DNA of 64,000 nt, from contig NZ_WUTY02000001.1 in the NCBI RefSeq assembly GCF_009828925.2, positions 4,990,492-5,054,491 of the forward strand, in the 5' to 3' direction. The position numbers and the translations under genes are program-made. The DNA is from Methylicorpusculum oleiharenae (lineage in GTDB: Bacteria; Pseudomonadota; Gammaproteobacteria; Methylococcales; Methylomonadaceae). Shown piece by piece: positions 1-64,000 of the stretch (positions are counted from its first letter, which is position 1; every line of letters begins with the position of its first letter). The notes under the pieces were generated by a model, which saw nothing but the letters and a program-made list of their open reading frames with translations, made no database searches and was not told the origin of the DNA.

Positions 1-196
1 GCATTGGAGTATTAAAAATATCAGATTGGCCTTATCTGCTGACCAACCTGCAAAAAGCGCCCATTTTAACCCGCTTCAGCAATTACCGTATAGCTTTGTA
101 GCCACCAGGATTTTGTTTTTGGAAACATCAAAAACCTGTACTGAACAGTTTATACTCTCCACTTATAAAAAAATGATTGCGTCCATGTTTAACCCG

Positions 197-358
197 CAAG
201 TCCCAGTTTGATGCTAAAAAAGGGTAGGAGTAAGCTTTTCGGGGATGTCGGCAACAGGAATGCTGCCGTCAAGCCCCCTGGGATGAGTCTACGGCGTTCC
301 GCGCAAGGCTTACGCAAACCCTCAAAATCACATTATAAGTTCAAACTGGGAATTGCTG
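197..358. repeat. Dispersed inverted-terminus repeat, family A, copy 1
   Basis: An element of about 160 bp whose ends form an inverted repeat: TCCCAGTTTGA at 201-211 and its exact complement at 341-351. The interior (CGGGGATGTCGGCAACAGG, CGCAAGGCTTACGC) matches another copy at 14802-14953. It occupies most of the 429 bp before the first gene. Two short reading frames here (26-211 and 208-399) show no protein resemblance and overlap the repeat, so nothing else is supported upstream of 430. It looks like a MITE-type or palindromic intergenic repeat; it has no coding capacity. Confidence 0.7.
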
Positions 359-429
359 ATGTTCAACTAAAAACACATCAACTGATAAATTTAACGTAAT
401 TGTTATAAAAAACCACTTTAGGATTCCGT

Positions 430-1344
430 GTGCCTTTCTCGAAAAAAGTTTTACCCTTTTCGGCTTTGTTGTTGATCAGCCTGATCTGTCAGGCTGCGAA
501 TGATCAAATTAGTGCATCGCCTGCCGTGGCTGCTGACAAGGTTTCAGGCATAGGCGCTTTAGGCAGAATTGAGCCGCGTTCGCGGGTTATTCGGATATCT
601 CATAATGTCGGCCCCGAGGGATCACAAGTCCTTGATCTGATGTTTAATGAAGGCGAGCAGGTCCCGAAGAATAGCGTATTGGCAGTTTTGGCGGATCGCC
701 CTCAGCGAGAGGCTGAGTATAGAGCAGCACAAGCAACCGGCAGTGAACTCACGGCGAAATTGGCCAGAGAACAGATCAATTTGGCTTTTAACGAAAAAGA
801 ATACCAACGCTATCAGACGCTATCAGAACAAGCCTCCGCCAGCCTTTCTTTAAAAGACGAAAAAAAACGGGATTACGAGCAATCCAAAGTATTGATTAAA
901 CAAATTGAGGCTGAAATCGAACGGAATCAAGCCGACCAGGCAATCGCCAAAGCTATTCTCGGAAATACAGTTATTCGCGCACCGATAGCAGGCACTGTAT
1001 TGAAAATTCATACGCGTCCGGGAGAAAAAATAGATGATGACGGGCTTTTGGAAATGGCGGATTTATCAGACCTGGATGTGGTTGCGGAAGTGTATGAGAG
1101 TGACTTTCCCCGAATTCGCACCGGCCAAAAAGCAACGGTGCAAATCGACGGTTTCTCTATTACTTATGAAGCAGAAGTCAGGGAACTCGGATTCTTGGTC
1201 AAAAAAAATGATTTGAACGATACCGACCCCTTAGCCGACAGAGACAACCGAACCATAGAGGTTAGACTCAGTTTAAACGCCCAAACAGCCAACGACTTGA
1301 AACACCAGATTTACCGGCAAGTCAAAATCCGTTTTCAACCCTAG
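430..1344 (+). CDS. DevB-like periplasmic adaptor (membrane fusion) subunit of an ABC exporter
   Basis: A HlyD/DevB-type membrane fusion protein of 304 aa that would link an inner-membrane ABC exporter to an outer-membrane channel. A signal-like hydrophobic stretch lies at residues 7-24. It is followed by a biotinyl-lipoyl-like half (around 35-90), a coiled-coil hairpin rich in Lys/Glu/Gln (around 95-180), the second lipoyl half with the typical phrase VIRAPIAGTVLKI, and a beta-barrel region. The start is GTG at 430, preceded by an AGGA ribosome-binding site. It lies 6 bp before the permease gene, giving a devB-devC-devA order as in cyanobacterial glycolipid exporters. No TolC gene is adjacent. 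The cargo is unknown. Confidence 0.85.
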   Translation: MPFSKKVLPFSALLLISLICQAANDQISASPAVAADKVSGIGALGRIEPRSRVIRISHNVGPEGSQVLDLMFNEGEQVPKNSVLAVLADRPQREAEYRAAQATGSELTAKLAREQINLAFNEKEYQRYQTLSEQASASLSLKDEKKRDYEQSKVLIKQIEAEIERNQADQAIAKAILGNTVIRAPIAGTVLKIHTRPGEKIDDDGLLEMADLSDLDVVAEVYESDFPRIRTGQKATVQIDGFSITYEAEVRELGFLVKKNDLNDTDPLADRDNRTIEVRLSLNAQTANDLKHQIYRQVKIRFQP

Positions 1345-1350
1345 CTGGCC

Positions 1351-2520
1351 ATGAATCCCTTCAATTACTTTTATTTTCCTGGCCGTCTGGCCTGGAGACA
1401 GCTGGTTTTCGATAAAACAAAACTCTTTGCTGCCATTTGCGGAGTCTTGTTTGCGTGTGTGCTGGTTTTTATGCAACTGGGATTTAAAGATTCGCTCTAC
1501 AACAGCGCCGCGTCAGCGCCATTGAAGATGAATGGAGATTTGTTCCTGATGCATAAACAAACCGAGGCGATGTGGCGACCCACCCGGTTCAACCGCAGTG
1601 AGCTGATGCGAACCCTAGGTCATCCGGATGTTGACAGCGCCTACCCCATGTATTTATCGCTGGCCCAGTTTAAAAATATCGAGACACAAACCAAAAGAAC
1701 ACTGATGGTCTACGGTTACGATCCGGATGCGGATCTGCTGGCTGTTGAGGCCATTATCGAAAAACGCACCGAACTGCGACTTAAAGATACGGCTTTATTT
1801 GACGAATCATCCCGTCCTGAGTTTGGTCCGATGCGAGCTCTTTTGGATGCCGGTAAAAACAGCACCGAAATCAATGACTATAAATTGAACATTATTGGCC
1901 TGTTCCGGCTGGGTGTTTCGTTTGCCGCAGACGGTAATGTGATGACCAGCGATCAAAATTTTCTGCGTATTTTTGCCGACCGCAGGGCTGATCAGATCGA
2001 TATCGGCGTGATCAAAATACGCCCGGGAAGCGATGTCAAAAAAGTACAGGCTGACTTGAAAACACGACTGAATGAATTCGTGAATATTTTTACTTATGAC
2101 GAACTCGTTCAATATGAAAAAAGTTACTGGGAAAACACCGCACCCATTGGTTTTATCTTCGGCTTCGGCACCATTATGGGACTGGTAGTCGGCATGGTGA
2201 TTGTGTATCAAATTCTTTTTACCGATATTACCAATCATCTCAACGAATTTGCGACACTCAAAGCCATGGGTTACAAGCATGGCTATTTTATTAGAGTCGT
2301 TTTTGCTTCCGCCTTTTTTCTGGCCATTCTGGGATTTTTACCCGGCTTCCTGATGTCGCTGGGATTATACCGACTGGCTGAATCACAGACCTTTATGCCG
2401 ATGCCGATGACACCTCATAAAGTATTCACCGTCTTTCTGTTCATACTTTCAATGTGTGCATCGGCCGGTTTACTGGCAATGCGCAAACTTAAAGCGGCAA
2501 GCCCGGCAGATATGTTCTGA
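1351..2520 (+). CDS. DevC-like ABC exporter permease (FtsX/MacB fold)
   Basis: A 389-aa inner-membrane permease with one N-terminal membrane segment (around 25-45), a large periplasmic domain (around 50-265) and three C-terminal membrane segments (around 270-295, 320-345, 360-380). This is the MacB/FtsX/LolC arrangement, and the length and the sequence phrases resemble the DevC family. Its stop overlaps the ATPase start by one base (TGATG), so the two are translationally coupled. It should form the membrane core of the exporter with the flanking DevB- and DevA-like subunits. Substrate cannot be told from sequence; lipids or glycolipids are the precedent for the family. Confidence 0.85.
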   Translation: MNPFNYFYFPGRLAWRQLVFDKTKLFAAICGVLFACVLVFMQLGFKDSLYNSAASAPLKMNGDLFLMHKQTEAMWRPTRFNRSELMRTLGHPDVDSAYPMYLSLAQFKNIETQTKRTLMVYGYDPDADLLAVEAIIEKRTELRLKDTALFDESSRPEFGPMRALLDAGKNSTEINDYKLNIIGLFRLGVSFAADGNVMTSDQNFLRIFADRRADQIDIGVIKIRPGSDVKKVQADLKTRLNEFVNIFTYDELVQYEKSYWENTAPIGFIFGFGTIMGLVVGMVIVYQILFTDITNHLNEFATLKAMGYKHGYFIRVVFASAFFLAILGFLPGFLMSLGLYRLAESQTFMPMPMTPHKVFTVFLFILSMCASAGLLAMRKLKAASPADMF

Positions 2521-3191
2521 TGGACAAAATGATTGAAGTCAGTGACCTCAGCTTCAGTTTTGGCAGTGGTGAACTAAAAAATACGGTACTGAAAGACGTT
2601 GACTTGACGATACATGCCGGTGAAATAGTCATCATGACCGGACCTTCGGGCTCTGGAAAAACGACATTCTTGACCATCATCGGCGCACTCAGGCAGGCTA
2701 CGGAAGGCAATGTCTGCGTCATCGGACAACAACTGGTCAATAGTTCCGAACACGCCAAAGTCAAAATTCGCCAGCAAATCGGCTACATTTTTCAACAACA
2801 TAACCTGCTTAAATCATTAACGGCTATTCAAAATGTGGCAATGGCCCTGGAAATGCACCCGGGGCTGACTGAATCCCAACGCTTACAACGATCGGCCGAT
2901 ATGCTCTGTTCGGTAGGATTGGATGATCGCCTCTATTATAAGCCCGATCAGCTCTCCGGCGGACAGAGACAACGTGTATCAATTGCCAGGGCACTGGTCG
3001 GAAAACCAAAAATCGTACTGGCAGACGAACCCACGGCATCGCTGGATAAACACAGCGGACAGGACGCCGTGGGTGTATTAAAAAAACTCGCTAAAGAGGC
3101 CGGCACGACCATTCTGCTGGTGACACACGACTACCGGATACTGGATATTGCGGACCGGATTGTCGAACTGGAAGACGGCATTATTAAATAA
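2520..3191 (+). CDS. DevA-like ABC exporter ATP-binding subunit
   Basis: A 223-aa ABC ATPase of the LolD/MacB/DevA class. The Walker A is GPSGSGKT (around 41-48), the Q-loop follows in FQQHN, the signature is LSGGQRQR (around 141-148), Walker B is IVLADEPTASLD, and the switch His lies in LLVTHDYR. All catalytic motifs are intact. It starts inside the stop codon of the permease gene and is the last gene of the devBCA-like operon. About 100 bp without a recognisable gene separate it from the GTPase pair downstream. Confidence 0.9.
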   Translation: MDKMIEVSDLSFSFGSGELKNTVLKDVDLTIHAGEIVIMTGPSGSGKTTFLTIIGALRQATEGNVCVIGQQLVNSSEHAKVKIRQQIGYIFQQHNLLKSLTAIQNVAMALEMHPGLTESQRLQRSADMLCSVGLDDRLYYKPDQLSGGQRQRVSIARALVGKPKIVLADEPTASLDKHSGQDAVGVLKKLAKEAGTTILLVTHDYRILDIADRIVELEDGIIK

Positions 3192-3289
3192 TGAGGTCGC
3201 GCACCTGCCACTATCCACAAAAGCTACTGTTTGCTTTTCCAGGCTTAAATCCTTTATGGTAGTGTTTTGGTGCTGAATCAAATACCGTT

Positions 3290-4513
3290 ATGTCAAGCTC
3301 ATCTAATCCCTTTACGAACTGGAAATCCTGGATTGAACAAATTCTAAGGCCTCAACCGCCTGAACACTTGATCCACGAAAAACTGGAAGCCATTCGTTCC
3401 GAACTGCCGCCGCCGGTCATATGGCTGCTAGGCAAAACCCAGAGCGGCAAAAGTTCGCTGATCCGGACGCTGACAGGCTCCACTCAGGCCGAAATCGGCA
3501 ACGGCTTTAGACCCTGTACCCGCACGGCCATGTTGTTTGATTATCCTGACCCGGACACCGCTTTCATTCGCTTTCTGGACACCCGAGGGCTCGCTGAAGC
3601 CGGCTATGATCCCAGCGAGGATATGCATTGGTGCGACCAGCAGGCCCATCTTTTGATCGTTGTGATGAAGGCCATGGATCAGCAACAATCAACGGTCATC
3701 AATACCGTTCGCCGGATTCATAAAACCCACCCCGGCAAACCTGTCATTGTCGTTCAAACGGCTTTGCATGAAGGCTATCCTGATAACGCTTACGAACATG
3801 TGCTCCCCTACCCCTTTGATAACGGTAACATCGACCCGGCTGTGCCGCCTGATTTGCGTTGTTCGCTATTAAAACAGAGGGAGGATTTCAAGGACATCAA
3901 GGCTAGCTTTATCCCGGTTGATTTTACAACGGAAGAAGAAGGCTATGATCCCGCCGATTACGGCATCGACGCTTTATGGCAAAGTATTGAAGACATATTT
4001 CCGTATGGCATTAAAGCCATGTTGGAACAAAACAGTTCTGCAGACGATTTTACCGGCATCCATTGGCATTCGGCCCATCCACACATAATAGGGTATGCTG
4101 TTTCAGCCGGTTTGGCAGCTGCGATTCCTGTTCCTGCAGCGAGTATCACCTCGGTTGTCACCGTGCAGGCTAAAATGTTTCATAGCATTGCTCATGTCTA
4201 CGGTTTGCCGTTAACCCGGCAAAGTCTGAGCGAGATCAGCAGTGCAATAGGAGTCGGCGTTCTGGCCGGGCTGGGTGGGCGGGAACTGATGAAGTTTATT
4301 CCGATTTACGGACAAAGCGTTGGCCTGGGTATATCCGCACTGTATACCGCTGGCGTTACCTATGGCCTTGGAAAAACACTTTGTTATTATTTTGCTCAGT
4401 CAAAACGGGGCGGCAGCGTCAATCCCGAACTCTTGCGTAAAGTGTACCAATCCGAATTTGAGCGAGGACGCCTCATGTTACGTAAACGATTTAAACGAAC
4501 GCCATCATCATGA
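3290..4513 (+). CDS. P-loop GTPase with C-terminal DUF697-like membrane domain
   Basis: A 407-aa protein with a GTPase fold in its first half: G1 GKTQSGKS at residues 48-55 and a G3-type DTRGLAE near 100. The C-terminal half has Ala/Gly-rich hydrophobic segments (around 265-375) resembling the DUF697/YcjF membrane-associating domain. A normal G4 motif (N/TKxD) is not obvious: the expected strand reads VVQTALHEG, so nucleotide specificity is uncertain. The stop overlaps the next gene's start (ATGA at 4510-4513), implying a functional pair. Proteins of this type act at the inner membrane, often in envelope stress, but no specific role can be assigned. Confidence 0.75.
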   Translation: MSSSSNPFTNWKSWIEQILRPQPPEHLIHEKLEAIRSELPPPVIWLLGKTQSGKSSLIRTLTGSTQAEIGNGFRPCTRTAMLFDYPDPDTAFIRFLDTRGLAEAGYDPSEDMHWCDQQAHLLIVVMKAMDQQQSTVINTVRRIHKTHPGKPVIVVQTALHEGYPDNAYEHVLPYPFDNGNIDPAVPPDLRCSLLKQREDFKDIKASFIPVDFTTEEEGYDPADYGIDALWQSIEDIFPYGIKAMLEQNSSADDFTGIHWHSAHPHIIGYAVSAGLAAAIPVPAASITSVVTVQAKMFHSIAHVYGLPLTRQSLSEISSAIGVGVLAGLGGRELMKFIPIYGQSVGLGISALYTAGVTYGLGKTLCYYFAQSKRGGSVNPELLRKVYQSEFERGRLMLRKRFKRTPSS

Positions 4514-6009
4514 AAACCCGGTTGAATTGGCTAAACAAGGTTCTCAACTTATTCCTTGCGCTTCCCTTGCTGTTGCTATCGGGTTTAGGGATTTACGGGT
4601 TATGGCAAACCGGCCACGAGAAGGGCTTTTTGATCGTGTTTGCCGTCTTCTATGCTTTCGTGGGGCTGCTGAAAATTCTTGTTAAAAAGAAAACAATCTC
4701 ATCTCCGGATTATCCATCGGTTACTGCAAATGAAGATTGGCCGCCTGAAACAACAGAAATATGGGAGCGAATCAATGCGTTGGCTGAAACACTGAATCCG
4801 GCCGATTACCCGCTCACTGACAGCCAACGCCTTATGGAACTGGCTAAAAAAGTCACTGGCGAGGTCGCGGGCTATTATTCATCGAATAAAGATAAAACCG
4901 GCCTGGATGTTCCCCTGCGAAACATTCTCTATATCACCGAAAAAGTAAGCCGTGATATGCGCTGTTTACTGGATGATAAAATTCCTTTCAGCCACTTATT
5001 AACCGTCAATAACGGTTTACAAATCTGGAAATGGAAAGCACGCCTGGAAAGTGGTCACATCCTTTTCCGTATGGGCAGCCTGCTTTTTAGCCCTGTTTCA
5101 TCATTGCCCAGAGAACTGAAACAGTTTTTTATTGGTGGTAAAGCCGCAGCTTACCCCATAGGCTCATTCGAACGCTGGTTGCTGCAGACCCTGGTTAAAA
5201 CCATCGCTTACTACGCGATAGAACTTTACGGGGGTCAATCAGTCCCCTTGCGCATCACAGAAACAGAGCAAGAACCCGAACTGATCGCCTCGACTTTAAG
5301 CAAAAAGCCCCTGCGCGTATTGATAGCCGGACAGTTAAAATCCGGCAAATCAAGCCTTGTGAATGCGCTTTCGGCTGAGTTAACGGCTCCGGTCGATGTG
5401 TTACCGCTAACCGGCGCACTCACTCCCTATAAGCTGAATCATGATGAAATCGGTGACCTGCTGATTTTTGACAGTCCCGGTTATGAAAATGAAAATGCCT
5501 GGTATGAACCCAAGCTCGATCAGAATTTGGGCGGCTTTGATTTAATTTTGGTCGTTTGCGCGGCCAATCAGGCAGCAAGAGCAGCCGATGTAAAATTTAT
5601 GAGCGCTCTAAGGACCTGGTTTGATCAGCATTTAAAGCGCCGTTTCCCACCGGTTCTGGCTATTGTGTCGCATATTGATCAACTTCGGCCGACCCGGGAA
5701 TGGGATCCCCCCTACGATATTATCTCGCCGCAAAACGCGAAATCGCAGGCGATCAGGGAAGCATTGGATTACATTTCCAGCACACTGGATATACCGGTAA
5801 ATGACTGTATACCGGTCAGCCTGAAGCAAAAGCATGAATACAATATAGATGCACTATGGTCGGCGCTGATTGAAAAAACACCGGCTATGCTTAGGGCGCA
5901 GCATCTAAGGAGCCTGGCCGAAGGCAAACAACGGGAGAAATGGGCATTGATTCGCAAACAACTGGCACACGCGGGACGCTTTGCAGTCAACCAAATAAAA
6001 AAAAGTTAA
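4510..6009 (+). CDS. Membrane-anchored Era/dynamin-like GTPase
   Basis: A 499-aa protein. Two N-terminal hydrophobic segments (around 8-30 and 38-58) are followed by a helical region and then a GTPase domain from about residue 265. That domain has G1 GQLKSGKSS, G3 DSPGYE and a G4-like VSHIDQL, where His replaces the usual Lys. It is translationally coupled to the preceding GTPase gene by an ATGA overlap, so the two probably form a heteromeric membrane GTPase system. It ends the plus-strand run that starts with devB. The family and substrate are not recognised beyond 'Era-like/dynamin-like GTPase'. Confidence 0.75.
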   Translation: MKTRLNWLNKVLNLFLALPLLLLSGLGIYGLWQTGHEKGFLIVFAVFYAFVGLLKILVKKKTISSPDYPSVTANEDWPPETTEIWERINALAETLNPADYPLTDSQRLMELAKKVTGEVAGYYSSNKDKTGLDVPLRNILYITEKVSRDMRCLLDDKIPFSHLLTVNNGLQIWKWKARLESGHILFRMGSLLFSPVSSLPRELKQFFIGGKAAAYPIGSFERWLLQTLVKTIAYYAIELYGGQSVPLRITETEQEPELIASTLSKKPLRVLIAGQLKSGKSSLVNALSAELTAPVDVLPLTGALTPYKLNHDEIGDLLIFDSPGYENENAWYEPKLDQNLGGFDLILVVCAANQAARAADVKFMSALRTWFDQHLKRRFPPVLAIVSHIDQLRPTREWDPPYDIISPQNAKSQAIREALDYISSTLDIPVNDCIPVSLKQKHEYNIDALWSALIEKTPAMLRAQHLRSLAEGKQREKWALIRKQLAHAGRFAVNQIKKS

Positions 6010-6421
6010 TTCATTCACGAATATTTTCGACACACGCAGGTTGCATTATATTCAAGAAACTTGACCTTTGATTTTGATGTCAGTTGTATTCCTTTTCTTT
6101 ATAGCTAGACTGATTACCTAAAATAATGCACTCCTAACCGTTATCCGGAAAATCCTGTTGAAGCCTACCGTACTACCTTTCATCACACTAAAATATCGCG
6201 CAGTCGTATTGTTTATAGTCTGTGGGTTTTTACTGAAAAACGGCACTGAACAAGCAGCTTTTGCTTCCGAACAATTAATTTATCCGGTCGTCAATCAAAA
6301 TTCACCCCAAAAAATAATCAGCCGCAACGGTATCAGTGCAATCTTCAAAATGCGCTTACGACACTGGCAAGATGGATCCGCCATCACCGTATTCGTTTTA
6401 CAGGATGATGATTTCTTACAT

Positions 6422-7530
6422 AACTGATGTTACGCAGCCCCATCCCAAAAAGCGTATCATTTCAGGATGGATAAAGAAAAAACAGCGCTCTATACAGACT
6501 ACCTGATTTGCAACCAAGGCTTGGCAACGGCGACCAGCCTGTCGGCGATGCTCGACGGTGAAGTGAGTCATGACCAAATAACCCGCCACCTGTCCGCGAG
6601 GCTATACACCTCAAAAGACCTGTGGGTTGATGTCAAACCCACCGTGCGTCAGATCGAGCGGGACGACGGCTGTCTGATCTTCGACGACACCGTCCAGGAG
6701 AAGGCGTTTACTGACGAGAACGAGATGATGTGCTGGCACTATGACCACTGCAAAGGCCGCTCGGTCAAAGGCATCAACCTGTTGAATGCGTTGTACCACA
6801 GCGGGGACGTGTCGATCCCGGTCGCCTTCGAAGTGGTGAAGAAGCCCCATCAGTTTTGCGACATAAAAACCCGCAAGGTCAAGCGGGCGGCGGAGTTCAC
6901 CAAGAACGAACTGATGCGGTCAATGGTCGCCACCTGCGTGGCGAACGCCATCAAGTTCCGCTATGTCCTGACCGACAGCTGGTTTGCGTCGAAAGAGAAC
7001 TTCGAGTTCATCCTCAAGAAAGGCAAACACTTCATCAGCGCCTTGAAGGACAACCGCTTGGTGGCGTTGACCGAAACAGACAAGAACGAAGGGCGCTTTG
7101 TGCGGATCAGTCAGCTGGAATTGACGGATCAACAGGCGGTGCGCGGCTGGATGAAGGGCTTCCCCCAGGAAGTGCTGTTCGTCCGGCGGGTCTTTACAAA
7201 CAAAGACGGCAGCACCGGTTTGTTGAATCTGGTGTGCAGCGATTTGGCGTGCGACGGCGGACAAGCCTCAACCCTCTATGAAAAACGGTGGAAGGTCGAG
7301 GAGTTCCATAAATCATTAAAATCCAATGCGGGGCTGGCAAAGTCGCCTACCCGCACCGTCACCACCCAAAACAACCACATATTCATGACCATCTATGCCG
7401 TGTTCAAGCTGGAATGTTTGAAGATCAAACATAAAACCAACCATTTCGCCATGCGGGCTAAACTTTTCATAAAAGCTAACCAGATAGCTTATGCAGAGTT
7501 GCAGAAATTACGGGCTGCGTAACATCAGTT
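6422..7530 (+). mobile_element. Insertion sequence of the IS4 superfamily, 1109 bp, complete
   Basis: Perfect 19-bp terminal inverted repeats, AACTGATGTTACGCAGCCC at 6422-6440 and its complement at 7512-7530. They are bounded by a 4-bp target duplication ACAT (6418-6421 and 7531-7534). One transposase fills the element. The undamaged repeats and duplication suggest a recent insertion. The element is visibly more GC-rich than its neighbours, fitting transfer from another genome. The 4-bp duplication is compatible with the IS701-type branch, but the exact family needs a database match. Confidence 0.9.
6467..7522 (+). CDS. IS4-superfamily transposase
   Basis: A 351-aa DDE transposase that cuts and joins the element ends. 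The first Asp is in IFDDT (D73/D74), the second in LTDSWF (D170), and the Glu is E278 within YEKRWKVEEFHKSLK. That last stretch matches the IS4 signature Y-(2)-R-(3)-E-(6)-K exactly. The reading frame is intact and ends 8 bp before the right end of the element. The ATG follows a CAGG sequence that may serve as a ribosome-binding site. A second long frame inside it (6856-7281) is an artefact of high-GC coding DNA. Confidence 0.9.
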   Translation: MDKEKTALYTDYLICNQGLATATSLSAMLDGEVSHDQITRHLSARLYTSKDLWVDVKPTVRQIERDDGCLIFDDTVQEKAFTDENEMMCWHYDHCKGRSVKGINLLNALYHSGDVSIPVAFEVVKKPHQFCDIKTRKVKRAAEFTKNELMRSMVATCVANAIKFRYVLTDSWFASKENFEFILKKGKHFISALKDNRLVALTETDKNEGRFVRISQLELTDQQAVRGWMKGFPQEVLFVRRVFTNKDGSTGLLNLVCSDLACDGGQASTLYEKRWKVEEFHKSLKSNAGLAKSPTRTVTTQNNHIFMTIYAVFKLECLKIKHKTNHFAMRAKLFIKANQIAYAELQKLRAA

Positions 7531-7754
7531 ACATAAGCTTTTTTGCAAACAGGTTTTAAATGTTTTTCCGCATCAAATGAGGCGTGGCTGGAACAAACTG
7601 GTGTTTAGCGGAACAGGGCAAGCACCCGTGCTGGTTAAAGACAAACAGGAAATGATCGATCGACTTAATAGCACTCCGGGTGGAGTCGGCTATTTAGTCG
7701 AAGACGACATCAGCGACTCGATCAGTATTTTGCAAATTCAGTAAGGACTTAACC

Positions 7755-8948
7755 ATGCGCCATACAAAACTTATAAAAATCGGTTTAGCCTTCACTCTCA
7801 TCCAGGGTTGCTTGTATTCTGCAATGTTATCTGCTGCCCCCGAATGGTTGCCCAAGTCCGTTCAAATACACGGCTTTGCATCCCAAGGTTTAATTACCAC
7901 AACGGATAATAATTTTTTTGGCAAAACGGACGATTCAGTTTCGTTTGATTTCAGAGAAATCGGCCTTAACAGTTCATGGAACGCATTGACCGATCTTCAA
8001 CTCGCCATGCAAATCGTTTGGCGCGATGCCGGTAAAACCGACGATGACGGCGTAAGAATTGACTACGGCTTAGCCAGTTACAATCTTTATTCCTCGGAAT
8101 CGTCTGTGCTTACAGTCAGGGGCGGACGAGTGCCCACCCCACTGGGTTTTTATAACGATACCCGTGATGTCGCCACAACAAGACCCAGCATTTTGCTGCC
8201 TCAATCGATTTATTTTGATGTGAACCGAAATCTTGCGTTATCGGCAGATGGCGGCTATTTATACGGCGAACATCAAACCGATTACGGTGATATTTCGGCT
8301 CATTTTGGCTTGATCGTTCCACGTATGGATGATCCGGATTTTAAGAATGTCATTGTTGGGAGTTCTCCAGGAAACATGGAGGGTGACGTATCCTGGGTGA
8401 GCAGACTCGGTTATGAATGGCAGGGTGGACGCGTCAGATTGGCGGCCACTTATGCCGATTTTAACGGCGATTACAAACCCGATGCCGGCGCTTTTCTGGA
8501 TCCGGGCTCATGGCGATTCAATCCTTTAATCTTGTCTGCTCAATATAATGGCGAAAACTGGTCTTTAACCGCCGAATATGCGCTTCGACGGGCCAAATTG
8601 AAGAACTTCGGTTTTCCAATGATTGAATTTACCGGACAAAGCTTTTATTTCCAGGGTACCTACGAACTGACCGAATCAATTGAAGGTATTGTCCGGTACG
8701 ATGAACTTGTTTGGGATCTGGATGATAAAAAAGGCGACGATTTTGCCGATCTGACCGGAAAACCAGGACACTCAAGGTTTGCTCAGGATTGGACTGTAGG
8801 CTTACGCTACAAGATATTGCCGTCTTTGATGTTGAGCGGCGAATACCATTATATCAATGGCACCGGCTGGCTATCAGAATTGGAAAATAAAAATGGAACC
8901 ACTCAACATTGGAATATGATGATCTTCATGTTGTCCTACAGCTTTTAA
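7755..8948 (+). CDS. Outer-membrane porin-like beta-barrel protein
   Basis: A 397-aa exported protein. The N-terminus is a signal peptide (around 1-27, ending near SAAPEW). The body consists of alternating polar/aromatic strands typical of a 16-stranded-type barrel, and the chain ends in an aromatic residue (MLSYSF), the outer-membrane assembly signal. It begins 10 bp after the stop of the interrupted binding-protein gene, so the two were an operon; the IS upstream may now affect its expression. Binding protein plus porin plus GGDEF-EAL protein is a recurring gene arrangement in aquatic gammaproteobacteria. The permeated solute is unknown. Confidence 0.75.
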   Translation: MRHTKLIKIGLAFTLIQGCLYSAMLSAAPEWLPKSVQIHGFASQGLITTTDNNFFGKTDDSVSFDFREIGLNSSWNALTDLQLAMQIVWRDAGKTDDDGVRIDYGLASYNLYSSESSVLTVRGGRVPTPLGFYNDTRDVATTRPSILLPQSIYFDVNRNLALSADGGYLYGEHQTDYGDISAHFGLIVPRMDDPDFKNVIVGSSPGNMEGDVSWVSRLGYEWQGGRVRLAATYADFNGDYKPDAGAFLDPGSWRFNPLILSAQYNGENWSLTAEYALRRAKLKNFGFPMIEFTGQSFYFQGTYELTESIEGIVRYDELVWDLDDKKGDDFADLTGKPGHSRFAQDWTVGLRYKILPSLMLSGEYHYINGTGWLSELENKNGTTQHWNMMIFMLSYSF

Positions 8949-8996
8949 CACATAAGACAACCTGATTAGCAAGATGTTTCAGCTAAATCCCTAAGC

Positions 8997-9125
8997 GCCC
9001 GTCATGCCCGTCGGGAAACGGGCATCCAGTGCCATGGATGGTAGCTTCGAGCTATCCATGTAGTCCGGATTTCGGCAATCCCCCGGCATTCCCTGACCGG
9101 GGCAGGCTCTGCCGAAATGATGCGG
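8997..9125. repeat. Intergenic repeat related to family C core (GTCAT...CCGGAA type)
   Basis: The stretch has two nested inverted repeats: ATGCCCGTCGGGAAACGGGCAT near its start and CATGGATGG...CCATCCATG-type arms in its centre, then CCGGCATTCC...CCGG. It shares the GTCAT...CATCCAG and CCATGGATG phrases with copies at 40800-40905 and 48320-48410, but lacks their outer ends. It lies between the convergent porin and GGDEF-EAL genes and could act as a bidirectional transcription barrier. No gene is seen in it. Confidence 0.5.
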
Positions 9126-9187
9126 TCGACTAGGGAAAAAAAGTTAGAGCTGAATTATCTTTATAATCAGTTAAGACAATGACGCTT

Positions 9188-12052
9188 TTAATGCGTTTGT
9201 GATTGATAAAAGTCATAGTCGGGCGATGGCAAGGGTTTGGCAATGCCATATCCCTGAGCGTAATCAATTTGAAGCTCATACAACTTTTCAAAAATACTGT
9301 CGTTTTCCACAAATTCAGCGATCGTTTTAATACCCATTCCGTGTCCTATGCTGTTTATCGCTTTGACAAACAACTCGTCAACCTGATTGTCGAGAATATT
9401 TTTAACAAAAGCACCGTCTATCTTTAGGTAGCTCACCGGCAATTGTTTCAGGTAATTCATTGATGAAAATCCTGAACCGAAATCATCCAGCGCAAAACTC
9501 CCGCCAATACGATTTATTTGTGTGATGAAGTCATGAGCTGCCTGAAGATTCGTAACCGCTTGTGTTTCCGTAACCTCAAAAATAAAGTGGCCGGCATCCA
9601 GGTCAAATTCGGTTAAAAGATGGGAAATTAATCCAAAAGCATTCGGTGCGGACAACATCTCACCGGAAAGATTGATTGCTAATTTTATCTTTTTTCCTGT
9701 TTTTAGCAGGCTGGCCTGTTCTTTAAAAGCCAGTTCCAACACACGCTGATCCAGTTGCAAGATCAATCCCATCTGTTCTGCAACAGGAACAAACATGACC
9801 GGAGGAATAATACTGCCATCATCATCCTTCATTCTGAGCAGGCATTCATAATGGGAAACACTTCTATCTGAAATCTTCATAATCGGTTGAAAATAGAGAA
9901 TAAAGCGATCTTCAGCCAGCGCCTTGTCTATTTTTGTCTTCCAGTTAACACGGGTCTTGATTTCCAGCCGGTTAATATCTTCCTGGTTGGCCAATCGCCA
10001 CCCGCCTCTTCCTCCTTGCTTGGCCCGATACATCGCCAAATCAGCCGTAGCCAGTAAATCCTGACTGGTGCAGCTTTGTTCGGGAAATACAATCAGACCG
10101 GCGCTCACTGAAACCTTATGCAGTTCTTCACCCACTGAAATGTGTACCGTTTTTAAATCATTACACAGTTTCTGAACAAATTCTTCAGCTTCTATTTGAG
10201 TAACTTCGGGCAATAAAATAATAAATTCATCACCACCGAATCGTGCCACAACATCGGTTTTTCGAGTGGTAGCGCGGAGTTTTTCGGCTACTTTTATTAA
10301 CAATTCATCACCGATATGATGACCGCTGCTGTCGTTTACATATTTAAACTGGTCGATATCAAAAAAAATCAAAGCTGAATTATGATCATAGCGAACTGCC
10401 ATGGCTAAAGCGTGTACCAATTCGGATTCGAACTTTCGACGATTATAAAGCCCTGTCAGGGGATCGTGTTCGGCCAGCCAGGTGAGTTGAGTTTCATATT
10501 TTCGCCGTTCGGTGAGATCCAGACCAACCACTAAAATTTTATTGGACTCGTCGGTCTCCCCTTCCTCCAAAAGCAGCGGAGAAAAATACCATGAAATATA
10601 AAGTTCGCCGCCGCCCATAGACAGGATGGCTGCTTCTCTATGTTGCGTCCCCTTATGGGTTTTCAGCAACAAGTCAATTGAAGTCCGTATATGCAAGCGT
10701 GCTCTTTGGTCAATCATTAAATTGATGAACTGCTTACCCAACAACTCTTGTTCGGAATAATTGGTTAATGTTTCTGTGAATTTATTTGCAGAACTGATCA
10801 AGCCTTTACTGTCAATCGTGATGATCATCACTTGCGCAGTATTCAGAATGGTATCGATAAAGTTTTTTTCGGCTTGTAACTCCAGAGTTTGCCTGGACAA
10901 TTTTTGGGTCCGTTGATTGACCTGTTCATCCAGGTGCTTGAGTGTAGAAATAAACTCGTGTGCGGTATCCTCTAGATCGTCAATTTCATCCTTAAAAAAC
11001 AGTTTTCTGCGTTTGCGGGGCATGAATTTCTTTGCGTCACTGTAGTTTTTTTGTGAAATCAACGGCAATGCAGTTATCAAACTCTTTAGGCGTCGGGTGG
11101 GACTGATTAACAAAAACAAAAGAACACAGCCGGATAAAACAAAACTGAGCAACCCATTGATTGCATATAAATCCGTCGCTTTTTTGATATCCGCCAATCC
11201 TTTGGTAATGTCTTCGATAAGGATAAGTAGCGTTTTGTTATGACCATTTAACGGCAGCCCGAGAATTTCATATTGTCTATTCTCAAACTCAAAAAAAACC
11301 GAACTTTTTGTTTGAGCCAAAGAATGTTTTTTACTCAACTCGCCCAGTAAACGTTTATTTTTCTCAGAATCCGTCAAAGCCACAATATTAGCGCTCCAAG
11401 GCGCTAAATCTGAAGTTGCGTTGTTTGGCGATATCTCAGCCATATTGACAATGCCAACACTTGATCCGGTGATATTTTTCATTTGAAGAACAATATCGGA
11501 AAGATCTACTCCAAAAATGAAAATTCCTATAAATTCGCCTTTAAATAAAAACGGTGCTGCGTGAAAATGAATACAGGTTTCCTGGCATAAAATATTATCG
11601 AAAGGTTCTTCCTTGCTTATCACATACTCAAGCCATTCACTGAATTGACCTTCATACAGCGTATTGCCCCACGATCCAACCAAGTTCCCTTGCCGATTAA
11701 AAAGAAAGGCGGACTCTATGTCAGACTCTATTTCTATTTTGAACCAATTGCGATCTAACTGATTTTTTATGACATCCAACGCATTTTTTTTGCTTGTTGA
11801 TTCATCTGTCATCGCCGGTATCAGCCATCCGATATCGACTCTTTCACTTTGCACGCGCTCGATAATGCCGGAGAAAATTTGCCGGTACGAATGTCTAACG
11901 CGCTCCCGTTCCTGTTCATAGTTTTTTTCGAGCGTAATCTCTCCGAGCATCACAATCGCTGCAGAGGCAAGAAAAGTAGCAAAACTGACCGCCAGAATTG
12001 CTTTCCAGACAAGACTAAAGAAAAGAAGTTTTCCGGTTGTTTTTGAAGTCAT
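9188..12052 (-). CDS. Sensor GGDEF-EAL protein with PAS domain (c-di-GMP turnover)
   Basis: A 954-aa inner-membrane signalling protein. A membrane segment (around 13-36) and a second (around 295-318) enclose a periplasmic sensor domain. These are followed by a linker helix, a PAS domain (around 400-515), a GGDEF domain (around 535-695, motif ARFGGDEF intact) and an EAL domain (around 705-945). The EAL signature reads ECLLR, and the N, EVTE, DDFGSG and KID residues needed for metal and catalysis are visible, so both synthesis and hydrolysis of c-di-GMP are possible. It converges on the porin gene. By analogy with similar loci the periplasmic domain may sense the small binding protein encoded at 6158-7744. 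Confidence 0.9.
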   Translation of the reverse strand: MTSKTTGKLLFFSLVWKAILAVSFATFLASAAIVMLGEITLEKNYEQERERVRHSYRQIFSGIIERVQSERVDIGWLIPAMTDESTSKKNALDVIKNQLDRNWFKIEIESDIESAFLFNRQGNLVGSWGNTLYEGQFSEWLEYVISKEEPFDNILCQETCIHFHAAPFLFKGEFIGIFIFGVDLSDIVLQMKNITGSSVGIVNMAEISPNNATSDLAPWSANIVALTDSEKNKRLLGELSKKHSLAQTKSSVFFEFENRQYEILGLPLNGHNKTLLILIEDITKGLADIKKATDLYAINGLLSFVLSGCVLLFLLISPTRRLKSLITALPLISQKNYSDAKKFMPRKRRKLFFKDEIDDLEDTAHEFISTLKHLDEQVNQRTQKLSRQTLELQAEKNFIDTILNTAQVMIITIDSKGLISSANKFTETLTNYSEQELLGKQFINLMIDQRARLHIRTSIDLLLKTHKGTQHREAAILSMGGGELYISWYFSPLLLEEGETDESNKILVVGLDLTERRKYETQLTWLAEHDPLTGLYNRRKFESELVHALAMAVRYDHNSALIFFDIDQFKYVNDSSGHHIGDELLIKVAEKLRATTRKTDVVARFGGDEFIILLPEVTQIEAEEFVQKLCNDLKTVHISVGEELHKVSVSAGLIVFPEQSCTSQDLLATADLAMYRAKQGGRGGWRLANQEDINRLEIKTRVNWKTKIDKALAEDRFILYFQPIMKISDRSVSHYECLLRMKDDDGSIIPPVMFVPVAEQMGLILQLDQRVLELAFKEQASLLKTGKKIKLAINLSGEMLSAPNAFGLISHLLTEFDLDAGHFIFEVTETQAVTNLQAAHDFITQINRIGGSFALDDFGSGFSSMNYLKQLPVSYLKIDGAFVKNILDNQVDELFVKAINSIGHGMGIKTIAEFVENDSIFEKLYELQIDYAQGYGIAKPLPSPDYDFYQSQTH

Positions 12053-12080
12053 GGATAATAAATCAGAAGAACGTTACCGC

Positions 12081-12806
12081 CTAACACCCCAATTCAGAAC
12101 CGACCAAATCAAATAAGCCTTGATATTCCGGGGTTAATTGCTTAGCTGTACCGGCAGGATTAATTAAAAATGGAGCCCGCTGACCGTAAAATTCGACCGT
12201 ACCGCCAATTTGCATCAGTACCACCCCAAATCGCTTCAGTAATTTAGCCAGACGAGGCTCCATCAAGGCAATGCCATACTCTTTTTCTGATGCGAGCAAG
12301 AGATGAATAGCCGCGAAAGTCAGACACATGGGCATATAGTTAACGGCAAATCGGCGATTATGTTGATCGAATGGTTGTTCATTGACTTCACTAAAATCGG
12401 TATCGCAAGAACGTCTTCGAAACGAAGACAATATCGCCATCCTGGAAATCTCTCCGGTTTTAACACCTTCCAAGTCTTTAATAGAAGTGCCGTTAAGTTC
12501 AAATGGCTTTTGGTAATGTTTTTCTATGGGTAAGGAAGAGCAGGGACTTGATGATTTTGGAATCATTCTGATGGTACCTATATAGGTTTGGCTGGGTTTA
12601 TGAAGCAACAAACAATGATCCGCACATTCATCCCATGAATCTGATTCGCGCTGGTTATAAACCTGTTGCTCCGTAATCATTTGCTCCTCCACATAGTAAA
12701 CATCATGCCGGATTTGATAGGCATGGCTTTTTAACTCTTCTGTGGTGGCTTTAAGCATTTGAAAATAGTGCTGATAATGAGACGAGACATCCTGCCCACT
12801 GATCAT
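12081..12806 (-). CDS. PEP-CTERM/exosortase system-associated acyltransferase
   Basis: A 241-aa protein of the GNAT-like acyltransferase family found with PEP-CTERM/exosortase systems. Recognisable features are the early phrase AYQIRHDVYYVEEQM, the YIGTIRMIPKS strand and the GEISRMAI acyl-CoA-binding region near 115-125. It is probably cytoplasmic and may modify lipid or polysaccharide precursors; the exact reaction is not known for the family. No exosortase or PEP-CTERM substrate is present in this window. It lies 28 bp upstream of the GGDEF-EAL gene on the same strand and could be co-transcribed with it. Confidence 0.75.
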   Translation of the reverse strand: MISGQDVSSHYQHYFQMLKATTEELKSHAYQIRHDVYYVEEQMITEQQVYNQRESDSWDECADHCLLLHKPSQTYIGTIRMIPKSSSPCSSLPIEKHYQKPFELNGTSIKDLEGVKTGEISRMAILSSFRRRSCDTDFSEVNEQPFDQHNRRFAVNYMPMCLTFAAIHLLLASEKEYGIALMEPRLAKLLKRFGVVLMQIGGTVEFYGQRAPFLINPAGTAKQLTPEYQGLFDLVGSELGC

Positions 12807-12894
12807 AAAACCTAACTCCCTATTAATTTAGAGGAACTTCGCTAAAATTAAAGAATAGTCGAATCAAAGAAATTAACCAACAGGCAATCATCCC

Positions 12895-13680
12895 ATGCAA
12901 AGTTTTAAAGGCGAAGTTACATCCCACTATCTGGCAGAATCAGCCAAACTCTTTTCGTCAATCAAAGAAGCCAGTTATGAAAAAATGTTCATAGCAAGCG
13001 GGCATACGGTGCTCGATCTAGGCTGCGGCAGCGGAATTGACGTCATCACATTGGTTGACCGTGTTGGGCCGGGGGGGCAAGTAGTCGGTTTGGATCATGA
13101 TATAGACATGTTAAAAAAAGGAAGCCAAAATTGCCTGGATGCTAACCTGATGAGTAATTATCTGTTTGTGCAAGGCAGTGCGGATCAGCTCCCTTTTAAA
13201 TCGGACTTATTTGCCAGTTGCAGAAGTGAGAGGCTTTTTATGCATCTTAGCCAACCCGATCAAACGTTGTCAGAACTACTCAGGGTCACTGAACCGTCAG
13301 GGCACATCGTGATTGTCGATACGGACTGGGCCAGCCTGTCAATCGATACCACTCTACCAGGAACGGAACGAACCCTGTCCAACTATCGTATCAGCCATGT
13401 GCTTAAAAACGGTTACTCGGGACGCTCGCTTTACAGGCAATTTAAATCCCTGGATATTTCTAACATAAAGATCGAGGTTATCCCTATTTACCTCACCGAT
13501 GTTGATCTTTTTTATTTTATCTCTTTACAAAATGCCATTGAGCAACAAGCGCTGGCCGATCGGGTCATTTCAGAAAAAGAACTAAGTTATTGGCGAAATG
13601 AGATGGAACTGGCGGCGCAAAACGGCTCTTTTTATTGCAGCGTCAATATCGTAATTGTCTCGGGTCAAAAACCCAATTGA
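12895..13680 (+). CDS. Class I SAM-dependent methyltransferase
   Basis: A 261-aa soluble methyltransferase. Motif I is VLDLGCGSGIDV (around 39-50), motif II VVGLDHD and motif III near GSADQLPF, matching the UbiE/Methyltransf_11 type. The C-terminal 100 residues form an added helical part seen in family members acting on small molecules; the substrate is not predictable. It is divergent from the acyltransferase gene, with an 88-bp shared upstream region. The following 460 bp hold only a repeat. Confidence 0.8.
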   Translation: MQSFKGEVTSHYLAESAKLFSSIKEASYEKMFIASGHTVLDLGCGSGIDVITLVDRVGPGGQVVGLDHDIDMLKKGSQNCLDANLMSNYLFVQGSADQLPFKSDLFASCRSERLFMHLSQPDQTLSELLRVTEPSGHIVIVDTDWASLSIDTTLPGTERTLSNYRISHVLKNGYSGRSLYRQFKSLDISNIKIEVIPIYLTDVDLFYFISLQNAIEQQALADRVISEKELSYWRNEMELAAQNGSFYCSVNIVIVSGQKPN

Positions 13681-13820
13681 ATAAAATTACTGTGCCCCCG
13701 AGCCTAAGCTGTTGGTGATAGCGCGGTTTTTGCTTATCTCAGGAATAATTCCATTTTTCGTATGCTATAAAAGCAACTCGTTCTTTTTAACTATTTGTAA
13801 TAGTTCAGCGGATGTATCTG

Positions 13821-13960
13821 CTCACCCCCTCCAATTTTAGTGGGTGTAGATGGTTGATTGAAAAGGCTCTCTGCAACAGGGATGTTGCAGAGAGCTACAG
13901 GGACGTATTTACGCGTCCTTTGAAATCAAGCACCTACGCCCTTAATTTAAAGCGGGCGAG
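13821..13960. repeat. Dispersed inverted-terminus repeat, family B, copy 1
   Basis: About 140 bp with imperfect terminal inverted repeats of roughly 38 bp: CTCACCCCCTCCAATTTTAG at the left and the complement of CTCGCCCGCTTTAAATTAAG at the right, then GGGTGTAG/GGGCGTAG and TTGATT. The centre has a perfect 11-bp stem (CTCTCTGCAAC at 13867-13877, GTTGCAGAGAG at 13884-13894). Other copies lie at 36694-36808 (reverse orientation) and 56259-56335 (one end lost). The rest of the 13681-14139 gap shows nothing recognisable. Confidence 0.75.
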
Positions 13961-14139
13961 AGCTACCAGCGGATCAACAAAACAAAGGTGATGCACAAGC
14001 TTGGGTCTAGCTCGGAGAACCTAACCCAACGATCGAAACATTCTAAGCGCAAAGCTTCATGAATTTAACGATTGCACTTTTGAGTTGAATCCAATAAGTT
14101 AATTGATAGACGAAACAAACACCCAATCAAGCAGCCAAT

Positions 14140-14715
14140 TTATTCATGGTAAGATTTAATCGCGTTTCTAACGCTTGCCATTTCAAAACCGTATTTTCTT
14201 TTTAATTGCCCTAATTTTTCCTCTTTAGAAACAGTGTCCGGCAATCCCAGTTTTGACAGCAAGTAGTCTGTAGGCACGCCGGAAGCTTGTTCGAGCTCCA
14301 GTAAAGTCATACTCCCACGGACATCCGGATTCTCAAAAAGAGAGCCTTGACGGACATGTCCTTCTGAAGTTTCAACTGGAACAATCAAGGGAGCCACACC
14401 AATTGCGACCAGTGTGAGAATACCCACCACGCCCAAGCCCAAACGCAAACCTGAGCTCTCTGACGCACGCCCCGATAAGACACCGGCTATCCACCGCCAA
14501 TGGACTATCAAATGCAGTGCCAGTACGGAAAAAAATGCGACTGAAATCCAGAAATGAACAGTCCCCCACTCATGCCGGTCAAGTCCCATTAGCGTGCTGG
14601 TCCGCCCGCTACCCGGCGGCAACAGATAACGCAAGAGCACACCGGTTGTGGTCAGAAAAACAAAGCCTGCAAAAGCTATGATATCGATCAAATAATTTAT
14701 GCGCGTTTGTTTCAT
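14140..14715 (-). CDS. DUF4405-type inner-membrane protein
   Basis: A 191-aa membrane protein. Helices lie around residues 8-28, 50-70 and 92-112, with the phrases HEWGTVHFW and LHLIVHWRW. Their spaced His residues resemble the cytochrome b561/DUF4405 fold and could bind haem. A C-terminal soluble part of about 70 residues follows. The ATG at 14713-14715 (MKQTRINYL) is chosen: the frame stays open further upstream to 14928, but that extension runs into the family A repeat. It lies downstream of the SagB-like gene on the same strand and may accept or donate electrons for it; this is inference. Confidence 0.7.
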   Translation of the reverse strand: MKQTRINYLIDIIAFAGFVFLTTTGVLLRYLLPPGSGRTSTLMGLDRHEWGTVHFWISVAFFSVLALHLIVHWRWIAGVLSGRASESSGLRLGLGVVGILTLVAIGVAPLIVPVETSEGHVRQGSLFENPDVRGSMTLLELEQASGVPTDYLLSKLGLPDTVSKEEKLGQLKRKYGFEMASVRNAIKSYHE

Positions 14716-14801
14716 GGCCGAATTTTTAGAAAAAAGGTTGATTCCTGATTTTAGAATACAAGCTACGATACAGCTTTTTAAGTTTATAAGGTAATAACAT
14801 C

Positions 14802-14953
14802 CAGCAATTCCCAACTTGATGATAAAAAGCTTTGCGGGGATGTCGGTAGCAGGGATGCTACCATAAAGCCCCCATGGATGGTTATCCATGACTTTCCCCG
14901 CAAGGCTTACACCAACCCTCAAAGCCACTTTAATAGTTCAAACTGGAAATTCA
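14802..14953. repeat. Dispersed inverted-terminus repeat, family A, copy 2
   Basis: It matches the 197-358 copy in the core (GCGGGGATGTCGGTAGCAGG, CGCAAGGCTTACACCAACC) and at its ends (CAATTCCCAACTTGA at the left, TCAAACTGGAAATT at the right). It also contains a small hairpin CATGGATGGTTATCCATG. The right end abuts the stop codon of the SagB-like gene, so the element fills the space between two co-directional genes. It may influence readthrough or mRNA stability. Confidence 0.7.
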
Positions 14954-16564
14954 TCACTCGGCTTGATTAAGATGAAAATAAGCCGGAAGGGTTTGCAAGC
15001 GTTTATCCTCTAAAGCCTTGCCGACGGTAAAATGGTAAATACTTTGAAAACGGCTGCCGGTTATACCCAATACCTCATGAACCGCATCGTCAAAAAAGCA
15101 CCCAATACCCGTCCCGCGCATGCCGATAGCTTCAGCTTCAAGATACAAGGCCTGACCGATCAGGCCGCATTCCCAAAACAGGCGGCGGTAGCGCCAGGGT
15201 TGATTCTCCAACTCGTCGCCGAATTCGGCCACCATCGCCAGACTAAACGCGCCATCTGAAGCTATGCCCTGATGACACGACAATGTTTTTGCCGCCTTTC
15301 TGCAATCGGCGCGTAATAAACAGTAAAGATCCATCTGATCGGGAGTCCCGTCTACAGGTTCCCAGATAAACGCATCCTGCATCATTTCTTTCAGCGTCAT
15401 CAGACATTCCGACTCACGCGGTAAAGCATAGACCCCCGGCGGCAATCCTTCGACCCGGTGTACAAACAGAAACAAATGAATTTTTGGAGACCAGGGCCAA
15501 AGATCAAAAGGCATTGGCCTGCAAGGCATCAGCGCCAGCAAAAGCTGAAAGAAATTGACCAGAGATATTGAGGTTTGTGCATCAAATTGCTGTGCGCTTC
15601 TTCGCTGACGAATAATGTCGCCGGCCGATTGCGATGAAGGCTTTAAGACAAGACGATGATCGGACGTTCGAGATTCGTAGTGTTCAGATGTGCTGGGTTT
15701 TAGAGTTGCTAGAGCCGCTTCATCGATCACAGGCCATTGATAATGGTGATAATGGCTTAAGCGATTAGCTTTGCCAAACCAGTGATCAACAGCCAAATCG
15801 GCCAGACCTCCAGGATCCATAACGGTGACGGATTCGAATGCGCCGGTGTGAATCCGGCACAACACATCAGGAGACTCGGTTTCCTTGGGAAGAAAATCCT
15901 GCTCTCTATCCAAACCCAACAAGCCTGAAATAGCGGCATCGCTTACTTCGGCGAGTATTTCTACTGACCAGCCCTGAATCGCAGCCGCATAGCGTAAGGC
16001 AGCCAAGGCGTGGCCGATGTCATGCTGGCAATAGCGAAAAGCGCGCTCGCCATATTTCCACGCTTCGCGCCAATGAATGGAAGACAAACCGATCAATAGC
16101 CCCTGAAATTCAGGCAACGTGTTCCATTCACCGCGTTTTTCCAGAACATGATCGTGACTCAGGTAATGATAAAGGCCAGCCGGTAAATCCTCATTAGCCG
16201 TGTTGATCAGATAAGCTTCGGTGGGATGAAGGTTGCCGCTGGATGGATTACAGCGAAGCGCCCAGCGGTCGCCACCGTATTGTTTCCAGGCAGAAAGACC
16301 GAAAGCCAACTCCAGCATTAATCCCAGACTTTGAAGACTTACTGCTTGAGCCTCGATTTTTTCACCTTGCTGCAACAAACTAAAAGCAGGCGACGGAACG
16401 TGCCCGGCCAAAGGGAGTTGAAATCGTGTGCAGCCTTCAAACCGTCTAAATGGATCCGGTTGATCGGCCCAATCCAAAGTCCCGGGCCCTTGAGCATAAT
16501 GATCAAGAAAATGTTTGGTTCGCTGATGGTATTCCAAAATACTTATCGGCTGTTGAGTAGCCAT
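14954..16564 (-). CDS. SagB/ThcOx-type nitroreductase-fold dehydrogenase, duplicated domains
   Basis: A 536-aa protein built of two nitroreductase-like halves (around 60-250 and 305-525), the usual layout of standalone SagB/ThcOx-like dehydrogenases. Visible FMN-binding phrases are RCNPSSGNLHPTEAY in the first half, RQRRSAQQFD at the start of the second, and WECGLIGQALYLEAEAIG near the end. Family members use FMN, and some oxidise azolines made from peptides, but no precursor peptide or cyclodehydratase gene is near. The actual substrate is therefore open. A DUF4405 membrane protein gene follows after a repeat. Confidence 0.8.
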   Translation of the reverse strand: MATQQPISILEYHQRTKHFLDHYAQGPGTLDWADQPDPFRRFEGCTRFQLPLAGHVPSPAFSLLQQGEKIEAQAVSLQSLGLMLELAFGLSAWKQYGGDRWALRCNPSSGNLHPTEAYLINTANEDLPAGLYHYLSHDHVLEKRGEWNTLPEFQGLLIGLSSIHWREAWKYGERAFRYCQHDIGHALAALRYAAAIQGWSVEILAEVSDAAISGLLGLDREQDFLPKETESPDVLCRIHTGAFESVTVMDPGGLADLAVDHWFGKANRLSHYHHYQWPVIDEAALATLKPSTSEHYESRTSDHRLVLKPSSQSAGDIIRQRRSAQQFDAQTSISLVNFFQLLLALMPCRPMPFDLWPWSPKIHLFLFVHRVEGLPPGVYALPRESECLMTLKEMMQDAFIWEPVDGTPDQMDLYCLLRADCRKAAKTLSCHQGIASDGAFSLAMVAEFGDELENQPWRYRRLFWECGLIGQALYLEAEAIGMRGTGIGCFFDDAVHEVLGITGSRFQSIYHFTVGKALEDKRLQTLPAYFHLNQAE

Positions 16565-16643
16565 GGTGATATCGCTCCGGTAATGCCTACTCTTGTTACA
16601 TCAAAGCATAAGGAAAATGCTTTGCGCCTGAGTCATCCTCCGC

Positions 16644-17420
16644 TTAAGCCGCTTTATTAAAAAGCCTTATATAATTTTCCGCTGATTGTCGGGCCACCGT
16701 TTCCAGTGATTCGTTTCTTAATTTGGCAATAAATTCGGCAACATGACGCACATAAAGCGGATAGTTCGGCCGCCCTCTGTGCGGGGCAGGCGCCAGATAA
16801 GGTGAATCGGTTTCAATTAAATAACGGTCAGCCGGGATTTGTCTAGCTACTTCTTGAATGTCTTTTGCATTATTAAACGTCACAATCCCTGAAAACGAAA
16901 TATAAAAATTCATTGCCATGGCTTCCACTGCAAATTTCCAGTCTTCAGTAAAACAGTGAATCACGCCACCAACACGTTCAGCGCCCTCTTCTTTTAAGAT
17001 CTTGAGGGTATCCTGTCTGGCTTCCCGGGTATGAATAATCAAGGGCTTGTCTATTGTTAATGCAACTTTGATATGCTCTCTCAAGCGTTGCTGTTGCCAG
17101 GTCAAATCGCCTTCGCTTCTAAAATAATCGAGCCCTGTTTCGCCGATGGCAACGACCCTGTCATCCTGAGCCAATGCCAAAAGTTGTTCTGCATCGGGTT
17201 CAATACCTTCTGTTGTATTCGGATGAGCCCCTACGCTTAAAGAAATTTGCGGATAATTGATAACCAGCTCCCGCATGGCCGGATAGGTTTCCAAATCAAT
17301 GCTGATACAAAGCATGTGATCTATGCCTGCCTCGGCAGCAGCATTCATGAAGGTAGCAAAATTATTATCGTAGGGGGAAAGGTCTATACGGTCGAGGTGG
17401 CAATGCGAATCAATGAACAT
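16644..17420 (-). CDS. TatD-family metal-dependent hydrolase (YcfH type)
   Basis: A 258-aa TIM-barrel hydrolase. Metal ligands are visible in FIDSHCHLDR at the N-terminus, GETGLDYFR (Glu near 93), PLIIHTREA, GVIHCFTED and LIETDSPYLAP. All are intact, so a DNase/phosphoesterase activity of the TatD type is expected. It is the last gene of the fab-tmk-holB-pilZ block, the position where the E. coli ycfH gene sits after holB. A 95-bp gap separates it from the PilZ gene. Confidence 0.9.
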   Translation of the reverse strand: MFIDSHCHLDRIDLSPYDNNFATFMNAAAEAGIDHMLCISIDLETYPAMRELVINYPQISLSVGAHPNTTEGIEPDAEQLLALAQDDRVVAIGETGLDYFRSEGDLTWQQQRLREHIKVALTIDKPLIIHTREARQDTLKILKEEGAERVGGVIHCFTEDWKFAVEAMAMNFYISFSGIVTFNNAKDIQEVARQIPADRYLIETDSPYLAPAPHRGRPNYPLYVRHVAEFIAKLRNESLETVARQSAENYIRLFNKAA

Positions 17421-17514
17421 AATGAAGGATTGAATGGGAGTATTTTGCCGGATTCTGACAGCTAAAAACCGCCATCAGAAACCGTAATAAGGAAAAGTAA
17501 AGGTTCTGTTACGC

Positions 17515-17868
17515 TTACATGGTATGGGTCGGCCGATCGGACTCCAGTGCTCCGGCCAGGTAGTTTTCAATTTTGCTTCTGGCAAGACCGCCATCCTGAT
17601 CACTGAATTGAACGCCTATGCCGGTCGTCCGGTAGCCTTCGGACCCCGCCGGAGTTTTCCAGATAATCTTGCCCGCTATCGGGATACGCTCTGTTTCTTC
17701 CATAAGATTCAGCAACATAAACACTTCCTGCCCCATCTCATATTCCCTGTTGGTAGGAATAAAAAGCCCGCCGTTCAGTACAAAGGGCATATAGGCGGAA
17801 TAAAGTGCGTTTTTGTCCTTGATCGAAAGCGACAATATTCCTTGTCTTGGGTTCGTCGGTTCTGCCAT
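17515..17868 (-). CDS. PilZ-domain protein
   Basis: A 117-aa single-domain PilZ protein, as commonly found after holB in gammaproteobacteria that make type IV pili. The central phrase YEMGQEVFMLLNLMEE and the late TTGIGVQFSDQ fit the family. The N-terminal RxxxR motif that binds c-di-GMP is not evident, as in the PilZ type member required for pilus assembly. It lies only 4 bp after holB and is probably co-transcribed. No pilus genes occur in the window. Confidence 0.85.
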   Translation of the reverse strand: MAEPTNPRQGILSLSIKDKNALYSAYMPFVLNGGLFIPTNREYEMGQEVFMLLNLMEETERIPIAGKIIWKTPAGSEGYRTTGIGVQFSDQDGGLARSKIENYLAGALESDRPTHTM

Positions 17869-17872
17869 GGTG

Positions 17873-18874
17873 TTATGGACTCCTGGTTACGTGGGACCAG
17901 TTTATTAAAATTTCTTCTAATAACAGCTGATTATTGAGCTGTTTTTCAAAACGTTCGCGGCTTAGCAGCAACAAATCGTACAGTGAATAAAGCTGGTTTA
18001 ATTCTAGCGGCTGCTTAAATTCTTGCCAATGTACTTTTAAATCAGGATTGATCAGGGCGCTAACCGGCAATCCGAAACAACATTTAATCAAATCAATAAC
18101 CCAGCTTGTCATCCAGAACTGCAGCTTGCCCGTTGGTAGTTTGCTCCATTCTTCCGCTACCACGGTAGGCAATAACTGGTGTTTTCCAACTTTAAGCCAT
18201 TGCGTCAGACAGTTTTGTCTTTGTTCTATCGTACCGTCTTCTGCATAAGCGCTTGCCAGCAAAGGAGATCCCAAAGCCAAACTGAGCAATAGGGCCGACT
18301 TGTTCTGCTCAATGCCCTGAGCCGCCAGCCAAAGCCTCGCGGCGTCCGGTTCCGGCTTTTTTAAGGTCATTTTTTGGCAGCGGCTGGCAATCGTGGCCGG
18401 TAATTGGGAAAGTATCTCGGTAATCAACAGAATGATCGTTCTTTCGGTAGGTTCTTCCAAAAACTTTAAAAAGGCGTTGGCAGCCGCTCTGTTCATCGAA
18501 TCGGCAGGGTTAATAATCAGAACCCGGTAACTTTGGTACTGGGGCTTCAGTGATAGCGTAGGAATCAGTTCGCGTATTTGTCCGATTGTAATGGCTTTAC
18601 CCGCTTCTTCCGGTTCCAGATATAACAAATCAGGATGCGTTTGCGCCTTAACCAGTAAGCATGAACTGCATTGACCACAATGAATGCCGTTAGCCAAGGG
18701 CTGAATACAGAGTAATGAATAGGCGAACTGATTAACCAGCTGGTGTTTACCTAATCCACGCGGACCATTGACGATCAGTGCTTGAGGAATTCGCTTCTGT
18801 TGAAGATAGGCGGCTAATTGATGCCAATAAGGCTCATGCCAGGGTAGCATTTGGCTATCAATGCTCATTGACAA
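17873..18874 (-). CDS. holB: DNA polymerase III subunit delta'
   Basis: A 333-aa clamp-loader subunit. The AAA+ fold starts with GPRGLGKHQ (around 39-47). A zinc-binding cluster follows (CxxC in CGQCSSC, around 64-70), then the ILIINPADSMNRAAANAFLK box and the ASRCQ arginine-finger region. It overlaps the 3' end of tmk by 17 bp, as in many relatives, so it is translationally coupled. It supports chromosomal replication as part of the gamma complex. Confidence 0.92.
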   Translation of the reverse strand: MSMSIDSQMLPWHEPYWHQLAAYLQQKRIPQALIVNGPRGLGKHQLVNQFAYSLLCIQPLANGIHCGQCSSCLLVKAQTHPDLLYLEPEEAGKAITIGQIRELIPTLSLKPQYQSYRVLIINPADSMNRAAANAFLKFLEEPTERTIILLITEILSQLPATIASRCQKMTLKKPEPDAARLWLAAQGIEQNKSALLLSLALGSPLLASAYAEDGTIEQRQNCLTQWLKVGKHQLLPTVVAEEWSKLPTGKLQFWMTSWVIDLIKCCFGLPVSALINPDLKVHWQEFKQPLELNQLYSLYDLLLLSRERFEKQLNNQLLLEEILINWSHVTRSP

Positions 18875-19493
18875 AAAAATGTTTTATCAAGCCGATGATA
18901 TCATTTTGAACATCTACCAACGGTTGATCGGCTTTTATTATTTTTATCCTGGCCGGTTCCAATTCTGCCTGCAGCAAATACCCCCGCCTGACCCGGCCAA
19001 AAAAACTCAGCGTTTCATCTTCGATGCGATCAAGTTCACCCCGCTGCTTAGCGCGTTTAAGACCTGTCTCGGCCGGCGCATCCAGTAAAATCGTCAAGTC
19101 CGGCGTCAAACCCTGTTGAACAAAATGCTCCAGCCATTGAATAGTGCTAGCTCCCAAGTTTCGCCCGGCCCCCTGGTAAGCATAGGTCGCATCGGTAAAT
19201 CGATCGCATAACACCCAAGAACCCTCAGCTAATGCCGGTTCAATCACATGCCTGATATGTTGTGATCTGGCTGCAAACATCAGTAAAAGCTCTGCCTGCT
19301 CAGTGATGGATTCTTTATGTTTGGTCAAGAGCAGGCTGCGAATTTTTTCAGCCAGTTGCGTCCCGCCCGGTTCGCGCGAAACCACCACAGGAATATGATG
19401 CTGAATCAGATAGTCTCTCAAGAAGGTCAAGTTAGTCGTTTTACCGACTCCTTCCCCGCCTTCAAAAGTAATAAACTTCCCTCTCAGTTTCAT
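18858..19493 (-). CDS. tmk: Thymidylate kinase
   Basis: A 211-aa dTMP kinase that phosphorylates dTMP to dTDP with ATP. The P-loop is GGEGVGKTT (around 12-20). The substrate site is DRFTDATYAYQGAGR (around 97-111), and the LID region is RAKQRGELDRIE. The start at 19493 shares one base with the mltG stop, and the end overlaps holB. Length and motif spacing are those of the standard bacterial enzyme. Confidence 0.95.
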   Translation of the reverse strand: MKLRGKFITFEGGEGVGKTTNLTFLRDYLIQHHIPVVVSREPGGTQLAEKIRSLLLTKHKESITEQAELLLMFAARSQHIRHVIEPALAEGSWVLCDRFTDATYAYQGAGRNLGASTIQWLEHFVQQGLTPDLTILLDAPAETGLKRAKQRGELDRIEDETLSFFGRVRRGYLLQAELEPARIKIIKADQPLVDVQNDIIGLIKHFFVNEH

Positions 19494-20485
19494 TATCGGC
19501 CTAATTGATAAAGATTGACGGCTTCCTGATGTTTTTTTAATGTGGCTGAAAAAACATGAGAGCCATCGCCTTTGGCTACAAAATACAGACTTTCTCCGGG
19601 TTCCGGATGCAATGCAGCACGGATAGCTTCCCGGCCAGGCAAGGCAATGGGTGTAGGCGGTAATCCCTTGATAACATAAGTATTATAAGGTGTCTGCGTT
19701 TTGAGATCCTTGCTCCTTATATCCCCATCATATCCGGCCCCCATGCCGTAAATCACAGTAGGATCGGTCTGCAGCATCATATCTTGTTTGAGTCTACGGA
19801 CAAAAACACCGGCAATGGCGGGTCGTTCAGAAGCCAGCCCGGTTTCTTTTTCAATGATAGATGCCAGAATCAATGCCTGATAAGGCGACGTCAACGGCAG
19901 ATCGGGTTGCCGGTTTTGCCATTCAGTTTCCAAAACTGAACGCATCCGGTCATAAGCTCTCTTAAGCAAAGCAATGTCAGTTGTGTTTTTTTCAAAAAAA
20001 TAGGTATCAGGAAAAAACAAACCCTCGGGATGCGAGTAATTTCGGTCGATCATAGAGGCAATTGATCCCAAATCCATCGTGTCTATGGTTTTATGCACCT
20101 TGTCGTTTTTTCTAATTAATTCATATAATTGCGAAAAGGTCCAACCTTCAGGAAAGGTAATTGAATGCTGCCTTACCTTGCCTGAAACAAAGAGATCGAT
20201 CAGTTCGGGGACGGTTGAATGCTCCGCCAATTCATATTCGCCGGTTTTTAAAAGAGCCGCTTTGTTATTCACGTAGGCATACCATTTAAACCAAATGGGT
20301 TTGATTGAAACGCCTTGTTCTTGCAATTTTTCGGTGATCCGGTTTAGGGAATCGCCTTTTTCAATTTCGACATAAACCGTTTTATCAACCAGCGCTTGTT
20401 GTATTGCGTTTTGATAGTCCAGCCATAACCACCCAACGGACAAACTGGTTAACAAAATGGCAATGCCCAAAAATTTACTCGTCAT
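19493..20485 (-). CDS. mltG: Endolytic murein transglycosylase
   Basis: A 330-aa inner-membrane glycan-cleaving enzyme (YceG/MltG). It has one N-terminal membrane anchor (around 5-24), a LysM-like region (VEIEKGDSLNRI) and the catalytic domain with LASIIEKETG, whose Glu is the presumed acid, and DPTVIYGMG. It sets the length of new peptidoglycan strands. It overlaps pabC by 4 bp and tmk by 1 bp, the conserved pabC-mltG-tmk-holB order. Confidence 0.93.
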   Translation of the reverse strand: MTSKFLGIAILLTSLSVGWLWLDYQNAIQQALVDKTVYVEIEKGDSLNRITEKLQEQGVSIKPIWFKWYAYVNNKAALLKTGEYELAEHSTVPELIDLFVSGKVRQHSITFPEGWTFSQLYELIRKNDKVHKTIDTMDLGSIASMIDRNYSHPEGLFFPDTYFFEKNTTDIALLKRAYDRMRSVLETEWQNRQPDLPLTSPYQALILASIIEKETGLASERPAIAGVFVRRLKQDMMLQTDPTVIYGMGAGYDGDIRSKDLKTQTPYNTYVIKGLPPTPIALPGREAIRAALHPEPGESLYFVAKGDGSHVFSATLKKHQEAVNLYQLGR

Positions 20486-21309
20486 AAATTTTTTTCTCTA
20501 CTTCTTTTTATATCAACCCTTCGGCTTATTGCCAGGGTCACAGGACCTACTGGATAAAACCGGTTTTCCAGCTTGCTGACCGGCCATATTTTAATCAATG
20601 AGTTGCAAACAAAGAGTTCATCGGCTTCCAAAAGATCAGTTTTGTCGATCCATTGCTCTGAAAGAGCCATATCGAGTTCATCTGCGCATTCCATTACTAC
20701 AGAGCGCATTATGCCTGCAACACCGCATTGATCAATGAATGAAGTGATTAGCCTGTTGCCCTTTACCAGAAAAAAATTGCTCATGGTTCCCTCAATGACA
20801 TGACCCTGGATATCCTGCATAAGACCTTCATGAATGGCATCCGAATTCCATTCGGCTCTGGCCAAGACCTGCTCAAGTCTATTTAGATGCTTGATTCCGG
20901 CCAAGGCCGGGTTAAGACCCAAGCGCGTCTCACAATAGGTCAGGCTGATGCCTTGCGTTTGAAAATCGGCTGGATAGCCAGGGAAAGGGTGAACACTGAT
21001 CACTCGGGTGGGCATGACAGGATCGGGTTGACGATAGCCTCGACCTCCGGAACCTCGCGTGATTATAATTTTGAGAACGCCTTGCTCCACACCTTGCAAA
21101 GCTTGCTTAACTTCAGCAATCAGCTGGTCGGTCTCAAATAAAGGAATTCGAAGTCGTTGACAACCAGCGGTCAGTCTTTTTAGATGCCGATAGAAAAAAA
21201 CGGGGATACCGTGATCGATTTCTATGGTTTCAAAAAGACCGTCACCGTAGCTAAAGCCTCGATCAGTGATAGCTATTTCATGCTTGATTTGGCCGTTTAC
21301 CAAATACAT
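20482..21309 (-). CDS. pabC: Aminodeoxychorismate lyase
   Basis: A 275-aa PLP-dependent fold-IV enzyme that releases pyruvate from aminodeoxychorismate to give p-aminobenzoate for folate. Visible features are the N-terminal DRGFSYGDGLFETI, the PLP Lys in GIKHLNRLEQVLAR, and EGTMSNFF with the cofactor-binding residues. Its position between fabF and mltG is the gammaproteobacterial norm. The gap from fabF is 36 bp, so co-transcription is expected. Confidence 0.92.
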   Translation of the reverse strand: MYLVNGQIKHEIAITDRGFSYGDGLFETIEIDHGIPVFFYRHLKRLTAGCQRLRIPLFETDQLIAEVKQALQGVEQGVLKIIITRGSGGRGYRQPDPVMPTRVISVHPFPGYPADFQTQGISLTYCETRLGLNPALAGIKHLNRLEQVLARAEWNSDAIHEGLMQDIQGHVIEGTMSNFFLVKGNRLITSFIDQCGVAGIMRSVVMECADELDMALSEQWIDKTDLLEADELFVCNSLIKIWPVSKLENRFYPVGPVTLAISRRVDIKRSREKNL

Positions 21310-21345
21310 GATGAGACTGCGCTATCAGGACCGAGGGGGGCAGCG

Positions 21346-22590
21346 TTATTGAAAACGTCTAAAAACCAGTGTGCCGTTTGTTCCGCCAAATCCGAACGAA
21401 TTTGAAATCGCCACATCAATTTTCATTTCACGGGCCGTGTGAGGAACATAATCCAGATCACATTCGGGATCCGGGTTATCAAGATTGATGGTTGGCGGAG
21501 CGATCTGGTTTTGTAAAGCCAATGCCGTTAAAACAGCTTCAATACCACCCGCCGCTCCTAACAGATGCCCGGTCATGGATTTTGTCGAGCTGACAGCCAA
21601 ATTGTAGGCATGTGAACCTAATGCTGATTTCATGGCATGCGTCTCCCCGATATCTCCCGCAGGAGTGGAGGTGCCGTGAGCATTGATATAATCGATATCT
21701 TCCGGATTGATCTTGGCATCGCGCATTGCATTTTTCATGCATCGTGCCGCGCCTTCACCGCCCTCGGATGGGCTAGTAATATGGTAAGCATCGCCGCTCA
21801 AGCCATACCCGATCAATTCGGCATAAATTTTCGCGCCGCGCGCTTTGGCGTGTTCCAGCTCTTCCAGGACAACAACACCGGAACCATCACTCAAAACAAA
21901 GCCATCCCTGTCTTTATCCCACGGCCTGCTGGCAGCATGAGGATCATCATTTCTTCTTGACAATGCCTTAGCTGAAGCAAATCCGCCCATTGCTGTGGGG
22001 GACGAAGTGCATCGCTCAGCGCCACCGGCAATCATCACGTCGGCGTCACCGTATTTAATCAATCGGGCTGCATCGCCAATATTATGGGTGCCGGTTGTGC
22101 ACGCTGTCACAATGGCAAAGTTTGGCCCTTTCAATCCGTATTTAATGGACAAATTGCCTGAAATCATATTGATGATATTACCCGGAACAAAAAAAGGTGA
22201 GATCCTTCGTGGTCCGCCTTTTTCAAAAGTGGCGTAGCATTCCTCAATTCCAGTGATTCCGCCGATACCTGCACCTATCGCAACACCAATCCGTTCTGCA
22301 TTTTGTTCGTTGACTTCCAGGCCCGAATCTTCAAAGGCCTGACAACCAGCCGCCAAACCATAATGTATGAATCCGTCCATACGCTTGGCATCTTTTTCGG
22401 CAATGTACCGGGTGATATCGAAATTTCTGATCACGCCACCGAATGTTGTTGAAAATGCAGAAATATCAAAGGAATCAATCGGAGTTATTCCACTTTTGCC
22501 ATTGATAATTCCGTCCCAAGTTTCAGCAACTGTATTTGCAATAGGCGTAACTGCGCCTAATCCTGTTATTACAACGCGGCGATTGCTCAA
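21346..22590 (-). CDS. fabF: 3-oxoacyl-ACP synthase II
   Basis: A 414-aa condensing enzyme of fatty-acid elongation. The active-site Cys is in [12 protein letters not shown], and the two His are in INAHGTSTP and [14 protein letters not shown], giving the complete Cys-His-His triad. The end phrase [10 protein letters not shown] is typical. It lies 90 bp after acpP. The gap contains a near-perfect hairpin (GTGGATGAA / TTCACCCAC, around 22643-22664) that could tune the ratio of abundant ACP to FabF. Confidence 0.96.
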
Positions 22591-22680
22591 TTTGATTTAC
22601 CTGAAGTAATTGATATAGATAGGGGGGAAGTGCGGAGTCTCTTAGTGGATGAACTGATTCACCCACCAAGAAATCAAAAT

Positions 22681-22911
22681 TTAAGCGTTTTTTTCTACGT
22701 AATCGATAGCTTGTTGTACGGTTGTGATTTTTTCAGCTTCATCATCTGGAATTTCACATTCGAATTCTTCTTCAAGAGCCATGACGAGTTCAACTGTATC
22801 TAAAGAATCAGCACCAAGATCATCGACAAAGGATGCATCGTTCGCTATGTCATCTTTAACACCCAACTGTTCTGCGACAATCTTTTTTACTCGTTCTTCA
22901 ACATTACTCAT
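22681..22911 (-). CDS. acpP: Acyl carrier protein
   Basis: A 76-aa acidic helical carrier that holds growing acyl chains on a phosphopantetheine arm attached to the Ser of GADSLDTVE. The start chosen is the ATG at 22909-22911 ([10 protein letters not shown]), which is preceded by GAGGATAA as ribosome-binding site. The frame stays open six codons further upstream, but that extension breaks the family's conserved start. It probably has its own promoter in the 138-bp gap before it. Confidence 0.96.
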
Positions 22912-23017
22912 AATTATTATCCTCAACAATGTAAGCTTTTAGTTATATTTAATACTTACAATAGTATATTTATCTTGTTAGAAATCTCGCCATTCTCAAT
23001 TCCAGACGGCGAACGGG

Positions 23018-23047
23018 ATTATACTTTAATTTTCAACCATATCACAA
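23018..23047 (-). promoter_or_regulatory. Candidate sigma-70 promoter of acpP
   Basis: On the minus strand a perfect TATAAT (23018-23023) is preceded at 18 bp by TTGTGA (23042-23047). It lies about 105 bp before the acpP start, just after the fabG stop. A separate strong promoter for ACP is expected because much more of it is needed than of the Fab enzymes. Predicted from sequence only. Confidence 0.45.
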
Positions 23048-23049
23048 TA

Positions 23050-23778
23050 TTAAGGCATAAACATGCCACCATTGACGTGCAGCGTTTCTCCAGTGATGTA
23101 GGCTGCTTTGTCAGAGGCTAAAAATGAAACAGCATTCGCTATCTCGTTTGCCTCGCCCAAACGCCCCAGTGGAATTGCACTTAACAGTGTCTGTTTATGT
23201 TCTACAGATAATTCTCGCGTCATATCGGTATCAATAAAGCCCGGCGCAACTGTATTGATCGTTATATTTCGAGAACCTACTTCTTTAGCCATCGATTTGG
23301 CAAAGCCGATCATCCCAGCCTTGGCAGCGGCATAATTGGCTTGACCGGCATTTCCGGTGGCACCTACCACTGACGAGATATTAATGATTCTACCCGACTT
23401 GGCTTTCATCATTCCCCGAAGTACCGCTTTACTCATACGAAACACTGAAGTGAGATTAGTGGCAATGATTTCATCCCACTCATCATCCTTCATCCGCATC
23501 AGTAAATTATCACGGGTAATGCCTGCATTATTGACCAATACTGCAGGAGTCCCGTATTCGTCATTGATTGATTTTATGATGTTTTCAATCGAGTCAGAAT
23601 CGGTTACATTTAATTTCAATCCTCTGCCGTTATCGCCCAGATAAATTGAAATCGCCTCTGCGCCGCTATCGGAGGTAGCCGTTCCAATGACAAAAAAACC
23701 ATCACTTGCCAATTGTTCAGCGATAGCACGTCCAATTCCCCTGCTCGCACCGGTTACCAGCGCTATTTTCTTATCCAT
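23050..23778 (-). CDS. fabG: 3-oxoacyl-ACP reductase
   Basis: A 242-aa short-chain dehydrogenase that reduces 3-oxoacyl-ACP with NADPH. The nucleotide-binding motif is VTGASRGIGRAIA (around 8-20), NNAG follows, and the catalytic Ser-Tyr-Lys lie in NISSVVGATG and NYAAAKAG. The C-terminal GGMFMP is typical. It overlaps fabD by 8 bp. All catalytic residues are present. Confidence 0.95.
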   Translation of the reverse strand: MDKKIALVTGASRGIGRAIAEQLASDGFFVIGTATSDSGAEAISIYLGDNGRGLKLNVTDSDSIENIIKSINDEYGTPAVLVNNAGITRDNLLMRMKDDEWDEIIATNLTSVFRMSKAVLRGMMKAKSGRIINISSVVGATGNAGQANYAAAKAGMIGFAKSMAKEVGSRNITINTVAPGFIDTDMTRELSVEHKQTLLSAIPLGRLGEANEIANAVSFLASDKAAYITGETLHVNGGMFMP

Positions 23779-24721
23779 TGAGTTTCTCCAAAGCCTGATC
23801 TAAAGATTCAGGATCAAAAATACTAAGATGATCTGCTTCCTTGACAATACGTTTGTTCAGACCAATTAAAACCTTGCCTGGCCCGCATTCAACAAATCTG
23901 CTAACCCCTTGTTCCGACATAAATTTTATACTATCGACCCAGCGAACAGGTTTATAGAGCTGTTCTTTTAAAACATTCCGGATAACTTCGGGAGCGCTGT
24001 GCGTGCTGATATCGACATTATGAATTAACGTCATCCGCGGTGTTTCCAGATTAATTCCTTCTAAGTAGGCCGCTAATTTTTCTGCAGCGCCTTCCATCAA
24101 CGCACAATGCGAGGGCACACTGACCGGCAGCGGCAACGCTCGTTTCGCACCGGATTCTTTTGCCAGCACCAGCGCTCTTTCAACTGCGGCGGCGTTACCG
24201 GCAATGACGACCTGGCCCGGCGCGTTAAAATTAACAGCCGATACCACTTCGCCTTGGGCCGCATCAAGACAGACCTTGCCCACTTGGTGGTCTTCAAGGC
24301 CGATTATTGCCGCCATCGCGCCTTCTCCTGCAGGCACAGCAACCTGCATCAATCTTCCTCTTTCGGCAACGACCCTGATCGCATCGGCAAAAGACAGGGA
24401 TTCTGAACAGACTAATGCAGTGTACTCGCCAAGACTATGTCCCGCGACCCATCCGGGCCTAACATCACTCAGTTTGCACCACAGCCGCCATACCGCATAA
24501 CCGGCAGCCAGCATAACGGGTTGTGTATTCTGAGTTTGGTTCAGATCTTCAATGGGACCGTTTTCTACCAGAGACCATAAATTGGTTTCCAGAATATCGG
24601 ATGCCTGATCAAAGGTATCCTTTATTTCTGGATATGCAGCCGCCAGTGACGACAACATGCCAATTGACTGGGAACCCTGGCCAGGAAAAACAAATGCCAG
24701 GCTATAAATTTGCTCGCTCAT
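23771..24721 (-). CDS. fabD: Malonyl-CoA:ACP transacylase
   Basis: A 316-aa enzyme that loads malonyl groups onto ACP. It shows FPGQGSQ (around 11-17), the nucleophile in GHSLGEYTAL (Ser near 94), the Arg in VVAERGRLM and the catalytic His in VPSHCALM. Complete and of normal length. It lies between fabH (17 bp away) and fabG (overlap) in the conserved order. Confidence 0.95.
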   Translation of the reverse strand: MSEQIYSLAFVFPGQGSQSIGMLSSLAAAYPEIKDTFDQASDILETNLWSLVENGPIEDLNQTQNTQPVMLAAGYAVWRLWCKLSDVRPGWVAGHSLGEYTALVCSESLSFADAIRVVAERGRLMQVAVPAGEGAMAAIIGLEDHQVGKVCLDAAQGEVVSAVNFNAPGQVVIAGNAAAVERALVLAKESGAKRALPLPVSVPSHCALMEGAAEKLAAYLEGINLETPRMTLIHNVDISTHSAPEVIRNVLKEQLYKPVRWVDSIKFMSEQGVSRFVECGPGKVLIGLNKRIVKEADHLSIFDPESLDQALEKLNG

Positions 24722-24738
24722 GAATTGCTTTCTCTCAA

Positions 24739-25707
24739 TCAGTATCTAATTAACGCGGAACCCCAGGTGAATCCAGCTCCAAAGGCTTCCAGCAGGAGCA
24801 CATGGCCACGTTGAATTCTGCCGTCTTGTACACCTTCGTTTAAGGCAAGCAAAACGGATGCAGAAGACGTGTTGCCCTGAGTTTCCAAAGTCAATATGAC
24901 ATTGTCCATGGACATCCTCAGCTTTTTGGCTGTCGCAGCAATGATGCGAGTGTTGGCCTGATGCGGCACCAGCCAGTTGATTTCCTCTTGCGACATATCA
25001 TTTGCCGACAAGGTTTCATCGACAATGCGCCCCAAAGTATTAACCGCCACTTTAAAAACCTCATTACCGCGCATACGCACAAAACCGGCTTCGCTTTTAT
25101 TCGATTCCGAGGCAGACTGCGGATTTGGCAAATAAAGCAATTCCTCAAATTCTCCGTCCGAATGAATATGGGTAGAGATAATGCCGGGTTTATCCGAAGC
25201 CTGGAGCAGAATTGCGCCCGCCCCGTCGCCAAACAATACGCAGGTACTTCTGTCCGTCCAGTCGACTATGCGGGAACAGATTTCCGAACCCACCACCAAC
25301 ACCGTCTTGGCCGCGCCGCTTTTGATGTATTGATCCGCCACGCTCATCGCGAAAATGGACCCAGAACACGCCGCTTGTATATCGAAGGCCACGCAATTTT
25401 TGATGCCTAACCGTTGTTGCAACAAACATCCGGTGCTTGGATAAACACGATCCGGGGTGCCGGTTGCAACAATAATCAAATCAATTTCTGACGGATCGGT
25501 ACCTGCCGACTCCAGCGCCTGCCTTGCCGCTACTTCGGCCATACTAGCGGCCGATTCTTCAGGCCCTGCAATCCGCCGGCTTTTTATACCTGTACGCTCG
25601 TAGATCCAGCCATCGGAGGTATCGACCATCTTCGAAATATCTTCGTTGGTCCTGATATGCTCAGGTAAATAGCCACCCGTGCCGATTACTCTTGAAAAGC
25701 GTGTCAT
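24739..25707 (-). CDS. fabH: 3-oxoacyl-ACP synthase III
   Basis: A 322-aa initiating condensing enzyme that joins acetyl-CoA to malonyl-ACP. The active Cys is in IQAACSGSIFA, the His in WLVPHQANTRII and the Asn in TQGNTSSASV, so the triad is complete. The start overlaps the plsX stop by 4 bp (ATGA), indicating translational coupling. It is the standard housekeeping copy. Confidence 0.95.
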   Translation of the reverse strand: MTRFSRVIGTGGYLPEHIRTNEDISKMVDTSDGWIYERTGIKSRRIAGPEESAASMAEVAARQALESAGTDPSEIDLIIVATGTPDRVYPSTGCLLQQRLGIKNCVAFDIQAACSGSIFAMSVADQYIKSGAAKTVLVVGSEICSRIVDWTDRSTCVLFGDGAGAILLQASDKPGIISTHIHSDGEFEELLYLPNPQSASESNKSEAGFVRMRGNEVFKVAVNTLGRIVDETLSANDMSQEEINWLVPHQANTRIIAATAKKLRMSMDNVILTLETQGNTSSASVLLALNEGVQDGRIQRGHVLLLEAFGAGFTWGSALIRY

Positions 25708-26732
25708 GTATTGTCTCTCTTGGTCAGAATCGTCTCGACTCTTTCGCTGATTCTTCTAATCACGTTCTTTTCAACCTCAATTTGAGCCAAATGAATCGCT
25801 GTTTTGAAAGCCACGACATCGGCACCCCCGTGACTTTTTATAACCAGCCCTCTCAACCCCAAAAAACTGGCTCCGTTATACATCCGGGGATCGATTTTTT
25901 GCTTGAATGCTTTTAAAACCGGGTAGACCAGTAATCCGGACAGCTTAGTAAACACATTCTTATTAAATGCGTCTTTAAGTGTTGTCCCTATCATTTTTGC
26001 CGCACCTTCTATCGATTTCAGCGCCACATTCCCGACGAATCCGTCTGCCACAATCAAATCGACTTTGATAGTGCCGGCATTCAGCGAGTTGCCTTCTACA
26101 TAACCGATATAGTTTAGTGGTGAGTTTTCCAATAATTTAGCGGCCGCTTTAACCTGTTCGTTCCCTTTGACCTCTTCTTCCCCGATATTGAGGAGGCCGA
26201 CCCTTGGGCTTTCTATATTCTCAACCGCTTTGACAACTTCCGAGCCCATCACCGCAAATTGAAAAAGATGTTCGGCAGTACAATCAACGTTGGCGCCCAA
26301 ATCCAGCACATGGGTATGCCCGAAAATAGACGGCATCGTTGAAATAATGGCGGGTCTTTCAATGCCGGGAATCATCTTGAGTACAAACCGGGCCGTTGCC
26401 ATCAGCGCACCGGTATTGCCGGCACTGACGCAGGCGTCTGCCCGCCCGTCGCGCACCAGCTCAATGGCAATGCGCATGGATGAATCTTTTTTATTTTTCA
26501 GTGCTTTGGAAGGCGACTCATCCATCCCGACACACTGAGAGGCATGCTGAATAAAAAGTCTGTCTTGATAAAGTATCAGTGCTTGGGCCAACTGTTCTTT
26601 TAACAGTGTTTCGTCACCCACTAAAATCAGCTTTAAGTTTGGATTGTTTTTCAAGCAATCCAATGATGCTGGAATGGTAACTGCAGGACCATGATCTCCG
26701 CCCATTGCATCGATTGAAATAGTTAAACTCAC
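25704..26732 (-). CDS. plsX: Phosphate acyltransferase
   Basis: Converts acyl-ACP to acyl-phosphate for phospholipid synthesis. 342 aa with SIDAMGGDHGP at the N-terminus, ADACVSAGNTGALMA and LDLGANVDC, all family hallmarks. The GTG at 26730-26732 (MSLTISIDAMGG) is chosen, with GGAG 11 bp before it. The frame is open to 26786, but that extension would start inside the terminator hairpin at 26770-26793 and adds 18 residues not seen in the family. It overlaps fabH. Confidence 0.93.
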   Translation of the reverse strand: MSLTISIDAMGGDHGPAVTIPASLDCLKNNPNLKLILVGDETLLKEQLAQALILYQDRLFIQHASQCVGMDESPSKALKNKKDSSMRIAIELVRDGRADACVSAGNTGALMATARFVLKMIPGIERPAIISTMPSIFGHTHVLDLGANVDCTAEHLFQFAVMGSEVVKAVENIESPRVGLLNIGEEEVKGNEQVKAAAKLLENSPLNYIGYVEGNSLNAGTIKVDLIVADGFVGNVALKSIEGAAKMIGTTLKDAFNKNVFTKLSGLLVYPVLKAFKQKIDPRMYNGASFLGLRGLVIKSHGGADVVAFKTAIHLAQIEVEKNVIRRISERVETILTKRDNT

Positions 26733-26762
26733 GCCAACATTGACTCCAGGGGAATGTAAATG

Positions 26763-26793
26763 AAAAAAACCGAACCTGGACAACAAGGTTCGG
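26763..26793 (-). terminator. Intrinsic terminator between rpmF and plsX
   Basis: On the minus strand, CCGAACCT (26793-26786), an 8-nt loop and AGGTTCGG (26777-26770) are followed by a run of seven T (26769-26763). It begins 33 bp after the rpmF stop and ends only 30 bp before the plsX GTG. That leaves almost no room for a fresh promoter, so partial readthrough or attenuation between ribosomal-protein and lipid genes is likely. Confidence 0.8.
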
Positions 26794-26826
26794 CTCTATG
26801 TTCAATCAGTAAAGGGGAATTCGCGA

Positions 26827-27009
26827 TTAATCTTCTTCGCGTTTTGAAGTAATTTGACGGCCTTTAAAAAAACCATCGGGGGTAACGTGATGACGTAAAT
26901 GAACTTCACCAGTCAAAGGGTCTTGAGATAATGTTTTGCTGGTTAAAGAATCATGAGAACGTCTTTGACCGCGTCTTGAACGTGTCACTTTACTTTTTTG
27001 AACTGCCAT
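26827..27009 (-). CDS. rpmF: 50S ribosomal protein L32
   Basis: 60 aa, basic, with the L32 hallmarks [19 protein letters not shown] and the HHVTPDGFF phrase. It belongs to the cysteine-free form of L32, since no zinc Cys pair is seen, as in other gammaproteobacteria. It lies 15 bp after yceD, the normal arrangement, and is followed by an intrinsic terminator. Confidence 0.95.
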
Positions 27010-27024
27010 CTAGGGTCTCCACTA

Positions 27025-27537
27025 TTATTTAAGTTTGGCTAAAATTGAAAAAGGATTGTTAGAGTCCAACTGCTTGTTTTCACTTGAATCGCTCTGAATA
27101 TCGCTATTAACGGGTTGACTATAGCATTGCCACTCATGCTTCGGAAAGTCCGGTATAGCCAGCAGAAGTTCATCCTCAATAATATCATTCAATAAAATCT
27201 TGGAATCGCTCATCATTAACGGATCAATGTCTTCCGGAAGCCTGTCTGCCTGCTCAAGCGAGCTAACAATCCCTAGCTTGACTGAACGATCTACAACCCA
27301 TTCCATGGGCTGTAAGCAATTCTGACAAATAATATGCAGGTTTGTATTAACGCGCCCTTCCACGACAGCCAGCTTGCCATCCCTATAAAAAAAAAGCTCA
27401 GCCGTAACCTCGCCCGAATTATCAGCTAAAATTTCTGACAATCGAGTTAATTTACTGAGCGCTATTTTACCTTTTACTTCGCCTCGCTTATCAGCGAAAC
27501 TTAAAGGTTCTATATATTCGGGCAATCGATCTAACAT
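27025..27537 (-). CDS. yceD: YceD/DUF177 family protein (23S rRNA accumulation protein)
   Basis: A 170-aa protein of the YceD family, which affects 23S rRNA accumulation and is nearly always encoded just before rpmF. The central CQNCLQPMEW carries the conserved CxxC pair. The late DIIEDELLLAIPDFPKH is the family's most conserved block. It starts 42 bp from the divergent yceF gene, so promoters for both lie in a very short shared region. Confidence 0.9.
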   Translation of the reverse strand: MLDRLPEYIEPLSFADKRGEVKGKIALSKLTRLSEILADNSGEVTAELFFYRDGKLAVVEGRVNTNLHIICQNCLQPMEWVVDRSVKLGIVSSLEQADRLPEDIDPLMMSDSKILLNDIIEDELLLAIPDFPKHEWQCYSQPVNSDIQSDSSENKQLDSNNPFSILAKLK

Positions 27538-27579
27538 AACTTTGCAATAATATCTGTAATCCTTAATTGCGTCAAACCT

Positions 27580-28179
27580 ATGTCATATTTTCTTAAAAAA
27601 CACCCGCCTCTTATCCTTGCATCGAGCTCACCTTACCGGCAAGCTTTGTTAACCAAACTGCATTTAAATTTCAGTGCTGTTGCACCTGATATTGATGAGC
27701 AATTTTTAGCCATGGAAGCCCCAGAAATGGCCGCATTGCGCATAAGCAAATTAAAAGCCGAAGCGCTACGGGAACAGTTTCCTGCACACTTGATTATCGG
27801 TTCGGATCAAGTCGCCATGTTGGGCGGTACACAACTCCGTAAACCGGGTAATCGTGCTGAAACAATAAACCAACTTAAAGCCTGCTCGGGAAACTCAGTC
27901 CTGTTTTATACGGCGATTTGCGTATTGGATAGCCAATCCGGGCAAAAAGAACAAGCCATTGACCTTTGCCAGGTCTTTTTTAAACCTTTGAACGAAAAAT
28001 CGATCATCAATTATGTAGAACTGGAAAAGCCTTTTGACTGCGCGGGCGGCTTTAAATCGGAAGGACTGGGAATCGCTTTGATAGAAAAAATAAAAGGCGA
28101 TGACCCGAATGCACTGATTGGATTGCCTTTAATCAAGTTGATTGGTTTACTTGAGAAGTTTTATGTTTCAGTGATTTAA
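27580..28179 (+). CDS. yceF: Maf-like nucleotide pyrophosphatase (YceF subgroup)
   Basis: A 199-aa Maf-fold house-cleaning enzyme that hydrolyses modified nucleoside triphosphates; the YceF branch prefers 7-methyl-GTP. The Maf loop LASSSPYRQALL (around 13-24), IIGSDQVA (around 68-75) with the subgroup-specific QVA, and DCAGGFKSEGLG are visible. It is divergent from yceD-rpmF and converges with the HDOD gene 29 bp downstream. Confidence 0.9.
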   Translation: MSYFLKKHPPLILASSSPYRQALLTKLHLNFSAVAPDIDEQFLAMEAPEMAALRISKLKAEALREQFPAHLIIGSDQVAMLGGTQLRKPGNRAETINQLKACSGNSVLFYTAICVLDSQSGQKEQAIDLCQVFFKPLNEKSIINYVELEKPFDCAGGFKSEGLGIALIEKIKGDDPNALIGLPLIKLIGLLEKFYVSVI

Positions 28180-28208
28180 GGATAGCTTTAACCAATTATC
28201 ATCATCAA

Positions 28209-29072
28209 TCAGTGAAATTTTTTCCCTGGCGACAAAAGATCAAAGGTCGATTTAAATTCATCTACCGCCAAAGTGACGACTTGCTTTACCTGAAATTCAT
28301 TCAACCCCAACGTCTGTAATGTCGAATTGGGCGCCGCGCTCAGCACCTCTTCGACATTCGTATCCATATCGACCATATCCGTTAATTTAACCGCCAGATA
28401 AAGCAAATGGGCATCCGTCTTGTTTGTTTGGGCAGCACACGGATTAAGCTGCCATCGTATCGTTTCCGCCAATGAGTCAGGCAAACCCCAATCATGAATT
28501 AACTCCGCACCTACCTCGGCATAGTTGAAACCCATAATTTCTTGCTCCAAACCGGTAATCAGGCATCTGTCACCTTGCGCCAGCATCAAAATACGGCACG
28601 CCTTTTCGGGTAATTTCTGATAAATCACCAAGGCCCCGATGTTATGCAACAAACCGGCAAGAAAGAGACGATCACTGTGCAAAATGGCGCTTTTTTTAGC
28701 CAGCAATTTAGCAATCAAGGCACAACTTACACTACGCATCCAAAAATCAGTCATATTGATAATTTCGGATGGGATTTTCTTGAACGTATCGACAACGGAT
28801 GTTGCCAAAATCAAACTTTCCAGATCATCAATACCAATGATGGTAACGGCTCTTGAAATGGTATCCACGCGAGCCGGAAATCCATAAAACGAACTATTGA
28901 CAATTTTTAACACCCTAATACTTAGTGCTGGATCTTTGGCCAAAACCAATCCTATGTCGTTCATTGAAAAGCGGGGATCGCGAATCATCTCCCTGATTTG
29001 AAAGTAAATATCGGGCAAGGAGCAAAGATCCAAAGCGCCCTTGATTAGTGTTTTGGCTGTTAACTGAGGCAT
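28209..29072 (-). CDS. HDOD-domain signalling protein
   Basis: A 287-aa protein whose first 210 residues form an HDOD domain: LAKDPALSIRVLKIVNSSFYG, then SRAVTIIGID, and AGLLHNIGALVI in place of a full HD metal site. HDOD proteins are non-catalytic helpers in signalling, motility or stress control. No second domain is visible. It starts 4 bp after the stop of the lytic transglycosylase gene, so they form an operon. Confidence 0.85.
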   Translation of the reverse strand: MPQLTAKTLIKGALDLCSLPDIYFQIREMIRDPRFSMNDIGLVLAKDPALSIRVLKIVNSSFYGFPARVDTISRAVTIIGIDDLESLILATSVVDTFKKIPSEIINMTDFWMRSVSCALIAKLLAKKSAILHSDRLFLAGLLHNIGALVIYQKLPEKACRILMLAQGDRCLITGLEQEIMGFNYAEVGAELIHDWGLPDSLAETIRWQLNPCAAQTNKTDAHLLYLAVKLTDMVDMDTNVEEVLSAAPNSTLQTLGLNEFQVKQVVTLAVDEFKSTFDLLSPGKKFH

Positions 29073-29076
29073 GAGT

Positions 29077-29646
29077 CTAGCGTCCGTAAAGAGCTAACAC
29101 TTGCTTTACATAGTTTTGAGTTTCGGGATAAGGGGGAATGGAGTTATGGTATTTTTTTACCGCATTTTCACCGGCGTTGTAAGCAGCAACGGCTAAAGGC
29201 AGGTTTAAATTAAACATTTTCAATAAATCACTCAGATAGCGGGTTCCGCCATTAATGTTTTGCTCCGGATCAGAGCGATCGGTAACACCATAACGTTTAG
29301 CAGTAGCAGGCATCAATTGCATCAAACCCACCGCACCCGCTGAAGAAACAGCTTGGGCATGATAGGCTGATTCAGCTTGAATCACAGCATGGAGCAATTT
29401 TTCATCAATATCATGCTTTGATGCGGCATCAGCAATGAGCTGACTGTATTTATGCTTGTTGACTTTAAGATGCGGTAACGCTCTTGCATAACTTTCAGGC
29501 CGGGTTCTGATGATCCGCTTATAAAGCTGATGCTCGGGGTGGTCTGTGTAATAAACATGACCCGACGGATCCGTATATTTGAAAATATCGGCATGAGCGC
29601 CAACTGACATCAAAACCGAAATCGATAAAGTTATAAGCTTTTGCAT
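29077..29646 (-). CDS. Exported lytic transglycosylase with DUF4124 N-terminus
   Basis: A 189-aa periplasmic enzyme that cleaves murein glycan strands. It has a signal peptide (1-19, cut after AHA) and a short DUF4124-like strand segment (DIFKYTDPSGHVYYTDHP). The SLT domain follows (around 70-185), with the catalytic Glu in AVIQAESAYHAQAVSSAG, then GLMQLMPATA and AYNAGENAV. Complete. Co-transcribed with the HDOD gene. Confidence 0.9.
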   Translation of the reverse strand: MQKLITLSISVLMSVGAHADIFKYTDPSGHVYYTDHPEHQLYKRIIRTRPESYARALPHLKVNKHKYSQLIADAASKHDIDEKLLHAVIQAESAYHAQAVSSAGAVGLMQLMPATAKRYGVTDRSDPEQNINGGTRYLSDLLKMFNLNLPLAVAAYNAGENAVKKYHNSIPPYPETQNYVKQVLALYGR

Positions 29647-29829
29647 TATCTAACCCTAATAAACAGCAGTTAACCTAAAAACATTGGCGTAAGTATAGTT
29701 ACACAAAACTGATTGACTGAGATTTTCTTAACAGACTGGAAAAATGTCTATTCGCCCCCTCCTATTCCGGCAAAAGATCCGCTTCTTATCAGACATTCCT
29801 CTGAGCGCATCCCTGCGCGTGAAAAAGAG

Positions 29830-31431
29830 TCAAGAAGGCTTCGTATCGGCCAGATAACTATCAATATCTTCTTTTGAAAAACCGATCTTTTTAGCAACAC
29901 GATCTGCGTGACTGACTCTTGAAATACCCTCGACCAGCTTATAGGTAGGCTCGCCATTGGCAAACTCGACCTGCCGTGGCAACCCGACACCTCTGGCCAC
30001 AAAATCATCAACCAGCTGATGATTGTGTGTAATTAAAATAGTGCTGTTGCCTTTACGATAAAACCCGTTAAGCACATGAGTTGAAGATTCCAGCTTTTCC
30101 TCAAAAGTAGTACCCTCGGATAACTCATCCAGAACCACCAGACTTTTCGCTGTTGACGCCAAAAAGATATCCCTCGTTCTTTTTAGCTCAGTGCCAAAAC
30201 GGCCTTCTCCATCCTCAAGATGACTGATTTCAGGCACTTGATAAAAAATTCTGTCAGCTACAGTAAGCACCGCCTCTTTAGCGGGAACATAACAGCCAAT
30301 TTGCGCCAGCAGTTGAATTTGGGTGATCGTTTTACAAAATGCAGTTTTGCCGCCGCTGTTGGGACCGGTTACCAGCACCAGCTTATCTTCTTCCAATTGA
30401 AAATCATTACCTACATAATCAGGATTTTCTTTGGCCAGCACCGGATTTTTAGCATCGATCAACTTGATGCGATGATGTTCCGCGTCAATCAGCTCAGGTA
30501 ATACGGTTTGACTGCCAAAGTGATTAGCAAACTTGATAAACGCCATTAACTCATCAAATTGACCCAGTGCGTCTAGGGCTTGCGCTAAAGCTTGCGAATT
30601 TTTGAACTCATTTCTTAATGGAATGATGCAACTATCTCGGTCAAAGCCGCCCACCACAGGTAAGTAAACCAGCAGCATGGGCACGAAAAATATAGATGCG
30701 ACCGGAATGGATTCTGCCGAAACCCTGAACATATCCGTAGGAAAAAAGTGCGCCATGGCCCACACTGAAGCAAAAAATAGAGCAATCAGCAGCGGCTTGA
30801 ACAGAGTAGGTCTAAAAATCAGCGCGGGCGTAAAATCGCCTTTTCTCTCTTCCTTGCACTTGATGCCTCTTTCAGTAATGTAAGCAGGTCCCACCATCAA
30901 TGAATAGGAACGGGATTCTTCAAATTGTTTAATCTTTTCCAGAAGACTCTGGAGGTAAGCACTACTCACACCTTCTATTTGGCGCAGCTCATCGACCAAT
31001 TCAAGCAAGAATCGAACACCGCGACGGTATTGCAAATAGCCGTAACCCTCGATTTCATGAGCTTCCCTCGCCGTTCCGAAAGATCCCAGAAACTCGCCGA
31101 ATAACAACAAATAAAGGTGCTTTTCGTGTTCGGCGGCACGCTGCAAAATTCGCTCTAAAGCCTCTTTTAACGCCGGATTATCCTGTATCTCTTTAACGGC
31201 CTCCTGCTTTGCCGCTATTTCTTCTTTATTGCTGGAGGGTTGAACCAAAGAACGGTAAAGAACGGACTGACCCACCAGTGTTTCAGCGTGATTAACCGCG
31301 CCAAAGACTTCTTCAATCTCAATTGACTTAAAAGCCCCCTGATCTATAACGCCTTCACCGGTTTGGGAAGGCGCTGTCGATGCTACAAACGGCCATTTAT
31401 CTGTCCAGCTCTCTAAGATTGTTTGATTCAT
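29830..31431 (-). CDS. MutS-like ATPase with two membrane segments
   Basis: A 533-aa protein. The C-terminal third is a MutS domain V ATPase: Walker A GPNSGGKT at 356-363, Walker B SLVVLDELSEG, and THNHQLVDDF. Mismatch-recognition domains are absent. The middle holds two hydrophobic helices (around 211-230 and 242-261), so the protein is probably membrane-anchored with a cytoplasmic ATPase. It is not the mismatch-repair MutS. It is followed 4 bp upstream in the operon by a 62-aa membrane protein. The function is unknown. Confidence 0.75.
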   Translation of the reverse strand: MNQTILESWTDKWPFVASTAPSQTGEGVIDQGAFKSIEIEEVFGAVNHAETLVGQSVLYRSLVQPSSNKEEIAAKQEAVKEIQDNPALKEALERILQRAAEHEKHLYLLLFGEFLGSFGTAREAHEIEGYGYLQYRRGVRFLLELVDELRQIEGVSSAYLQSLLEKIKQFEESRSYSLMVGPAYITERGIKCKEERKGDFTPALIFRPTLFKPLLIALFFASVWAMAHFFPTDMFRVSAESIPVASIFFVPMLLVYLPVVGGFDRDSCIIPLRNEFKNSQALAQALDALGQFDELMAFIKFANHFGSQTVLPELIDAEHHRIKLIDAKNPVLAKENPDYVGNDFQLEEDKLVLVTGPNSGGKTAFCKTITQIQLLAQIGCYVPAKEAVLTVADRIFYQVPEISHLEDGEGRFGTELKRTRDIFLASTAKSLVVLDELSEGTTFEEKLESSTHVLNGFYRKGNSTILITHNHQLVDDFVARGVGLPRQVEFANGEPTYKLVEGISRVSHADRVAKKIGFSKEDIDSYLADTKPS

Positions 31432-31435
31432 TGCA

Positions 31436-31624
31436 TTATTTCCTTTTTTTATCGACTATGCCAAATACTAAAACAGCCGCAGTCACAATGCCGGCCATAA
31501 GACTCTGGTCTCTTGAAGCCCCTAATAAAAAAGCGATGCCCCCGCCGATAGCCATGCCCAAGCCGCTAAAGGCCAAGCTTCGCATCAACCTGCAAACCGG
31601 GCAATTTGAAATATTGGTACTCAT
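31436..31624 (-). CDS. Small membrane protein with a CPVC motif
   Basis: 62 aa with an N-terminal CPVC pair (residues 8-11), two hydrophobic stretches (around 18-35 and 40-56) separated by a short loop, and a basic tail DKKRK. The stop lies 4 bp before the start of the MutS-like ATPase gene, which suggests joint translation and a shared membrane complex. No family name can be given. Confidence 0.6.
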   Translation of the reverse strand: MSTNISNCPVCRLMRSLAFSGLGMAIGGGIAFLLGASRDQSLMAGIVTAAVLVFGIVDKKRK

Positions 31625-31913
31625 AGCCGATACCTCGCGTCAATTGGATTCAAATGCTCAGTGTTGCAAGCCGATAAAATCAATACAGGGCAAAGCTATC
31701 ATCAATCAAACGCTTGCTTGTCAATAATGGCATCACTCTTTTCAAGACTGCTTCCCAATTAACCCAAGTCCAATTGGAGGGAGTTAAATTCAGACAAACG
31801 GCCTTCATTACTTCTTTAAACTTTAAGCTGCTGAGGGACGGCAACAACATTGCCAGAAAAGTTAAACCCGCAAAAAGCTGTTTATATTCTTTATTATTTT
31901 GCTGGGGTTAGTT

Positions 31914-32456
31914 TTAACGATTAATTAAATTTAGAAATTCGGAGCGGGTACTTATTTCTTCCCTAAAAATCCCGGTCATCACCGACGTGGTCATGATTGA
32001 ATTTTGCTTTTCTACTCCGCGCATCATCATACATAAATGCTTTGCCTCAATAACCACAGCAACGCCTCTGGCGTCAATCGCGGTTTCTACCGCATCAGCA
32101 ATTTGTTTGGTCAGTTTTTCCTGAATCTGCAAGCGTCTGGCGTACATGTCAATAATTCTTGCCACTTTCGACAAACCCAAGACTTTACCTTTCGGTAAAT
32201 AACCGACATGACACTTGCCGATAAAAGGCAACAAATGATGTTCGCACAAGGAATAAAGCTCAATGTCTTTAACAATGACCATATCCTCTGTATCCGCTTG
32301 GAAAATGGCACCGTTTAACACTTCATCCAAGTTTTTTTCATATCCGTTATTCAAAAACTTAAAGGCTTTGGCCGCGCGGGCAGGCGTATCAACCAATCCC
32401 TCTCTGTTAACGTCTTCGCCTATCGCCTTTATAATATTGGAAAAATACTCTTCCAT
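31914..32456 (-). CDS. folE: GTP cyclohydrolase I
   Basis: A 180-aa enzyme making dihydroneopterin triphosphate from GTP for folate. Zinc ligands are visible in LCEHHLLPF and [11 protein letters not shown], and the catalytic phrase [20 protein letters not shown] is intact. Normal length. A 289-bp gap without recognisable features separates it from the membrane protein downstream. It lies 39 bp after dusA and may be co-transcribed with it. Confidence 0.95.
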
Positions 32457-32495
32457 TGCTTTATCTCAGTTAAAAAAATGGCTTGCCAGTATACC

Positions 32496-33536
32496 TTAAC
32501 CTCGAGTTAAAGCTAATGCATTGCAAAGGACATTCAGATCCGCCCCATTTTTAGGGCCATTTTCACTCAGATGTCGGCGCCAGGATCGGGCATGCGGTTC
32601 ACCATGAAATAAACCCAGGACATGCCGTACGATGCTATTAAGACGAACCCCTTCAGCTAACCGTTTTTCAATATAAGGCATCAGCGCTTGAACAACGGCT
32701 TCCCGACGGGGCCTTTCAGAAACAACATCATAAAAGTGCGCATCCACATCCGCCAGAAGATAAGGATTATGATAAATCTCTCTGCCGACCATAACGCCAT
32801 CGACTTTCTGCAATACCTCATCTGCCTGATCAAAATGTGTGATTCCGCCATTTAAAATGATTTCAAGATGCGGAAACGTCTGTTTAATCTTGTAAACCCG
32901 CTCATAATCCAAGGGCGGGACCTCCCGATTCTGCTTGGGCGACAACCCTTTTAACCACGCCTTGCGGGCATGGATAATAAATACAGAACAACCGGCCGCC
33001 GCCACAGTGCCAATGAAATGAACAAGTTCCTCAAAGGAATCCTGATCATCAATGCCAATCCGGGATTTCACCGTCACCGGCAAAGCAACCTTGTTCTTCA
33101 TCGCATCAACACATTCGGCCACCAAATCAGGCTCGGCCATTAAACAGGCACCGAACCTGCCATTCTGAACCCGGTCACTTGGGCAGCCTACATTGAGATT
33201 CACCTCGGCATAACCGTAATCCTCAGCCATTGAAGCACATACCGCCAAATCATGGGGATTACTGCCTCCCAACTGAAGTGCGACCGGATGTTCAGCCCTG
33301 TCAAATTGAAGAAAGCGATGCCTATCCCCGTGAATCAACGCACCGGTAGTGACCATCTCGCTATACAAAAAAGCATGTTTGGATAACAACCGGTAAAAGT
33401 ATCGGCAATGCCGATCAGTCCAATCCAGCATTGGAGCTACGCAGAACCTGTGAGTCTTGATTTTACTGAATTCTGGAGTGTGGGTAGCTTGGTCTAGAGT
33501 ATTCAACATGCGAGATTGATCGTAATTTTTAAACAT
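32496..33536 (-). CDS. dusA: tRNA-dihydrouridine(20/20a) synthase
   Basis: A 346-aa flavoprotein that reduces uridine 20/20a in tRNA. The FMN-binding start VAPMLDWTDRHCRYF, the catalytic Cys in NVGCPSDRVQNGRFGACLM and the phosphate site GVMVGREIYHNPY are present, the DusA pattern. The start could be the first ATG (33536) or the one nine codons later; I keep the longer. It ends in a conserved helical domain. Confidence 0.92.
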   Translation of the reverse strand: MFKNYDQSRMLNTLDQATHTPEFSKIKTHRFCVAPMLDWTDRHCRYFYRLLSKHAFLYSEMVTTGALIHGDRHRFLQFDRAEHPVALQLGGSNPHDLAVCASMAEDYGYAEVNLNVGCPSDRVQNGRFGACLMAEPDLVAECVDAMKNKVALPVTVKSRIGIDDQDSFEELVHFIGTVAAAGCSVFIIHARKAWLKGLSPKQNREVPPLDYERVYKIKQTFPHLEIILNGGITHFDQADEVLQKVDGVMVGREIYHNPYLLADVDAHFYDVVSERPRREAVVQALMPYIEKRLAEGVRLNSIVRHVLGLFHGEPHARSWRRHLSENGPKNGADLNVLCNALALTRG

Positions 33537-33856
33537 TTCCTAGATATTGTTATCTATTTTACAGTGTCAAAGGCACAAAATATTGGATCGATTTTGTCGA
33601 TCCCTGGTTGCAACTTTACCAAAAGCCAGCGATCGGCTTGCTTCAACTTACAGTTCTCAACTAAAGCGGCGCTCATTGTCCAGACAAATTGCGGTGTCTG
33701 CGATGTTTTGGTCTATAGGCAATAATTATAGAATTCCCAGCATTGTCATGGCTTTAGATCGATGGCTCGAATCGTCATGGTGTCGAAATCTCAGGTGCCA
33801 TGGCTTGGTTGATGATGACATTTTGGTAACACCTGAAAATCCAAATGTACAGAAAT

Positions 33857-33898
33857 GAGCGTTAGCGTACCGACTAAAGTTACCTATGAAGCTAGAGT
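33857..33898 (+). promoter_or_regulatory. Stress-island element, site 1, with -10-like hexamer
   Basis: GAGCG-TTA-GCGTACCGAC at 33857-33874, then 18 bp, then TAGAGT at 33893-33898. It is one of five matching elements in the island. It points toward the copper-storage-like gene, whose start is 107 bp after the hexamer. The rest of the 33537-34004 gap has short reading frames without resemblance and no other feature. Confidence 0.6.
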
Positions 33899-34004
33899 TT
33901 CAGCAAGGTTTTTAAGCGATCCAAGTATCACTTGAAGCCCAGTCCTTGACCGAAACGACTTGTTCATTTTTGGTCATTGCCTTCTTTTTATCCTGGAGAA
34001 CGCC

Positions 34005-34367
34005 ATGAATCAACCAGCTTATGCCCACACAAGCGCTGAACATTCGATGCAAGACTGTATCGAAGCCTGTAACCAGTGTCATCAAGCCTGCCTGCAAACC
34101 GCAATGAACCATTGCCTTAAAGCCGGGGGGAAGCATGTTGAAACTGAGCACTTTCGCCTGATGCTGAACTGTGCCGAAATTTGTCAGACATCGGCAAATT
34201 TTCAGCTCAGCAGTTCTTCTTTTCATCCGCTTGTTTGTGAAGTCTGCGCCAAGATTTGTGAAGCCTGCGCAGAAAGTTGCAAAAAGATTGGTGGAATGGA
34301 TGAGTGCGTTGAAGCCTGTTTAAATTGTGCCGAAAGTTGCCGGAAAATGGCAACTACCCAGCACTAG
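34005..34367 (+). CDS. Four-helix-bundle copper-storage-like protein (Csp/DUF326)
   Basis: 120 aa with 16 Cys, most in CxxxC or CxxC spacing along helices ([27 protein letters not shown]). This is the pattern of Csp proteins, whose Cys line the core of a four-helix bundle and bind many Cu(I) ions. No signal peptide is visible, so a cytosolic Csp3-like role is likely. The ATG at 34005 follows GGAGA; the frame is open 15 codons further up but lacks a ribosome-binding site. Just before the sorbosone-dehydrogenase-like gene (2 bp). Confidence 0.85.
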
Positions 34368-34369
34368 TC

Positions 34370-35722
34370 ATGACACTGATGAATTCAAGACGCTACTTAA
34401 CTTTCTCAGCGCTTGCTTTTATTTTAACTGCCTGCGGTGAAGTTGCCCAGTTACCGTTCGCGGCCGGAGTTGGCGCAAAACCCCAACTCCCGGCACCGAA
34501 TCCGACACTGATCCCTACGATTAACATCGCGGCACCCGTGGGTTGGCCAGAAAATGCCACACCCACAGCGGCGCCGGGGATGGCCGTTAACGCTTTCGCT
34601 ACCGGACTCGACCACCCACGCTGGTTATATGTATTGCCCAACGGAGACATTCTGGTCGCCGAAACCAATGCACCACCCAAACCGGAAGACGGAATAGGCA
34701 TCAAAGGCTGGGTCATGAAATGGGTATTGGATAAGGTTGGCGCAGGCGGACCCAGCGCCAATCGGATCACACTGCTGCGCGATACCAATGGGGATGGTGT
34801 AGCGGAAACGCGCACGGCGTTTATCGAAGGACTCAATTCGCCTTTTGGCATGGCATTGGTTGGCAACGATTTTTACGTTGCCAACTCCGATGCGCTGGTG
34901 AGATTTACCTACAGACAAGGCCAAACCCGAATCACACAACCAGGAACCAAAGTCCTGGACCTACCGGGTGGTCCAATCAATCATCATTGGACCAAGAATA
35001 TTTTGGCGAGTGCGGATGGAAAGCGCTTGTATGTGACGGTAGGATCAAACAGCAATGTCGCCGAAAACGGTATGGACGAGGAAATCGGCCGTGCCGCTAT
35101 CTGGGAAGTGGATCCGCAGCGCGGAAGCTACCGCATCTTTGCATCCGGCCTCCGCAATCCCAATGGCCTCACCTGGGAGCCGGAAAGTGGCACACTGTGG
35201 ACAGTCGTTAATGAACGCGATGAAATCGGCAGCGATCTGGTGCCCGATTACCTGACTTCCGTTCCCGATAACAGTTTTTATGGGTGGCCATATAGCTACT
35301 ACGGCCAACATCTGGACGAACGCGTGCAGCCGCAACGCCCTGACCTGATAGCTAAAGCCAGAGTCCCGGATTATGCACTCGGAACTCATACCGCTTCACT
35401 CGGCCTCGTCTTTTCCAATAGTTCCAAATGGCCTGCGCCATTCAGCAATGGCGTTTTCATCGGCCAGCACGGATCCTGGAACCGCGAACCGCGCAGTGGT
35501 TATAAAGTTATCTTTTTAGCTTTCAAAGACGGTAAACCCGTTGGCGATCCGATCGACGTATTGACAGGATTTGTTAGTAATAATGACGAGGCATTCGGTC
35601 GGCCGGTTGGAGTCGTGCTCGACAAAAACGCTGCCTTGTTGGTTGCCGATGATGTTGGCAATGTGATCTGGCGGGTGACGAGGGCTATAACCAACAGTAT
35701 CGAGCCAAATCAAACGAAGTAG
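34370..35722 (+). CDS. Sorbosone-dehydrogenase-like (PQQ-type beta-propeller) lipoprotein, copy 1
   Basis: A 450-aa exported protein with a lipobox FILTACGE, so lipid-anchored in the envelope. The rest is a six-bladed propeller of the soluble glucose/sorbosone dehydrogenase type, with blocks [31 protein letters not shown] and [17 protein letters not shown] use is known in the family and is inferred here. The start at 34370 is 2 bp past the copper-storage-like stop, so both are likely co-transcribed. A close paralogue is at 46841-48157 in inverted orientation. Confidence 0.8.
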
Positions 35723-35867
35723 ACAGAGCATTAGGCGGGTTCGGCGCAAAGCCCCAAGAGTTCTCGAATAAGCTCAACTATTAATTGTTTATTGTAAGCA
35801 CTATTTCACACCGCGGATTGCACTTATAACTTGAATCCAAGCACCAACTTAAACAGGAAATTTCATC

Positions 35868-36692
35868 ATGAGCACGATCACTACCAAAGATGGCACAGAA
35901 ATCTACTACAAAGACTGGGGCTCTGGTCAACCCGTAGTCTTCAGTCACGGCTGGCCGCTCAGCTCTGATGCTTGGGAAAGTCAGATGGTCTTCCTGGCAG
36001 CCAATGGCTATCGCTGTATTGCTCATGATCGTCGTGGTCATGGTCGTTCCAGTCAGCCTTACAATGGCAACGACATGGACACCTATGCCGACGATCTCTC
36101 AGAGCTGATCGAAAGACTGGATCTAAATGACATTTCTTTGGTTGGCCACTCTACCGGCGGCGGTGAAGTTGCCCGATATATTGGCCGCCATGGGTCTCAA
36201 CGCGTTGCCAAGGTGGTATTGATGGGTGCTGTTTCGCCGCTGATGCTCAAGACCGACGCCAATCCTTCAGGCCTGCCAATCGAGGTGTTTGATAAGATTC
36301 GTGCCGGCGTAACCGCTGATCGTTCGCAATTTTTCAAGGATCTCACCACGTCGTTCTACGGCACTGATAGACCTGGGGCCAAGATCAGTCAAGGTGTCCG
36401 CGATGCATTTTGGTTACAGGGCATGCAGGGCGGCTTAAAGAACCAGCTCGACTGTATCAAAGCTTTTTCCGAGACGGATTTTACTCCAGACCTCAAGAAA
36501 TTCGATGTGCCTACCCTTATCATTCACGGCAATGACGACCAGATTGTGCCGATCGATGCCTCGGCTCACGCTTCGGCCAAATTGATTAAGAATGCGACGT
36601 TAATGATTTACCCTGATGGCCCTCATGGTCTCGCAGACACGCATAAAGACAAGCTCAATGCCAACTTATTGGCCTTTCTGAAAGGTAACTAA
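35868..36692 (+). CDS. Alpha/beta hydrolase (non-haem chloroperoxidase/esterase type)
   Basis: A 274-aa soluble hydrolase. The nucleophile is Ser95 in GHSTGGGE, the acid is in [11 protein letters not shown] and the His in [12 protein letters not shown], a complete triad. The N-terminal [13 protein letters not shown] and [12 protein letters not shown] are typical of the so-called chloroperoxidase group, which act as esterases or perhydrolases. No signal peptide. A clear AGGAAAT ribosome-binding site lies before the ATG. It stands alone in the stress island. Confidence 0.85.
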
Positions 36693-36693
36693 T

Positions 36694-36808
36694 CGCCCGA
36701 TTAGAATCGAGGGTGTAGGCGCTTGATTTCATAGGACGCGTGAAACCATCCCTGTTGCAGAAGCCTTTTCAATCAAGCACCTACACCCACTATAATTGGA
36801 GGGTGAGC
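36694..36808. repeat. Dispersed inverted-terminus repeat, family B, copy 2
   Basis: Reverse orientation relative to the copy at 13821-13960. It starts 2 bp after the hydrolase stop with CGCCCGATTAGAATCGAGGG and ends with TATAATTGGAGGGTGAGCAG; the inner arms GGGTGTAGGCGCTTGATT and AATCAAGCACCTACACCC pair with each other. It lacks the long central hairpin of copy 1. Confidence 0.75.
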
Positions 36809-36877
36809 AGATACTCTGAAAGCTTAAAAGCGACCCACATTATTGAAACAACATTCGTGCAAACCAACTCCACCTTT

Positions 36878-36919
36878 GTTCGCTTCCGTACAGAACACGG
36901 TTAGATCTAGGTATATCTT
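36878..36919 (+). promoter_or_regulatory. Stress-island element, site 2, with -10-like hexamer
   Basis: GTTCG-CTT-CCGTACAGAA at 36878-36895, then 18 bp, then TATCTT at 36914-36919. It points toward the BON-protein gene, whose start lies 189 bp further on. The last base of the core differs from the other copies (A for C). Confidence 0.55.
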
Positions 36920-37107
36920 AAAAACCGAGTGCAGGGAGCTAGCCTTTTGCGCTTTAGCCATTGCTATCTGGCAATGACTAAATAATTATTCAGAATACGC
37001 ACTTAACAAAGACAAATAAACGAGTGCTGCAAGCGACCATCAGCTTTGGTCGAGCAAAGACATCATTTCATTATCTTGAAAACAACACTCATCAGTCGGA
37101 GATCACT

Positions 37108-37485
37108 ATGTTTAAACAATTTTCGTTAGTTATGGTTACGCTAACAGCCGGTCTACTAATGATGACCAGCCCTATACAAGCCGAATCAGCATTGGAAAAT
37201 ACCGAGATCAATGTTCGCGACAAGGATAGCGCTACATTAACTCCGGAAGATCAAAAGGAAACCGAAGGCGATATCACTATCACGGCTGCAATACGGCAAG
37301 CTGTGATTAAAGATGAGTCGCTATCAGTCAATGCACAGAATATAAAAATTATCACCCGTAATGGCGTAGTGACTTTGCGCGGCCCTGTTGAAACTGAAAC
37401 TGAAAGTACGAAACTACAAAAAATCGCCGAGGAAACGAGCGGTGTAGTAAAGGTAGATAATCAACTAGAAAATAAAGCGCCTTAA
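37108..37485 (+). CDS. Exported BON-domain protein (OsmY-like)
   Basis: 125 aa: signal peptide (1-24, cut after IQA), an acidic linker and one BON domain (around 55-122, ITAAIRQAVIKDE to the hallmark NGVVTLRGPVETE). BON proteins are periplasmic and help cells survive osmotic or envelope stress by binding phospholipid surfaces. The ATG at 37108 has GGAG before it; an open extension to 37024 has no support. It lies 17 bp before the next gene, so an operon. Confidence 0.85.
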   Translation: MFKQFSLVMVTLTAGLLMMTSPIQAESALENTEINVRDKDSATLTPEDQKETEGDITITAAIRQAVIKDESLSVNAQNIKIITRNGVVTLRGPVETETESTKLQKIAEETSGVVKVDNQLENKAP

Positions 37486-37502
37486 AGGCCCAGGAGAACG
37501 TC

Positions 37503-38018
37503 ATGAATAAATCAGTTTTTTGTATCGCCCAAAATCTCGAACAAACAGAGAGCATTGTTAGCCACCTGAGCACCGCGGGGTTTTCAAACGATGCTATATC
37601 GGTGCTTTTTCCCGACAAATCCACGACTCAGGATTTTGCCCATGAAAAGCACACTAAAGCACCGGAAGGGACGGCTATTGGTGGCACTGTGGGCTTAGGC
37701 ACGGGTGCTGTAGTTGGTTTGTTAGCCGGGATTGGCGCTTTGGCTATTCCAGGTGTTGGACCATTAATCGCAGCAGGTCCTATTATGTCGGCACTGAGCG
37801 GTGCAGCTGTCGGAGCGGCCACAGGTGGTTTGGCTGGCGGATTAATTGGCTTGGGCATTCCAGAGTATGAAGCCAAGCGCTATGAAGGAAAAATCAAGGG
37901 GGGCAGCGCCTTGATTTCTGTCCTGGCGAGAACCAGAGATGAGATTGATAAGGCGAAAGATATTTTCGAGAAAGCAGATGCAGAGGATATTTCCTCGACT
38001 GAGGAAGCCTCTATCTAA
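37503..38018 (+). CDS. Glycine-rich membrane stress protein (general stress protein 17M-like)
   Basis: 171 aa. The first 60 residues resemble the small alpha/beta module of GSP17M/YflT-type stress proteins. Then two Gly/Ala-rich hydrophobic stretches (around 58-82 and 90-118), probably membrane-inserted, and a C-terminal charged part. The function is unknown; family members rise in expression on starvation or salt stress. It follows the BON gene closely (17 bp, with AGGAGA ribosome-binding site) and precedes a hairpin terminator. Confidence 0.65.
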   Translation: MNKSVFCIAQNLEQTESIVSHLSTAGFSNDAISVLFPDKSTTQDFAHEKHTKAPEGTAIGGTVGLGTGAVVGLLAGIGALAIPGVGPLIAAGPIMSALSGAAVGAATGGLAGGLIGLGIPEYEAKRYEGKIKGGSALISVLARTRDEIDKAKDIFEKADAEDISSTEEASI

Positions 38019-38028
38019 TCAGAGAGAG

Positions 38029-38052
38029 GCGCATCACTTTTAAATGATGCGC
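38029..38052 (+). terminator. Hairpin terminator after the BON operon
   Basis: GCGCATCA (38029-38036) and TGATGCGC (38045-38052) form an 8-bp stem with an 8-nt loop, starting 10 bp after the stop. The T-run that follows is poor (TTCACTCTTC), so termination may be partial. Confidence 0.55.
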
Positions 38053-38118
38053 TTCACTCTTCATCTGATATATGGCTAAGTAAACGTTATCATTAAATAA
38101 TTACTTAAGGAATCTGTC

Positions 38119-38545
38119 ATGCATAACATTGAAGCAATCAACAAATTATTGAAAGATGAATTAGCAGCGACGGAAACCTATCAACAGGCTTTAAACAAGC
38201 TTAAAGAAGATGTCAGTCTAGGCGAAGCAGAACAATTAATGCCCATTTATAAGGAGCATATCGTTGCAGTTGCCAGTCTCCAGACACAAATCCGTGGTCT
38301 TGGAGGCACGCCCGATGAGGGTCAGGCGCTTTTGGGGCACATGGGCAAAATTAGTTCTGGGAGGTACTAATATTCTTGGCCAACAGTCCGTTCTAAAAGC
38401 GCTGCACGAAGGAGAAAAAAGTTATGAAGAAGCTTTAAAGGATACCCAGCTAGCTGCCGATCTTCGCTCATTGATTGAAACAAAGCTGCTGCCTGCTCAA
38501 AAAGCGCATATTCGCACGTTAGATCTACTGTTAGACGCGGCTTAG
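38119..38545 (+). pseudogene. DUF2383 ferritin-like (PA2169-type) protein with a frameshift
   Basis: Two frames together make one four-helix DUF2383 protein of about 140 aa. The first runs 38119-38370 (MHNIEAINKLL to GGTPDEGQA); the second begins FWGTWAKLVLGGTN and runs to 38545. They join if one base near 38326-38329 (GCGC) is removed. As read, the first frame ends in unrelated residues after about 70 codons. It is either a sequencing error, a recent mutation or, less likely, programmed slippage. Such proteins occur in stress islands with BON and CsbD genes; the function is unknown. Confidence 0.8.
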
Positions 38546-38620
38546 GTTTTGAGACGATGGCTTTATTACTGATCTATTAGTCTGTTTACAACCCTTTTTA
38601 CTATCAATGGAGTTACACTC

Positions 38621-39001
38621 ATGATTAATCACTTACCATATAGTTTATTGGCTCTCTTGTTTACCTGTTCGACAGCCTGGGCGAATGAACCAACAAACTC
38701 ATCCACAAAAAGTGAGAGCAAACAAAATTGCCCGGCATTTAGCACGCTTGATAATAATCACGATGACTTAATTAGTCGAGACGAAGGCTTAAGTAATGAG
38801 TATGTATCTAGATACTGGGACATACTGGACGCCGACCTGGACGGAAGTTTAGCACCCGCAGAATTTGCCAAGCTGGAATCGGTTGTGCAAAGAGAAGAGT
38901 CTTTAAAAACTGACCATCCTCAAAATGTCGAACAGTATAAAAAGGGGAAATATATTTCTCCCAACGAACAGATCGAACGTAATAAACGCGAAGATAAGTA
39001 G
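38621..39001 (+). CDS. Exported EF-hand calcium-binding protein, first copy
   Basis: 126 aa with a signal peptide (1-21, cut after WA-NE) and two EF-hand loops: D44-NNHDDLISRD-E55 and D70-ADLDGSLAPA-E81, both with the usual D-x-D/N-x-D spacing and terminal Glu. It probably binds calcium in the periplasm. The C-terminus is charged and free of domains. A similar protein is encoded at 46305-46673. AGGAG-like GGAG lies before the ATG. Confidence 0.75.
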   Translation: MINHLPYSLLALLFTCSTAWANEPTNSSTKSESKQNCPAFSTLDNNHDDLISRDEGLSNEYVSRYWDILDADLDGSLAPAEFAKLESVVQREESLKTDHPQNVEQYKKGKYISPNEQIERNKREDK

Positions 39002-39117
39002 TAATTCTAATCTTACAAAATCAATAGGTTATATAACTGAGGTGCGACTAACTCAACTTCTATAAGTTTACCAGCTCCTTCTAAAATCAGCGGCTGATGT
39101 GATGCGTTTTTCTCTAT

Positions 39118-39159
39118 GTGCGCCGCCGTACAGACCCATTTTAGTCCTGCGTGTAGATT
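39118..39159 (+). promoter_or_regulatory. Stress-island element, site 3, with -10-like hexamer
   Basis: GTGCG-CCG-CCGTACAGAC at 39118-39135, then 18 bp, then TAGATT at 39154-39159. It points toward the membrane protein at 39395, leaving a leader of 235 bp. The remainder of the 39002-39394 gap has nothing else recognisable. Confidence 0.6.
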
Positions 39160-39394
39160 CAAAATGCAGGCTAAGGCATTAAAAAAACAGGGTAATGACG
39201 TGAGTTGGATTCAACTCATCAGCACGCATTGACCCGCTAATCGAAAAAACCTTCTGTGACATAAATTAAGATATTGTTACCGATATCACTTAGCCTCCGT
39301 GCAGCAAATTAGTCACCGCTATTTACGAAGGCGTTCAGATGCAGTCCGTTGACTCTGACACTCTCTAATAAACTTAACTGACGGGAAATCATTT

Positions 39395-40357
39395 ATGCCT
39401 CTTACCAATAATGTAGCCACAGACGAACTCGGGCGCCCCCTACCAGGCGTCTATCAAGAACCTATCCACTCCCAAACAAGCGCAGTGTCGTGGGGAGCCA
39501 TCATCGCAGGAGCCGCTGCTACAGCAGCTCTGGGGCTGATTCTGTTAATGTTAGGAACAGGATTGGGTTTGTCCTCAATCTCGCCATGGGCATACAGCGG
39601 CGTCAGTGCCATGACCTTCGGCGTATCGACTATCATCTGGCTGACCTTCACCCAACTTGTTGCCTCAGGAATGGGGGGTTACCTTGCCGGCAGACTAAGA
39701 ACAAAGTGGGTTGATACGCAATTAGACGAGGTCTATTTTCGTGATACCGCGCATGGTTTTTTATCCTGGGCGATTGCGGCGCTTATTACCGCAGCGCTAC
39801 TGACTTCAGTCATTGGGTCAATCGTCAGCGGTGGCATTCAGGCGGGTGCTACAGTAGCTGGCTGCGTAGCCACGGGGGTGGGGGTTGTTGGGTCTGAGAA
39901 AGCAAAATCTGATGCTGACAATCAAGTAATGGGCTACTTCGTGGATTTTCTGTTTCGAAGAGACATCAATGCTGCCGGTCAACCCGAGCATAACCCTATG
40001 CCAATGCCTGGAGCCTTTGAGAAACAATGGCCTGCCGGATCAGCACCTGAAGTGACCCGCATTTTCATGAATACGGTCCACAATGGACAATTGTCTGCTG
40101 ATGACATTAACTATGTCGGTCAGCTAGTTGCTCACCGCACTGGCTTAACCCAGCAGGCTGCTGAGAAACGTGTGATTGATACTTATGCACGCCTGCAAAC
40201 TAAATTACAAGATGCAGAAACCGCGGCGAAAGAAGCGGCTGATAAAACCCGCAAAGCTTCCGCCTATGCAGCGCTGTGGCTTTTCATCTCGCTGCTTATT
40301 GGTGCTTTCGTTGCCAGCTTTTCGGCCATTTTTGGTGGTCGGCAGCGCGATTTGTAA
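39395..40357 (+). CDS. Polytopic membrane protein (PhnA-like annotation in relatives)
   Basis: 320 aa with about five hydrophobic segments (around 32-55, 68-92, 118-140, 145-165 and 292-312) and a soluble helical loop (around 200-285) holding paired Ala/Lys/Glu-rich helices. Relatives carry uninformative names such as PhnA-like. The function is unknown. It ends 33 bp before a 24-aa membrane peptide gene, a pairing I recall from other proteobacterial stress islands, suggesting an operon. Confidence 0.65.
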   Translation: MPLTNNVATDELGRPLPGVYQEPIHSQTSAVSWGAIIAGAAATAALGLILLMLGTGLGLSSISPWAYSGVSAMTFGVSTIIWLTFTQLVASGMGGYLAGRLRTKWVDTQLDEVYFRDTAHGFLSWAIAALITAALLTSVIGSIVSGGIQAGATVAGCVATGVGVVGSEKAKSDADNQVMGYFVDFLFRRDINAAGQPEHNPMPMPGAFEKQWPAGSAPEVTRIFMNTVHNGQLSADDINYVGQLVAHRTGLTQQAAEKRVIDTYARLQTKLQDAETAAKEAADKTRKASAYAALWLFISLLIGAFVASFSAIFGGRQRDL

Positions 40358-40390
40358 TTACACAACCCAACCACTGACAGGATAAACACA

Positions 40391-40465
40391 ATGCGCTCAA
40401 TACTCTTGTATTTCCTTGGCATTCCAATCCCCATCATCATTCTGATTGCATTATTCGTGCGTTAG
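40391..40465 (+). CDS. 24-aa single-helix membrane peptide
   Basis: The frame reads MRSILLYFLGIPIPIIILIA and ends LFVR: one hydrophobic helix with the central G-I-P-I-P-I kink. Peptides with this pattern recur in many proteobacterial genomes. It follows the membrane protein gene after 33 bp, with ACAGGATAAACACA before the ATG (AGGA ribosome-binding site). Probably a small membrane-stress peptide; the function is not known. Confidence 0.65.
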   Translation: MRSILLYFLGIPIPIIILIALFVR

Positions 40466-40539
40466 ACGTTAATTTAAGAGTTGATGCTGGTAAAACTACC
40501 CACCCGCTTTGAATCTTGGATTCAAATTTCGTCAGTGCC

Positions 40540-40645
40540 TAAAGAGGCAACGGGTTGTTCGGCAAAGGCTATGCCAGCATGAATGCTGGCATAGGAGCCT
40601 ACATGGATGTATTTAAGGCGTCCTTTGACTGGCACCCCTGTGCCG
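40540..40645. repeat. Palindromic intergenic element sharing a core with family B
   Basis: A near-perfect 26-bp palindrome, CTATGCCAGCAT-GA-ATGCTGGCATAG (40569-40594), is followed by GAGCCTACATGGATGTATTT and AAGGCGTCCTTTGA, close to GAGCTACAGGGACGTATTTA and CGCGTCCTTTGA in family B copy 1. Short arms TTCGGCA (40558-40564) and TGCCGAA frame it. No gene is present. Confidence 0.55.
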
Positions 40646-40677
40646 AATTTCGATCTACGATGTGTATAAGTTAAAGA

Positions 40678-40969
40678 CTGAAGTTTCCCAATAATTTCAA
40701 AAATGAACTGCCATTCTGCTTGAGTTGCAGGACTTATCGATAGAGTCTGCGTAAACAGTCGCAAACCATTTAATAAAGCACTTTCACGTAAAGGCTGAGG
40801 CGTCATCCCGGCAGGGATTGCCGGGATCCAGGGCACAAGGACGTGCTACAGCCCTCGCCATCCATGGCTTCTGGTTTCCGGCAATCCCTGCCGGAACGAC
40901 GGTAACTATTAAAGCAAACAACGCTCTCTAATAAGCCTGGACAACCCTATAAAAATTGGGAAACTTCAG
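40678..40969. repeat. MITE-like repeat, family C, full-length copy
   Basis: 292 bp with exact 15-bp inverted ends, CTGAAGTTTCCCAAT at 40678-40692 and ATTGGGAAACTTCAG at 40955-40969. Inside lies a REP-like inverted pair, CCGGCAGGGATTGCCGG and CCGGCAATCCCTGCCGG (around 40811-40893). Other copies are at 60123-60360 (shorter core) and 48309-48476 (left end lost). It sits between the 24-aa peptide and the GGDEF-EAL gene, and no transposase is present in it. Confidence 0.75.
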
Positions 40970-40988
40970 GTTAAAGAATTTTGATCGG

Positions 40989-42860
40989 TTATCGAGCCAG
41001 AAGCGCCTGAAAGTTTTCCAGCGGAACCGGCATGCCGAACAGATAACCCTGGCCTAGACGGCAACCCTGTTGTTCCAGAAAAAGGCGTTGCGCGCTTGTT
41101 TCAACACCTTCGGCGATGACTTCCATACCTAAATTATTGGCCATGCCGATAATGGTTTGAACAATCAAGGCGTCTGATTGCGTTACACCGATATTGCGGA
41201 CAAAGCTCTTGTCGATTTTGAGTTGATCAAGAGGCAATTGCGTCAGATAAGACAGTGATGAATAGCCGGTGCCAAAATCATCCACCGATAAACTGACGCC
41301 CAGTTTTTTGAGCGCCAGCATTTTGGCGACGGTATCGCCAATGTCCTTGAGCATGACGTTCTCTGTAAGTTCCACAGTAAGAAGATTGGAACGGATGCCC
41401 GTTTTTGCCAACACCGCTTTGACTTTTTCAACGAAGTCAACTTCATGGAACTGGTTGGCGCTGACATTGATTGCCAATTTTAATTGTTGCGTTTGCGCAT
41501 TTTTTTCCCAGGCCTTAAGCTGAGCACAAGCTGTTTCCAGCACCCAGAGCCCAATCGGCCTGATCAGTCCGGTTTCTTCCGCTAATGGAATAAACTCCAT
41601 AGGAAGTATCAATCCTCGCTCCGGATGCTGCCATCGCAATAAGGCTTCGGCGCCGAACACCTGACCATCGAGGCTGGTTTGTTGCTGAAAATACAGTTGT
41701 AATTGATTCTGCGCCAAGGCTACACGTAAATCAGCTTCCAGAGCCGCGCGTTCAGTGACCACCGCCTGCATCTTCTCATCAAAAAAGCACAGGGAATTGC
41801 GCCCATTAAGTTTGGCTTGATACATGGCAATATCAACATGCCTTAATAATTCATCTTCTTCCACTAAATGATCGACAAACAGCGTGGCACCCATACTGGA
41901 TGAGCAACGATAGTCATACCCTTCGAGCAGATAAGGCTCATTCAACGCGGCCAATAGTTTTAAACCGGCAGCCTTGACATGAATGGCCGCATCCTCAGGA
42001 CACACACCCAGGTCCTCCAGCATAATGACGAACTCATCGCCTCCCAGACGAGCAGCAGTATCATTCTCGCGAACATTGCTCACGAGCCGCCGGGCGACGT
42101 GCTGAAGCAACATATCACCCTTGTTATGCCCAAGCGAGTCATTCAACATTTTGAAGTTATCAAGATCGATAAACAACAACGCGCCATACTGCTTGTTCCG
42201 GGCACTGGAAGCCAGCGCTTTATGTAATCTATCCTTAAAGAGCTGCCGGTTTGGTAAATGAGTTAATGGATCGAAGAAAGCCAGTTGTTCAATCTGCTCG
42301 TTAGCGGCCTTTTGTTGCGAAATGTCGATTAGCGCAATTCGCAAGAGTGGCTGAGCATCCTCGGCCTCCCGCAGCAGACAGTCGACAAGCGCATAAAACA
42401 CAGTCCCATCAGCATGATTCATGCACAATCCAATCTCTTGTTTGTCACCTTTGGCCTGTTTCATCATATTCAGGAAGAAGCGATACCAGCGGTCCCTGTC
42501 CTGGTTATCAACAAATTGTGAAAAACGGCGTTTGATCAATTGAGCGCGATCCATCCCCAGCAATCCGCAAGCGGTCAGGTTTGTTTGGCTAATCAGACCG
42601 TCCCGATTAACGGTAATATAAGCAATCGGGGCAAATTCATAGAGATCGATGTAACGATCCCGCGCTTCCTCCAGTTTGAGATGAGCATTGCGCAATTCCT
42701 CATTCTGCATCTCCAGTTCAACCTTGTGTACAAGCAACTCATGCAGCAAGACATCAGAAGGCTGAGCCGATAGTTCAGATGGCGACACACTGTGCACCAT
42801 GGCTTCTGCCTTTGCTCTGAGAGATTGACGACGCTCACAGCCATCCCATTTTTGATTCAT
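40989..42860 (-). CDS. PAS-GGDEF-EAL protein (c-di-GMP turnover)
   Basis: 623 aa, no membrane segment. An N-terminal helix region (around 35-70), a PAS domain (around 70-190), GGDEF (around 195-360, LGGDEF intact) and EAL (around 375-620) follow in order. The EAL signature is GAEALLRW, and NVSANQF, ELTEN, DDFGTGYSS and KIDKSFV are all intact, so a phosphodiesterase is likely, with possible cyclase activity. The ATG overlaps the stop of the CheB-CheR gene (ATGA, 42857-42860). They are probably a signalling pair. Confidence 0.9.
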   Translation of the reverse strand: MNQKWDGCERRQSLRAKAEAMVHSVSPSELSAQPSDVLLHELLVHKVELEMQNEELRNAHLKLEEARDRYIDLYEFAPIAYITVNRDGLISQTNLTACGLLGMDRAQLIKRRFSQFVDNQDRDRWYRFFLNMMKQAKGDKQEIGLCMNHADGTVFYALVDCLLREAEDAQPLLRIALIDISQQKAANEQIEQLAFFDPLTHLPNRQLFKDRLHKALASSARNKQYGALLFIDLDNFKMLNDSLGHNKGDMLLQHVARRLVSNVRENDTAARLGGDEFVIMLEDLGVCPEDAAIHVKAAGLKLLAALNEPYLLEGYDYRCSSSMGATLFVDHLVEEDELLRHVDIAMYQAKLNGRNSLCFFDEKMQAVVTERAALEADLRVALAQNQLQLYFQQQTSLDGQVFGAEALLRWQHPERGLILPMEFIPLAEETGLIRPIGLWVLETACAQLKAWEKNAQTQQLKLAINVSANQFHEVDFVEKVKAVLAKTGIRSNLLTVELTENVMLKDIGDTVAKMLALKKLGVSLSVDDFGTGYSSLSYLTQLPLDQLKIDKSFVRNIGVTQSDALIVQTIIGMANNLGMEVIAEGVETSAQRLFLEQQGCRLGQGYLFGMPVPLENFQALLAR

Positions 42861-45754
42861 ACTTTGCTCTCCTTGGTTAGCTCGTCGCCGATATCCTCAG
42901 TTGTTAACAGAATCAACGACGATTCAATTGACTTGCCCGCCAGCCTGCGAGCATTCAAACTGATTTTGTGGTGCCCGATGGCAGGAAAATCATGTTCTAC
43001 AACATAGCCTTCAACGCTCTGATCGTGGGGTAAAATAATTTCCAGTAATTCGCGTAAAGCAGGTATATTCCACTGGCTATTACCCAGCTCGTAAATCTTG
43101 CGGCCAATAGTGTCCGCGGCTATGACCTGAAAATACTGGTAAAAGGCGTGGTTGGCAGACACTATCTGTAATTCGCCATCCAGAACCAGCAGCGGTCCGC
43201 GAATGGTATTGACAATGTTCTCGGCAAGTTCCCCTGCCAATTGCATCCGGGTCTCCGCCTCGATACGCTTGCTGATGTCGGTAAAAGTAAGCACGACGCC
43301 TTCGATCACATTATCCAGTGTACGGTAAGGCTGAATTCGAACCAGATACCAGGCACCGCTGTCGGCGCGCATTTCCAGCTCAACCGGCACCAGCGAGTCA
43401 AGCACTGCCTGTGCCTTGCCCAATAATAATTCACCATCCAGATCAGACTTGATATCGCTCAACAGTCGGCCCACGTCAGAAGGCACTAACCGGTAAATAC
43501 GAGTGGCTTCACGCGTGAAGCGCCGGATAATCATGTGATCATCCAGAAACACGGTGCCTATATTGGTATTGTCCAGAAGATTCTTCATATCATTCTGCAT
43601 ACCGGCCAGCTGCTCAATTTTGGCCTGCAGTTCTGAATTTACCGTGATGAGTTCTTCGTTGACCGATTGCAGTTCCTCTTTGGAGGTTTCCAATTCTTCA
43701 TTGGTGGATTGCAATTCTTCATTGGTGGATTGCATTTCTTCATTAGCAGATTTCAGCTCCTCGTTGGTAGCTTGTTGCTCTTCATTCTGTGCTTGATGAC
43801 TTTCTTTCAGGTAGGCAAGATTACGCTCCAGTTCTTCAATTCGTCCCAGTTCGGCTGTTTTTGCGATGCGTTTGCGCTTCGATTTGACCTCCGGAATGAC
43901 AACCTCTTGAAAACTAACCAATAACAGATTATGACTATCATTGGGATCGGGTAAAGGCCGCACACTGAGACTGATTGTCGAAAACCCGCCGTTGGTTTTA
44001 ATCTGTACTTCATGACCCAGAACAGACACCCCCTCATTTGCTGCGCCAAGAATGGCAGTGCGCAACTCCAGTTCCAGGCCCTCACGAGCCATGTCAACCA
44101 CGTTGAGACTGGCCTGCCCGGGAGCCGGACGAAGATATTTGCCGGTATCACCATGCACATATAGGATATTGCCCTTTAGGTCCGTAACCACTGAAGCGGG
44201 AGCAAAGCATTGCACGAGAAGCCGACGGGTAAGTTCGGCAAAATTGGGTTCAGTTATTTTTTTCATGGTTTCCTCTGGGACTTTATCGCTAGATTCTGAG
44301 GCCCAGGACACGACATGCGCCATCAATGCCCGAGAAGATTTGATGGAATGAGTGGCACGGTAGAGCTTCCATTTACGATTGAGTGATGAAAATAACTCGG
44401 TATGATTACCAATACTTTCCGATGGAGACAGAAACAGCACTCCACCGGGTTTGAGAGCGTAGTGAAACATCGGAACCAAGCGGTTCTGCATTTCAGCTTC
44501 CAGATAGATCATCAGGTTACGACAACTGAGCAGATCGAGTTTGGTGAAAGGCGGGTCCTTGATCACGTTCTGGGTAGCGAACACAATCATCTCACGAATC
44601 TCCTTCTTGACCCGGAACCCGGCATCTTCCTTGACGAAGAAGCGGCGCAACCGTTCCGGCGTAACATCCTGGGCAATATTGGGTGGATAAAAGCCTGCGC
44701 GAGCAATTGCGATGGCGTCATCATCCAGATCAGTACTGTAGATCTGCACCCGGAATTCCTGGCGTGACTGTTCCATCCGTTCGCGCAACAGGATGGCCAT
44801 AGAGTAGGCCTCCTCACCGGTCGCACAACCCGCAACCCAGACCCGAAAAAGGTAATTATCCGGTTTGTCTTCGAGCAGTTGGGGAAGTATTTCATTTTCA
44901 AGAACAGCAAACGCCTCTGTGTCGCGAAAGAAATTGGTGACATTAATCAGCAACTCTTTAAACAGAATATGTACCTCGGCTGGATTCTCCTTGAGATAAA
45001 GAGCATAAACATCGGCATCATCAATATTGTTTTGTGACATGCGGCGCTCAATGCGTCGGCCAATAGTGCTTTTTTTATACAACGCAAAATCGTGTCCGGT
45101 GATAGTGCGCAATTGCATCAGTATCCGGTTTATGCTTTTTAAGGCTTTGGGCATTTCAGCGCGTACTTCAGTCGTGTCGGCACCTTTCAGCAACGCTTCC
45201 GGCATTTTATCGACGGGCAGCACATGGGTGGCATAACCCGCATTAATCGCACTGGTAGGCATGCCGTCATATTTTGCAGTGGCCGGTTCCTGTACCAGAG
45301 AGAGCCCCCCCGCACCGATGATCTCGCGCAAACCCAATGTGCCATCGGTGCCCGTACCGGAAAGGATAATGCCAACGGCTTTTTCCCCCTGGTCTTCTGC
45401 CAATGACCTCAGAAAAGCATCAATCGGCATACGCTGCCCGCGAGGTTCATTGGGCAGACTCAGTTGCAATTTTCCATGAAAGATGGCCAGATCTCTGTTC
45501 GGCGGAATGACATACACACAGTTGCGGGCCACCTGGAGTTGATCCTGCGCCTCGAACACCGGCATGGACGTGTTGCGCTGCAGAATTTCAGTCAGCAGAC
45601 TGACGTGGCTGGGATCAAGATGCTGAACTAATACGAATGCCATACCGCTATCGGTAGGCTCATGACGGAAAAATTGCTCCAAAGCTTCCAGGCCACCGGC
45701 AGAAGCCCCTATACCTACGATGGGAAAAAGGTCTTCTGTGTTTTTAGATTCCAT
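42857..45754 (-). CDS. CheB-CheR fusion protein with coiled coil and PAS domains
   Basis: 965 aa. CheB methylesterase is at about 10-195 (Ser in GASAGGLEAL, His in QHLDPSH, Asp in GTGTDG). CheR methyltransferase is at about 215-475 (NVTNFFRD, VAGCATGEEAYS, LLSCRNLMIYL). A long coiled coil follows (around 640-730, heptads such as STNEELQ repeated), then two PAS domains to the end. No kinase or receiver domain and no che operon nearby. Such fusions act outside chemotaxis in stress signalling. It is translationally coupled to the GGDEF-EAL gene. Confidence 0.9.
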   Translation of the reverse strand: MESKNTEDLFPIVGIGASAGGLEALEQFFRHEPTDSGMAFVLVQHLDPSHVSLLTEILQRNTSMPVFEAQDQLQVARNCVYVIPPNRDLAIFHGKLQLSLPNEPRGQRMPIDAFLRSLAEDQGEKAVGIILSGTGTDGTLGLREIIGAGGLSLVQEPATAKYDGMPTSAINAGYATHVLPVDKMPEALLKGADTTEVRAEMPKALKSINRILMQLRTITGHDFALYKKSTIGRRIERRMSQNNIDDADVYALYLKENPAEVHILFKELLINVTNFFRDTEAFAVLENEILPQLLEDKPDNYLFRVWVAGCATGEEAYSMAILLRERMEQSRQEFRVQIYSTDLDDDAIAIARAGFYPPNIAQDVTPERLRRFFVKEDAGFRVKKEIREMIVFATQNVIKDPPFTKLDLLSCRNLMIYLEAEMQNRLVPMFHYALKPGGVLFLSPSESIGNHTELFSSLNRKWKLYRATHSIKSSRALMAHVVSWASESSDKVPEETMKKITEPNFAELTRRLLVQCFAPASVVTDLKGNILYVHGDTGKYLRPAPGQASLNVVDMAREGLELELRTAILGAANEGVSVLGHEVQIKTNGGFSTISLSVRPLPDPNDSHNLLLVSFQEVVIPEVKSKRKRIAKTAELGRIEELERNLAYLKESHQAQNEEQQATNEELKSANEEMQSTNEELQSTNEELETSKEELQSVNEELITVNSELQAKIEQLAGMQNDMKNLLDNTNIGTVFLDDHMIIRRFTREATRIYRLVPSDVGRLLSDIKSDLDGELLLGKAQAVLDSLVPVELEMRADSGAWYLVRIQPYRTLDNVIEGVVLTFTDISKRIEAETRMQLAGELAENIVNTIRGPLLVLDGELQIVSANHAFYQYFQVIAADTIGRKIYELGNSQWNIPALRELLEIILPHDQSVEGYVVEHDFPAIGHHKISLNARRLAGKSIESSLILLTTEDIGDELTKESKV

Positions 45755-46050
45755 AATGGATGAACTGTTCAGACAGGGCGTTTGGCAGGGTTAATTTTTC
45801 CGGTTTGGAAAATCACCTCGAAAATTAACCGGATTTTCTTCAGATCCATTTTACACCCTCCTGTCTCCTGATGTTAACGAAAAGCCTCGTCCAGGAAAAA
45901 TGAATCTTAACGGATACAGAAAATTCTCAGTCATTATTAAAATCCTAAATTCAGGGTTAAAACAAAGGGTACTAAAGCTTCCATTTGTTACGAAAAATCA
46001 CAGGTGATTATAACCGGTCAATGCCACCAGGCACAGTGAACAGGCCTTAT

Positions 46051-46093
46051 GTTAGTCACCGTACCGACTCAAGTCATCCCTGTAATCTATAGT
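46051..46093 (+). promoter_or_regulatory. Stress-island element, site 4, with -10-like hexamer
   Basis: GTTAG-TCA-CCGTACCGAC at 46051-46068, then 19 bp, then TATAGT at 46088-46093. It points toward the EF-hand gene, 211 bp after the hexamer. The rest of the 45755-46304 gap has an AT-rich imperfect repeat (GGTTAATTTT / AAAATTAACC near 45790-45830) and no gene. Confidence 0.55.
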
Positions 46094-46304
46094 GGATCCG
46101 GACTTGATAAATTGATGTCAAAAGAGCCGATCAATTCTTATATTGACAATCCAGCGTTTTAAATCAAGAGGGTCAAGCCCGTATCGCGCAGTGTGTTTAC
46201 AATCCTTAAGAACTCAGAGGACGGGTAAACACAAAGCATTCAAAGCAGGTCATTAAAACAAAGTTCTAAATGAACCTGCTTAATCTCAACTCAATGTAAT
46301 CATT

Positions 46305-46673
46305 ATGAAAAACTCAAATCGCACAATGCCGTATAAAAACAGTCAGTTATCCAAAATTATCCCGATAGCTGTCGTAATGGGTCTCGGCATGGCCCTTGTT
46401 ATCAATCCAGCTAATGCTGAAAAATCAACGTCTAACAGTCTACACTCGCAAAGTAATGCTGCGGAAAACGCAGGAGATGGCAAAGGAAAATTACCCACAT
46501 TTGCTGAAGCCGATACGAATGGCGATCATTACGTCACCAAAAGAGAATTACAAAATTTTCCCTATTTATTGCAAACTTTTGACAAAGTTGATGCCGGTAA
46601 TGATGGAAAACTGGAACAGCATGAATACCAAAACCTTGAAATGGAAACCAAACGGGCAGGCGAAGTCGATTAA
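46305..46673 (+). CDS. Exported EF-hand calcium-binding protein, second copy
   Basis: 122 aa. A signal segment (around 15-38, cut after NANA) and two EF-hand loops: DTNGDHYVTKRE and DAGNDGKLEQHE, each of twelve residues with acidic ends. Probably periplasmic. It is distantly like the protein at 38621-39001. Two ATGs (46305 and 46326) are possible; neither has a strong ribosome-binding site. A bidirectional hairpin follows and separates it from the convergent sorbosone-dehydrogenase-like gene. Confidence 0.7.
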   Translation: MKNSNRTMPYKNSQLSKIIPIAVVMGLGMALVINPANAEKSTSNSLHSQSNAAENAGDGKGKLPTFAEADTNGDHYVTKRELQNFPYLLQTFDKVDAGNDGKLEQHEYQNLEMETKRAGEVD

Positions 46674-46805
46674 CTCATCGAGCAAGACCCAACTTTTGAT
46701 AAATTAGCCCCCTCTTTAGTCCGCTGATGTAAATCGACGGATGCTTGTTCAGAATCGATCGTGATTTAAGCGTGTCAATCGCTTGATTTGCAGACATCAT
46801 CCGCT

Positions 46806-46834
46806 CAAATAACCCGGCCGGGTCGGGTTATTTG
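46806..46834. terminator. Bidirectional terminator hairpin
   Basis: CAAATAACCCG (46806-46816), a 7-nt loop, CGGGTTATTTG (46824-46834): a perfect 11-bp stem between two convergent genes ending at 46673 and 46841. T-runs are weak on both sides, but location and symmetry fit a terminator. Confidence 0.7.
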
Positions 46835-46840
46835 AAGTGG

Positions 46841-48157
46841 CTACCGTTGGAGTCTGACCGGCGTTACCCGCCAGATAATGTTGCCAACGTCATCGGCGAC
46901 CAGCAGGGCTGATTGCTTATCAAGCACTACACCCACCGGCCTGCCGAAGGCTTCTCCATCTTTGCTGACAAAATCCGTCAACACATCAATCGGCTTTCCG
47001 TTAGGTTTGCCGTCCCTAAAAGGTACAAATAGAACCCTGTAGCCACTGCTTGGCTTGCGATTCCACGAACCATGCTGACCGATAAATACACCATTATCGA
47101 AGGGCGACGGCCAAGTTGAATTTCTAGCATAAACAAGACCTAGTGAAGCGGTATGGGAACCCAGCCCATAGTCTGGCACTCTCGCACTGGCGACAAGATC
47201 GGGCCGCTGAGGCTCAACCCGTTCATCCACATGTTGACCAAAATAACTGTATGGCCAACCGAAAAAACTGCTGTCGGGAACCGATGTCAGGTAATCCGGA
47301 ACAAGATCGCTGCCAAGTAAATCGCGCTCGTTAACCACAGTCCAGAGTACTCTGCCATCAGGCTCCCAAGCCAGACCATTGGGATTGCGCAGACCGGATG
47401 CGTAAAGCCGGTAACTACCTTGCACAGGATCGACTTCCCAAATTGCGGCACGGCCAACTTCCTGATCCAGGCCGTTCTCGGCTATATTGCTGTTTGACCC
47501 CACCGTCACATAGAGCCGTGATCCATCCGGGCTAGCCAGCACATTTTTGGTCCAGTGGTGATTGATTGGACCACCCGGCAGATCCAGAACCTTGACGCCA
47601 TTTTGAGTTATCCGGGTTTCACCGCCGTTATAGTGAAACTTCATCAATGCATCCGTATTGGCCACATAGAAGTCGTTACCGATCAGAGCCATGCCGAAAG
47701 GTGAATTAAGTCCTTCGAAAAATACCGTACGCGTTTCCGCCACACCGTCACGATCCTCATCGCGCAGCAAGGTGATGCGATTGGCACTGGGCCGCCCTGC
47801 TCCGGCTTTGTTCATTGCCAGCTTAACCAACCAGCTTTTGATCCCATCGACTGGCTGATCAGGCGCATTGGTCTCGGCAACAAGAACATCGCCATTAGGC
47901 AACACATAAATCCAGCGCGGGTGATCGAGATGAGTGGCAAATGCATTTACAGACAGCCCAGGCGCAGGAAAGGGTGAAGCGTTCTTCGGCCAGCCCACTG
48001 CTTTTGCAATGTTGACGGTGGGAATAAGGGTTGGATTGGGTGGCGGCAGTTGCGGATCAGGACCGATGCCCGCTGAAATCGGCAATTGAGCAGTATCCCC
48101 GCAAGCCGACAGCACTGTCGCTATCAGGGTAAATAAAATTACGAACCTTGGAGACAT
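46841..48157 (-). CDS. Sorbosone-dehydrogenase-like lipoprotein, copy 2
   Basis: 438 aa, lipobox VLSACGDT, then the same propeller sequence as the 34370-35722 protein, with long identical blocks such as [18 protein letters not shown] and VVNERD. It lacks some of the first copy's C-terminal tail. Being in inverted orientation near the other edge of the stress island, it may derive from duplication. PQQ dependence is inferred from the family. It may oxidise an aldose or aldehyde in the periplasm. Confidence 0.8.
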   Translation of the reverse strand: MSPRFVILFTLIATVLSACGDTAQLPISAGIGPDPQLPPPNPTLIPTVNIAKAVGWPKNASPFPAPGLSVNAFATHLDHPRWIYVLPNGDVLVAETNAPDQPVDGIKSWLVKLAMNKAGAGRPSANRITLLRDEDRDGVAETRTVFFEGLNSPFGMALIGNDFYVANTDALMKFHYNGGETRITQNGVKVLDLPGGPINHHWTKNVLASPDGSRLYVTVGSNSNIAENGLDQEVGRAAIWEVDPVQGSYRLYASGLRNPNGLAWEPDGRVLWTVVNERDLLGSDLVPDYLTSVPDSSFFGWPYSYFGQHVDERVEPQRPDLVASARVPDYGLGSHTASLGLVYARNSTWPSPFDNGVFIGQHGSWNRKPSSGYRVLFVPFRDGKPNGKPIDVLTDFVSKDGEAFGRPVGVVLDKQSALLVADDVGNIIWRVTPVRLQR

Positions 48158-48308
48158 AACGTCAGAACTCCTGTTTTTAATACTAAGCGCTGATCAATTT
48201 GCGACATTTCGGACAGGCCGTCAATTAACGTGCATTAGGATGTGCAGGCCATGCAGATCTCGATACAACCTGCGCAGTCGAGGCGTTGAACATTTGGCTG
48301 AGCTTCAA

Positions 48309-48476
48309 CTCGGCGGTTATTGCCGAGATTCAGGACACAAGGACGTACCACTGCCTTTGCCATCCATGACTTCTGGATTCCGGCGATCCCTGCCGGAACG
48401 ACGGCAACTATTAATGTAAATATAATTGCCCAACAAGCCCGGGCATCCCTATAAAAACAGAGAAACTTAAGTTTTC
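48309..48476. repeat. MITE-like repeat, family C, truncated copy
   Basis: The right two thirds of the 40678-40969 element: GGACACAAGGACGT, CCATCCATG, CCGGCGATCCCTGCCGGAAC and the end ATAAAAACAGAGAAACTTAA. The left end with its inverted repeat is missing. It lies upstream of the sorbosone-dehydrogenase-like gene at 48157, on its promoter side. The rest of the 48158-48545 gap has only a hairpin at 48486. Confidence 0.65.
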
Positions 48477-48485
48477 ACGTAATCT

Positions 48486-48513
48486 TGCAGGGGCAAATAA
48501 ATTCGCCCCTGCA
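48486..48513 (-). terminator. Hairpin after the lmo0937-type gene
   Basis: TGCAGGGGC (48486-48494) and GCCCCTGCA (48505-48513) form a 9-bp GC-rich stem with a 10-nt AT loop, 33 bp beyond the stop of the 48546-48695 gene on the minus strand. No T-run follows; it may be a rho-type or mRNA-stabilising hairpin. Confidence 0.5.
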
Positions 48514-48545
48514 GAAATTTTCGGATGGTTGTTGCTGACCTAATC

Positions 48546-48695
48546 CTAAAGTGCTCTTCGTCCTTGTATGACATTAAGCACAACGACGATCAGTGCGATA
48601 ACCAACAGAATGTGGATAAATCCGCCCACAGTGTATGAGGACACCAAGCCTAATACCCAAAGAACGACCAGGATAATTGCAAGATTGATTAACAT
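48546..48695 (-). CDS. lmo0937-family small membrane protein
   Basis: A 49-aa protein starting MLINLAIILVVLWVLGLVSS, with a second hydrophobic run ILLVIALIVVVLNVI and a tail QGRRAL. This two-helix pattern is the lmo0937/DUF5670 family, which recurs beside CsbD genes. The ATG (48693-48695) follows AGGGAGAAAT, a good ribosome-binding site. The gene is below the usual ORF length cut-off, and the antisense frame at 48568-48771 is its shadow. Probably stress-induced; the function is unknown. Confidence 0.8.
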   Translation of the reverse strand: MLINLAIILVVLWVLGLVSSYTVGGFIHILLVIALIVVVLNVIQGRRAL

Positions 48696-48707
48696 ATATT
48701 TCTCCCT

Positions 48708-48728
48708 AAAAAGCCGTCGATTGACGGC
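48708..48728 (-). terminator. Intrinsic terminator between csbD-like and lmo0937-type genes
   Basis: On the minus strand GCCGTC-AATC-GACGGC (48728-48713) is followed by five T (48712-48708). It ends 12 bp before the lmo0937-type ATG, and its T-run merges into the ribosome-binding site. It may attenuate transcription coming from the csbD-like gene. Confidence 0.6.
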
Positions 48729-48794
48729 GTTAGATGAACCGTTAAAGCCAAAGGGCGGTGACCCGTGTTGACTGGAAGCTCAACAAAGCGGCAA

Positions 48795-49058
48795 TTATTG
48801 GCCTTCCTTAATATCCTGTTTGATATCGCCATAGCCCTTTTGAGCTTTACCTAAATTCTTTTGGATATTGCCTTCTACTTCCATGCGTTTGTCATCCAGT
48901 ACCTTGCCGGTGACTTCCTTGACTGTGCCTTTGGTTTCTTCGATGCGGCCCTCTACTTGATCTTCATTAACGGGGGCTTCAGTTTTGCTTTCTTCGGCAT
49001 AAATGGCAAACGAGGAAAGAGCCAGAATAATACCGGCCAATTTTAAGATGAGTTTCAT
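48795..49058 (-). CDS. Exported CsbD-family stress protein
   Basis: 87 aa: a signal peptide (1-21, cut after YA-EE) and a CsbD domain (NEDQVEGRIEETKGTVKEVT, then DDKRMEVEGNIQKNLGKAQ). CsbD proteins are highly charged helical general-stress proteins without known activity; most lack a signal peptide, so this copy is unusual in being sent to the periplasm. It is followed by the terminator at 48708-48728. Confidence 0.8.
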   Translation of the reverse strand: MKLILKLAGIILALSSFAIYAEESKTEAPVNEDQVEGRIEETKGTVKEVTGKVLDDKRMEVEGNIQKNLGKAQKGYGDIKQDIKEGQ

Positions 49059-49278
49059 AATTATTTCCTGTAAATGAGGTTAGGGAAACTAATGACTACC
49101 AAACTGTAAGCCTTCAATTTCCAGCTCAACCTAGCTAATCAGCAGAGCGGGTACTCAAGCATGCTATTTTGCCGGGTAATAATGGAGATCCGCTCGCTCT
49201 GAGCTTGAGATGAGCTTGGCGAAGGGCAGTCGTTCATGGTCCAAAAATCTGTCCTGCGCGTCGCTCAAGGACTGACGG

Positions 49279-49461
49279 TTAGTCGTCAACTGCCTTCTTA
49301 ATATCTTCCTTAAGATCGCCAAAACCGGCTTTAACCTTGCCAACGTTTTTCTCGACAGTGCCTTCGGCTTCCAACTCATCGTCATCGATTACCTTGCCGA
49401 TGACTTCTTTGACTTTGCCTTTCGCTTCTTCAGCTCGGCCTTTTACTTGATCTTTGTTCAT
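49279..49461 (-). CDS. CsbD-family stress protein (cytosolic)
   Basis: A 60-aa CsbD protein with MNKDQVKGRAEEAKGKVKEV and EAEGTVEKNVGKVKAGFGD, the family pattern, and no signal peptide. CAGGAGTACCCC before the ATG gives a strong ribosome-binding site. It lies 93 bp downstream of the site 5 element and its hexamer. Its paralogue at 48795-49058 is the exported form. The 220-bp gap between them shows no other feature. Confidence 0.85.
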   Translation of the reverse strand: MNKDQVKGRAEEAKGKVKEVIGKVIDDDELEAEGTVEKNVGKVKAGFGDLKEDIKKAVDD

Positions 49462-49529
49462 GGGGTACTCCTGATAATTGTTTTAGTTGTTATTGAGTGA
49501 AGTCTGAGACTGCTTATCACTCGATTAAA

Positions 49530-49571
49530 ACAATACTCAAATTATTGGACGCAGTCGGTACGCCAGCGCAC
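49530..49571 (-). promoter_or_regulatory. Stress-island element, site 5, with -10-like hexamer
   Basis: On the minus strand GTGCG-CTG-GCGTACCGAC (49571-49554), then 18 bp, then TATTGT (49535-49530). It points toward the cytosolic CsbD gene, 69 bp after the hexamer. This is the shortest leader of the five. Confidence 0.65.
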
Positions 49572-49824
49572 ATTAGCGGGGACCTAAAGACCGAAAAATT
49601 TAGAAATAGGCTTAAAAGAAGTTAGAGGAATTAGAGCTTAGAGAGTACTGAAGCTTAGGAAAAGCTTCTCAAATTCGCAGGGATGATTAAAAAACCAGGT
49701 AAAGTTTGGGCACAATGTCGTCGGTTTAGCAGAACCTTTTAAATTGCTCATGCTGAATTCGGAATTTATACGAAACATTGGAATGACGGCTTATCTTGTT
49801 AACATCGGTTCGATTTTAGTTTAA

Positions 49825-49864
49825 GCCGCCACAAGTCAGGTCAATAGACCTTTCTTGTGGCGGC
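49825..49864 (-). terminator. Terminator hairpin after the tandem amidase gene
   Basis: GCCGCCACAAG (49825-49835) pairs with CTTGTGGCGGC (49854-49864). An inner stem AGGTC/GACCT closes the loop. It lies 9 bp after the stop of the minus-strand amidase gene. The T-run is weak (TTAAACT), but the stem is 11 bp and GC-rich. The remaining 49572-49824 stretch holds no recognisable feature. Confidence 0.65.
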
Positions 49865-49872
49865 ATTTCATA

Positions 49873-52800
49873 CTAAAACACCTGCTCGCTCTCAAGGTCA
49901 CCCGGGTGACATTTATACGGAGAGTAGAACGTGCTTCCTGCTACACAGCGCCACATACTAGGGTTTGTAAAACTTGGCGCGAGCCGCACATTCGTCGCTT
50001 GCTCAAAGGCATAGCCCGCAGCAAGAAGTTTATCCTCGCTAAAAGCCGTGCCAACGAACGTGACACCTATCGGGTTACGGCCCGCGTTGCCCGTGCCATA
50101 GCCCGCAGGGACGGTGAGGACCGGGTAACCTGCGCGGTCGGCGATTCCAACCAGCGTGTTGCCGCTAGGTACAACAATGGCGACGAAATCATCGGTAGTA
50201 TCATCGGGCGTCCCGTTAGTCAGGATTGCATCAATCAGTTCCTGGCTGGAGACTTGGCCCAACACCTTTTCAGACTCGTAAATGGAATTTACGACCGGAT
50301 CGGATAAATTCACTTCCTGAGCACTAATAAGTTCGCTCTGCTGATACTTCAGCCCCTCGACGGGATGAGCGTCATTGTAGTCAATGATTGCCTGCAGTGA
50401 CTTGGCGCCACTGCCTCTAACGGTTGATAAATAGCTGTTCAAATCACGTTTGAACTCTCTGATAACGATACTGGGCGGATTTGGATTAGGCGTCCCAACT
50501 GATGTGACGACAACTGTGGCACCCAGCCCCTGGAGAGCGCTCACCACAGCAGGGTAGGGGCCTGCCGTAGATGCAATAACCGCCACTTTCTTGCCGCTTA
50601 ATGCTGCTAACGACAGCCCTGAGAGGTAATCCGGTACATCCGGTATCTCCGAAGTAGCTTCGTCGCCGGGATCACTACCCGCCAATACTCCCAACGCGGC
50701 TGCGGCATCGTAAACAGTCCGCGTGATAGGACCTGGCGAGTCCTGCGATCTTGCTACCGGCAACACACCTGTGCGACTGACCAGGCCTACAGTCGGCTTA
50801 AGCGCTACAACACCTGCAATGCCGGCCGGCGCAATGATCTGTGCCGAGTCGGTCGAGGTCTCCATTCCTACTGTCATGGCGGCCAAGCCCGCAGCTGTCG
50901 CTGCCGCCGAACCGGCCGATGAACCACCTGGCGTTTTATCTGTATCGGACGGCATCAACACCTGGCCTCCGAGAGAGGAGTAACCCTCGGGCAGGATAGG
51001 GTCAAATATTCCGTTAAGCTCAGTGACATTGGTCTTGCCGAGAATAATCGCGCCAGCCGCCTTGAGCTTGGCAACTATCATGGAATCCTTCGCAGGCCGT
51101 GTATGCTGCAAGGCGATTGAGCCCCCAGTTGTCGGCATTCCGGAAACGTCAATCCCATCATCAAGCAGCACCGGTATACCGTGCAATGGACCTCTCAGCT
51201 TGCCCCGCTTACGCTCGGCATCGAGGCGGCCAGCTTCGCCCAACGCGCCCATATTGACCTCTCTAACAGCCTGGATTGCAGGCCCTTCCGCATTGGTCAA
51301 TGCAATTCGGGCCAGGTAAGCTCTGGTTAACTGCTGCGCCGTCAGCGTGCCGACCGTCATGCGCGCCTGCAGGCTTTCTACTGATTCAGTCTCTAGTGAG
51401 AAAGGCAACTTCGGTGCGGTTTTAACCATCCCCTTGAGGCTTTCGTAATCAGGATTGCAGCTGCCCCGCTCGTGGAATGGCGGCAGTGGCACAGTTTTGG
51501 CGCAGCGGTACATGCTTGGGTTCAGTTCAGAAGCCGTTTGGCGTAGCATAGTGGACTGCTCTATCACGTAAGCTACACCAATCAGGTCACGCTCGCTGTT
51601 TGCGTTGCCATGTATCGATAGACCGATCGCGCGCCTGTTGGTCAAGTTATAGCCCATCGGGATCGTGATCTGAGGCGTTCCCGCAGTCGCACCGCTAGGC
51701 ACAGAACCGAGTATGGCAATGAAATCATCGCTAGGATCGTCCGGTGTATCGTTGCTCATCATTCGGTTGATGGCGGCCCACTGGGCTGCGCGCCTTATAG
51801 GCATAGCTTCACGATAAGCTATCTCCTGAGGTCCGCCGGGGGTAACATCGCCGTTATTCAGGGCATTGACATGGTTGATGTGGCCAAACTTCAGCGCCTC
51901 CTGCTGATTGGCGATATTATCGGCAACCTCTTCCGCCAGTGACTGGATAGGGGCGCCAGGGCCGAGGTTCTTGTAATATTCGTTGATGGATTTGTGCTGT
52001 TGGTAGCCGGAGGGCAAGCCAGGCACGCTCCCTACCGCAATTGACGGACGCTCGACCATAATTGCGCCAGCAGCCACGAGCGCGTCAAATGCGATCTTGG
52101 CTGGTGAGCCATCCAGGAACGTACCGTTGTAGCCTATGCGTTTCCCCTGAACGAAGTCCATCCGAAGTGCCGACATGTAGTCCGGCAACTGGTCCGGAAC
52201 CCTGGTGATAGACTCGTACCAGTTCGGGCCAAAAACAGACTCGTACGCCGCATCGCTGACCGGATCAAACCCGACGATAGACTGCAGCGTCATCGCCGCT
52301 TCGGCCACAGTTTTGGTCATCGGACCGGCTGTATCCTGCGACGCAGAGATAGGTGCGATCCCATAAGCGGGGACTAAGCCGACAGTAGGCCGGATCCCGA
52401 CAAGACTTTGAGCGTTAGATGGACTGATGATAGAACCTGAAGTCTCGGTACCTATCGTCAGCATCGACAAGGCCGCTGCACCAGCCGTTCCCGATCCCGA
52501 CGACGAACCGCTAGGGTTTTGATCGGCATCCAGCGCATGAATCACTTGACCGGTCAGATTGGAAAAGCCGGAGGGTTGATTGCCGAAGCTGTTGGCGAAC
52601 TCTGATAGACCCACTTTACCAAGAATCACGACACCGCTCTCTCGCAACTTCTTAACGACACCGGAGTCCGACTCGGGAAAGGAGTCGCGAAGCGAATAAT
52701 TGCCCGCTGAGGTATACATGCCCTTCACATCAATCAGATCCTTGAGCAGTATCGGCAAGCCGTGGGCGGGACCTCGAACATGTCCTTGAGCCCTCTCCTT

Positions 52801-53214
52801 GTCCAAAAGCGCAGCGTCTCTTAAGGCGTCCTTATTAAACTGCGTGACTGCGTTGAGTCCTGGACCGCGCTTATTCAGTGCTTCGATCCGTTTGATGTAG
52901 GCCTTGGTGAGCTCTACGGATGTCAGTTTACGGTCCTCCATCATCTTGATCGCAGTAGGACCGTCAAGTTTCTCAAGATCGAGAGCAGCAGCGGCAGCGA
53001 TTGGAGCGTCATAGAGAGCCAACAAACAGACCGAAGCCGCCAATAGCCGCCGCACGGCCGTCTGAGCGGTTATCGGAGGTTTCTTCGCCAGGTATCTGCT
53101 TGCAGTAAGATGCTTGGTCGGGATTGACAATTCCTCACCTGTGGACTCTTGCGAATCAGGGACTGTTGCACAAACAACGGTCTTTATTACGCTAGCGGTT
53201 TTCGCGGTTGGCAT
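49873..53214 (-). CDS. Exported tandem amidase-signature fusion; second domain degenerate
   Basis: 1113 aa: a signal-like stretch (around 54-77, AAAAAL), amidase domain 1 (around 80-575) and amidase domain 2 (around 590-1100). Domain 1 has the full Ser-cisSer-Lys triad: Lys158 in ILLKDLID, the Ser run GSSSGSG (236-242) and Ser261 in TETSGSIISPS. In domain 2 the Lys position reads LLDD (Asp685), and the nucleophile loop has two extra residues (TSTDSAQIIAPA), so it is probably inactive. Usual amidases are 450-550 aa with one domain. The substrate is unknown. It is divergent from the next amidase gene. Confidence 0.85.
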   Translation of the reverse strand: MPTAKTASVIKTVVCATVPDSQESTGEELSIPTKHLTASRYLAKKPPITAQTAVRRLLAASVCLLALYDAPIAAAAALDLEKLDGPTAIKMMEDRKLTSVELTKAYIKRIEALNKRGPGLNAVTQFNKDALRDAALLDKERAQGHVRGPAHGLPILLKDLIDVKGMYTSAGNYSLRDSFPESDSGVVKKLRESGVVILGKVGLSEFANSFGNQPSGFSNLTGQVIHALDADQNPSGSSSGSGTAGAAALSMLTIGTETSGSIISPSNAQSLVGIRPTVGLVPAYGIAPISASQDTAGPMTKTVAEAAMTLQSIVGFDPVSDAAYESVFGPNWYESITRVPDQLPDYMSALRMDFVQGKRIGYNGTFLDGSPAKIAFDALVAAGAIMVERPSIAVGSVPGLPSGYQQHKSINEYYKNLGPGAPIQSLAEEVADNIANQQEALKFGHINHVNALNNGDVTPGGPQEIAYREAMPIRRAAQWAAINRMMSNDTPDDPSDDFIAILGSVPSGATAGTPQITIPMGYNLTNRRAIGLSIHGNANSERDLIGVAYVIEQSTMLRQTASELNPSMYRCAKTVPLPPFHERGSCNPDYESLKGMVKTAPKLPFSLETESVESLQARMTVGTLTAQQLTRAYLARIALTNAEGPAIQAVREVNMGALGEAGRLDAERKRGKLRGPLHGIPVLLDDGIDVSGMPTTGGSIALQHTRPAKDSMIVAKLKAAGAIILGKTNVTELNGIFDPILPEGYSSLGGQVLMPSDTDKTPGGSSAGSAAATAAGLAAMTVGMETSTDSAQIIAPAGIAGVVALKPTVGLVSRTGVLPVARSQDSPGPITRTVYDAAAALGVLAGSDPGDEATSEIPDVPDYLSGLSLAALSGKKVAVIASTAGPYPAVVSALQGLGATVVVTSVGTPNPNPPSIVIREFKRDLNSYLSTVRGSGAKSLQAIIDYNDAHPVEGLKYQQSELISAQEVNLSDPVVNSIYESEKVLGQVSSQELIDAILTNGTPDDTTDDFVAIVVPSGNTLVGIADRAGYPVLTVPAGYGTGNAGRNPIGVTFVGTAFSEDKLLAAGYAFEQATNVRLAPSFTNPSMWRCVAGSTFYSPYKCHPGDLESEQVF

Positions 53215-54148
53215 TGTTTTACCCTCTCACTTGTTTTGTGCAAACTTTCATTTGCGACAGGTAACTTTAAATTAGATCTCTAAACACATATGGCTTCATG
53301 AGTATCTGTATTCGGATTACAACCCAACGATCATGGAGAAGCTTTGATCACGCGGAAAATAAAAGCCCCAGGTTTTCCGATGATGATCGTGCACTTTCAT
53401 GGTCAAGTGATTGCATTCCACGAGGCTTTTTACAGCATCAATTTATTGCACTCATTAAACATGCCATTGACCGGATGATCGGATATACCGTTGTACATCT
53501 GCCATTTTTGAGTGGTTATTGTGATATCTGTCACAATACAGACCAGGAAAGCGCTTTACAAAGAAGCGTACTTATGATCATGCTGGTGCATCCCCTGATA
53601 TTTAGCCCCAGCTAATCAAAATTAATGGACTTTGCTTCTCCCTCACCTTGAGCACCGCCGTCAGAAAAAATACCGATCGAGACACAAGAGCCCCATGCAA
53701 CCACAAAGAAAAAAATGTCACAAAATAGCGCGTAAGAAGGTGGTAGCCGTTTGGTTAAGCATCGATTTTTAACGCCACCCAGCATTGACTCGACCCAATG
53801 CCTCGATCATCGAAGGCCCGATCCGCTTCAGTTCACCCGGTTTCACTAATAAAAAAGCCTTAAACGAATCTAACTTGCGAGAACAAAAAACATTTATTTT
53901 CAAATCAAACCTGTCAACGAGAATTTAAGAGCCTGATACCGGCTCATCACAATGTGAGTTAACTAAATAAATCTTTTTATTAGCAATGACTTACATTAAT
54001 TACCCTGAGAACAAAGCAGCACTGGAGTGAGTTCAGCACGAATATTGCTCAATCAACCCTGAACCATCGAGACCGGTTTTCCAAAAAACGATCGCTTGAT
54101 GGTGAGTTTTCTCTGAACTTTAGCTAAAAAGTTATGTGAGGTCGCACT
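53215..54148. other. Divergent intergenic region between two amidase genes
   Basis: A 934-bp gap. A 105-codon frame (53298-53615) shows no resemblance, no ribosome-binding site and no domain, so it is not called. The region must hold promoters for both divergent genes, but I see no convincing -35/-10 pair, repeat copy or island element in it. Confidence 0.6.
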
Positions 54149-56242
54149 ATGTATAAATCTTCCGAGAATAGATGGCAGTCATTATTTAAGGTCCGTAACA
54201 AATTTGTTCTTTTAGCCGGTTATATTCTGGCATCGTCAATCATTCCCGCTCATGATGCCTTTGCAAATGCTGGCGGCAAAAGTGAAATTCGAAAGTCGAA
54301 ATTTCAAATAGAAGAAGCGACTATCGATGATATCCATGAAGCCATTAAAAGAAGGCAACTTACAACCACAGAACTGGTTCATCTATACCTTGATCGCATC
54401 AAGGCCTATAACGGTGTATGCGTCAATCAACCTGAAGGAATACTCGGGCCTATTTCAACAATCCCTCACGCGGGCAAGATTAATGCGTTGATCACCTTAA
54501 ATCTTCGACCTGATTCCAGAACTGCACTCGGTTTCGATAGCCGCAAGGCACGAAGCATGACGGATCTTTTGGATAATAACCCTGATATGCCCGATGCTCT
54601 TGAAGTTGCGGCGGAACTGGATGCCCACTTTGCGAAGACGGGCAAATTGGCAGGGCCTCTACACGGCGTAGTAATGGCGATTAAAGATCAGTATGACACC
54701 TTCGATATGCGGACTACGGCGGGCGCGGATGCCTTTTATGCCAATGATCGACCACCTGATGATGCGACCTTTGTGAAGCAACTTCGGGAAGCTGGAGCGA
54801 TCATTCTAGCCAAGGCTAATATGGGAGAGTACGCTGCCGGTGGTATTACGGGAACGCGGAGCTCGTTTGGCGGGACAATGTGTAACCCTTACGATACTGA
54901 GCGTGATCCGGGAGCTTCCAGTGGAGGGTCCGGCATGGCGGTAGCAGCCAACCTTGTTACCTGCGCTATAGGCGAAGAAACCGGTACCTCGGTCCGGGAA
55001 CCGGCCAAGAACAACAACTCGGTCGGGATCGCGCCAACAAGAGAACTGGTCAGTGCCGATGGCATGATCCAGAAGGGAATCACTACCCGAGTCGGACCGA
55101 TATGCCGCACTGTTAAGGATACCGCTCGCATTCTAGATGCCTATGCCGGCTTTGACCCGAAAGATGAATTGACTGCATTCAGTCAAGGTCGCAAGCCGTT
55201 AAAACCTTATTCCACTTTTGCCGACGGTAAACCGCTGGACAAAAAAGTGCGGATTGGTGTCATTCGAGAATACATGGACAAAGACCTTTTCTCACCGGCA
55301 GATATCGAAAGCATTGATATCGTAGACAGAGCCATTGATGATTTACGCGGCCTGGGTGCGACTATTATTGACCCGGGTCCGGGCGGATCGCTGTTCCAAG
55401 GATGTGTCGACAAAGTCGTTCCGACATGGCGCAACCTGCTGTTTATCACTCAGTTCCCCGGCGTCTTTCCTGCAGGAACCGATCACATTCCGCTTTTGGT
55501 GGACATGTACTTCGATCCTCTGCTGGTCCCGCATACCGCCACCGGACAACCCAGCATCAGGAATCTGGGGCCTGCGGGAGGCGACTCCGGCGATGCAAAG
55601 TATAATTTCAACCTTTACTTGAAAGAAAGAGGCGATGCCAACATCCAAAACCTTACGGAGCTGATAGAAAAGGCAAATTACTGGAATGATCCAGTAATCC
55701 CGAACCGAAAAGCGAGTCTATTGAATGCGAATAACGCCTTAACATTGGCTAATGCAAGCGCTCTGCAAAATCGGTTTGCTCTACAAACGGTTATCTTCCA
55801 ATGCTTTGCGGAAATGCAACTGGATGCAGTTGTTTACCCAACCGGCAGTGTACCTCCTCCAATCTTGACAGCTCCCGAGGAACCCAGCGTAAACGACAGA
55901 CCCTCTTCCATTTGGACGTTCATCAACGCCAGGGGCTTTCCTGCTATAACGGTTCCGGCAGGATTTACCACTGAGGTGTATGGACGGGATGCTGATCGAA
56001 ATCTCGTGGGACCGATTCCGGCACAACTTCCGGTAGGAATAGATTTCCTCGGGTTGCCGTTTAACGAGGCCATGCTGTTCAAGATAGCTGCTGCCTATGA
56101 ACAGGCAACGCATCACCGCACGCCACCGCCCGACTTTGGACCGCTTGATAAACCAAAAGTCAAACCCGGCAAGCCAAAGAAGCTACCTAAGACTCGCATT
56201 CCAAGTAATGAAGAGCTTCGCGCAATAGAGAGGGATTTGTAA
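54149..56242 (+). CDS. Exported amidase-signature hydrolase
   Basis: 697 aa: a signal peptide (around 16-40, cut after FANA) and a single amidase domain (around 50-670). The triad is complete: Lys179 in VVMAIKDQYD, the Ser run GASSGGSG (255-262) and Ser281 in EETGTSVREPA. A Lys/Pro-rich tail (KPKVKPGKPKKLPK) ends the protein. It likely hydrolyses amides or esters in the periplasm or outside. The gene is divergent from the tandem amidase. The AGGTCGCACT before the ATG is a modest ribosome-binding site. Confidence 0.85.
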   Translation: MYKSSENRWQSLFKVRNKFVLLAGYILASSIIPAHDAFANAGGKSEIRKSKFQIEEATIDDIHEAIKRRQLTTTELVHLYLDRIKAYNGVCVNQPEGILGPISTIPHAGKINALITLNLRPDSRTALGFDSRKARSMTDLLDNNPDMPDALEVAAELDAHFAKTGKLAGPLHGVVMAIKDQYDTFDMRTTAGADAFYANDRPPDDATFVKQLREAGAIILAKANMGEYAAGGITGTRSSFGGTMCNPYDTERDPGASSGGSGMAVAANLVTCAIGEETGTSVREPAKNNNSVGIAPTRELVSADGMIQKGITTRVGPICRTVKDTARILDAYAGFDPKDELTAFSQGRKPLKPYSTFADGKPLDKKVRIGVIREYMDKDLFSPADIESIDIVDRAIDDLRGLGATIIDPGPGGSLFQGCVDKVVPTWRNLLFITQFPGVFPAGTDHIPLLVDMYFDPLLVPHTATGQPSIRNLGPAGGDSGDAKYNFNLYLKERGDANIQNLTELIEKANYWNDPVIPNRKASLLNANNALTLANASALQNRFALQTVIFQCFAEMQLDAVVYPTGSVPPPILTAPEEPSVNDRPSSIWTFINARGFPAITVPAGFTTEVYGRDADRNLVGPIPAQLPVGIDFLGLPFNEAMLFKIAAAYEQATHHRTPPPDFGPLDKPKVKPGKPKKLPKTRIPSNEELRAIERDL

Positions 56243-56258
56243 TGAAAAAACGTAACTA

Positions 56259-56335
56259 CTCGCCCGCTTGGAATAGAGGGCGTAGGTGATTGATTGAAAA
56301 GGCTTCTGCAACAGGGATGGTTTCAGAAACTTGCT
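56259..56335. repeat. Dispersed repeat, family B, truncated copy
   Basis: It starts 16 bp after the amidase stop with CTCGCCCGCTTGGAATAGAG and continues GGGCGTAGGTGATTGATTGA and CTTCTGCAACAGGGATGG, then breaks off; the opposite inverted end is missing. As with copy 2, it abuts the end of a gene. The rest of the 56243-56625 gap has no visible gene. Confidence 0.65.
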
Positions 56336-56625
56336 TATCGACTTAATCAAAAGTAAATCTTATGGGGTGGGCATGTTCATTCATGCCCATTCCCTTAAGC
56401 GAATGGATACGATCCCATCTACACAACCTTGCAATCACGATTAGAAATCAAATCACCCTCACAAGCCAACACAATGCCCCGAAAATCATTTCAGGCCGTG
56501 GCTTTATCATTAGACAAATTCAGGACCCAATGTTGTTAAAGCGCGAAAATTGTAGCGTAGTTGCGATTCATGTATCATAGCGCGCTTTCGATGCCCCATT
56601 AACCGTGGTCAGGTAATTTGATTTA

Positions 56626-57987
56626 ATGAAAATCCTTATTCTTGGAGCCGGTGTTACCGGCTCTTCTGTTGCCGGTGCTTTAGCTAATGAAGCTAACGAT
56701 ATTGTTGTTATAGATAGAAAACCTGAATTACTGTCTGCATTAAAAGAACGTTTGGATATTGCCACTGTCATCGGAAATGCTGCGCATCCCAGTGTACTGG
56801 AACAGGCCGGCGTCAGAAATATGGATATTGTCATCGCAGTGACTGACCGCGATGAGACCAACATGCTGGCCTGTCAGATCATCAAAACGCTGTACAGCAA
56901 ACCCAAAACGATCGCCCGAGTGCGTGCAATCGACTTTCTGAAACATCCCGAGTTATTCGATCCTAACGGACTCGATATTGATATCGTTATCAGCCCTGAA
57001 CAAATTGTCATGGAAGCCATACACAATTTGATTAAATTCCCAGGGGTTCTCCATATTTCTGCGTTCGCCGATGGTCTTGTAAGATTGTTTTCGATCAAGG
57101 CCGTCAAAGAAGGCTTTGTGACCGGAAAAAAAATCAGCGCACTCAAAGAAAAACTGGCCAACGGCAAAATTCGCGTTGTCGCTATTTTTCGTCAGGGGCA
57201 AGCCATCAATGTCAATGGCGAGGCCATGGTCTTGGAGGGGGATGAGGTTTTTTTCGTATCACCACGACACAAAATTCGCAAGGTTCTAAGTGAACTTCAC
57301 ACGCTTGAAGCCCCTATCAAAAGCATTATGATCGCGGGCGGCGGCCATGTTGGTAAACGGCTTGCCATGGCACTGGAAAACAATCATCAAGTCAAGGTGA
57401 TTGAGTTCAACCCGGTCCGAGTCAGAAAAATTGCCAATGAACTTGAAAACACGACCGTGTTACAGGGTGACTGCGCAGATGAAACATTGCTGGTCGATGA
57501 ATTAATCGGCAAAACCGATCTATTCTGCGCAATTACCAATAATGACGGCGCCAATATCATCGCAGCCGCATTGGCAAAAAAACTGGGCGTCAAGAAAACC
57601 ATCTGCCTGCTCAACCACAGCTCTTATGTCAAACTCCTTGCCGGCAGTGAAATTGACGTGGTCGTACTGCCAAATCAGGAAACTCTGGGCAGTATTCTTA
57701 AACATGTCCGAAAAGGCGATGTCGCCCGCGTCAGTTCATTATGCGGCGGCAGTGCGGAAGCCATTGAAGCGATTGCGCATAAAGATAGCAAAGGCTTGTC
57801 TGTAGTCGGCCAGAGAGTTGACGAGATTAAACTGCCCACCGGCGTTGTGCTGGGCGCCCTGATTAGAAACAAGGAAGTCATCCCCATCCATCACAATACG
57901 GTCTTTGAAGAAAATGATCATATAGTGATGTTTGCGCTCGATAAGAAACTGGTCAAGAACATCGAAAGTTACTTTCATCGCATTTAA
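56626..57987 (+). CDS. trkA: Trk potassium uptake regulatory subunit
   Basis: A 453-aa cytoplasmic regulator of TrkH/TrkG channels. Two RCK units are present: the first NAD-binding motif ILGAGVTGSSVAGAL (residues 4-18) with TrkA_C after it, the second IAGGGHVGKRLAMAL (around 235) with its own TrkA_C near the end. Length and duplication are those of classic TrkA. It lies 12 bp before trkH and is surely co-transcribed. Confidence 0.95.
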   Translation: MKILILGAGVTGSSVAGALANEANDIVVIDRKPELLSALKERLDIATVIGNAAHPSVLEQAGVRNMDIVIAVTDRDETNMLACQIIKTLYSKPKTIARVRAIDFLKHPELFDPNGLDIDIVISPEQIVMEAIHNLIKFPGVLHISAFADGLVRLFSIKAVKEGFVTGKKISALKEKLANGKIRVVAIFRQGQAINVNGEAMVLEGDEVFFVSPRHKIRKVLSELHTLEAPIKSIMIAGGGHVGKRLAMALENNHQVKVIEFNPVRVRKIANELENTTVLQGDCADETLLVDELIGKTDLFCAITNNDGANIIAAALAKKLGVKKTICLLNHSSYVKLLAGSEIDVVVLPNQETLGSILKHVRKGDVARVSSLCGGSAEAIEAIAHKDSKGLSVVGQRVDEIKLPTGVVLGALIRNKEVIPIHHNTVFEENDHIVMFALDKKLVKNIESYFHRI

Positions 57988-57999
57988 TGGCTCATCACT

Positions 58000-59454
58000 A
58001 TGCAGACTAAAGTCGTTCTGAGAAGTATCGGTCTGTTGCTGATGATGTTCAGCACCACGTTGTTTTTCCCTTTGCTCATCTCCTATGTTTACCAGGACGG
58101 TGCCACACTGACTTTCTGGAAAAGCTTTTTTATCATCCTTGCATCAGGCGTTCTGTTGTGGTTTCCACTCCGTCATGAAAAACGCCAGCTTTATCATCGT
58201 GACGGCTTTTTGATTGTTGCCTTGTTTTGGGCCATTTTAGGCACTATGGGTGCTGTGCCTTTGTATATGGCAGAAACCCCCAATATGACATTTACTGATG
58301 CTGTATTCGAAGCCGTCTCCGGCTTTACCACTACGGGAGCAACCGTTTTGGAGGGCCTGGATAATATGCCCAAGTCTATTTTGATGTACCGGCAACAATT
58401 GCAATGGCTTGGCGGCATGGGTGTTGTCGTATTGGCGTTGGCCGTGCTGCCGGTATTGGGCATCGGGGGTATGCAGTTATTTAAGGCAGAAGTGCCCGGC
58501 CCCATTAAAGACTCCAAATTAACGCCCCGAATTGCCGGGACAGCCAAAGCTTTATGGTCTATTTATTTGGGCATCACAATTGCCTGTGCTATCAGTTATC
58601 GTTTGGCAGGCATGGACTGGTTCGATGCGGTGGGTCACTCTTTTGCAACCACCGCTAATGGCGGCTACTCTACTCACGATGCCAGTTTTGGTTATTTCAA
58701 CAGCCCTGCACTCGATATGATAGCCATTTTTTTTATGGCTATCTCGGGTATGAATTTCGCAATACATTTTGCTGCTTTACAAAGAGGCTCATTAAAAGTT
58801 TACAGACTGGATAGTGAAACTCGCTGCTATTTAGGATTGATGATAATCAGCGGTTTGGTGGTTGGCGCACATCTTTATTATGACTCAACCTCAGGTTTTT
58901 CATTATCTGAAGCGATGCTCCACGGCATGTTTCAGATTGTTTCATTCATGACCACGTCCGGATTTATTTCCACCAATTTTTTCGAATGGCCCGGTGTCAG
59001 CCCTATTTTACTGGTGTTTATCGGTTTTGTCGGTGGCTGTGCAGGTTCAACAGCCGGCGGACTTAAAGTTATCCGAGTGATGCTGCTTTACAAACAAGGG
59101 CAAAGGGAAATACTCAACCTGATTCATCCCAACGCCCATATTCCGGTCAAAGTCGGCAAAGAAGTTCAACAGGACCGGGTTATTAGTGCGGTCTGGGGTT
59201 TTTTTGGGCTTTATGTGGTGTCCTTTGTCATCATCATGTTATTGATGATGGAATTTGGACTAGACCAAGTCACTGCATTTTCCGCGGTTGCCGCCTGCAT
59301 CAATAACGTGGGGCCCGGTCTGGGCGACGTTTCTACCAGCTTTAAAACGGTGAGTGACGGCGTCAAATGGCTGGGTTGTTTTGCCATGTTACTTGGCCGT
59401 TTGGAAATTTTTACGATTCTAGTTTTGCTGTCACCACGGTACTGGCGGTATTAG
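58000..59454 (+). CDS. trkH: Trk potassium channel subunit
   Basis: A 484-aa inner-membrane protein with about ten helices and four pore-loop repeats; selectivity-filter-like loops are seen in VSGFTTTGATVLE, ATTANGGYST, MTTSGFIST and CINNVGPGLG. It takes up potassium together with TrkA encoded just upstream. The family cannot be narrowed to TrkG or TrkH from this alone, but TrkH is usual next to trkA. Confidence 0.94.
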   Translation: MQTKVVLRSIGLLLMMFSTTLFFPLLISYVYQDGATLTFWKSFFIILASGVLLWFPLRHEKRQLYHRDGFLIVALFWAILGTMGAVPLYMAETPNMTFTDAVFEAVSGFTTTGATVLEGLDNMPKSILMYRQQLQWLGGMGVVVLALAVLPVLGIGGMQLFKAEVPGPIKDSKLTPRIAGTAKALWSIYLGITIACAISYRLAGMDWFDAVGHSFATTANGGYSTHDASFGYFNSPALDMIAIFFMAISGMNFAIHFAALQRGSLKVYRLDSETRCYLGLMIISGLVVGAHLYYDSTSGFSLSEAMLHGMFQIVSFMTTSGFISTNFFEWPGVSPILLVFIGFVGGCAGSTAGGLKVIRVMLLYKQGQREILNLIHPNAHIPVKVGKEVQQDRVISAVWGFFGLYVVSFVIIMLLMMEFGLDQVTAFSAVAACINNVGPGLGDVSTSFKTVSDGVKWLGCFAMLLGRLEIFTILVLLSPRYWRY

Positions 59455-59603
59455 TTTGCTGCCTGACGAGCATACGCACTCTCTTATAATCGTGCACTTT
59501 TACAGTAAAAAGGTTTTCATAATATTTTAAATTGGGAATCTCCGAGCGTTGGTGTATGCTCGCGGTCAAGCTTCAACACAGATGAATGCGGGGGAAAGCC
59601 AAC

Positions 59604-59921
59604 ATGGCCGATAACAATGAAGTAGACACTCTAAGCCAAAACTTCGCTGCCATTTGCCGAGAATTCGATACATTTAGCCAAAAATCACGCCAGGACAATC
59701 TGACCGCCCGCCTCGTTTATGAGCAAAATATCACTATTTTGCAGCGGTGCAAACAGCAGGTTGAGACATCATTAAGTCATCTGAAAAAAGCCGAAAGTGA
59801 CGAAATGAGCCGGTATTATTGTGACTCAGTCAAAAAATCGCTGGCCGCCTTTAAAGAATCACTTAAACACGCGCAAATGAAAGTCAATAGCGCAAGACCC
59901 ATGCCGCCTTTCTTTTTCTAG
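59604..59921 (+). CDS. Small helical protein of unknown function
   Basis: 105 aa, almost entirely helical, charged, with a coiled-coil-like centre (RCKQQVETSLSHLKKAESDE) and a PMPPFFF end. It resembles no family I can name. The ATG at 59604 is chosen because a GGGGGAAAG sequence lies just before it; an ATG at 59586 is also possible but lies before that site. It follows trkH after 149 bp and could be monocistronic. Confidence 0.55.
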   Translation: MADNNEVDTLSQNFAAICREFDTFSQKSRQDNLTARLVYEQNITILQRCKQQVETSLSHLKKAESDEMSRYYCDSVKKSLAAFKESLKHAQMKVNSARPMPPFFF

Positions 59922-60122
59922 ATCATTCCTTAAGACCAGTCCCCGCTATTTCAAAATTCGAATTCTTACACCAAAAAAATCGTTACTATTCAGCAAAGTA
60001 ACAAGACAAAAGTTATGCCCGTGAAGGTCGCGGTTGGCAATAGCCAACCCAACATTTCAAGGCCAAAGCGTTAATTGTTGGCTCGCAAAAAAACATGCAA
60101 CCTACGTTAAATAGTTATAAAA

Positions 60123-60360
60123 CCGAAGTTTCCCAATAATTTGAAAAACGGACTGCCATTATGCTTGACTGCTGGAATTATCGATAGGATCTACGTAACC
60201 GGTGCCAAACCCATTCAATAAAGCACTGTTCGCGTGAGGCTTTGAAGGTTTGGGAGAGGCGTCATCCCGGCAGGGATTGCCGGAACGACGTCAACTATTA
60301 ATGCAAACTAAATTCTCTAACAAACCTGGACAACCCTATAAAAACTGAGCAACTTCAGTT
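60123..60360. repeat. MITE-like repeat, family C, copy with shorter core
   Basis: About 238 bp: left end CCGAAGTTTCCCAATAATTT, GGACTGCCATTATGCTTGA, GCCGGAACGACG and right end AAAACTGAGCAACTTCAG. It equals the 40678-40969 copy without most of the REP-like core. It lies between the small helical gene and the RRM gene. The remaining 60361-60636 is AT-rich, with a small palindrome ACTATTAAAATAGT (60464-60477), and should hold the promoter of the next gene. Confidence 0.7.
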
Positions 60361-60636
60361 ATAAAAATAATTTTAGAAATACTGCTCGCCTTTCACCTCC
60401 ATAACACAATAAATACCAATCCACCCGCTACCGCCAATCAATATTCTCTTTTAACTATTTTTTACTATTAAAATAGTATTTTCTCCCGTACAATTCCGGG
60501 CAGAATGATTTGAAATACATGGTTTTCATATTTTAATAGCGTCATTACCAACCTGACCCTGCGTTTTTTATATTCGCAAGCGGGTCTGCGTATCATTCCT
60601 GTGTAACGTTATTTTTTCAGTTAGGAGTTCAAGCCC

Positions 60637-60900
60637 ATGGTAAAGCTTTTTGTTCGCGGTTTACCACCCGCCACTACCGAATCCAGCCTAAGTATATTGT
60701 TTAGTGAATACGGCAAGGTATTCGACCTGGAAGTCAGTAGGGATCTGTTCTCGGGCCAGGCTCGTGGTTTCGCAACCGTTGAAATGGAAGGGCACGAAGC
60801 TCGCGCGGCCATTGCAGGTCTGGATGGCCGCGACATTGAGGGCAAGACGATTTATGTCGCCCTGGATAAAGGCCCCAAGACAGGACGAGGCCGGCGTTAA
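60637..60900 (+). CDS. RRM-type RNA-binding protein
   Basis: An 87-aa single RNA-recognition motif: RNP2 LFVRGL (residues 4-9) and RNP1 ARGFATVEM (around 42-50), with a basic Gly/Arg tail (KTGRGRR). Such small RRM proteins in bacteria bind RNA and are often cold-induced. The ATG follows TTAGGAGTTC, a strong ribosome-binding site. A long leader region before it could carry thermosensitive control, though none is proven. Confidence 0.9.
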   Translation: MVKLFVRGLPPATTESSLSILFSEYGKVFDLEVSRDLFSGQARGFATVEMEGHEARAAIAGLDGRDIEGKTIYVALDKGPKTGRGRR

Positions 60901-61055
60901 CCCAGACCGGACTATCAAAACAGACGCGTGAAAGGACAACTAGTTCTGCTGCAGTTGCAGAGGCAACACAGCTCACGCGTCGAAGGCCGCTTATCGTACT
61001 TGAGTTCAAACTACCATTAGAATTGTAAATTGTAGTTATTGACCTGTTTAAGAAC

Positions 61056-61844
61056 ATGAAAAGATCATCCCGGATGCCTTCCCAATCCCCGATAGACTCC
61101 ATCATACAAGACTCATCTGTAGAAAATTTGGATTCAGTAGGCCTGCGTGTCCGTTACTATCGGGAACGCCTCGGTTTAAGCCAGGATGAATTGGCCTTGC
61201 GTGTTGGTGCAGCACAGCAAACCATTCAAAGCCTGGAATCAGGAAAAATTAGAAAAAGCACTTTTTTACCGCTGATTGCCAAAGAGCTGGGCGCCGATTT
61301 CGATACCTTGCTGTTCGGTAGCGAACACCCCCCTCACGTCAAGACTGAACGCCCGCTATTGATGGCCAGCACTCGACGGGTTCCACTATTTTCCACGCGG
61401 GACTGCGACTTGGTTCATACTTACCTTAATAACCAGTCAGTGCCTTCGCCCAGCGGAAAATGGGTGGCCATGGACTATTCCCTGCCCTTTGCGGAATCGG
61501 GACCTCGCTTGTTTGCCTTGAAATTAGGATTGAGTGATGAAGCGTTTCAGCCTGAATTTCGCCCCGGCGACCAATTGGTCATCGACCCTGATGCACCCAT
61601 TCAACCCAGCGATCCCGTCATCGTATTTAAACCGGGTGCCGGGCGGCTCAATCTAAGCAAATACCGTGTCTTGTCGCAATCCGGTTCCGGCATTGATTAT
61701 GAACTCATCTCGCTACACCCCGATTATCCGAGTTTTACCGGTGACGAACTTAAGTCACTGGAAATTCTGGGCCCGGTCATCCAGATGCGCCGCCCGATTT
61801 CCAGCCGTATTCGTCTAGCCGTTTTGGAAGAACCTGTTGGCTAA
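61056..61844 (+). CDS. XRE-family regulator with S24-like C-terminus
   Basis: 262 aa: a helix-turn-helix (around 29-80, LGLSQDELALRVGAAQQTIQ) and a C-terminal S24/LexA-like fold (around 150-245, FRPGDQLVIDPDAPI). The usual SM of the S24 nucleophile site is not seen; the position reads LSDEAF, so self-cleavage may be lost. It probably acts as a repressor. No phage genes are adjacent. It is likely a regulator of its own or the RRM gene, inferred from position only. Confidence 0.75.
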   Translation: MKRSSRMPSQSPIDSIIQDSSVENLDSVGLRVRYYRERLGLSQDELALRVGAAQQTIQSLESGKIRKSTFLPLIAKELGADFDTLLFGSEHPPHVKTERPLLMASTRRVPLFSTRDCDLVHTYLNNQSVPSPSGKWVAMDYSLPFAESGPRLFALKLGLSDEAFQPEFRPGDQLVIDPDAPIQPSDPVIVFKPGAGRLNLSKYRVLSQSGSGIDYELISLHPDYPSFTGDELKSLEILGPVIQMRRPISSRIRLAVLEEPVG

Positions 61845-61900
61845 GCACGGCATGAACTTGAGTTTGAAATCTGTGGTGCGATTTCAACAGACAAAAAAAA

Positions 61901-61929
61901 GCGCTTTATCCTGGTTAAGGATAAAGCGC
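61901..61929 (-). terminator. Strong intrinsic terminator
   Basis: GCGCTTTATCCT (61901-61912), a 5-nt loop and AGGATAAAGCGC (61918-61929) form a perfect 12-bp stem. On the minus strand it is followed by eight T. It lies 250 bp beyond the truA stop and 57 bp after the convergent XRE gene. Between it and truA (61930-62178) no gene is recognised. Confidence 0.85.
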
Positions 61930-62178
61930 CAAACGCCTTAACTAACAATCACAACTGAGGAGGTAACCAACGCCAATTTCTTAACGTTTAATTACAATAA
62001 AGCAGTTACCGTGCCAATTAGTAAAAGCCCTTGATATTAGCGTTCATAACAGGCATCCCCCGACCACTTCAGTAGTAAATCGCATACATACTGTGGATAA
62101 TTGAACACAAATCTGCCATATATTGAATCATTTCTGACGCAATTCACCCGAAAACAGCACCAATACAGTGCAACCATA

Positions 62179-63033
62179 TTATCCTGCACGGACTTCTTCC
62201 CTTCCCGATTCAGCAATGGCCGGTTTCCCATGCTCAAAACGCGAGCAATTATCCGGCAACTTGGAAAATATCGGATGTTTTGCAATTCCGTAGACTTCCG
62301 GATAATAAACACCGCCCAGATAGAGCCCGAAAGGAGGCGCAGTGACGCCGCCACATTCTCTTTTTTTTATGTCCAACAGTTCCCGTGTCCATTCGACAGG
62401 CTGTTTACCCATGCCGATAGTCATCAGCACACCGGCAATATTTCTGACCATATGATGTAAAAAGGCATTCGCTGAAATATCGATAATGACCCGATCCTGT
62501 TCGCGGTAAACATCAATAAAATGCATGATGCGACAAGGACTTTTGGATTGGCAAGCTTGCGCCCTAAACGTTGAAAAATCATGGCTACCTATCAAATGCT
62601 GGGCTGCTTCATGCATTTTTTCAGCATCCAGGGGCGAATAACACCAGGTCACCTGGCTGCGCAATAAAGCGGATTTCATCGGACGATTGAGGATGACATA
62701 ACGATAAAATCGCGCAATTGCACTGTAGCGGGCGTTGAATCCGTCAACCGCGACTTTGGCCCATAAAACCCGAACATCGGGAGGCAAATTGCAATTGACA
62801 CCCATCACCCATGCGCGCATCTCGCGTTCGGCATGCGTATCGAAATGAACCACCTGCTCCAGGGCATGAACACCTGAATCGGTGCGTCCCGCACATTGCA
62901 CAGTAATGGGTTCATTCGCGACAGCCGAAAGGGCTTTTTCCAATTCCAACTGAACAGAACGGCCATTTTTCTGCCATTGCCAACCAAAAAAATCGCTGCC
63001 GTCATATTCAATGCCCAAAACCATCCGGACCAT
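62179..63033 (-). CDS. truA: tRNA pseudouridine(38-40) synthase
   Basis: 284 aa, with the catalytic Asp in CAGRTDSGVHALEQVVHF (around 50-67), the N-terminal GIEYDGSDFFGWQ and the late NAFLHHMVRNIAG, all TruA hallmarks. It isomerises U38-40 in tRNA anticodon arms. The ATG at 63031-63033 (MVRMVLGIEYDG) is preceded by GAGGAAGTA. The C-terminus is slightly long. It lies 59 bp after the L,D-transpeptidase gene on the same strand. Confidence 0.94.
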   Translation of the reverse strand: MVRMVLGIEYDGSDFFGWQWQKNGRSVQLELEKALSAVANEPITVQCAGRTDSGVHALEQVVHFDTHAEREMRAWVMGVNCNLPPDVRVLWAKVAVDGFNARYSAIARFYRYVILNRPMKSALLRSQVTWCYSPLDAEKMHEAAQHLIGSHDFSTFRAQACQSKSPCRIMHFIDVYREQDRVIIDISANAFLHHMVRNIAGVLMTIGMGKQPVEWTRELLDIKKRECGGVTAPPFGLYLGGVYYPEVYGIAKHPIFSKLPDNCSRFEHGKPAIAESGREEVRAG

Positions 63034-63092
63034 TACTTCCTCGTCTTTTTTATTTCAAATAAGTGGATTGATTACAGCATCATTCGCCCTAG

Positions 63093-63569
63093 CTAAGCGC
63101 AAATAGTAACCTCTATACCCTGCGGTATAAGATCAAACAATTCTGCAATATCAGCATTCAGCATCCGAATACAGCCGTGTGAGCGCGCAATTCCGTCCAT
63201 TAACTCGTCGGGCGAACCGTGTATATAAATGTAACGCCACGCCGTATCCACCTGGCCGTATCGGTTTTTTCCAGGCTCGAGACCTCCCAGCCAAAGAATG
63301 CGGGTTAATATCCAGTCACGTTCCGGAAACTGCCGGGCCAATTCCGGTGAATAAATTTCCCCGGTAGGCCTGCGTGCTTTAAAAACCGCATTCAAGGGTA
63401 AACCGGAACCGATTTTTGCGCGGACTTTGTGTTTTCCGATGGGCGTACATTCACTGCCCATCAACTCACCCGGCCCGTTTTTGGCGGTTGAAACCGGGTA
63501 GGATGACTGGATTTTGCCGTTGTCGATCACGTAAAGCTGTTGATTGCTGATGGATATCTCAAGACGCAT
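63093..63569 (-). CDS. L,D-transpeptidase (YkuD fold) without visible signal peptide
   Basis: 158 aa. The catalytic motif is HGSPDELMDGIARSHGCIRM, with the Cys near 140. The N-terminus (MRLEISISNQQLYVIDNGKI) begins directly with the first YkuD strand, so no export signal is seen in this start. Relatives of this short length exist. It would crosslink peptidoglycan if exported. Alternative upstream starts inside the frame were not found. Confidence 0.8.
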   Translation of the reverse strand: MRLEISISNQQLYVIDNGKIQSSYPVSTAKNGPGELMGSECTPIGKHKVRAKIGSGLPLNAVFKARRPTGEIYSPELARQFPERDWILTRILWLGGLEPGKNRYGQVDTAWRYIYIHGSPDELMDGIARSHGCIRMLNADIAELFDLIPQGIEVTICA

Positions 63570-63664
63570 GATGAATCAGATTGCCGTTATTACCATGAGA
63601 GGGATACTGTCATTTTCCGGGCCAATGTCGGATAAAACTACCGCACTGGCCTTTTACTGTCTAT

Positions 63665-64000
63665 TTAACCCTTTTCAAACAAGGCAATGGACTCGACATG
63701 GGCGGTTTGAGGAAACATGTTCATGACCCCTGCTTTGATCAGCTTATAACCCAGCTCATTGACCAGAATTCCGGCATCGCGCGCTAGCGTGGAAGGATTG
63801 CAGGACACATAAACAATGGTTTCCGGCTGCCATTGTTTGAAATGCTGCAACACATCGGACGCACCGGCTCGGGACGGATCCAGCAGAATCTTATTGTATC
63901 GGCGATTGGCCCAAGGGAATTCACTGATGTCTTTGGTTAAATCAGCCGCATGAAATTCAGCGTTGGTAATGCCGTTAAACAGGGCATTTTCTCTGGCATG
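63665..64000 (-). CDS. rlmD: 23S rRNA (uracil-5-)-methyltransferase, C-terminal part
   Basis: The last 111 residues of a gene that continues beyond the window edge. From the edge: HARENALFNGITNAEFHAAD, ILLDPSRAGA, then YVSCNPSTLARD and MFPQTAHVESIALFEKG. These are the motif IV and C-terminal motifs of the TrmA/RlmD family, with the catalytic Cys in VSCNPSTLARD. RlmD methylates U1939 of 23S rRNA. The RlmD assignment over RlmC or TrmA rests on these motifs only. Confidence 0.85.
   Translation of the reverse strand, partial: HARENALFNGITNAEFHAADLTKDISEFPWANRRYNKILLDPSRAGASDVLQHFKQWQPETIVYVSCNPSTLARDAGILVNELGYKLIKAGVMNMFPQTAHVESIALFEKG

Follow-up and report, generated by a model that had tools for sequence, protein, structure and literature searches.

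The RpoS, SigB and EcfG general stress regulons, whose target families include CsbD, BON/OsmY-like and DUF883/YqjD-like proteins, are governed by alternative sigma factors. Genes of the CsbD, BON, DUF883, DUF2171, EF-hand and copper-storage-like families are often listed as stress genes, and to our knowledge their regulator is known only in sigma-factor systems. Within the CRP/FNR family, FNR recognizes a 5-N4-5 dyad, TTGAT-N4-ATCAA, and CRP recognizes TGTGA-N6-TCACA. In the canonical class II promoters of cyanobacterial NtcA, the published sites read GTAN8TAC, lie at about -41.5 and are accompanied by a TAN3T -10 box (PMC3898017). RedB (RCC01561) of Rhodobacter capsulatus belongs to a formerly uncharacterized CRP/FNR subgroup, and its reported site is an AT-rich, nonpalindromic 12-mer (PMC9603854). 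Here, we analyzed a 64,000-nucleotide stretch of Methylicorpusculum oleiharenae DNA (the window) in which five copies of a promoter-like element precede genes of a stress island. These elements belong to a genome-wide gene set that is probably turned on by an unstudied CRP/FNR-family regulator also found in other bacterial groups.

Results

The initial annotation had described five copies of an 18-mer, GTKCG-N3-S-CGTAC-M-GAC, and all five are present where, and on the strand on which, it had placed them. Promoter 1 (33857..33898, plus strand) comprises the dyad GAGCG-TTAG-CGTAC (33857-33870), the -35-like hexamer CCGACT (33870-33875) and the -10 hexamer TAGAGT (33893-33898), with a DUF326/Csp1-like copper-storage gene downstream (33960-34367) whose match to the Csp1 family is weak, at 23.7 bits where the cut-off is 100. 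Promoter 2 (36878..36919, plus strand), which is unaltered in one same-genus genome, carries the dyad GTTCG-CTTC-CGTAC (36878-36891), CAGAAC (36891-36896) and TATCTT (36914-36919) ahead of a BON (OsmY-like) gene (37108-37485). In promoter 3 (39118..39159, plus strand), the dyad GTGCG-CCGC-CGTAC (39118-39131), CAGACC (39131-39136) and TAGATT (39154-39159) precede the gene for a 320-aa membrane protein (39395-40357), for which a Pfam search returned no match. Promoter 4 (46051..46093, plus strand), with the dyad GTTAG-TCAC-CGTAC (46051-46064), CCGACT (46064-46069) and TATAGT (46088-46093), has a spacer longer by one base and is followed by an EF-hand protein gene (46305-46673). Promoter 5 (49530..49571, minus strand) combines the dyad GTGCG-CTGG-CGTAC (49571-49558), CCGACT (49558-49553) and TATTGT (49535-49530) upstream of csbD (49461-49279) and then a second csbD-like gene (49058-48795), and its motif is identical in two same-genus genomes. 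A hairpin in the csbD 5' leader was also considered and proved unconvincing (window z -1.6; 13 of 200 shuffles folded equally well); of the two comparison stretches, one was truncated at the beginning of the stem and the other at its end.

The annotated consensus itself is too strict for three of the five copies, being exact only at 39118 and 49571; the others deviate by one mismatch each (GAGCG at 33857, a final GAA at 36878 and GTTAG at 46051). With up to two mismatches to the 18-mer, the chance expectation is 0.33 sites (100 shuffles; the largest count was 3 and none reached 5). The annotated -10-like hexamers were confirmed at a distance of 18 nt, or 19 nt in the case of TATAGT, as was the claim that every copy is intergenic and aimed at the next gene. 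The sole contact with an open reading frame is a two-base overlap of the first element with a TTG-started frame (33547-33858) that we take to be spurious. A weight matrix was built from 207 intergenic sites of other genomes with the own genome left out, its training set being partly conditioned on the motif through the collection scan. It scored the window sites at 29.1, 27.4, 21.8, 21.5 and 21.1 bits, compared with 6.0 for the next-best window position and a maximum of 15.4 across 100 random windows of equal first-order composition. All five elements are thus genuine, lie between genes and exceed chance by a wide margin.

Across relatives, the full element reads taTGTNCG-nTAn-CGTACmGAC followed by TANNNT, and its conserved core is the near-palindrome GTACG-nTAn-CGTAC; its 5-N4-5 dyad, annotated as GTNCG-N4-CGTAC, has a -35-like GAC at its end. 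Layout was sampled at 64 sites outside the own genome that had been called intergenic (one lies in a tRNA gene), using a pattern without any -10 sequence. TANNNT occurred at offset 35-37 in 55 of these 64 sites versus 2 of 23 in-gene matches, and at sampled offsets more than two bases away it was seen in 0-6 of the 64. The gap from TAC to TANNNT was 22 nt in 45 sites, 23 nt in 7 and 21 nt in 3. The GAC is best read as part of a putative -35 hexamer, which would set the dyad center near -41.5, the position of a class II activator. Judged from sequence, the geometry is that of class II promoters, with the dyad over a poor -35 (cMGACn) and TANNNT 21-23 nt past it (55/64). At one locus (L026), the dyad fits the full pattern on both strands and has called genes on either side.

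When a conserved regulator was sought in genomes sharing the motif, one so far unassigned CRP/FNR subfamily was found to co-occur with it, and this subfamily, with the predicted recognition helix LGVRRxGxT, is the best candidate regulator. The candidate genes of the own genome lie outside the window. All three subfamily proteins searched against Pfam contain a C-terminal Crp-type helix-turn-helix (PF13545, HTH_Crp_2; 48.2, 55.9 and 52.8 bits, cut-off 27), and an N-terminal cNMP-binding-type domain (PF00027) was detected in all three, above cut-off in one. The candidates come as two paralogue types, often side by side, and LGVRR-type proteins also occur in cyanobacteria and one zetaproteobacterium. 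Among 101 proteins, the position of CRP R185 is occupied by E in 52, K in 11 and Arg in 2 (4 not readable). Cysteines are conserved, 90 of the 101 proteins showing a TAxCxRxH-like pattern and 100 showing CxCY, and the signal may therefore be redox or metal.

Among 41 related genomes, 14 with the regulator and 27 without, regulator presence agreed with that of an intergenic motif in all 41, exactly 14 having both. In the regulator genomes, GTNCG-N4-CGTACMGA was found 82 times and its reversed control 14 times; in the genomes without the regulator, the counts were 15 and 32. Rather than occurring with equal frequency in coding DNA, which the initial annotation had named as a refuting outcome, 71 of the 82 matches in regulator genomes are intergenic; all 15 in the remaining genomes lie inside genes (14 called ORFs, one tRNA). 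CsbD genes tracked the motif almost as well (14 of 41 genomes, 13 shared with the motif), so that co-occurrence by itself might reflect a shared island. Only two genomes separate the regulator from CsbD as partner of the motif: G016 has regulator and motif without CsbD, and G018 has CsbD but neither regulator nor intergenic motif.

We extended the analysis to 370 genomes of the class, 31 of which carry the motif; 18 matching only in rplA, recognized by eye from a frame of ~231 aa and an L10-like gene downstream (an automatic tag was unspecific, marking intergenic sites as well), were removed before counting. The regulator was present in 11 of the 13 motif genomes compared with 48 of 370 overall (p 4e-9), in 8 of 10 after exclusion of three discovery-set genomes, and in 14 of 31 when the rplA-only genomes were retained. 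At most seven candidates were scored per genome in this search, so some regulators may be missed; 37 class genomes have the regulator without an exact motif outside rplA. Of motif genomes not labelled Methylococcales, cyanobacteria and the zetaproteobacterium among them, 29 of 33 have the regulator. Full rescoring of the four exceptions and of the two class-sample genomes with motif and no regulator (G151 and G191) was negative in five, including both of the latter, and revealed a regulator fragment in G431.

The dyad also precedes the regulator genes themselves. Exact GTNCG-N4-CGNAC was found upstream of 37 of 101 distinct regulator genes in fetched loci (shuffles 0.5, maximum 3), with a TA center in 29 of 41 exact dyads, while 35 of the 101 lack an upstream dyad at up to one mismatch, a laxness at which shuffles give 12 of 101. 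The motif, with supporting profile matches, lies immediately 5' of a gene of this family in Crenothrix, Methylobacter psychrophilus, two cyanobacteria and one zetaproteobacterium. In the same loci, 78 of 172 other genes also have an upstream dyad (37 exact), which we take to reflect island neighbors and shared divergent regions; this control is unsuitable because regulator loci are stress islands. In two cleaner controls, exact dyads precede 3 of 56 genes in the window, two of them annotated sites, and 0 of 36 genes in rplA loci, where allowing one mismatch raises the count to 5. Autoregulation is suggested by how often this site recurs ahead of regulator genes.

The own genome was searched with patterns allowing up to two mismatches rather than with a whole-genome matrix, and the regulon list is consequently incomplete. 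Roughly 18 promoters, and perhaps as many as 25, spread over several islands appear to make up a single regulon for envelope and general stress, with target families CsbD, BON, DUF883, DUF2171, PRC-barrel and others; targets in relatives also include hopanoid- and glucan-synthesis-like genes. The annotated idea of a regulon is thus upheld, with the corrections that it extends across the genome instead of staying within this island and that some island genes lack the element.

Discussion

We consider it likely that the elements are complete activator-dependent promoters of one stress regulon. A CRP/FNR dimer with recognition helix LGVRRxGxT would bind the dyad tGTNCG-nTAn-CGTACa over the poor -35, centered near -41.5, and would recruit ordinary housekeeping RNA polymerase to the TANNNT -10 box in class II style. 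We infer activation rather than repression, possibly in response to a redox or metal signal, and the regulator would control its own genes through their upstream dyads. In a tentative extension that we regard as rather doubtful, LGVRR-type proteins would be the shared master activators behind a general envelope stress response, across many proteobacteria as well as some cyanobacteria, and would read the one code tGTNCG-nTAn-CGNACa, control themselves and sense redox or metal through their cysteines.

Several other readings were weighed. Chance or coding artefact has a negligible probability and is refuted for the five window sites by their matrix scores, even though rplA coding DNA does yield motif matches and, where genomes lack the regulator, the motif is found no more often than its reversed control. 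The initial annotation had left open an activator or an alternative sigma factor. A -35/-10 promoter of an ECF or stress-type sigma factor would explain the fixed spacing to the -10 box and the directional use, yet a near-palindrome is unusual for a -35, the -35 region lies inside the dyad, the spacer and TANNNT resemble housekeeping promoters, the L026 dyad fits the full pattern on both strands, with called genes on either side, and dyads also stand before CRP/FNR genes. We therefore hold the sigma reading to be very improbable and not needed, and the dyad, the fixed -10 and the CRP/FNR co-occurrence favor the activator, in a co-occurrence comparison restricted to this subfamily and CsbD.

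A CRP/FNR protein on the dyad might mainly repress, as a protein over the -35 can, or the frequently adjacent paralogues might act oppositely at one site; the center near -41.5 and the poor -35 fit activation better, which makes this unlikely. Marginally less probable still is that another dimeric regulator of the same islands binds the dyad, with the CRP/FNR gene as a passenger. CsbD shows that island genes can track the motif closely; against the passenger reading stand the dyads before CRP/FNR genes across phyla, the pattern of G016 and G018, and the likeness of the layout to NtcA promoters. In addition, in light of the contacts made by CRP R180 and R185, an Arg in the place of R180 is consistent with the G at 6.5 from the center, and the loss of R185 with the unconstrained left position at 4.5.

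The CRP/FNR activator reading would give an orphan, widespread subfamily both a defined DNA site and a set of listed targets, making the regulon readable from genome sequence. For methane oxidizers it would offer a handle on the switching of a whole stress gene set, and we found no earlier one in the open-licence literature. Queries of that literature by gene and family names, not by motif, brought up no description of motif or regulator and no paper combining "CsbD" and "Fnr family".

The candidate regulators share their fold family (HTH_Crp_2 above cut-off) and class II position with E. coli CRP and FNR, and the 5-N4-5 dyad layout with FNR, whereas the element differs in sequence from the sites of both and Arg is mostly missing at CRP R185. 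A LuxR-type activator was rejected: lux boxes have similar half-sites, but 2 bp between them rather than 4, and the spacing is thus off by 2 bp. By profile, the nearest solved proteins are NtcA (E 4e-12). With GTACG as its left half, the dyad is a GTA-N8-TAC, and its TAC lies mostly 22 nt from TANNNT. Nevertheless, the candidates fail the NtcA equivalog cut-off of 244.95 (25.2 and 29.1 bits in two, no match in the third), and unlike NtcA sites the element has an inner CG on both sides, precedes stress rather than nitrogen genes and occurs mostly in proteobacteria. RedB likewise comes from a formerly uncharacterized CRP/FNR subgroup, and is set apart here by its differing reported site. Finally, the target families resemble those of the RpoS, SigB and EcfG regulons, but the evidence here points to a dyad-binding activator instead of an alternative sigma factor.

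Five related promoter-like elements in the window

All five promoter-like elements of the initial annotation were found in the sequence, at window positions 33857, 36878, 39118 and 46051 on the plus strand and 49571 on the minus strand, and their intergenic placement and the -10-like hexamers at 18 or 19 nt were confirmed. The 18-mer proposed there, GTKCG-N3-S-CGTAC-M-GAC, is exact in two copies, the other three each departing from it by one mismatch. By a matrix of 21 columns trained on 207 intergenic sites of other genomes, the five sites scored 21.1-29.1, the next-best position in the window reached 6.0, and 100 random windows yielded a single score above 15 (15.4). Because this training set mixed sites of relatives, collected with no flank condition, with sites of a collection scan in which TAT, a TA centre, GAC and the TA of the -10 were required, column frequencies were taken from the relatives' sites.

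A perfect dyad with a TA centre, GTTCGGTAGCGAAC, also lies at 61313-61326, within a called HTH repressor-like gene (61191-61844, named by eye). Two alike lipoprotein-like proteins of about 438-465 aa, with common motifs recognized by eye, are encoded at 34325-35722 and 46841-48157, which suggests duplication within the island. The csbD leader (49459-49530, minus strand) contains an inverted repeat, GAGTGA...TCACTC, mostly kept in same-genus genomes, and its folding was weakly better than that of shuffles.

Motif and candidate regulator in related genomes

In one compared genome, G010, an intergenic site (L076) stands directly 5' of a CRP/FNR gene. Using the protein of this gene as a query (E up to 1e-10), we found this candidate regulator in 14 of 41 genomes and not in the other 27. 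Its two main types, LGVRRVG[IV]TKAA and LGVRREG[VI]TEAA, are frequently adjacent; the genome containing the window (5.85 Mb; window at G000:C1:4990492-5054491) carries four copies, one near 15 kb, two near 1.785 Mb and one near 3.246 Mb, all of them outside the window. In the 14 regulator-bearing genomes, GTNCG-N4-CGTACMGA matched 82 times and its reversed form 14 times; in the 27 without the regulator, the figures were 15 and 32. A simple gene caller placed 71 of the 82 between genes, and all 15 in the latter group fell in genes (14 called ORFs and one tRNA-Ser gene). Generic Crp-type HTH domains occur in 39 of the 41 genomes, so it is this subfamily in particular that is associated with the motif. 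CsbD itself occurs in 14 genomes, 13 of which also carry the regulator; the two are told apart by G016 and G018 only, both of which agree with the regulator.

Sites called intergenic in genomes other than that of the window numbered 64, the tRNA site included; in these, columns absent from the query were conserved: T at -3 (54), A at -2 (41), T at -1 (53), T6 (51), A7 (54) and C17 (48). A TANNNT hexamer stood at offset 35-37 in 55 of the 64 but in just 2 of the 23 matches within genes (p 4e-11); at the offsets sampled beyond two bases from this range, its count was 0-6 of 64. At csbD, the same-genus genomes G001 and G002 both have a site identical to that of the window; upstream of it, the G001 sequence aligns poorly, whereas its -10 region and leader are kept. 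The BON region of G001, with its site, is conserved along its whole length.

In a class sample of 370 genomes, the stricter pattern GTNCGNTANCGTACMGAC occurred in 31 and the regulator in 48. Coding DNA of rplA (ribosomal protein L1, VRYRTDK) often contains exact look-alikes of the motif, which can mislead pattern searches (18 loci among L310-L339). The 18 motif genomes with rplA matches only, assigned by eye, carried the regulator in three cases and were left out of the co-occurrence count; 11 of the remaining 13 carried it (p 4e-9), or 8 of 10 without G000, G011 and G027, which were already in the discovery set.

The extended pattern matched at least 120 loci of the GTDB collection, about three being expected by chance by our estimate; in the loci listed we counted 129 distinct sites, of which 117 were intergenic and the other 12 lay within called genes. 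Methylococcales titles accounted for 86 of the 120 loci listed, and the other 34 came from 33 genomes, some with uninformative titles such as 'Gammaproteobacteria bacterium'. Among the matches listed, 29 of these 33, which include three Nitrosomonas genomes, carried the regulator and one more a fragment, a test that is not independent of autoregulation because a site may belong to the promoter of the regulator gene itself. In two cyanobacteria and one zetaproteobacterium, the regulator is the next gene after the motif.

Fetched loci contained 101 distinct regulator genes, the best matches of the 41-genome, class and 33-genome searches. When up to one mismatch was allowed, GTNCG-N4-CGNAC lay upstream of 66 of them, where shuffled sequence gave a mean of 12 and a maximum of 19; exact dyads preceded 37 (mean 0.5 and maximum 3 in shuffles). 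On this basis, tGTNCG-nTAn-CGNACa appears to be the regulator's general site.

Genes downstream of the sites

In the stretches of the own genome examined, 18 sites scored at least 19.8 bits. Three precede CsbD genes, one of them in the window; BON genes follow one site in the window and one elsewhere, with a third BON-like by eye. Further sites precede DUF883_C, PRC-barrel, PLD-type, PLDc_N, DUF2171, EF-hand, copper-storage-like, fumarase-like lyase and some nameless genes, and a phosphoketolase gene (L260) follows a weaker one scoring 11 bits. In a gammaproteobacterial bin (L232), a strict site is followed by a phosphoketolase-like protein, the similarity being judged by eye. Genes that we take, by sequence recall, to be squalene-hopene cyclase-like and glucan synthase-like recur at relatives' sites. 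We also sorted 220 distinct intergenic sites by signature, under rough names: BON lipoproteins (18), BON-like lipoproteins with repeats (17), CsbD (14), CRP/FNR (6) and cyclases (5) were among the classes, 95 sites stayed unclassified, and 39 had no called gene.

Proposed mechanism and comparison with known regulators

The flanks of the dyad, TAT on the left of the centre and MGAC on the right, are not mirror images, and we therefore read C-M-G-A-C-n (columns 13-18) as a putative -35 hexamer, sharing GAC with TTGACA and lying 17 bases from the -10. Assuming a start 7 bases 3' of the -10, the dyad centre would fall near -41.5. A CRP/FNR dimer at -41.5 would contact the housekeeping polymerase, and this would explain a dyad combined with a poor -35 and a -10 at constant distance. 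Between the activator and the alternative sigma factor initially proposed, comparative genomics supports an activator as the likely agent at these elements.

At L026:1501-1520, one dyad fits the promoter pattern on both strands; because called genes flank both sides, it may be a single site driving two divergent promoters. Another such dyad, at L072:14721-14740, has a gene called on one side only.

Cysteines in TAxCxRxH-like (90 of 101) and CxCY (100 of 101) patterns suggest redox or metal sensing by the regulator, although this is a guess. No published account of the activator reading turned up in our searches of open-licence papers.

Among solved structures, NtcA was closest in a profile search, and published NtcA promoters have the same plan as the elements here (PMC3898017). 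With respect to CRP, the subfamily retains the first arginine (the R180 position) and the site retains G at 6.5. In CRP, R180 reads this G and R185 reads the G at 4.5 from the centre. The R185 position, by contrast, is E in 52, K in 11 and R in only 2 of the 101 subfamily proteins, and the left-hand 4.5 position of the site is nearly free, the right-hand base being fixed by the query itself.
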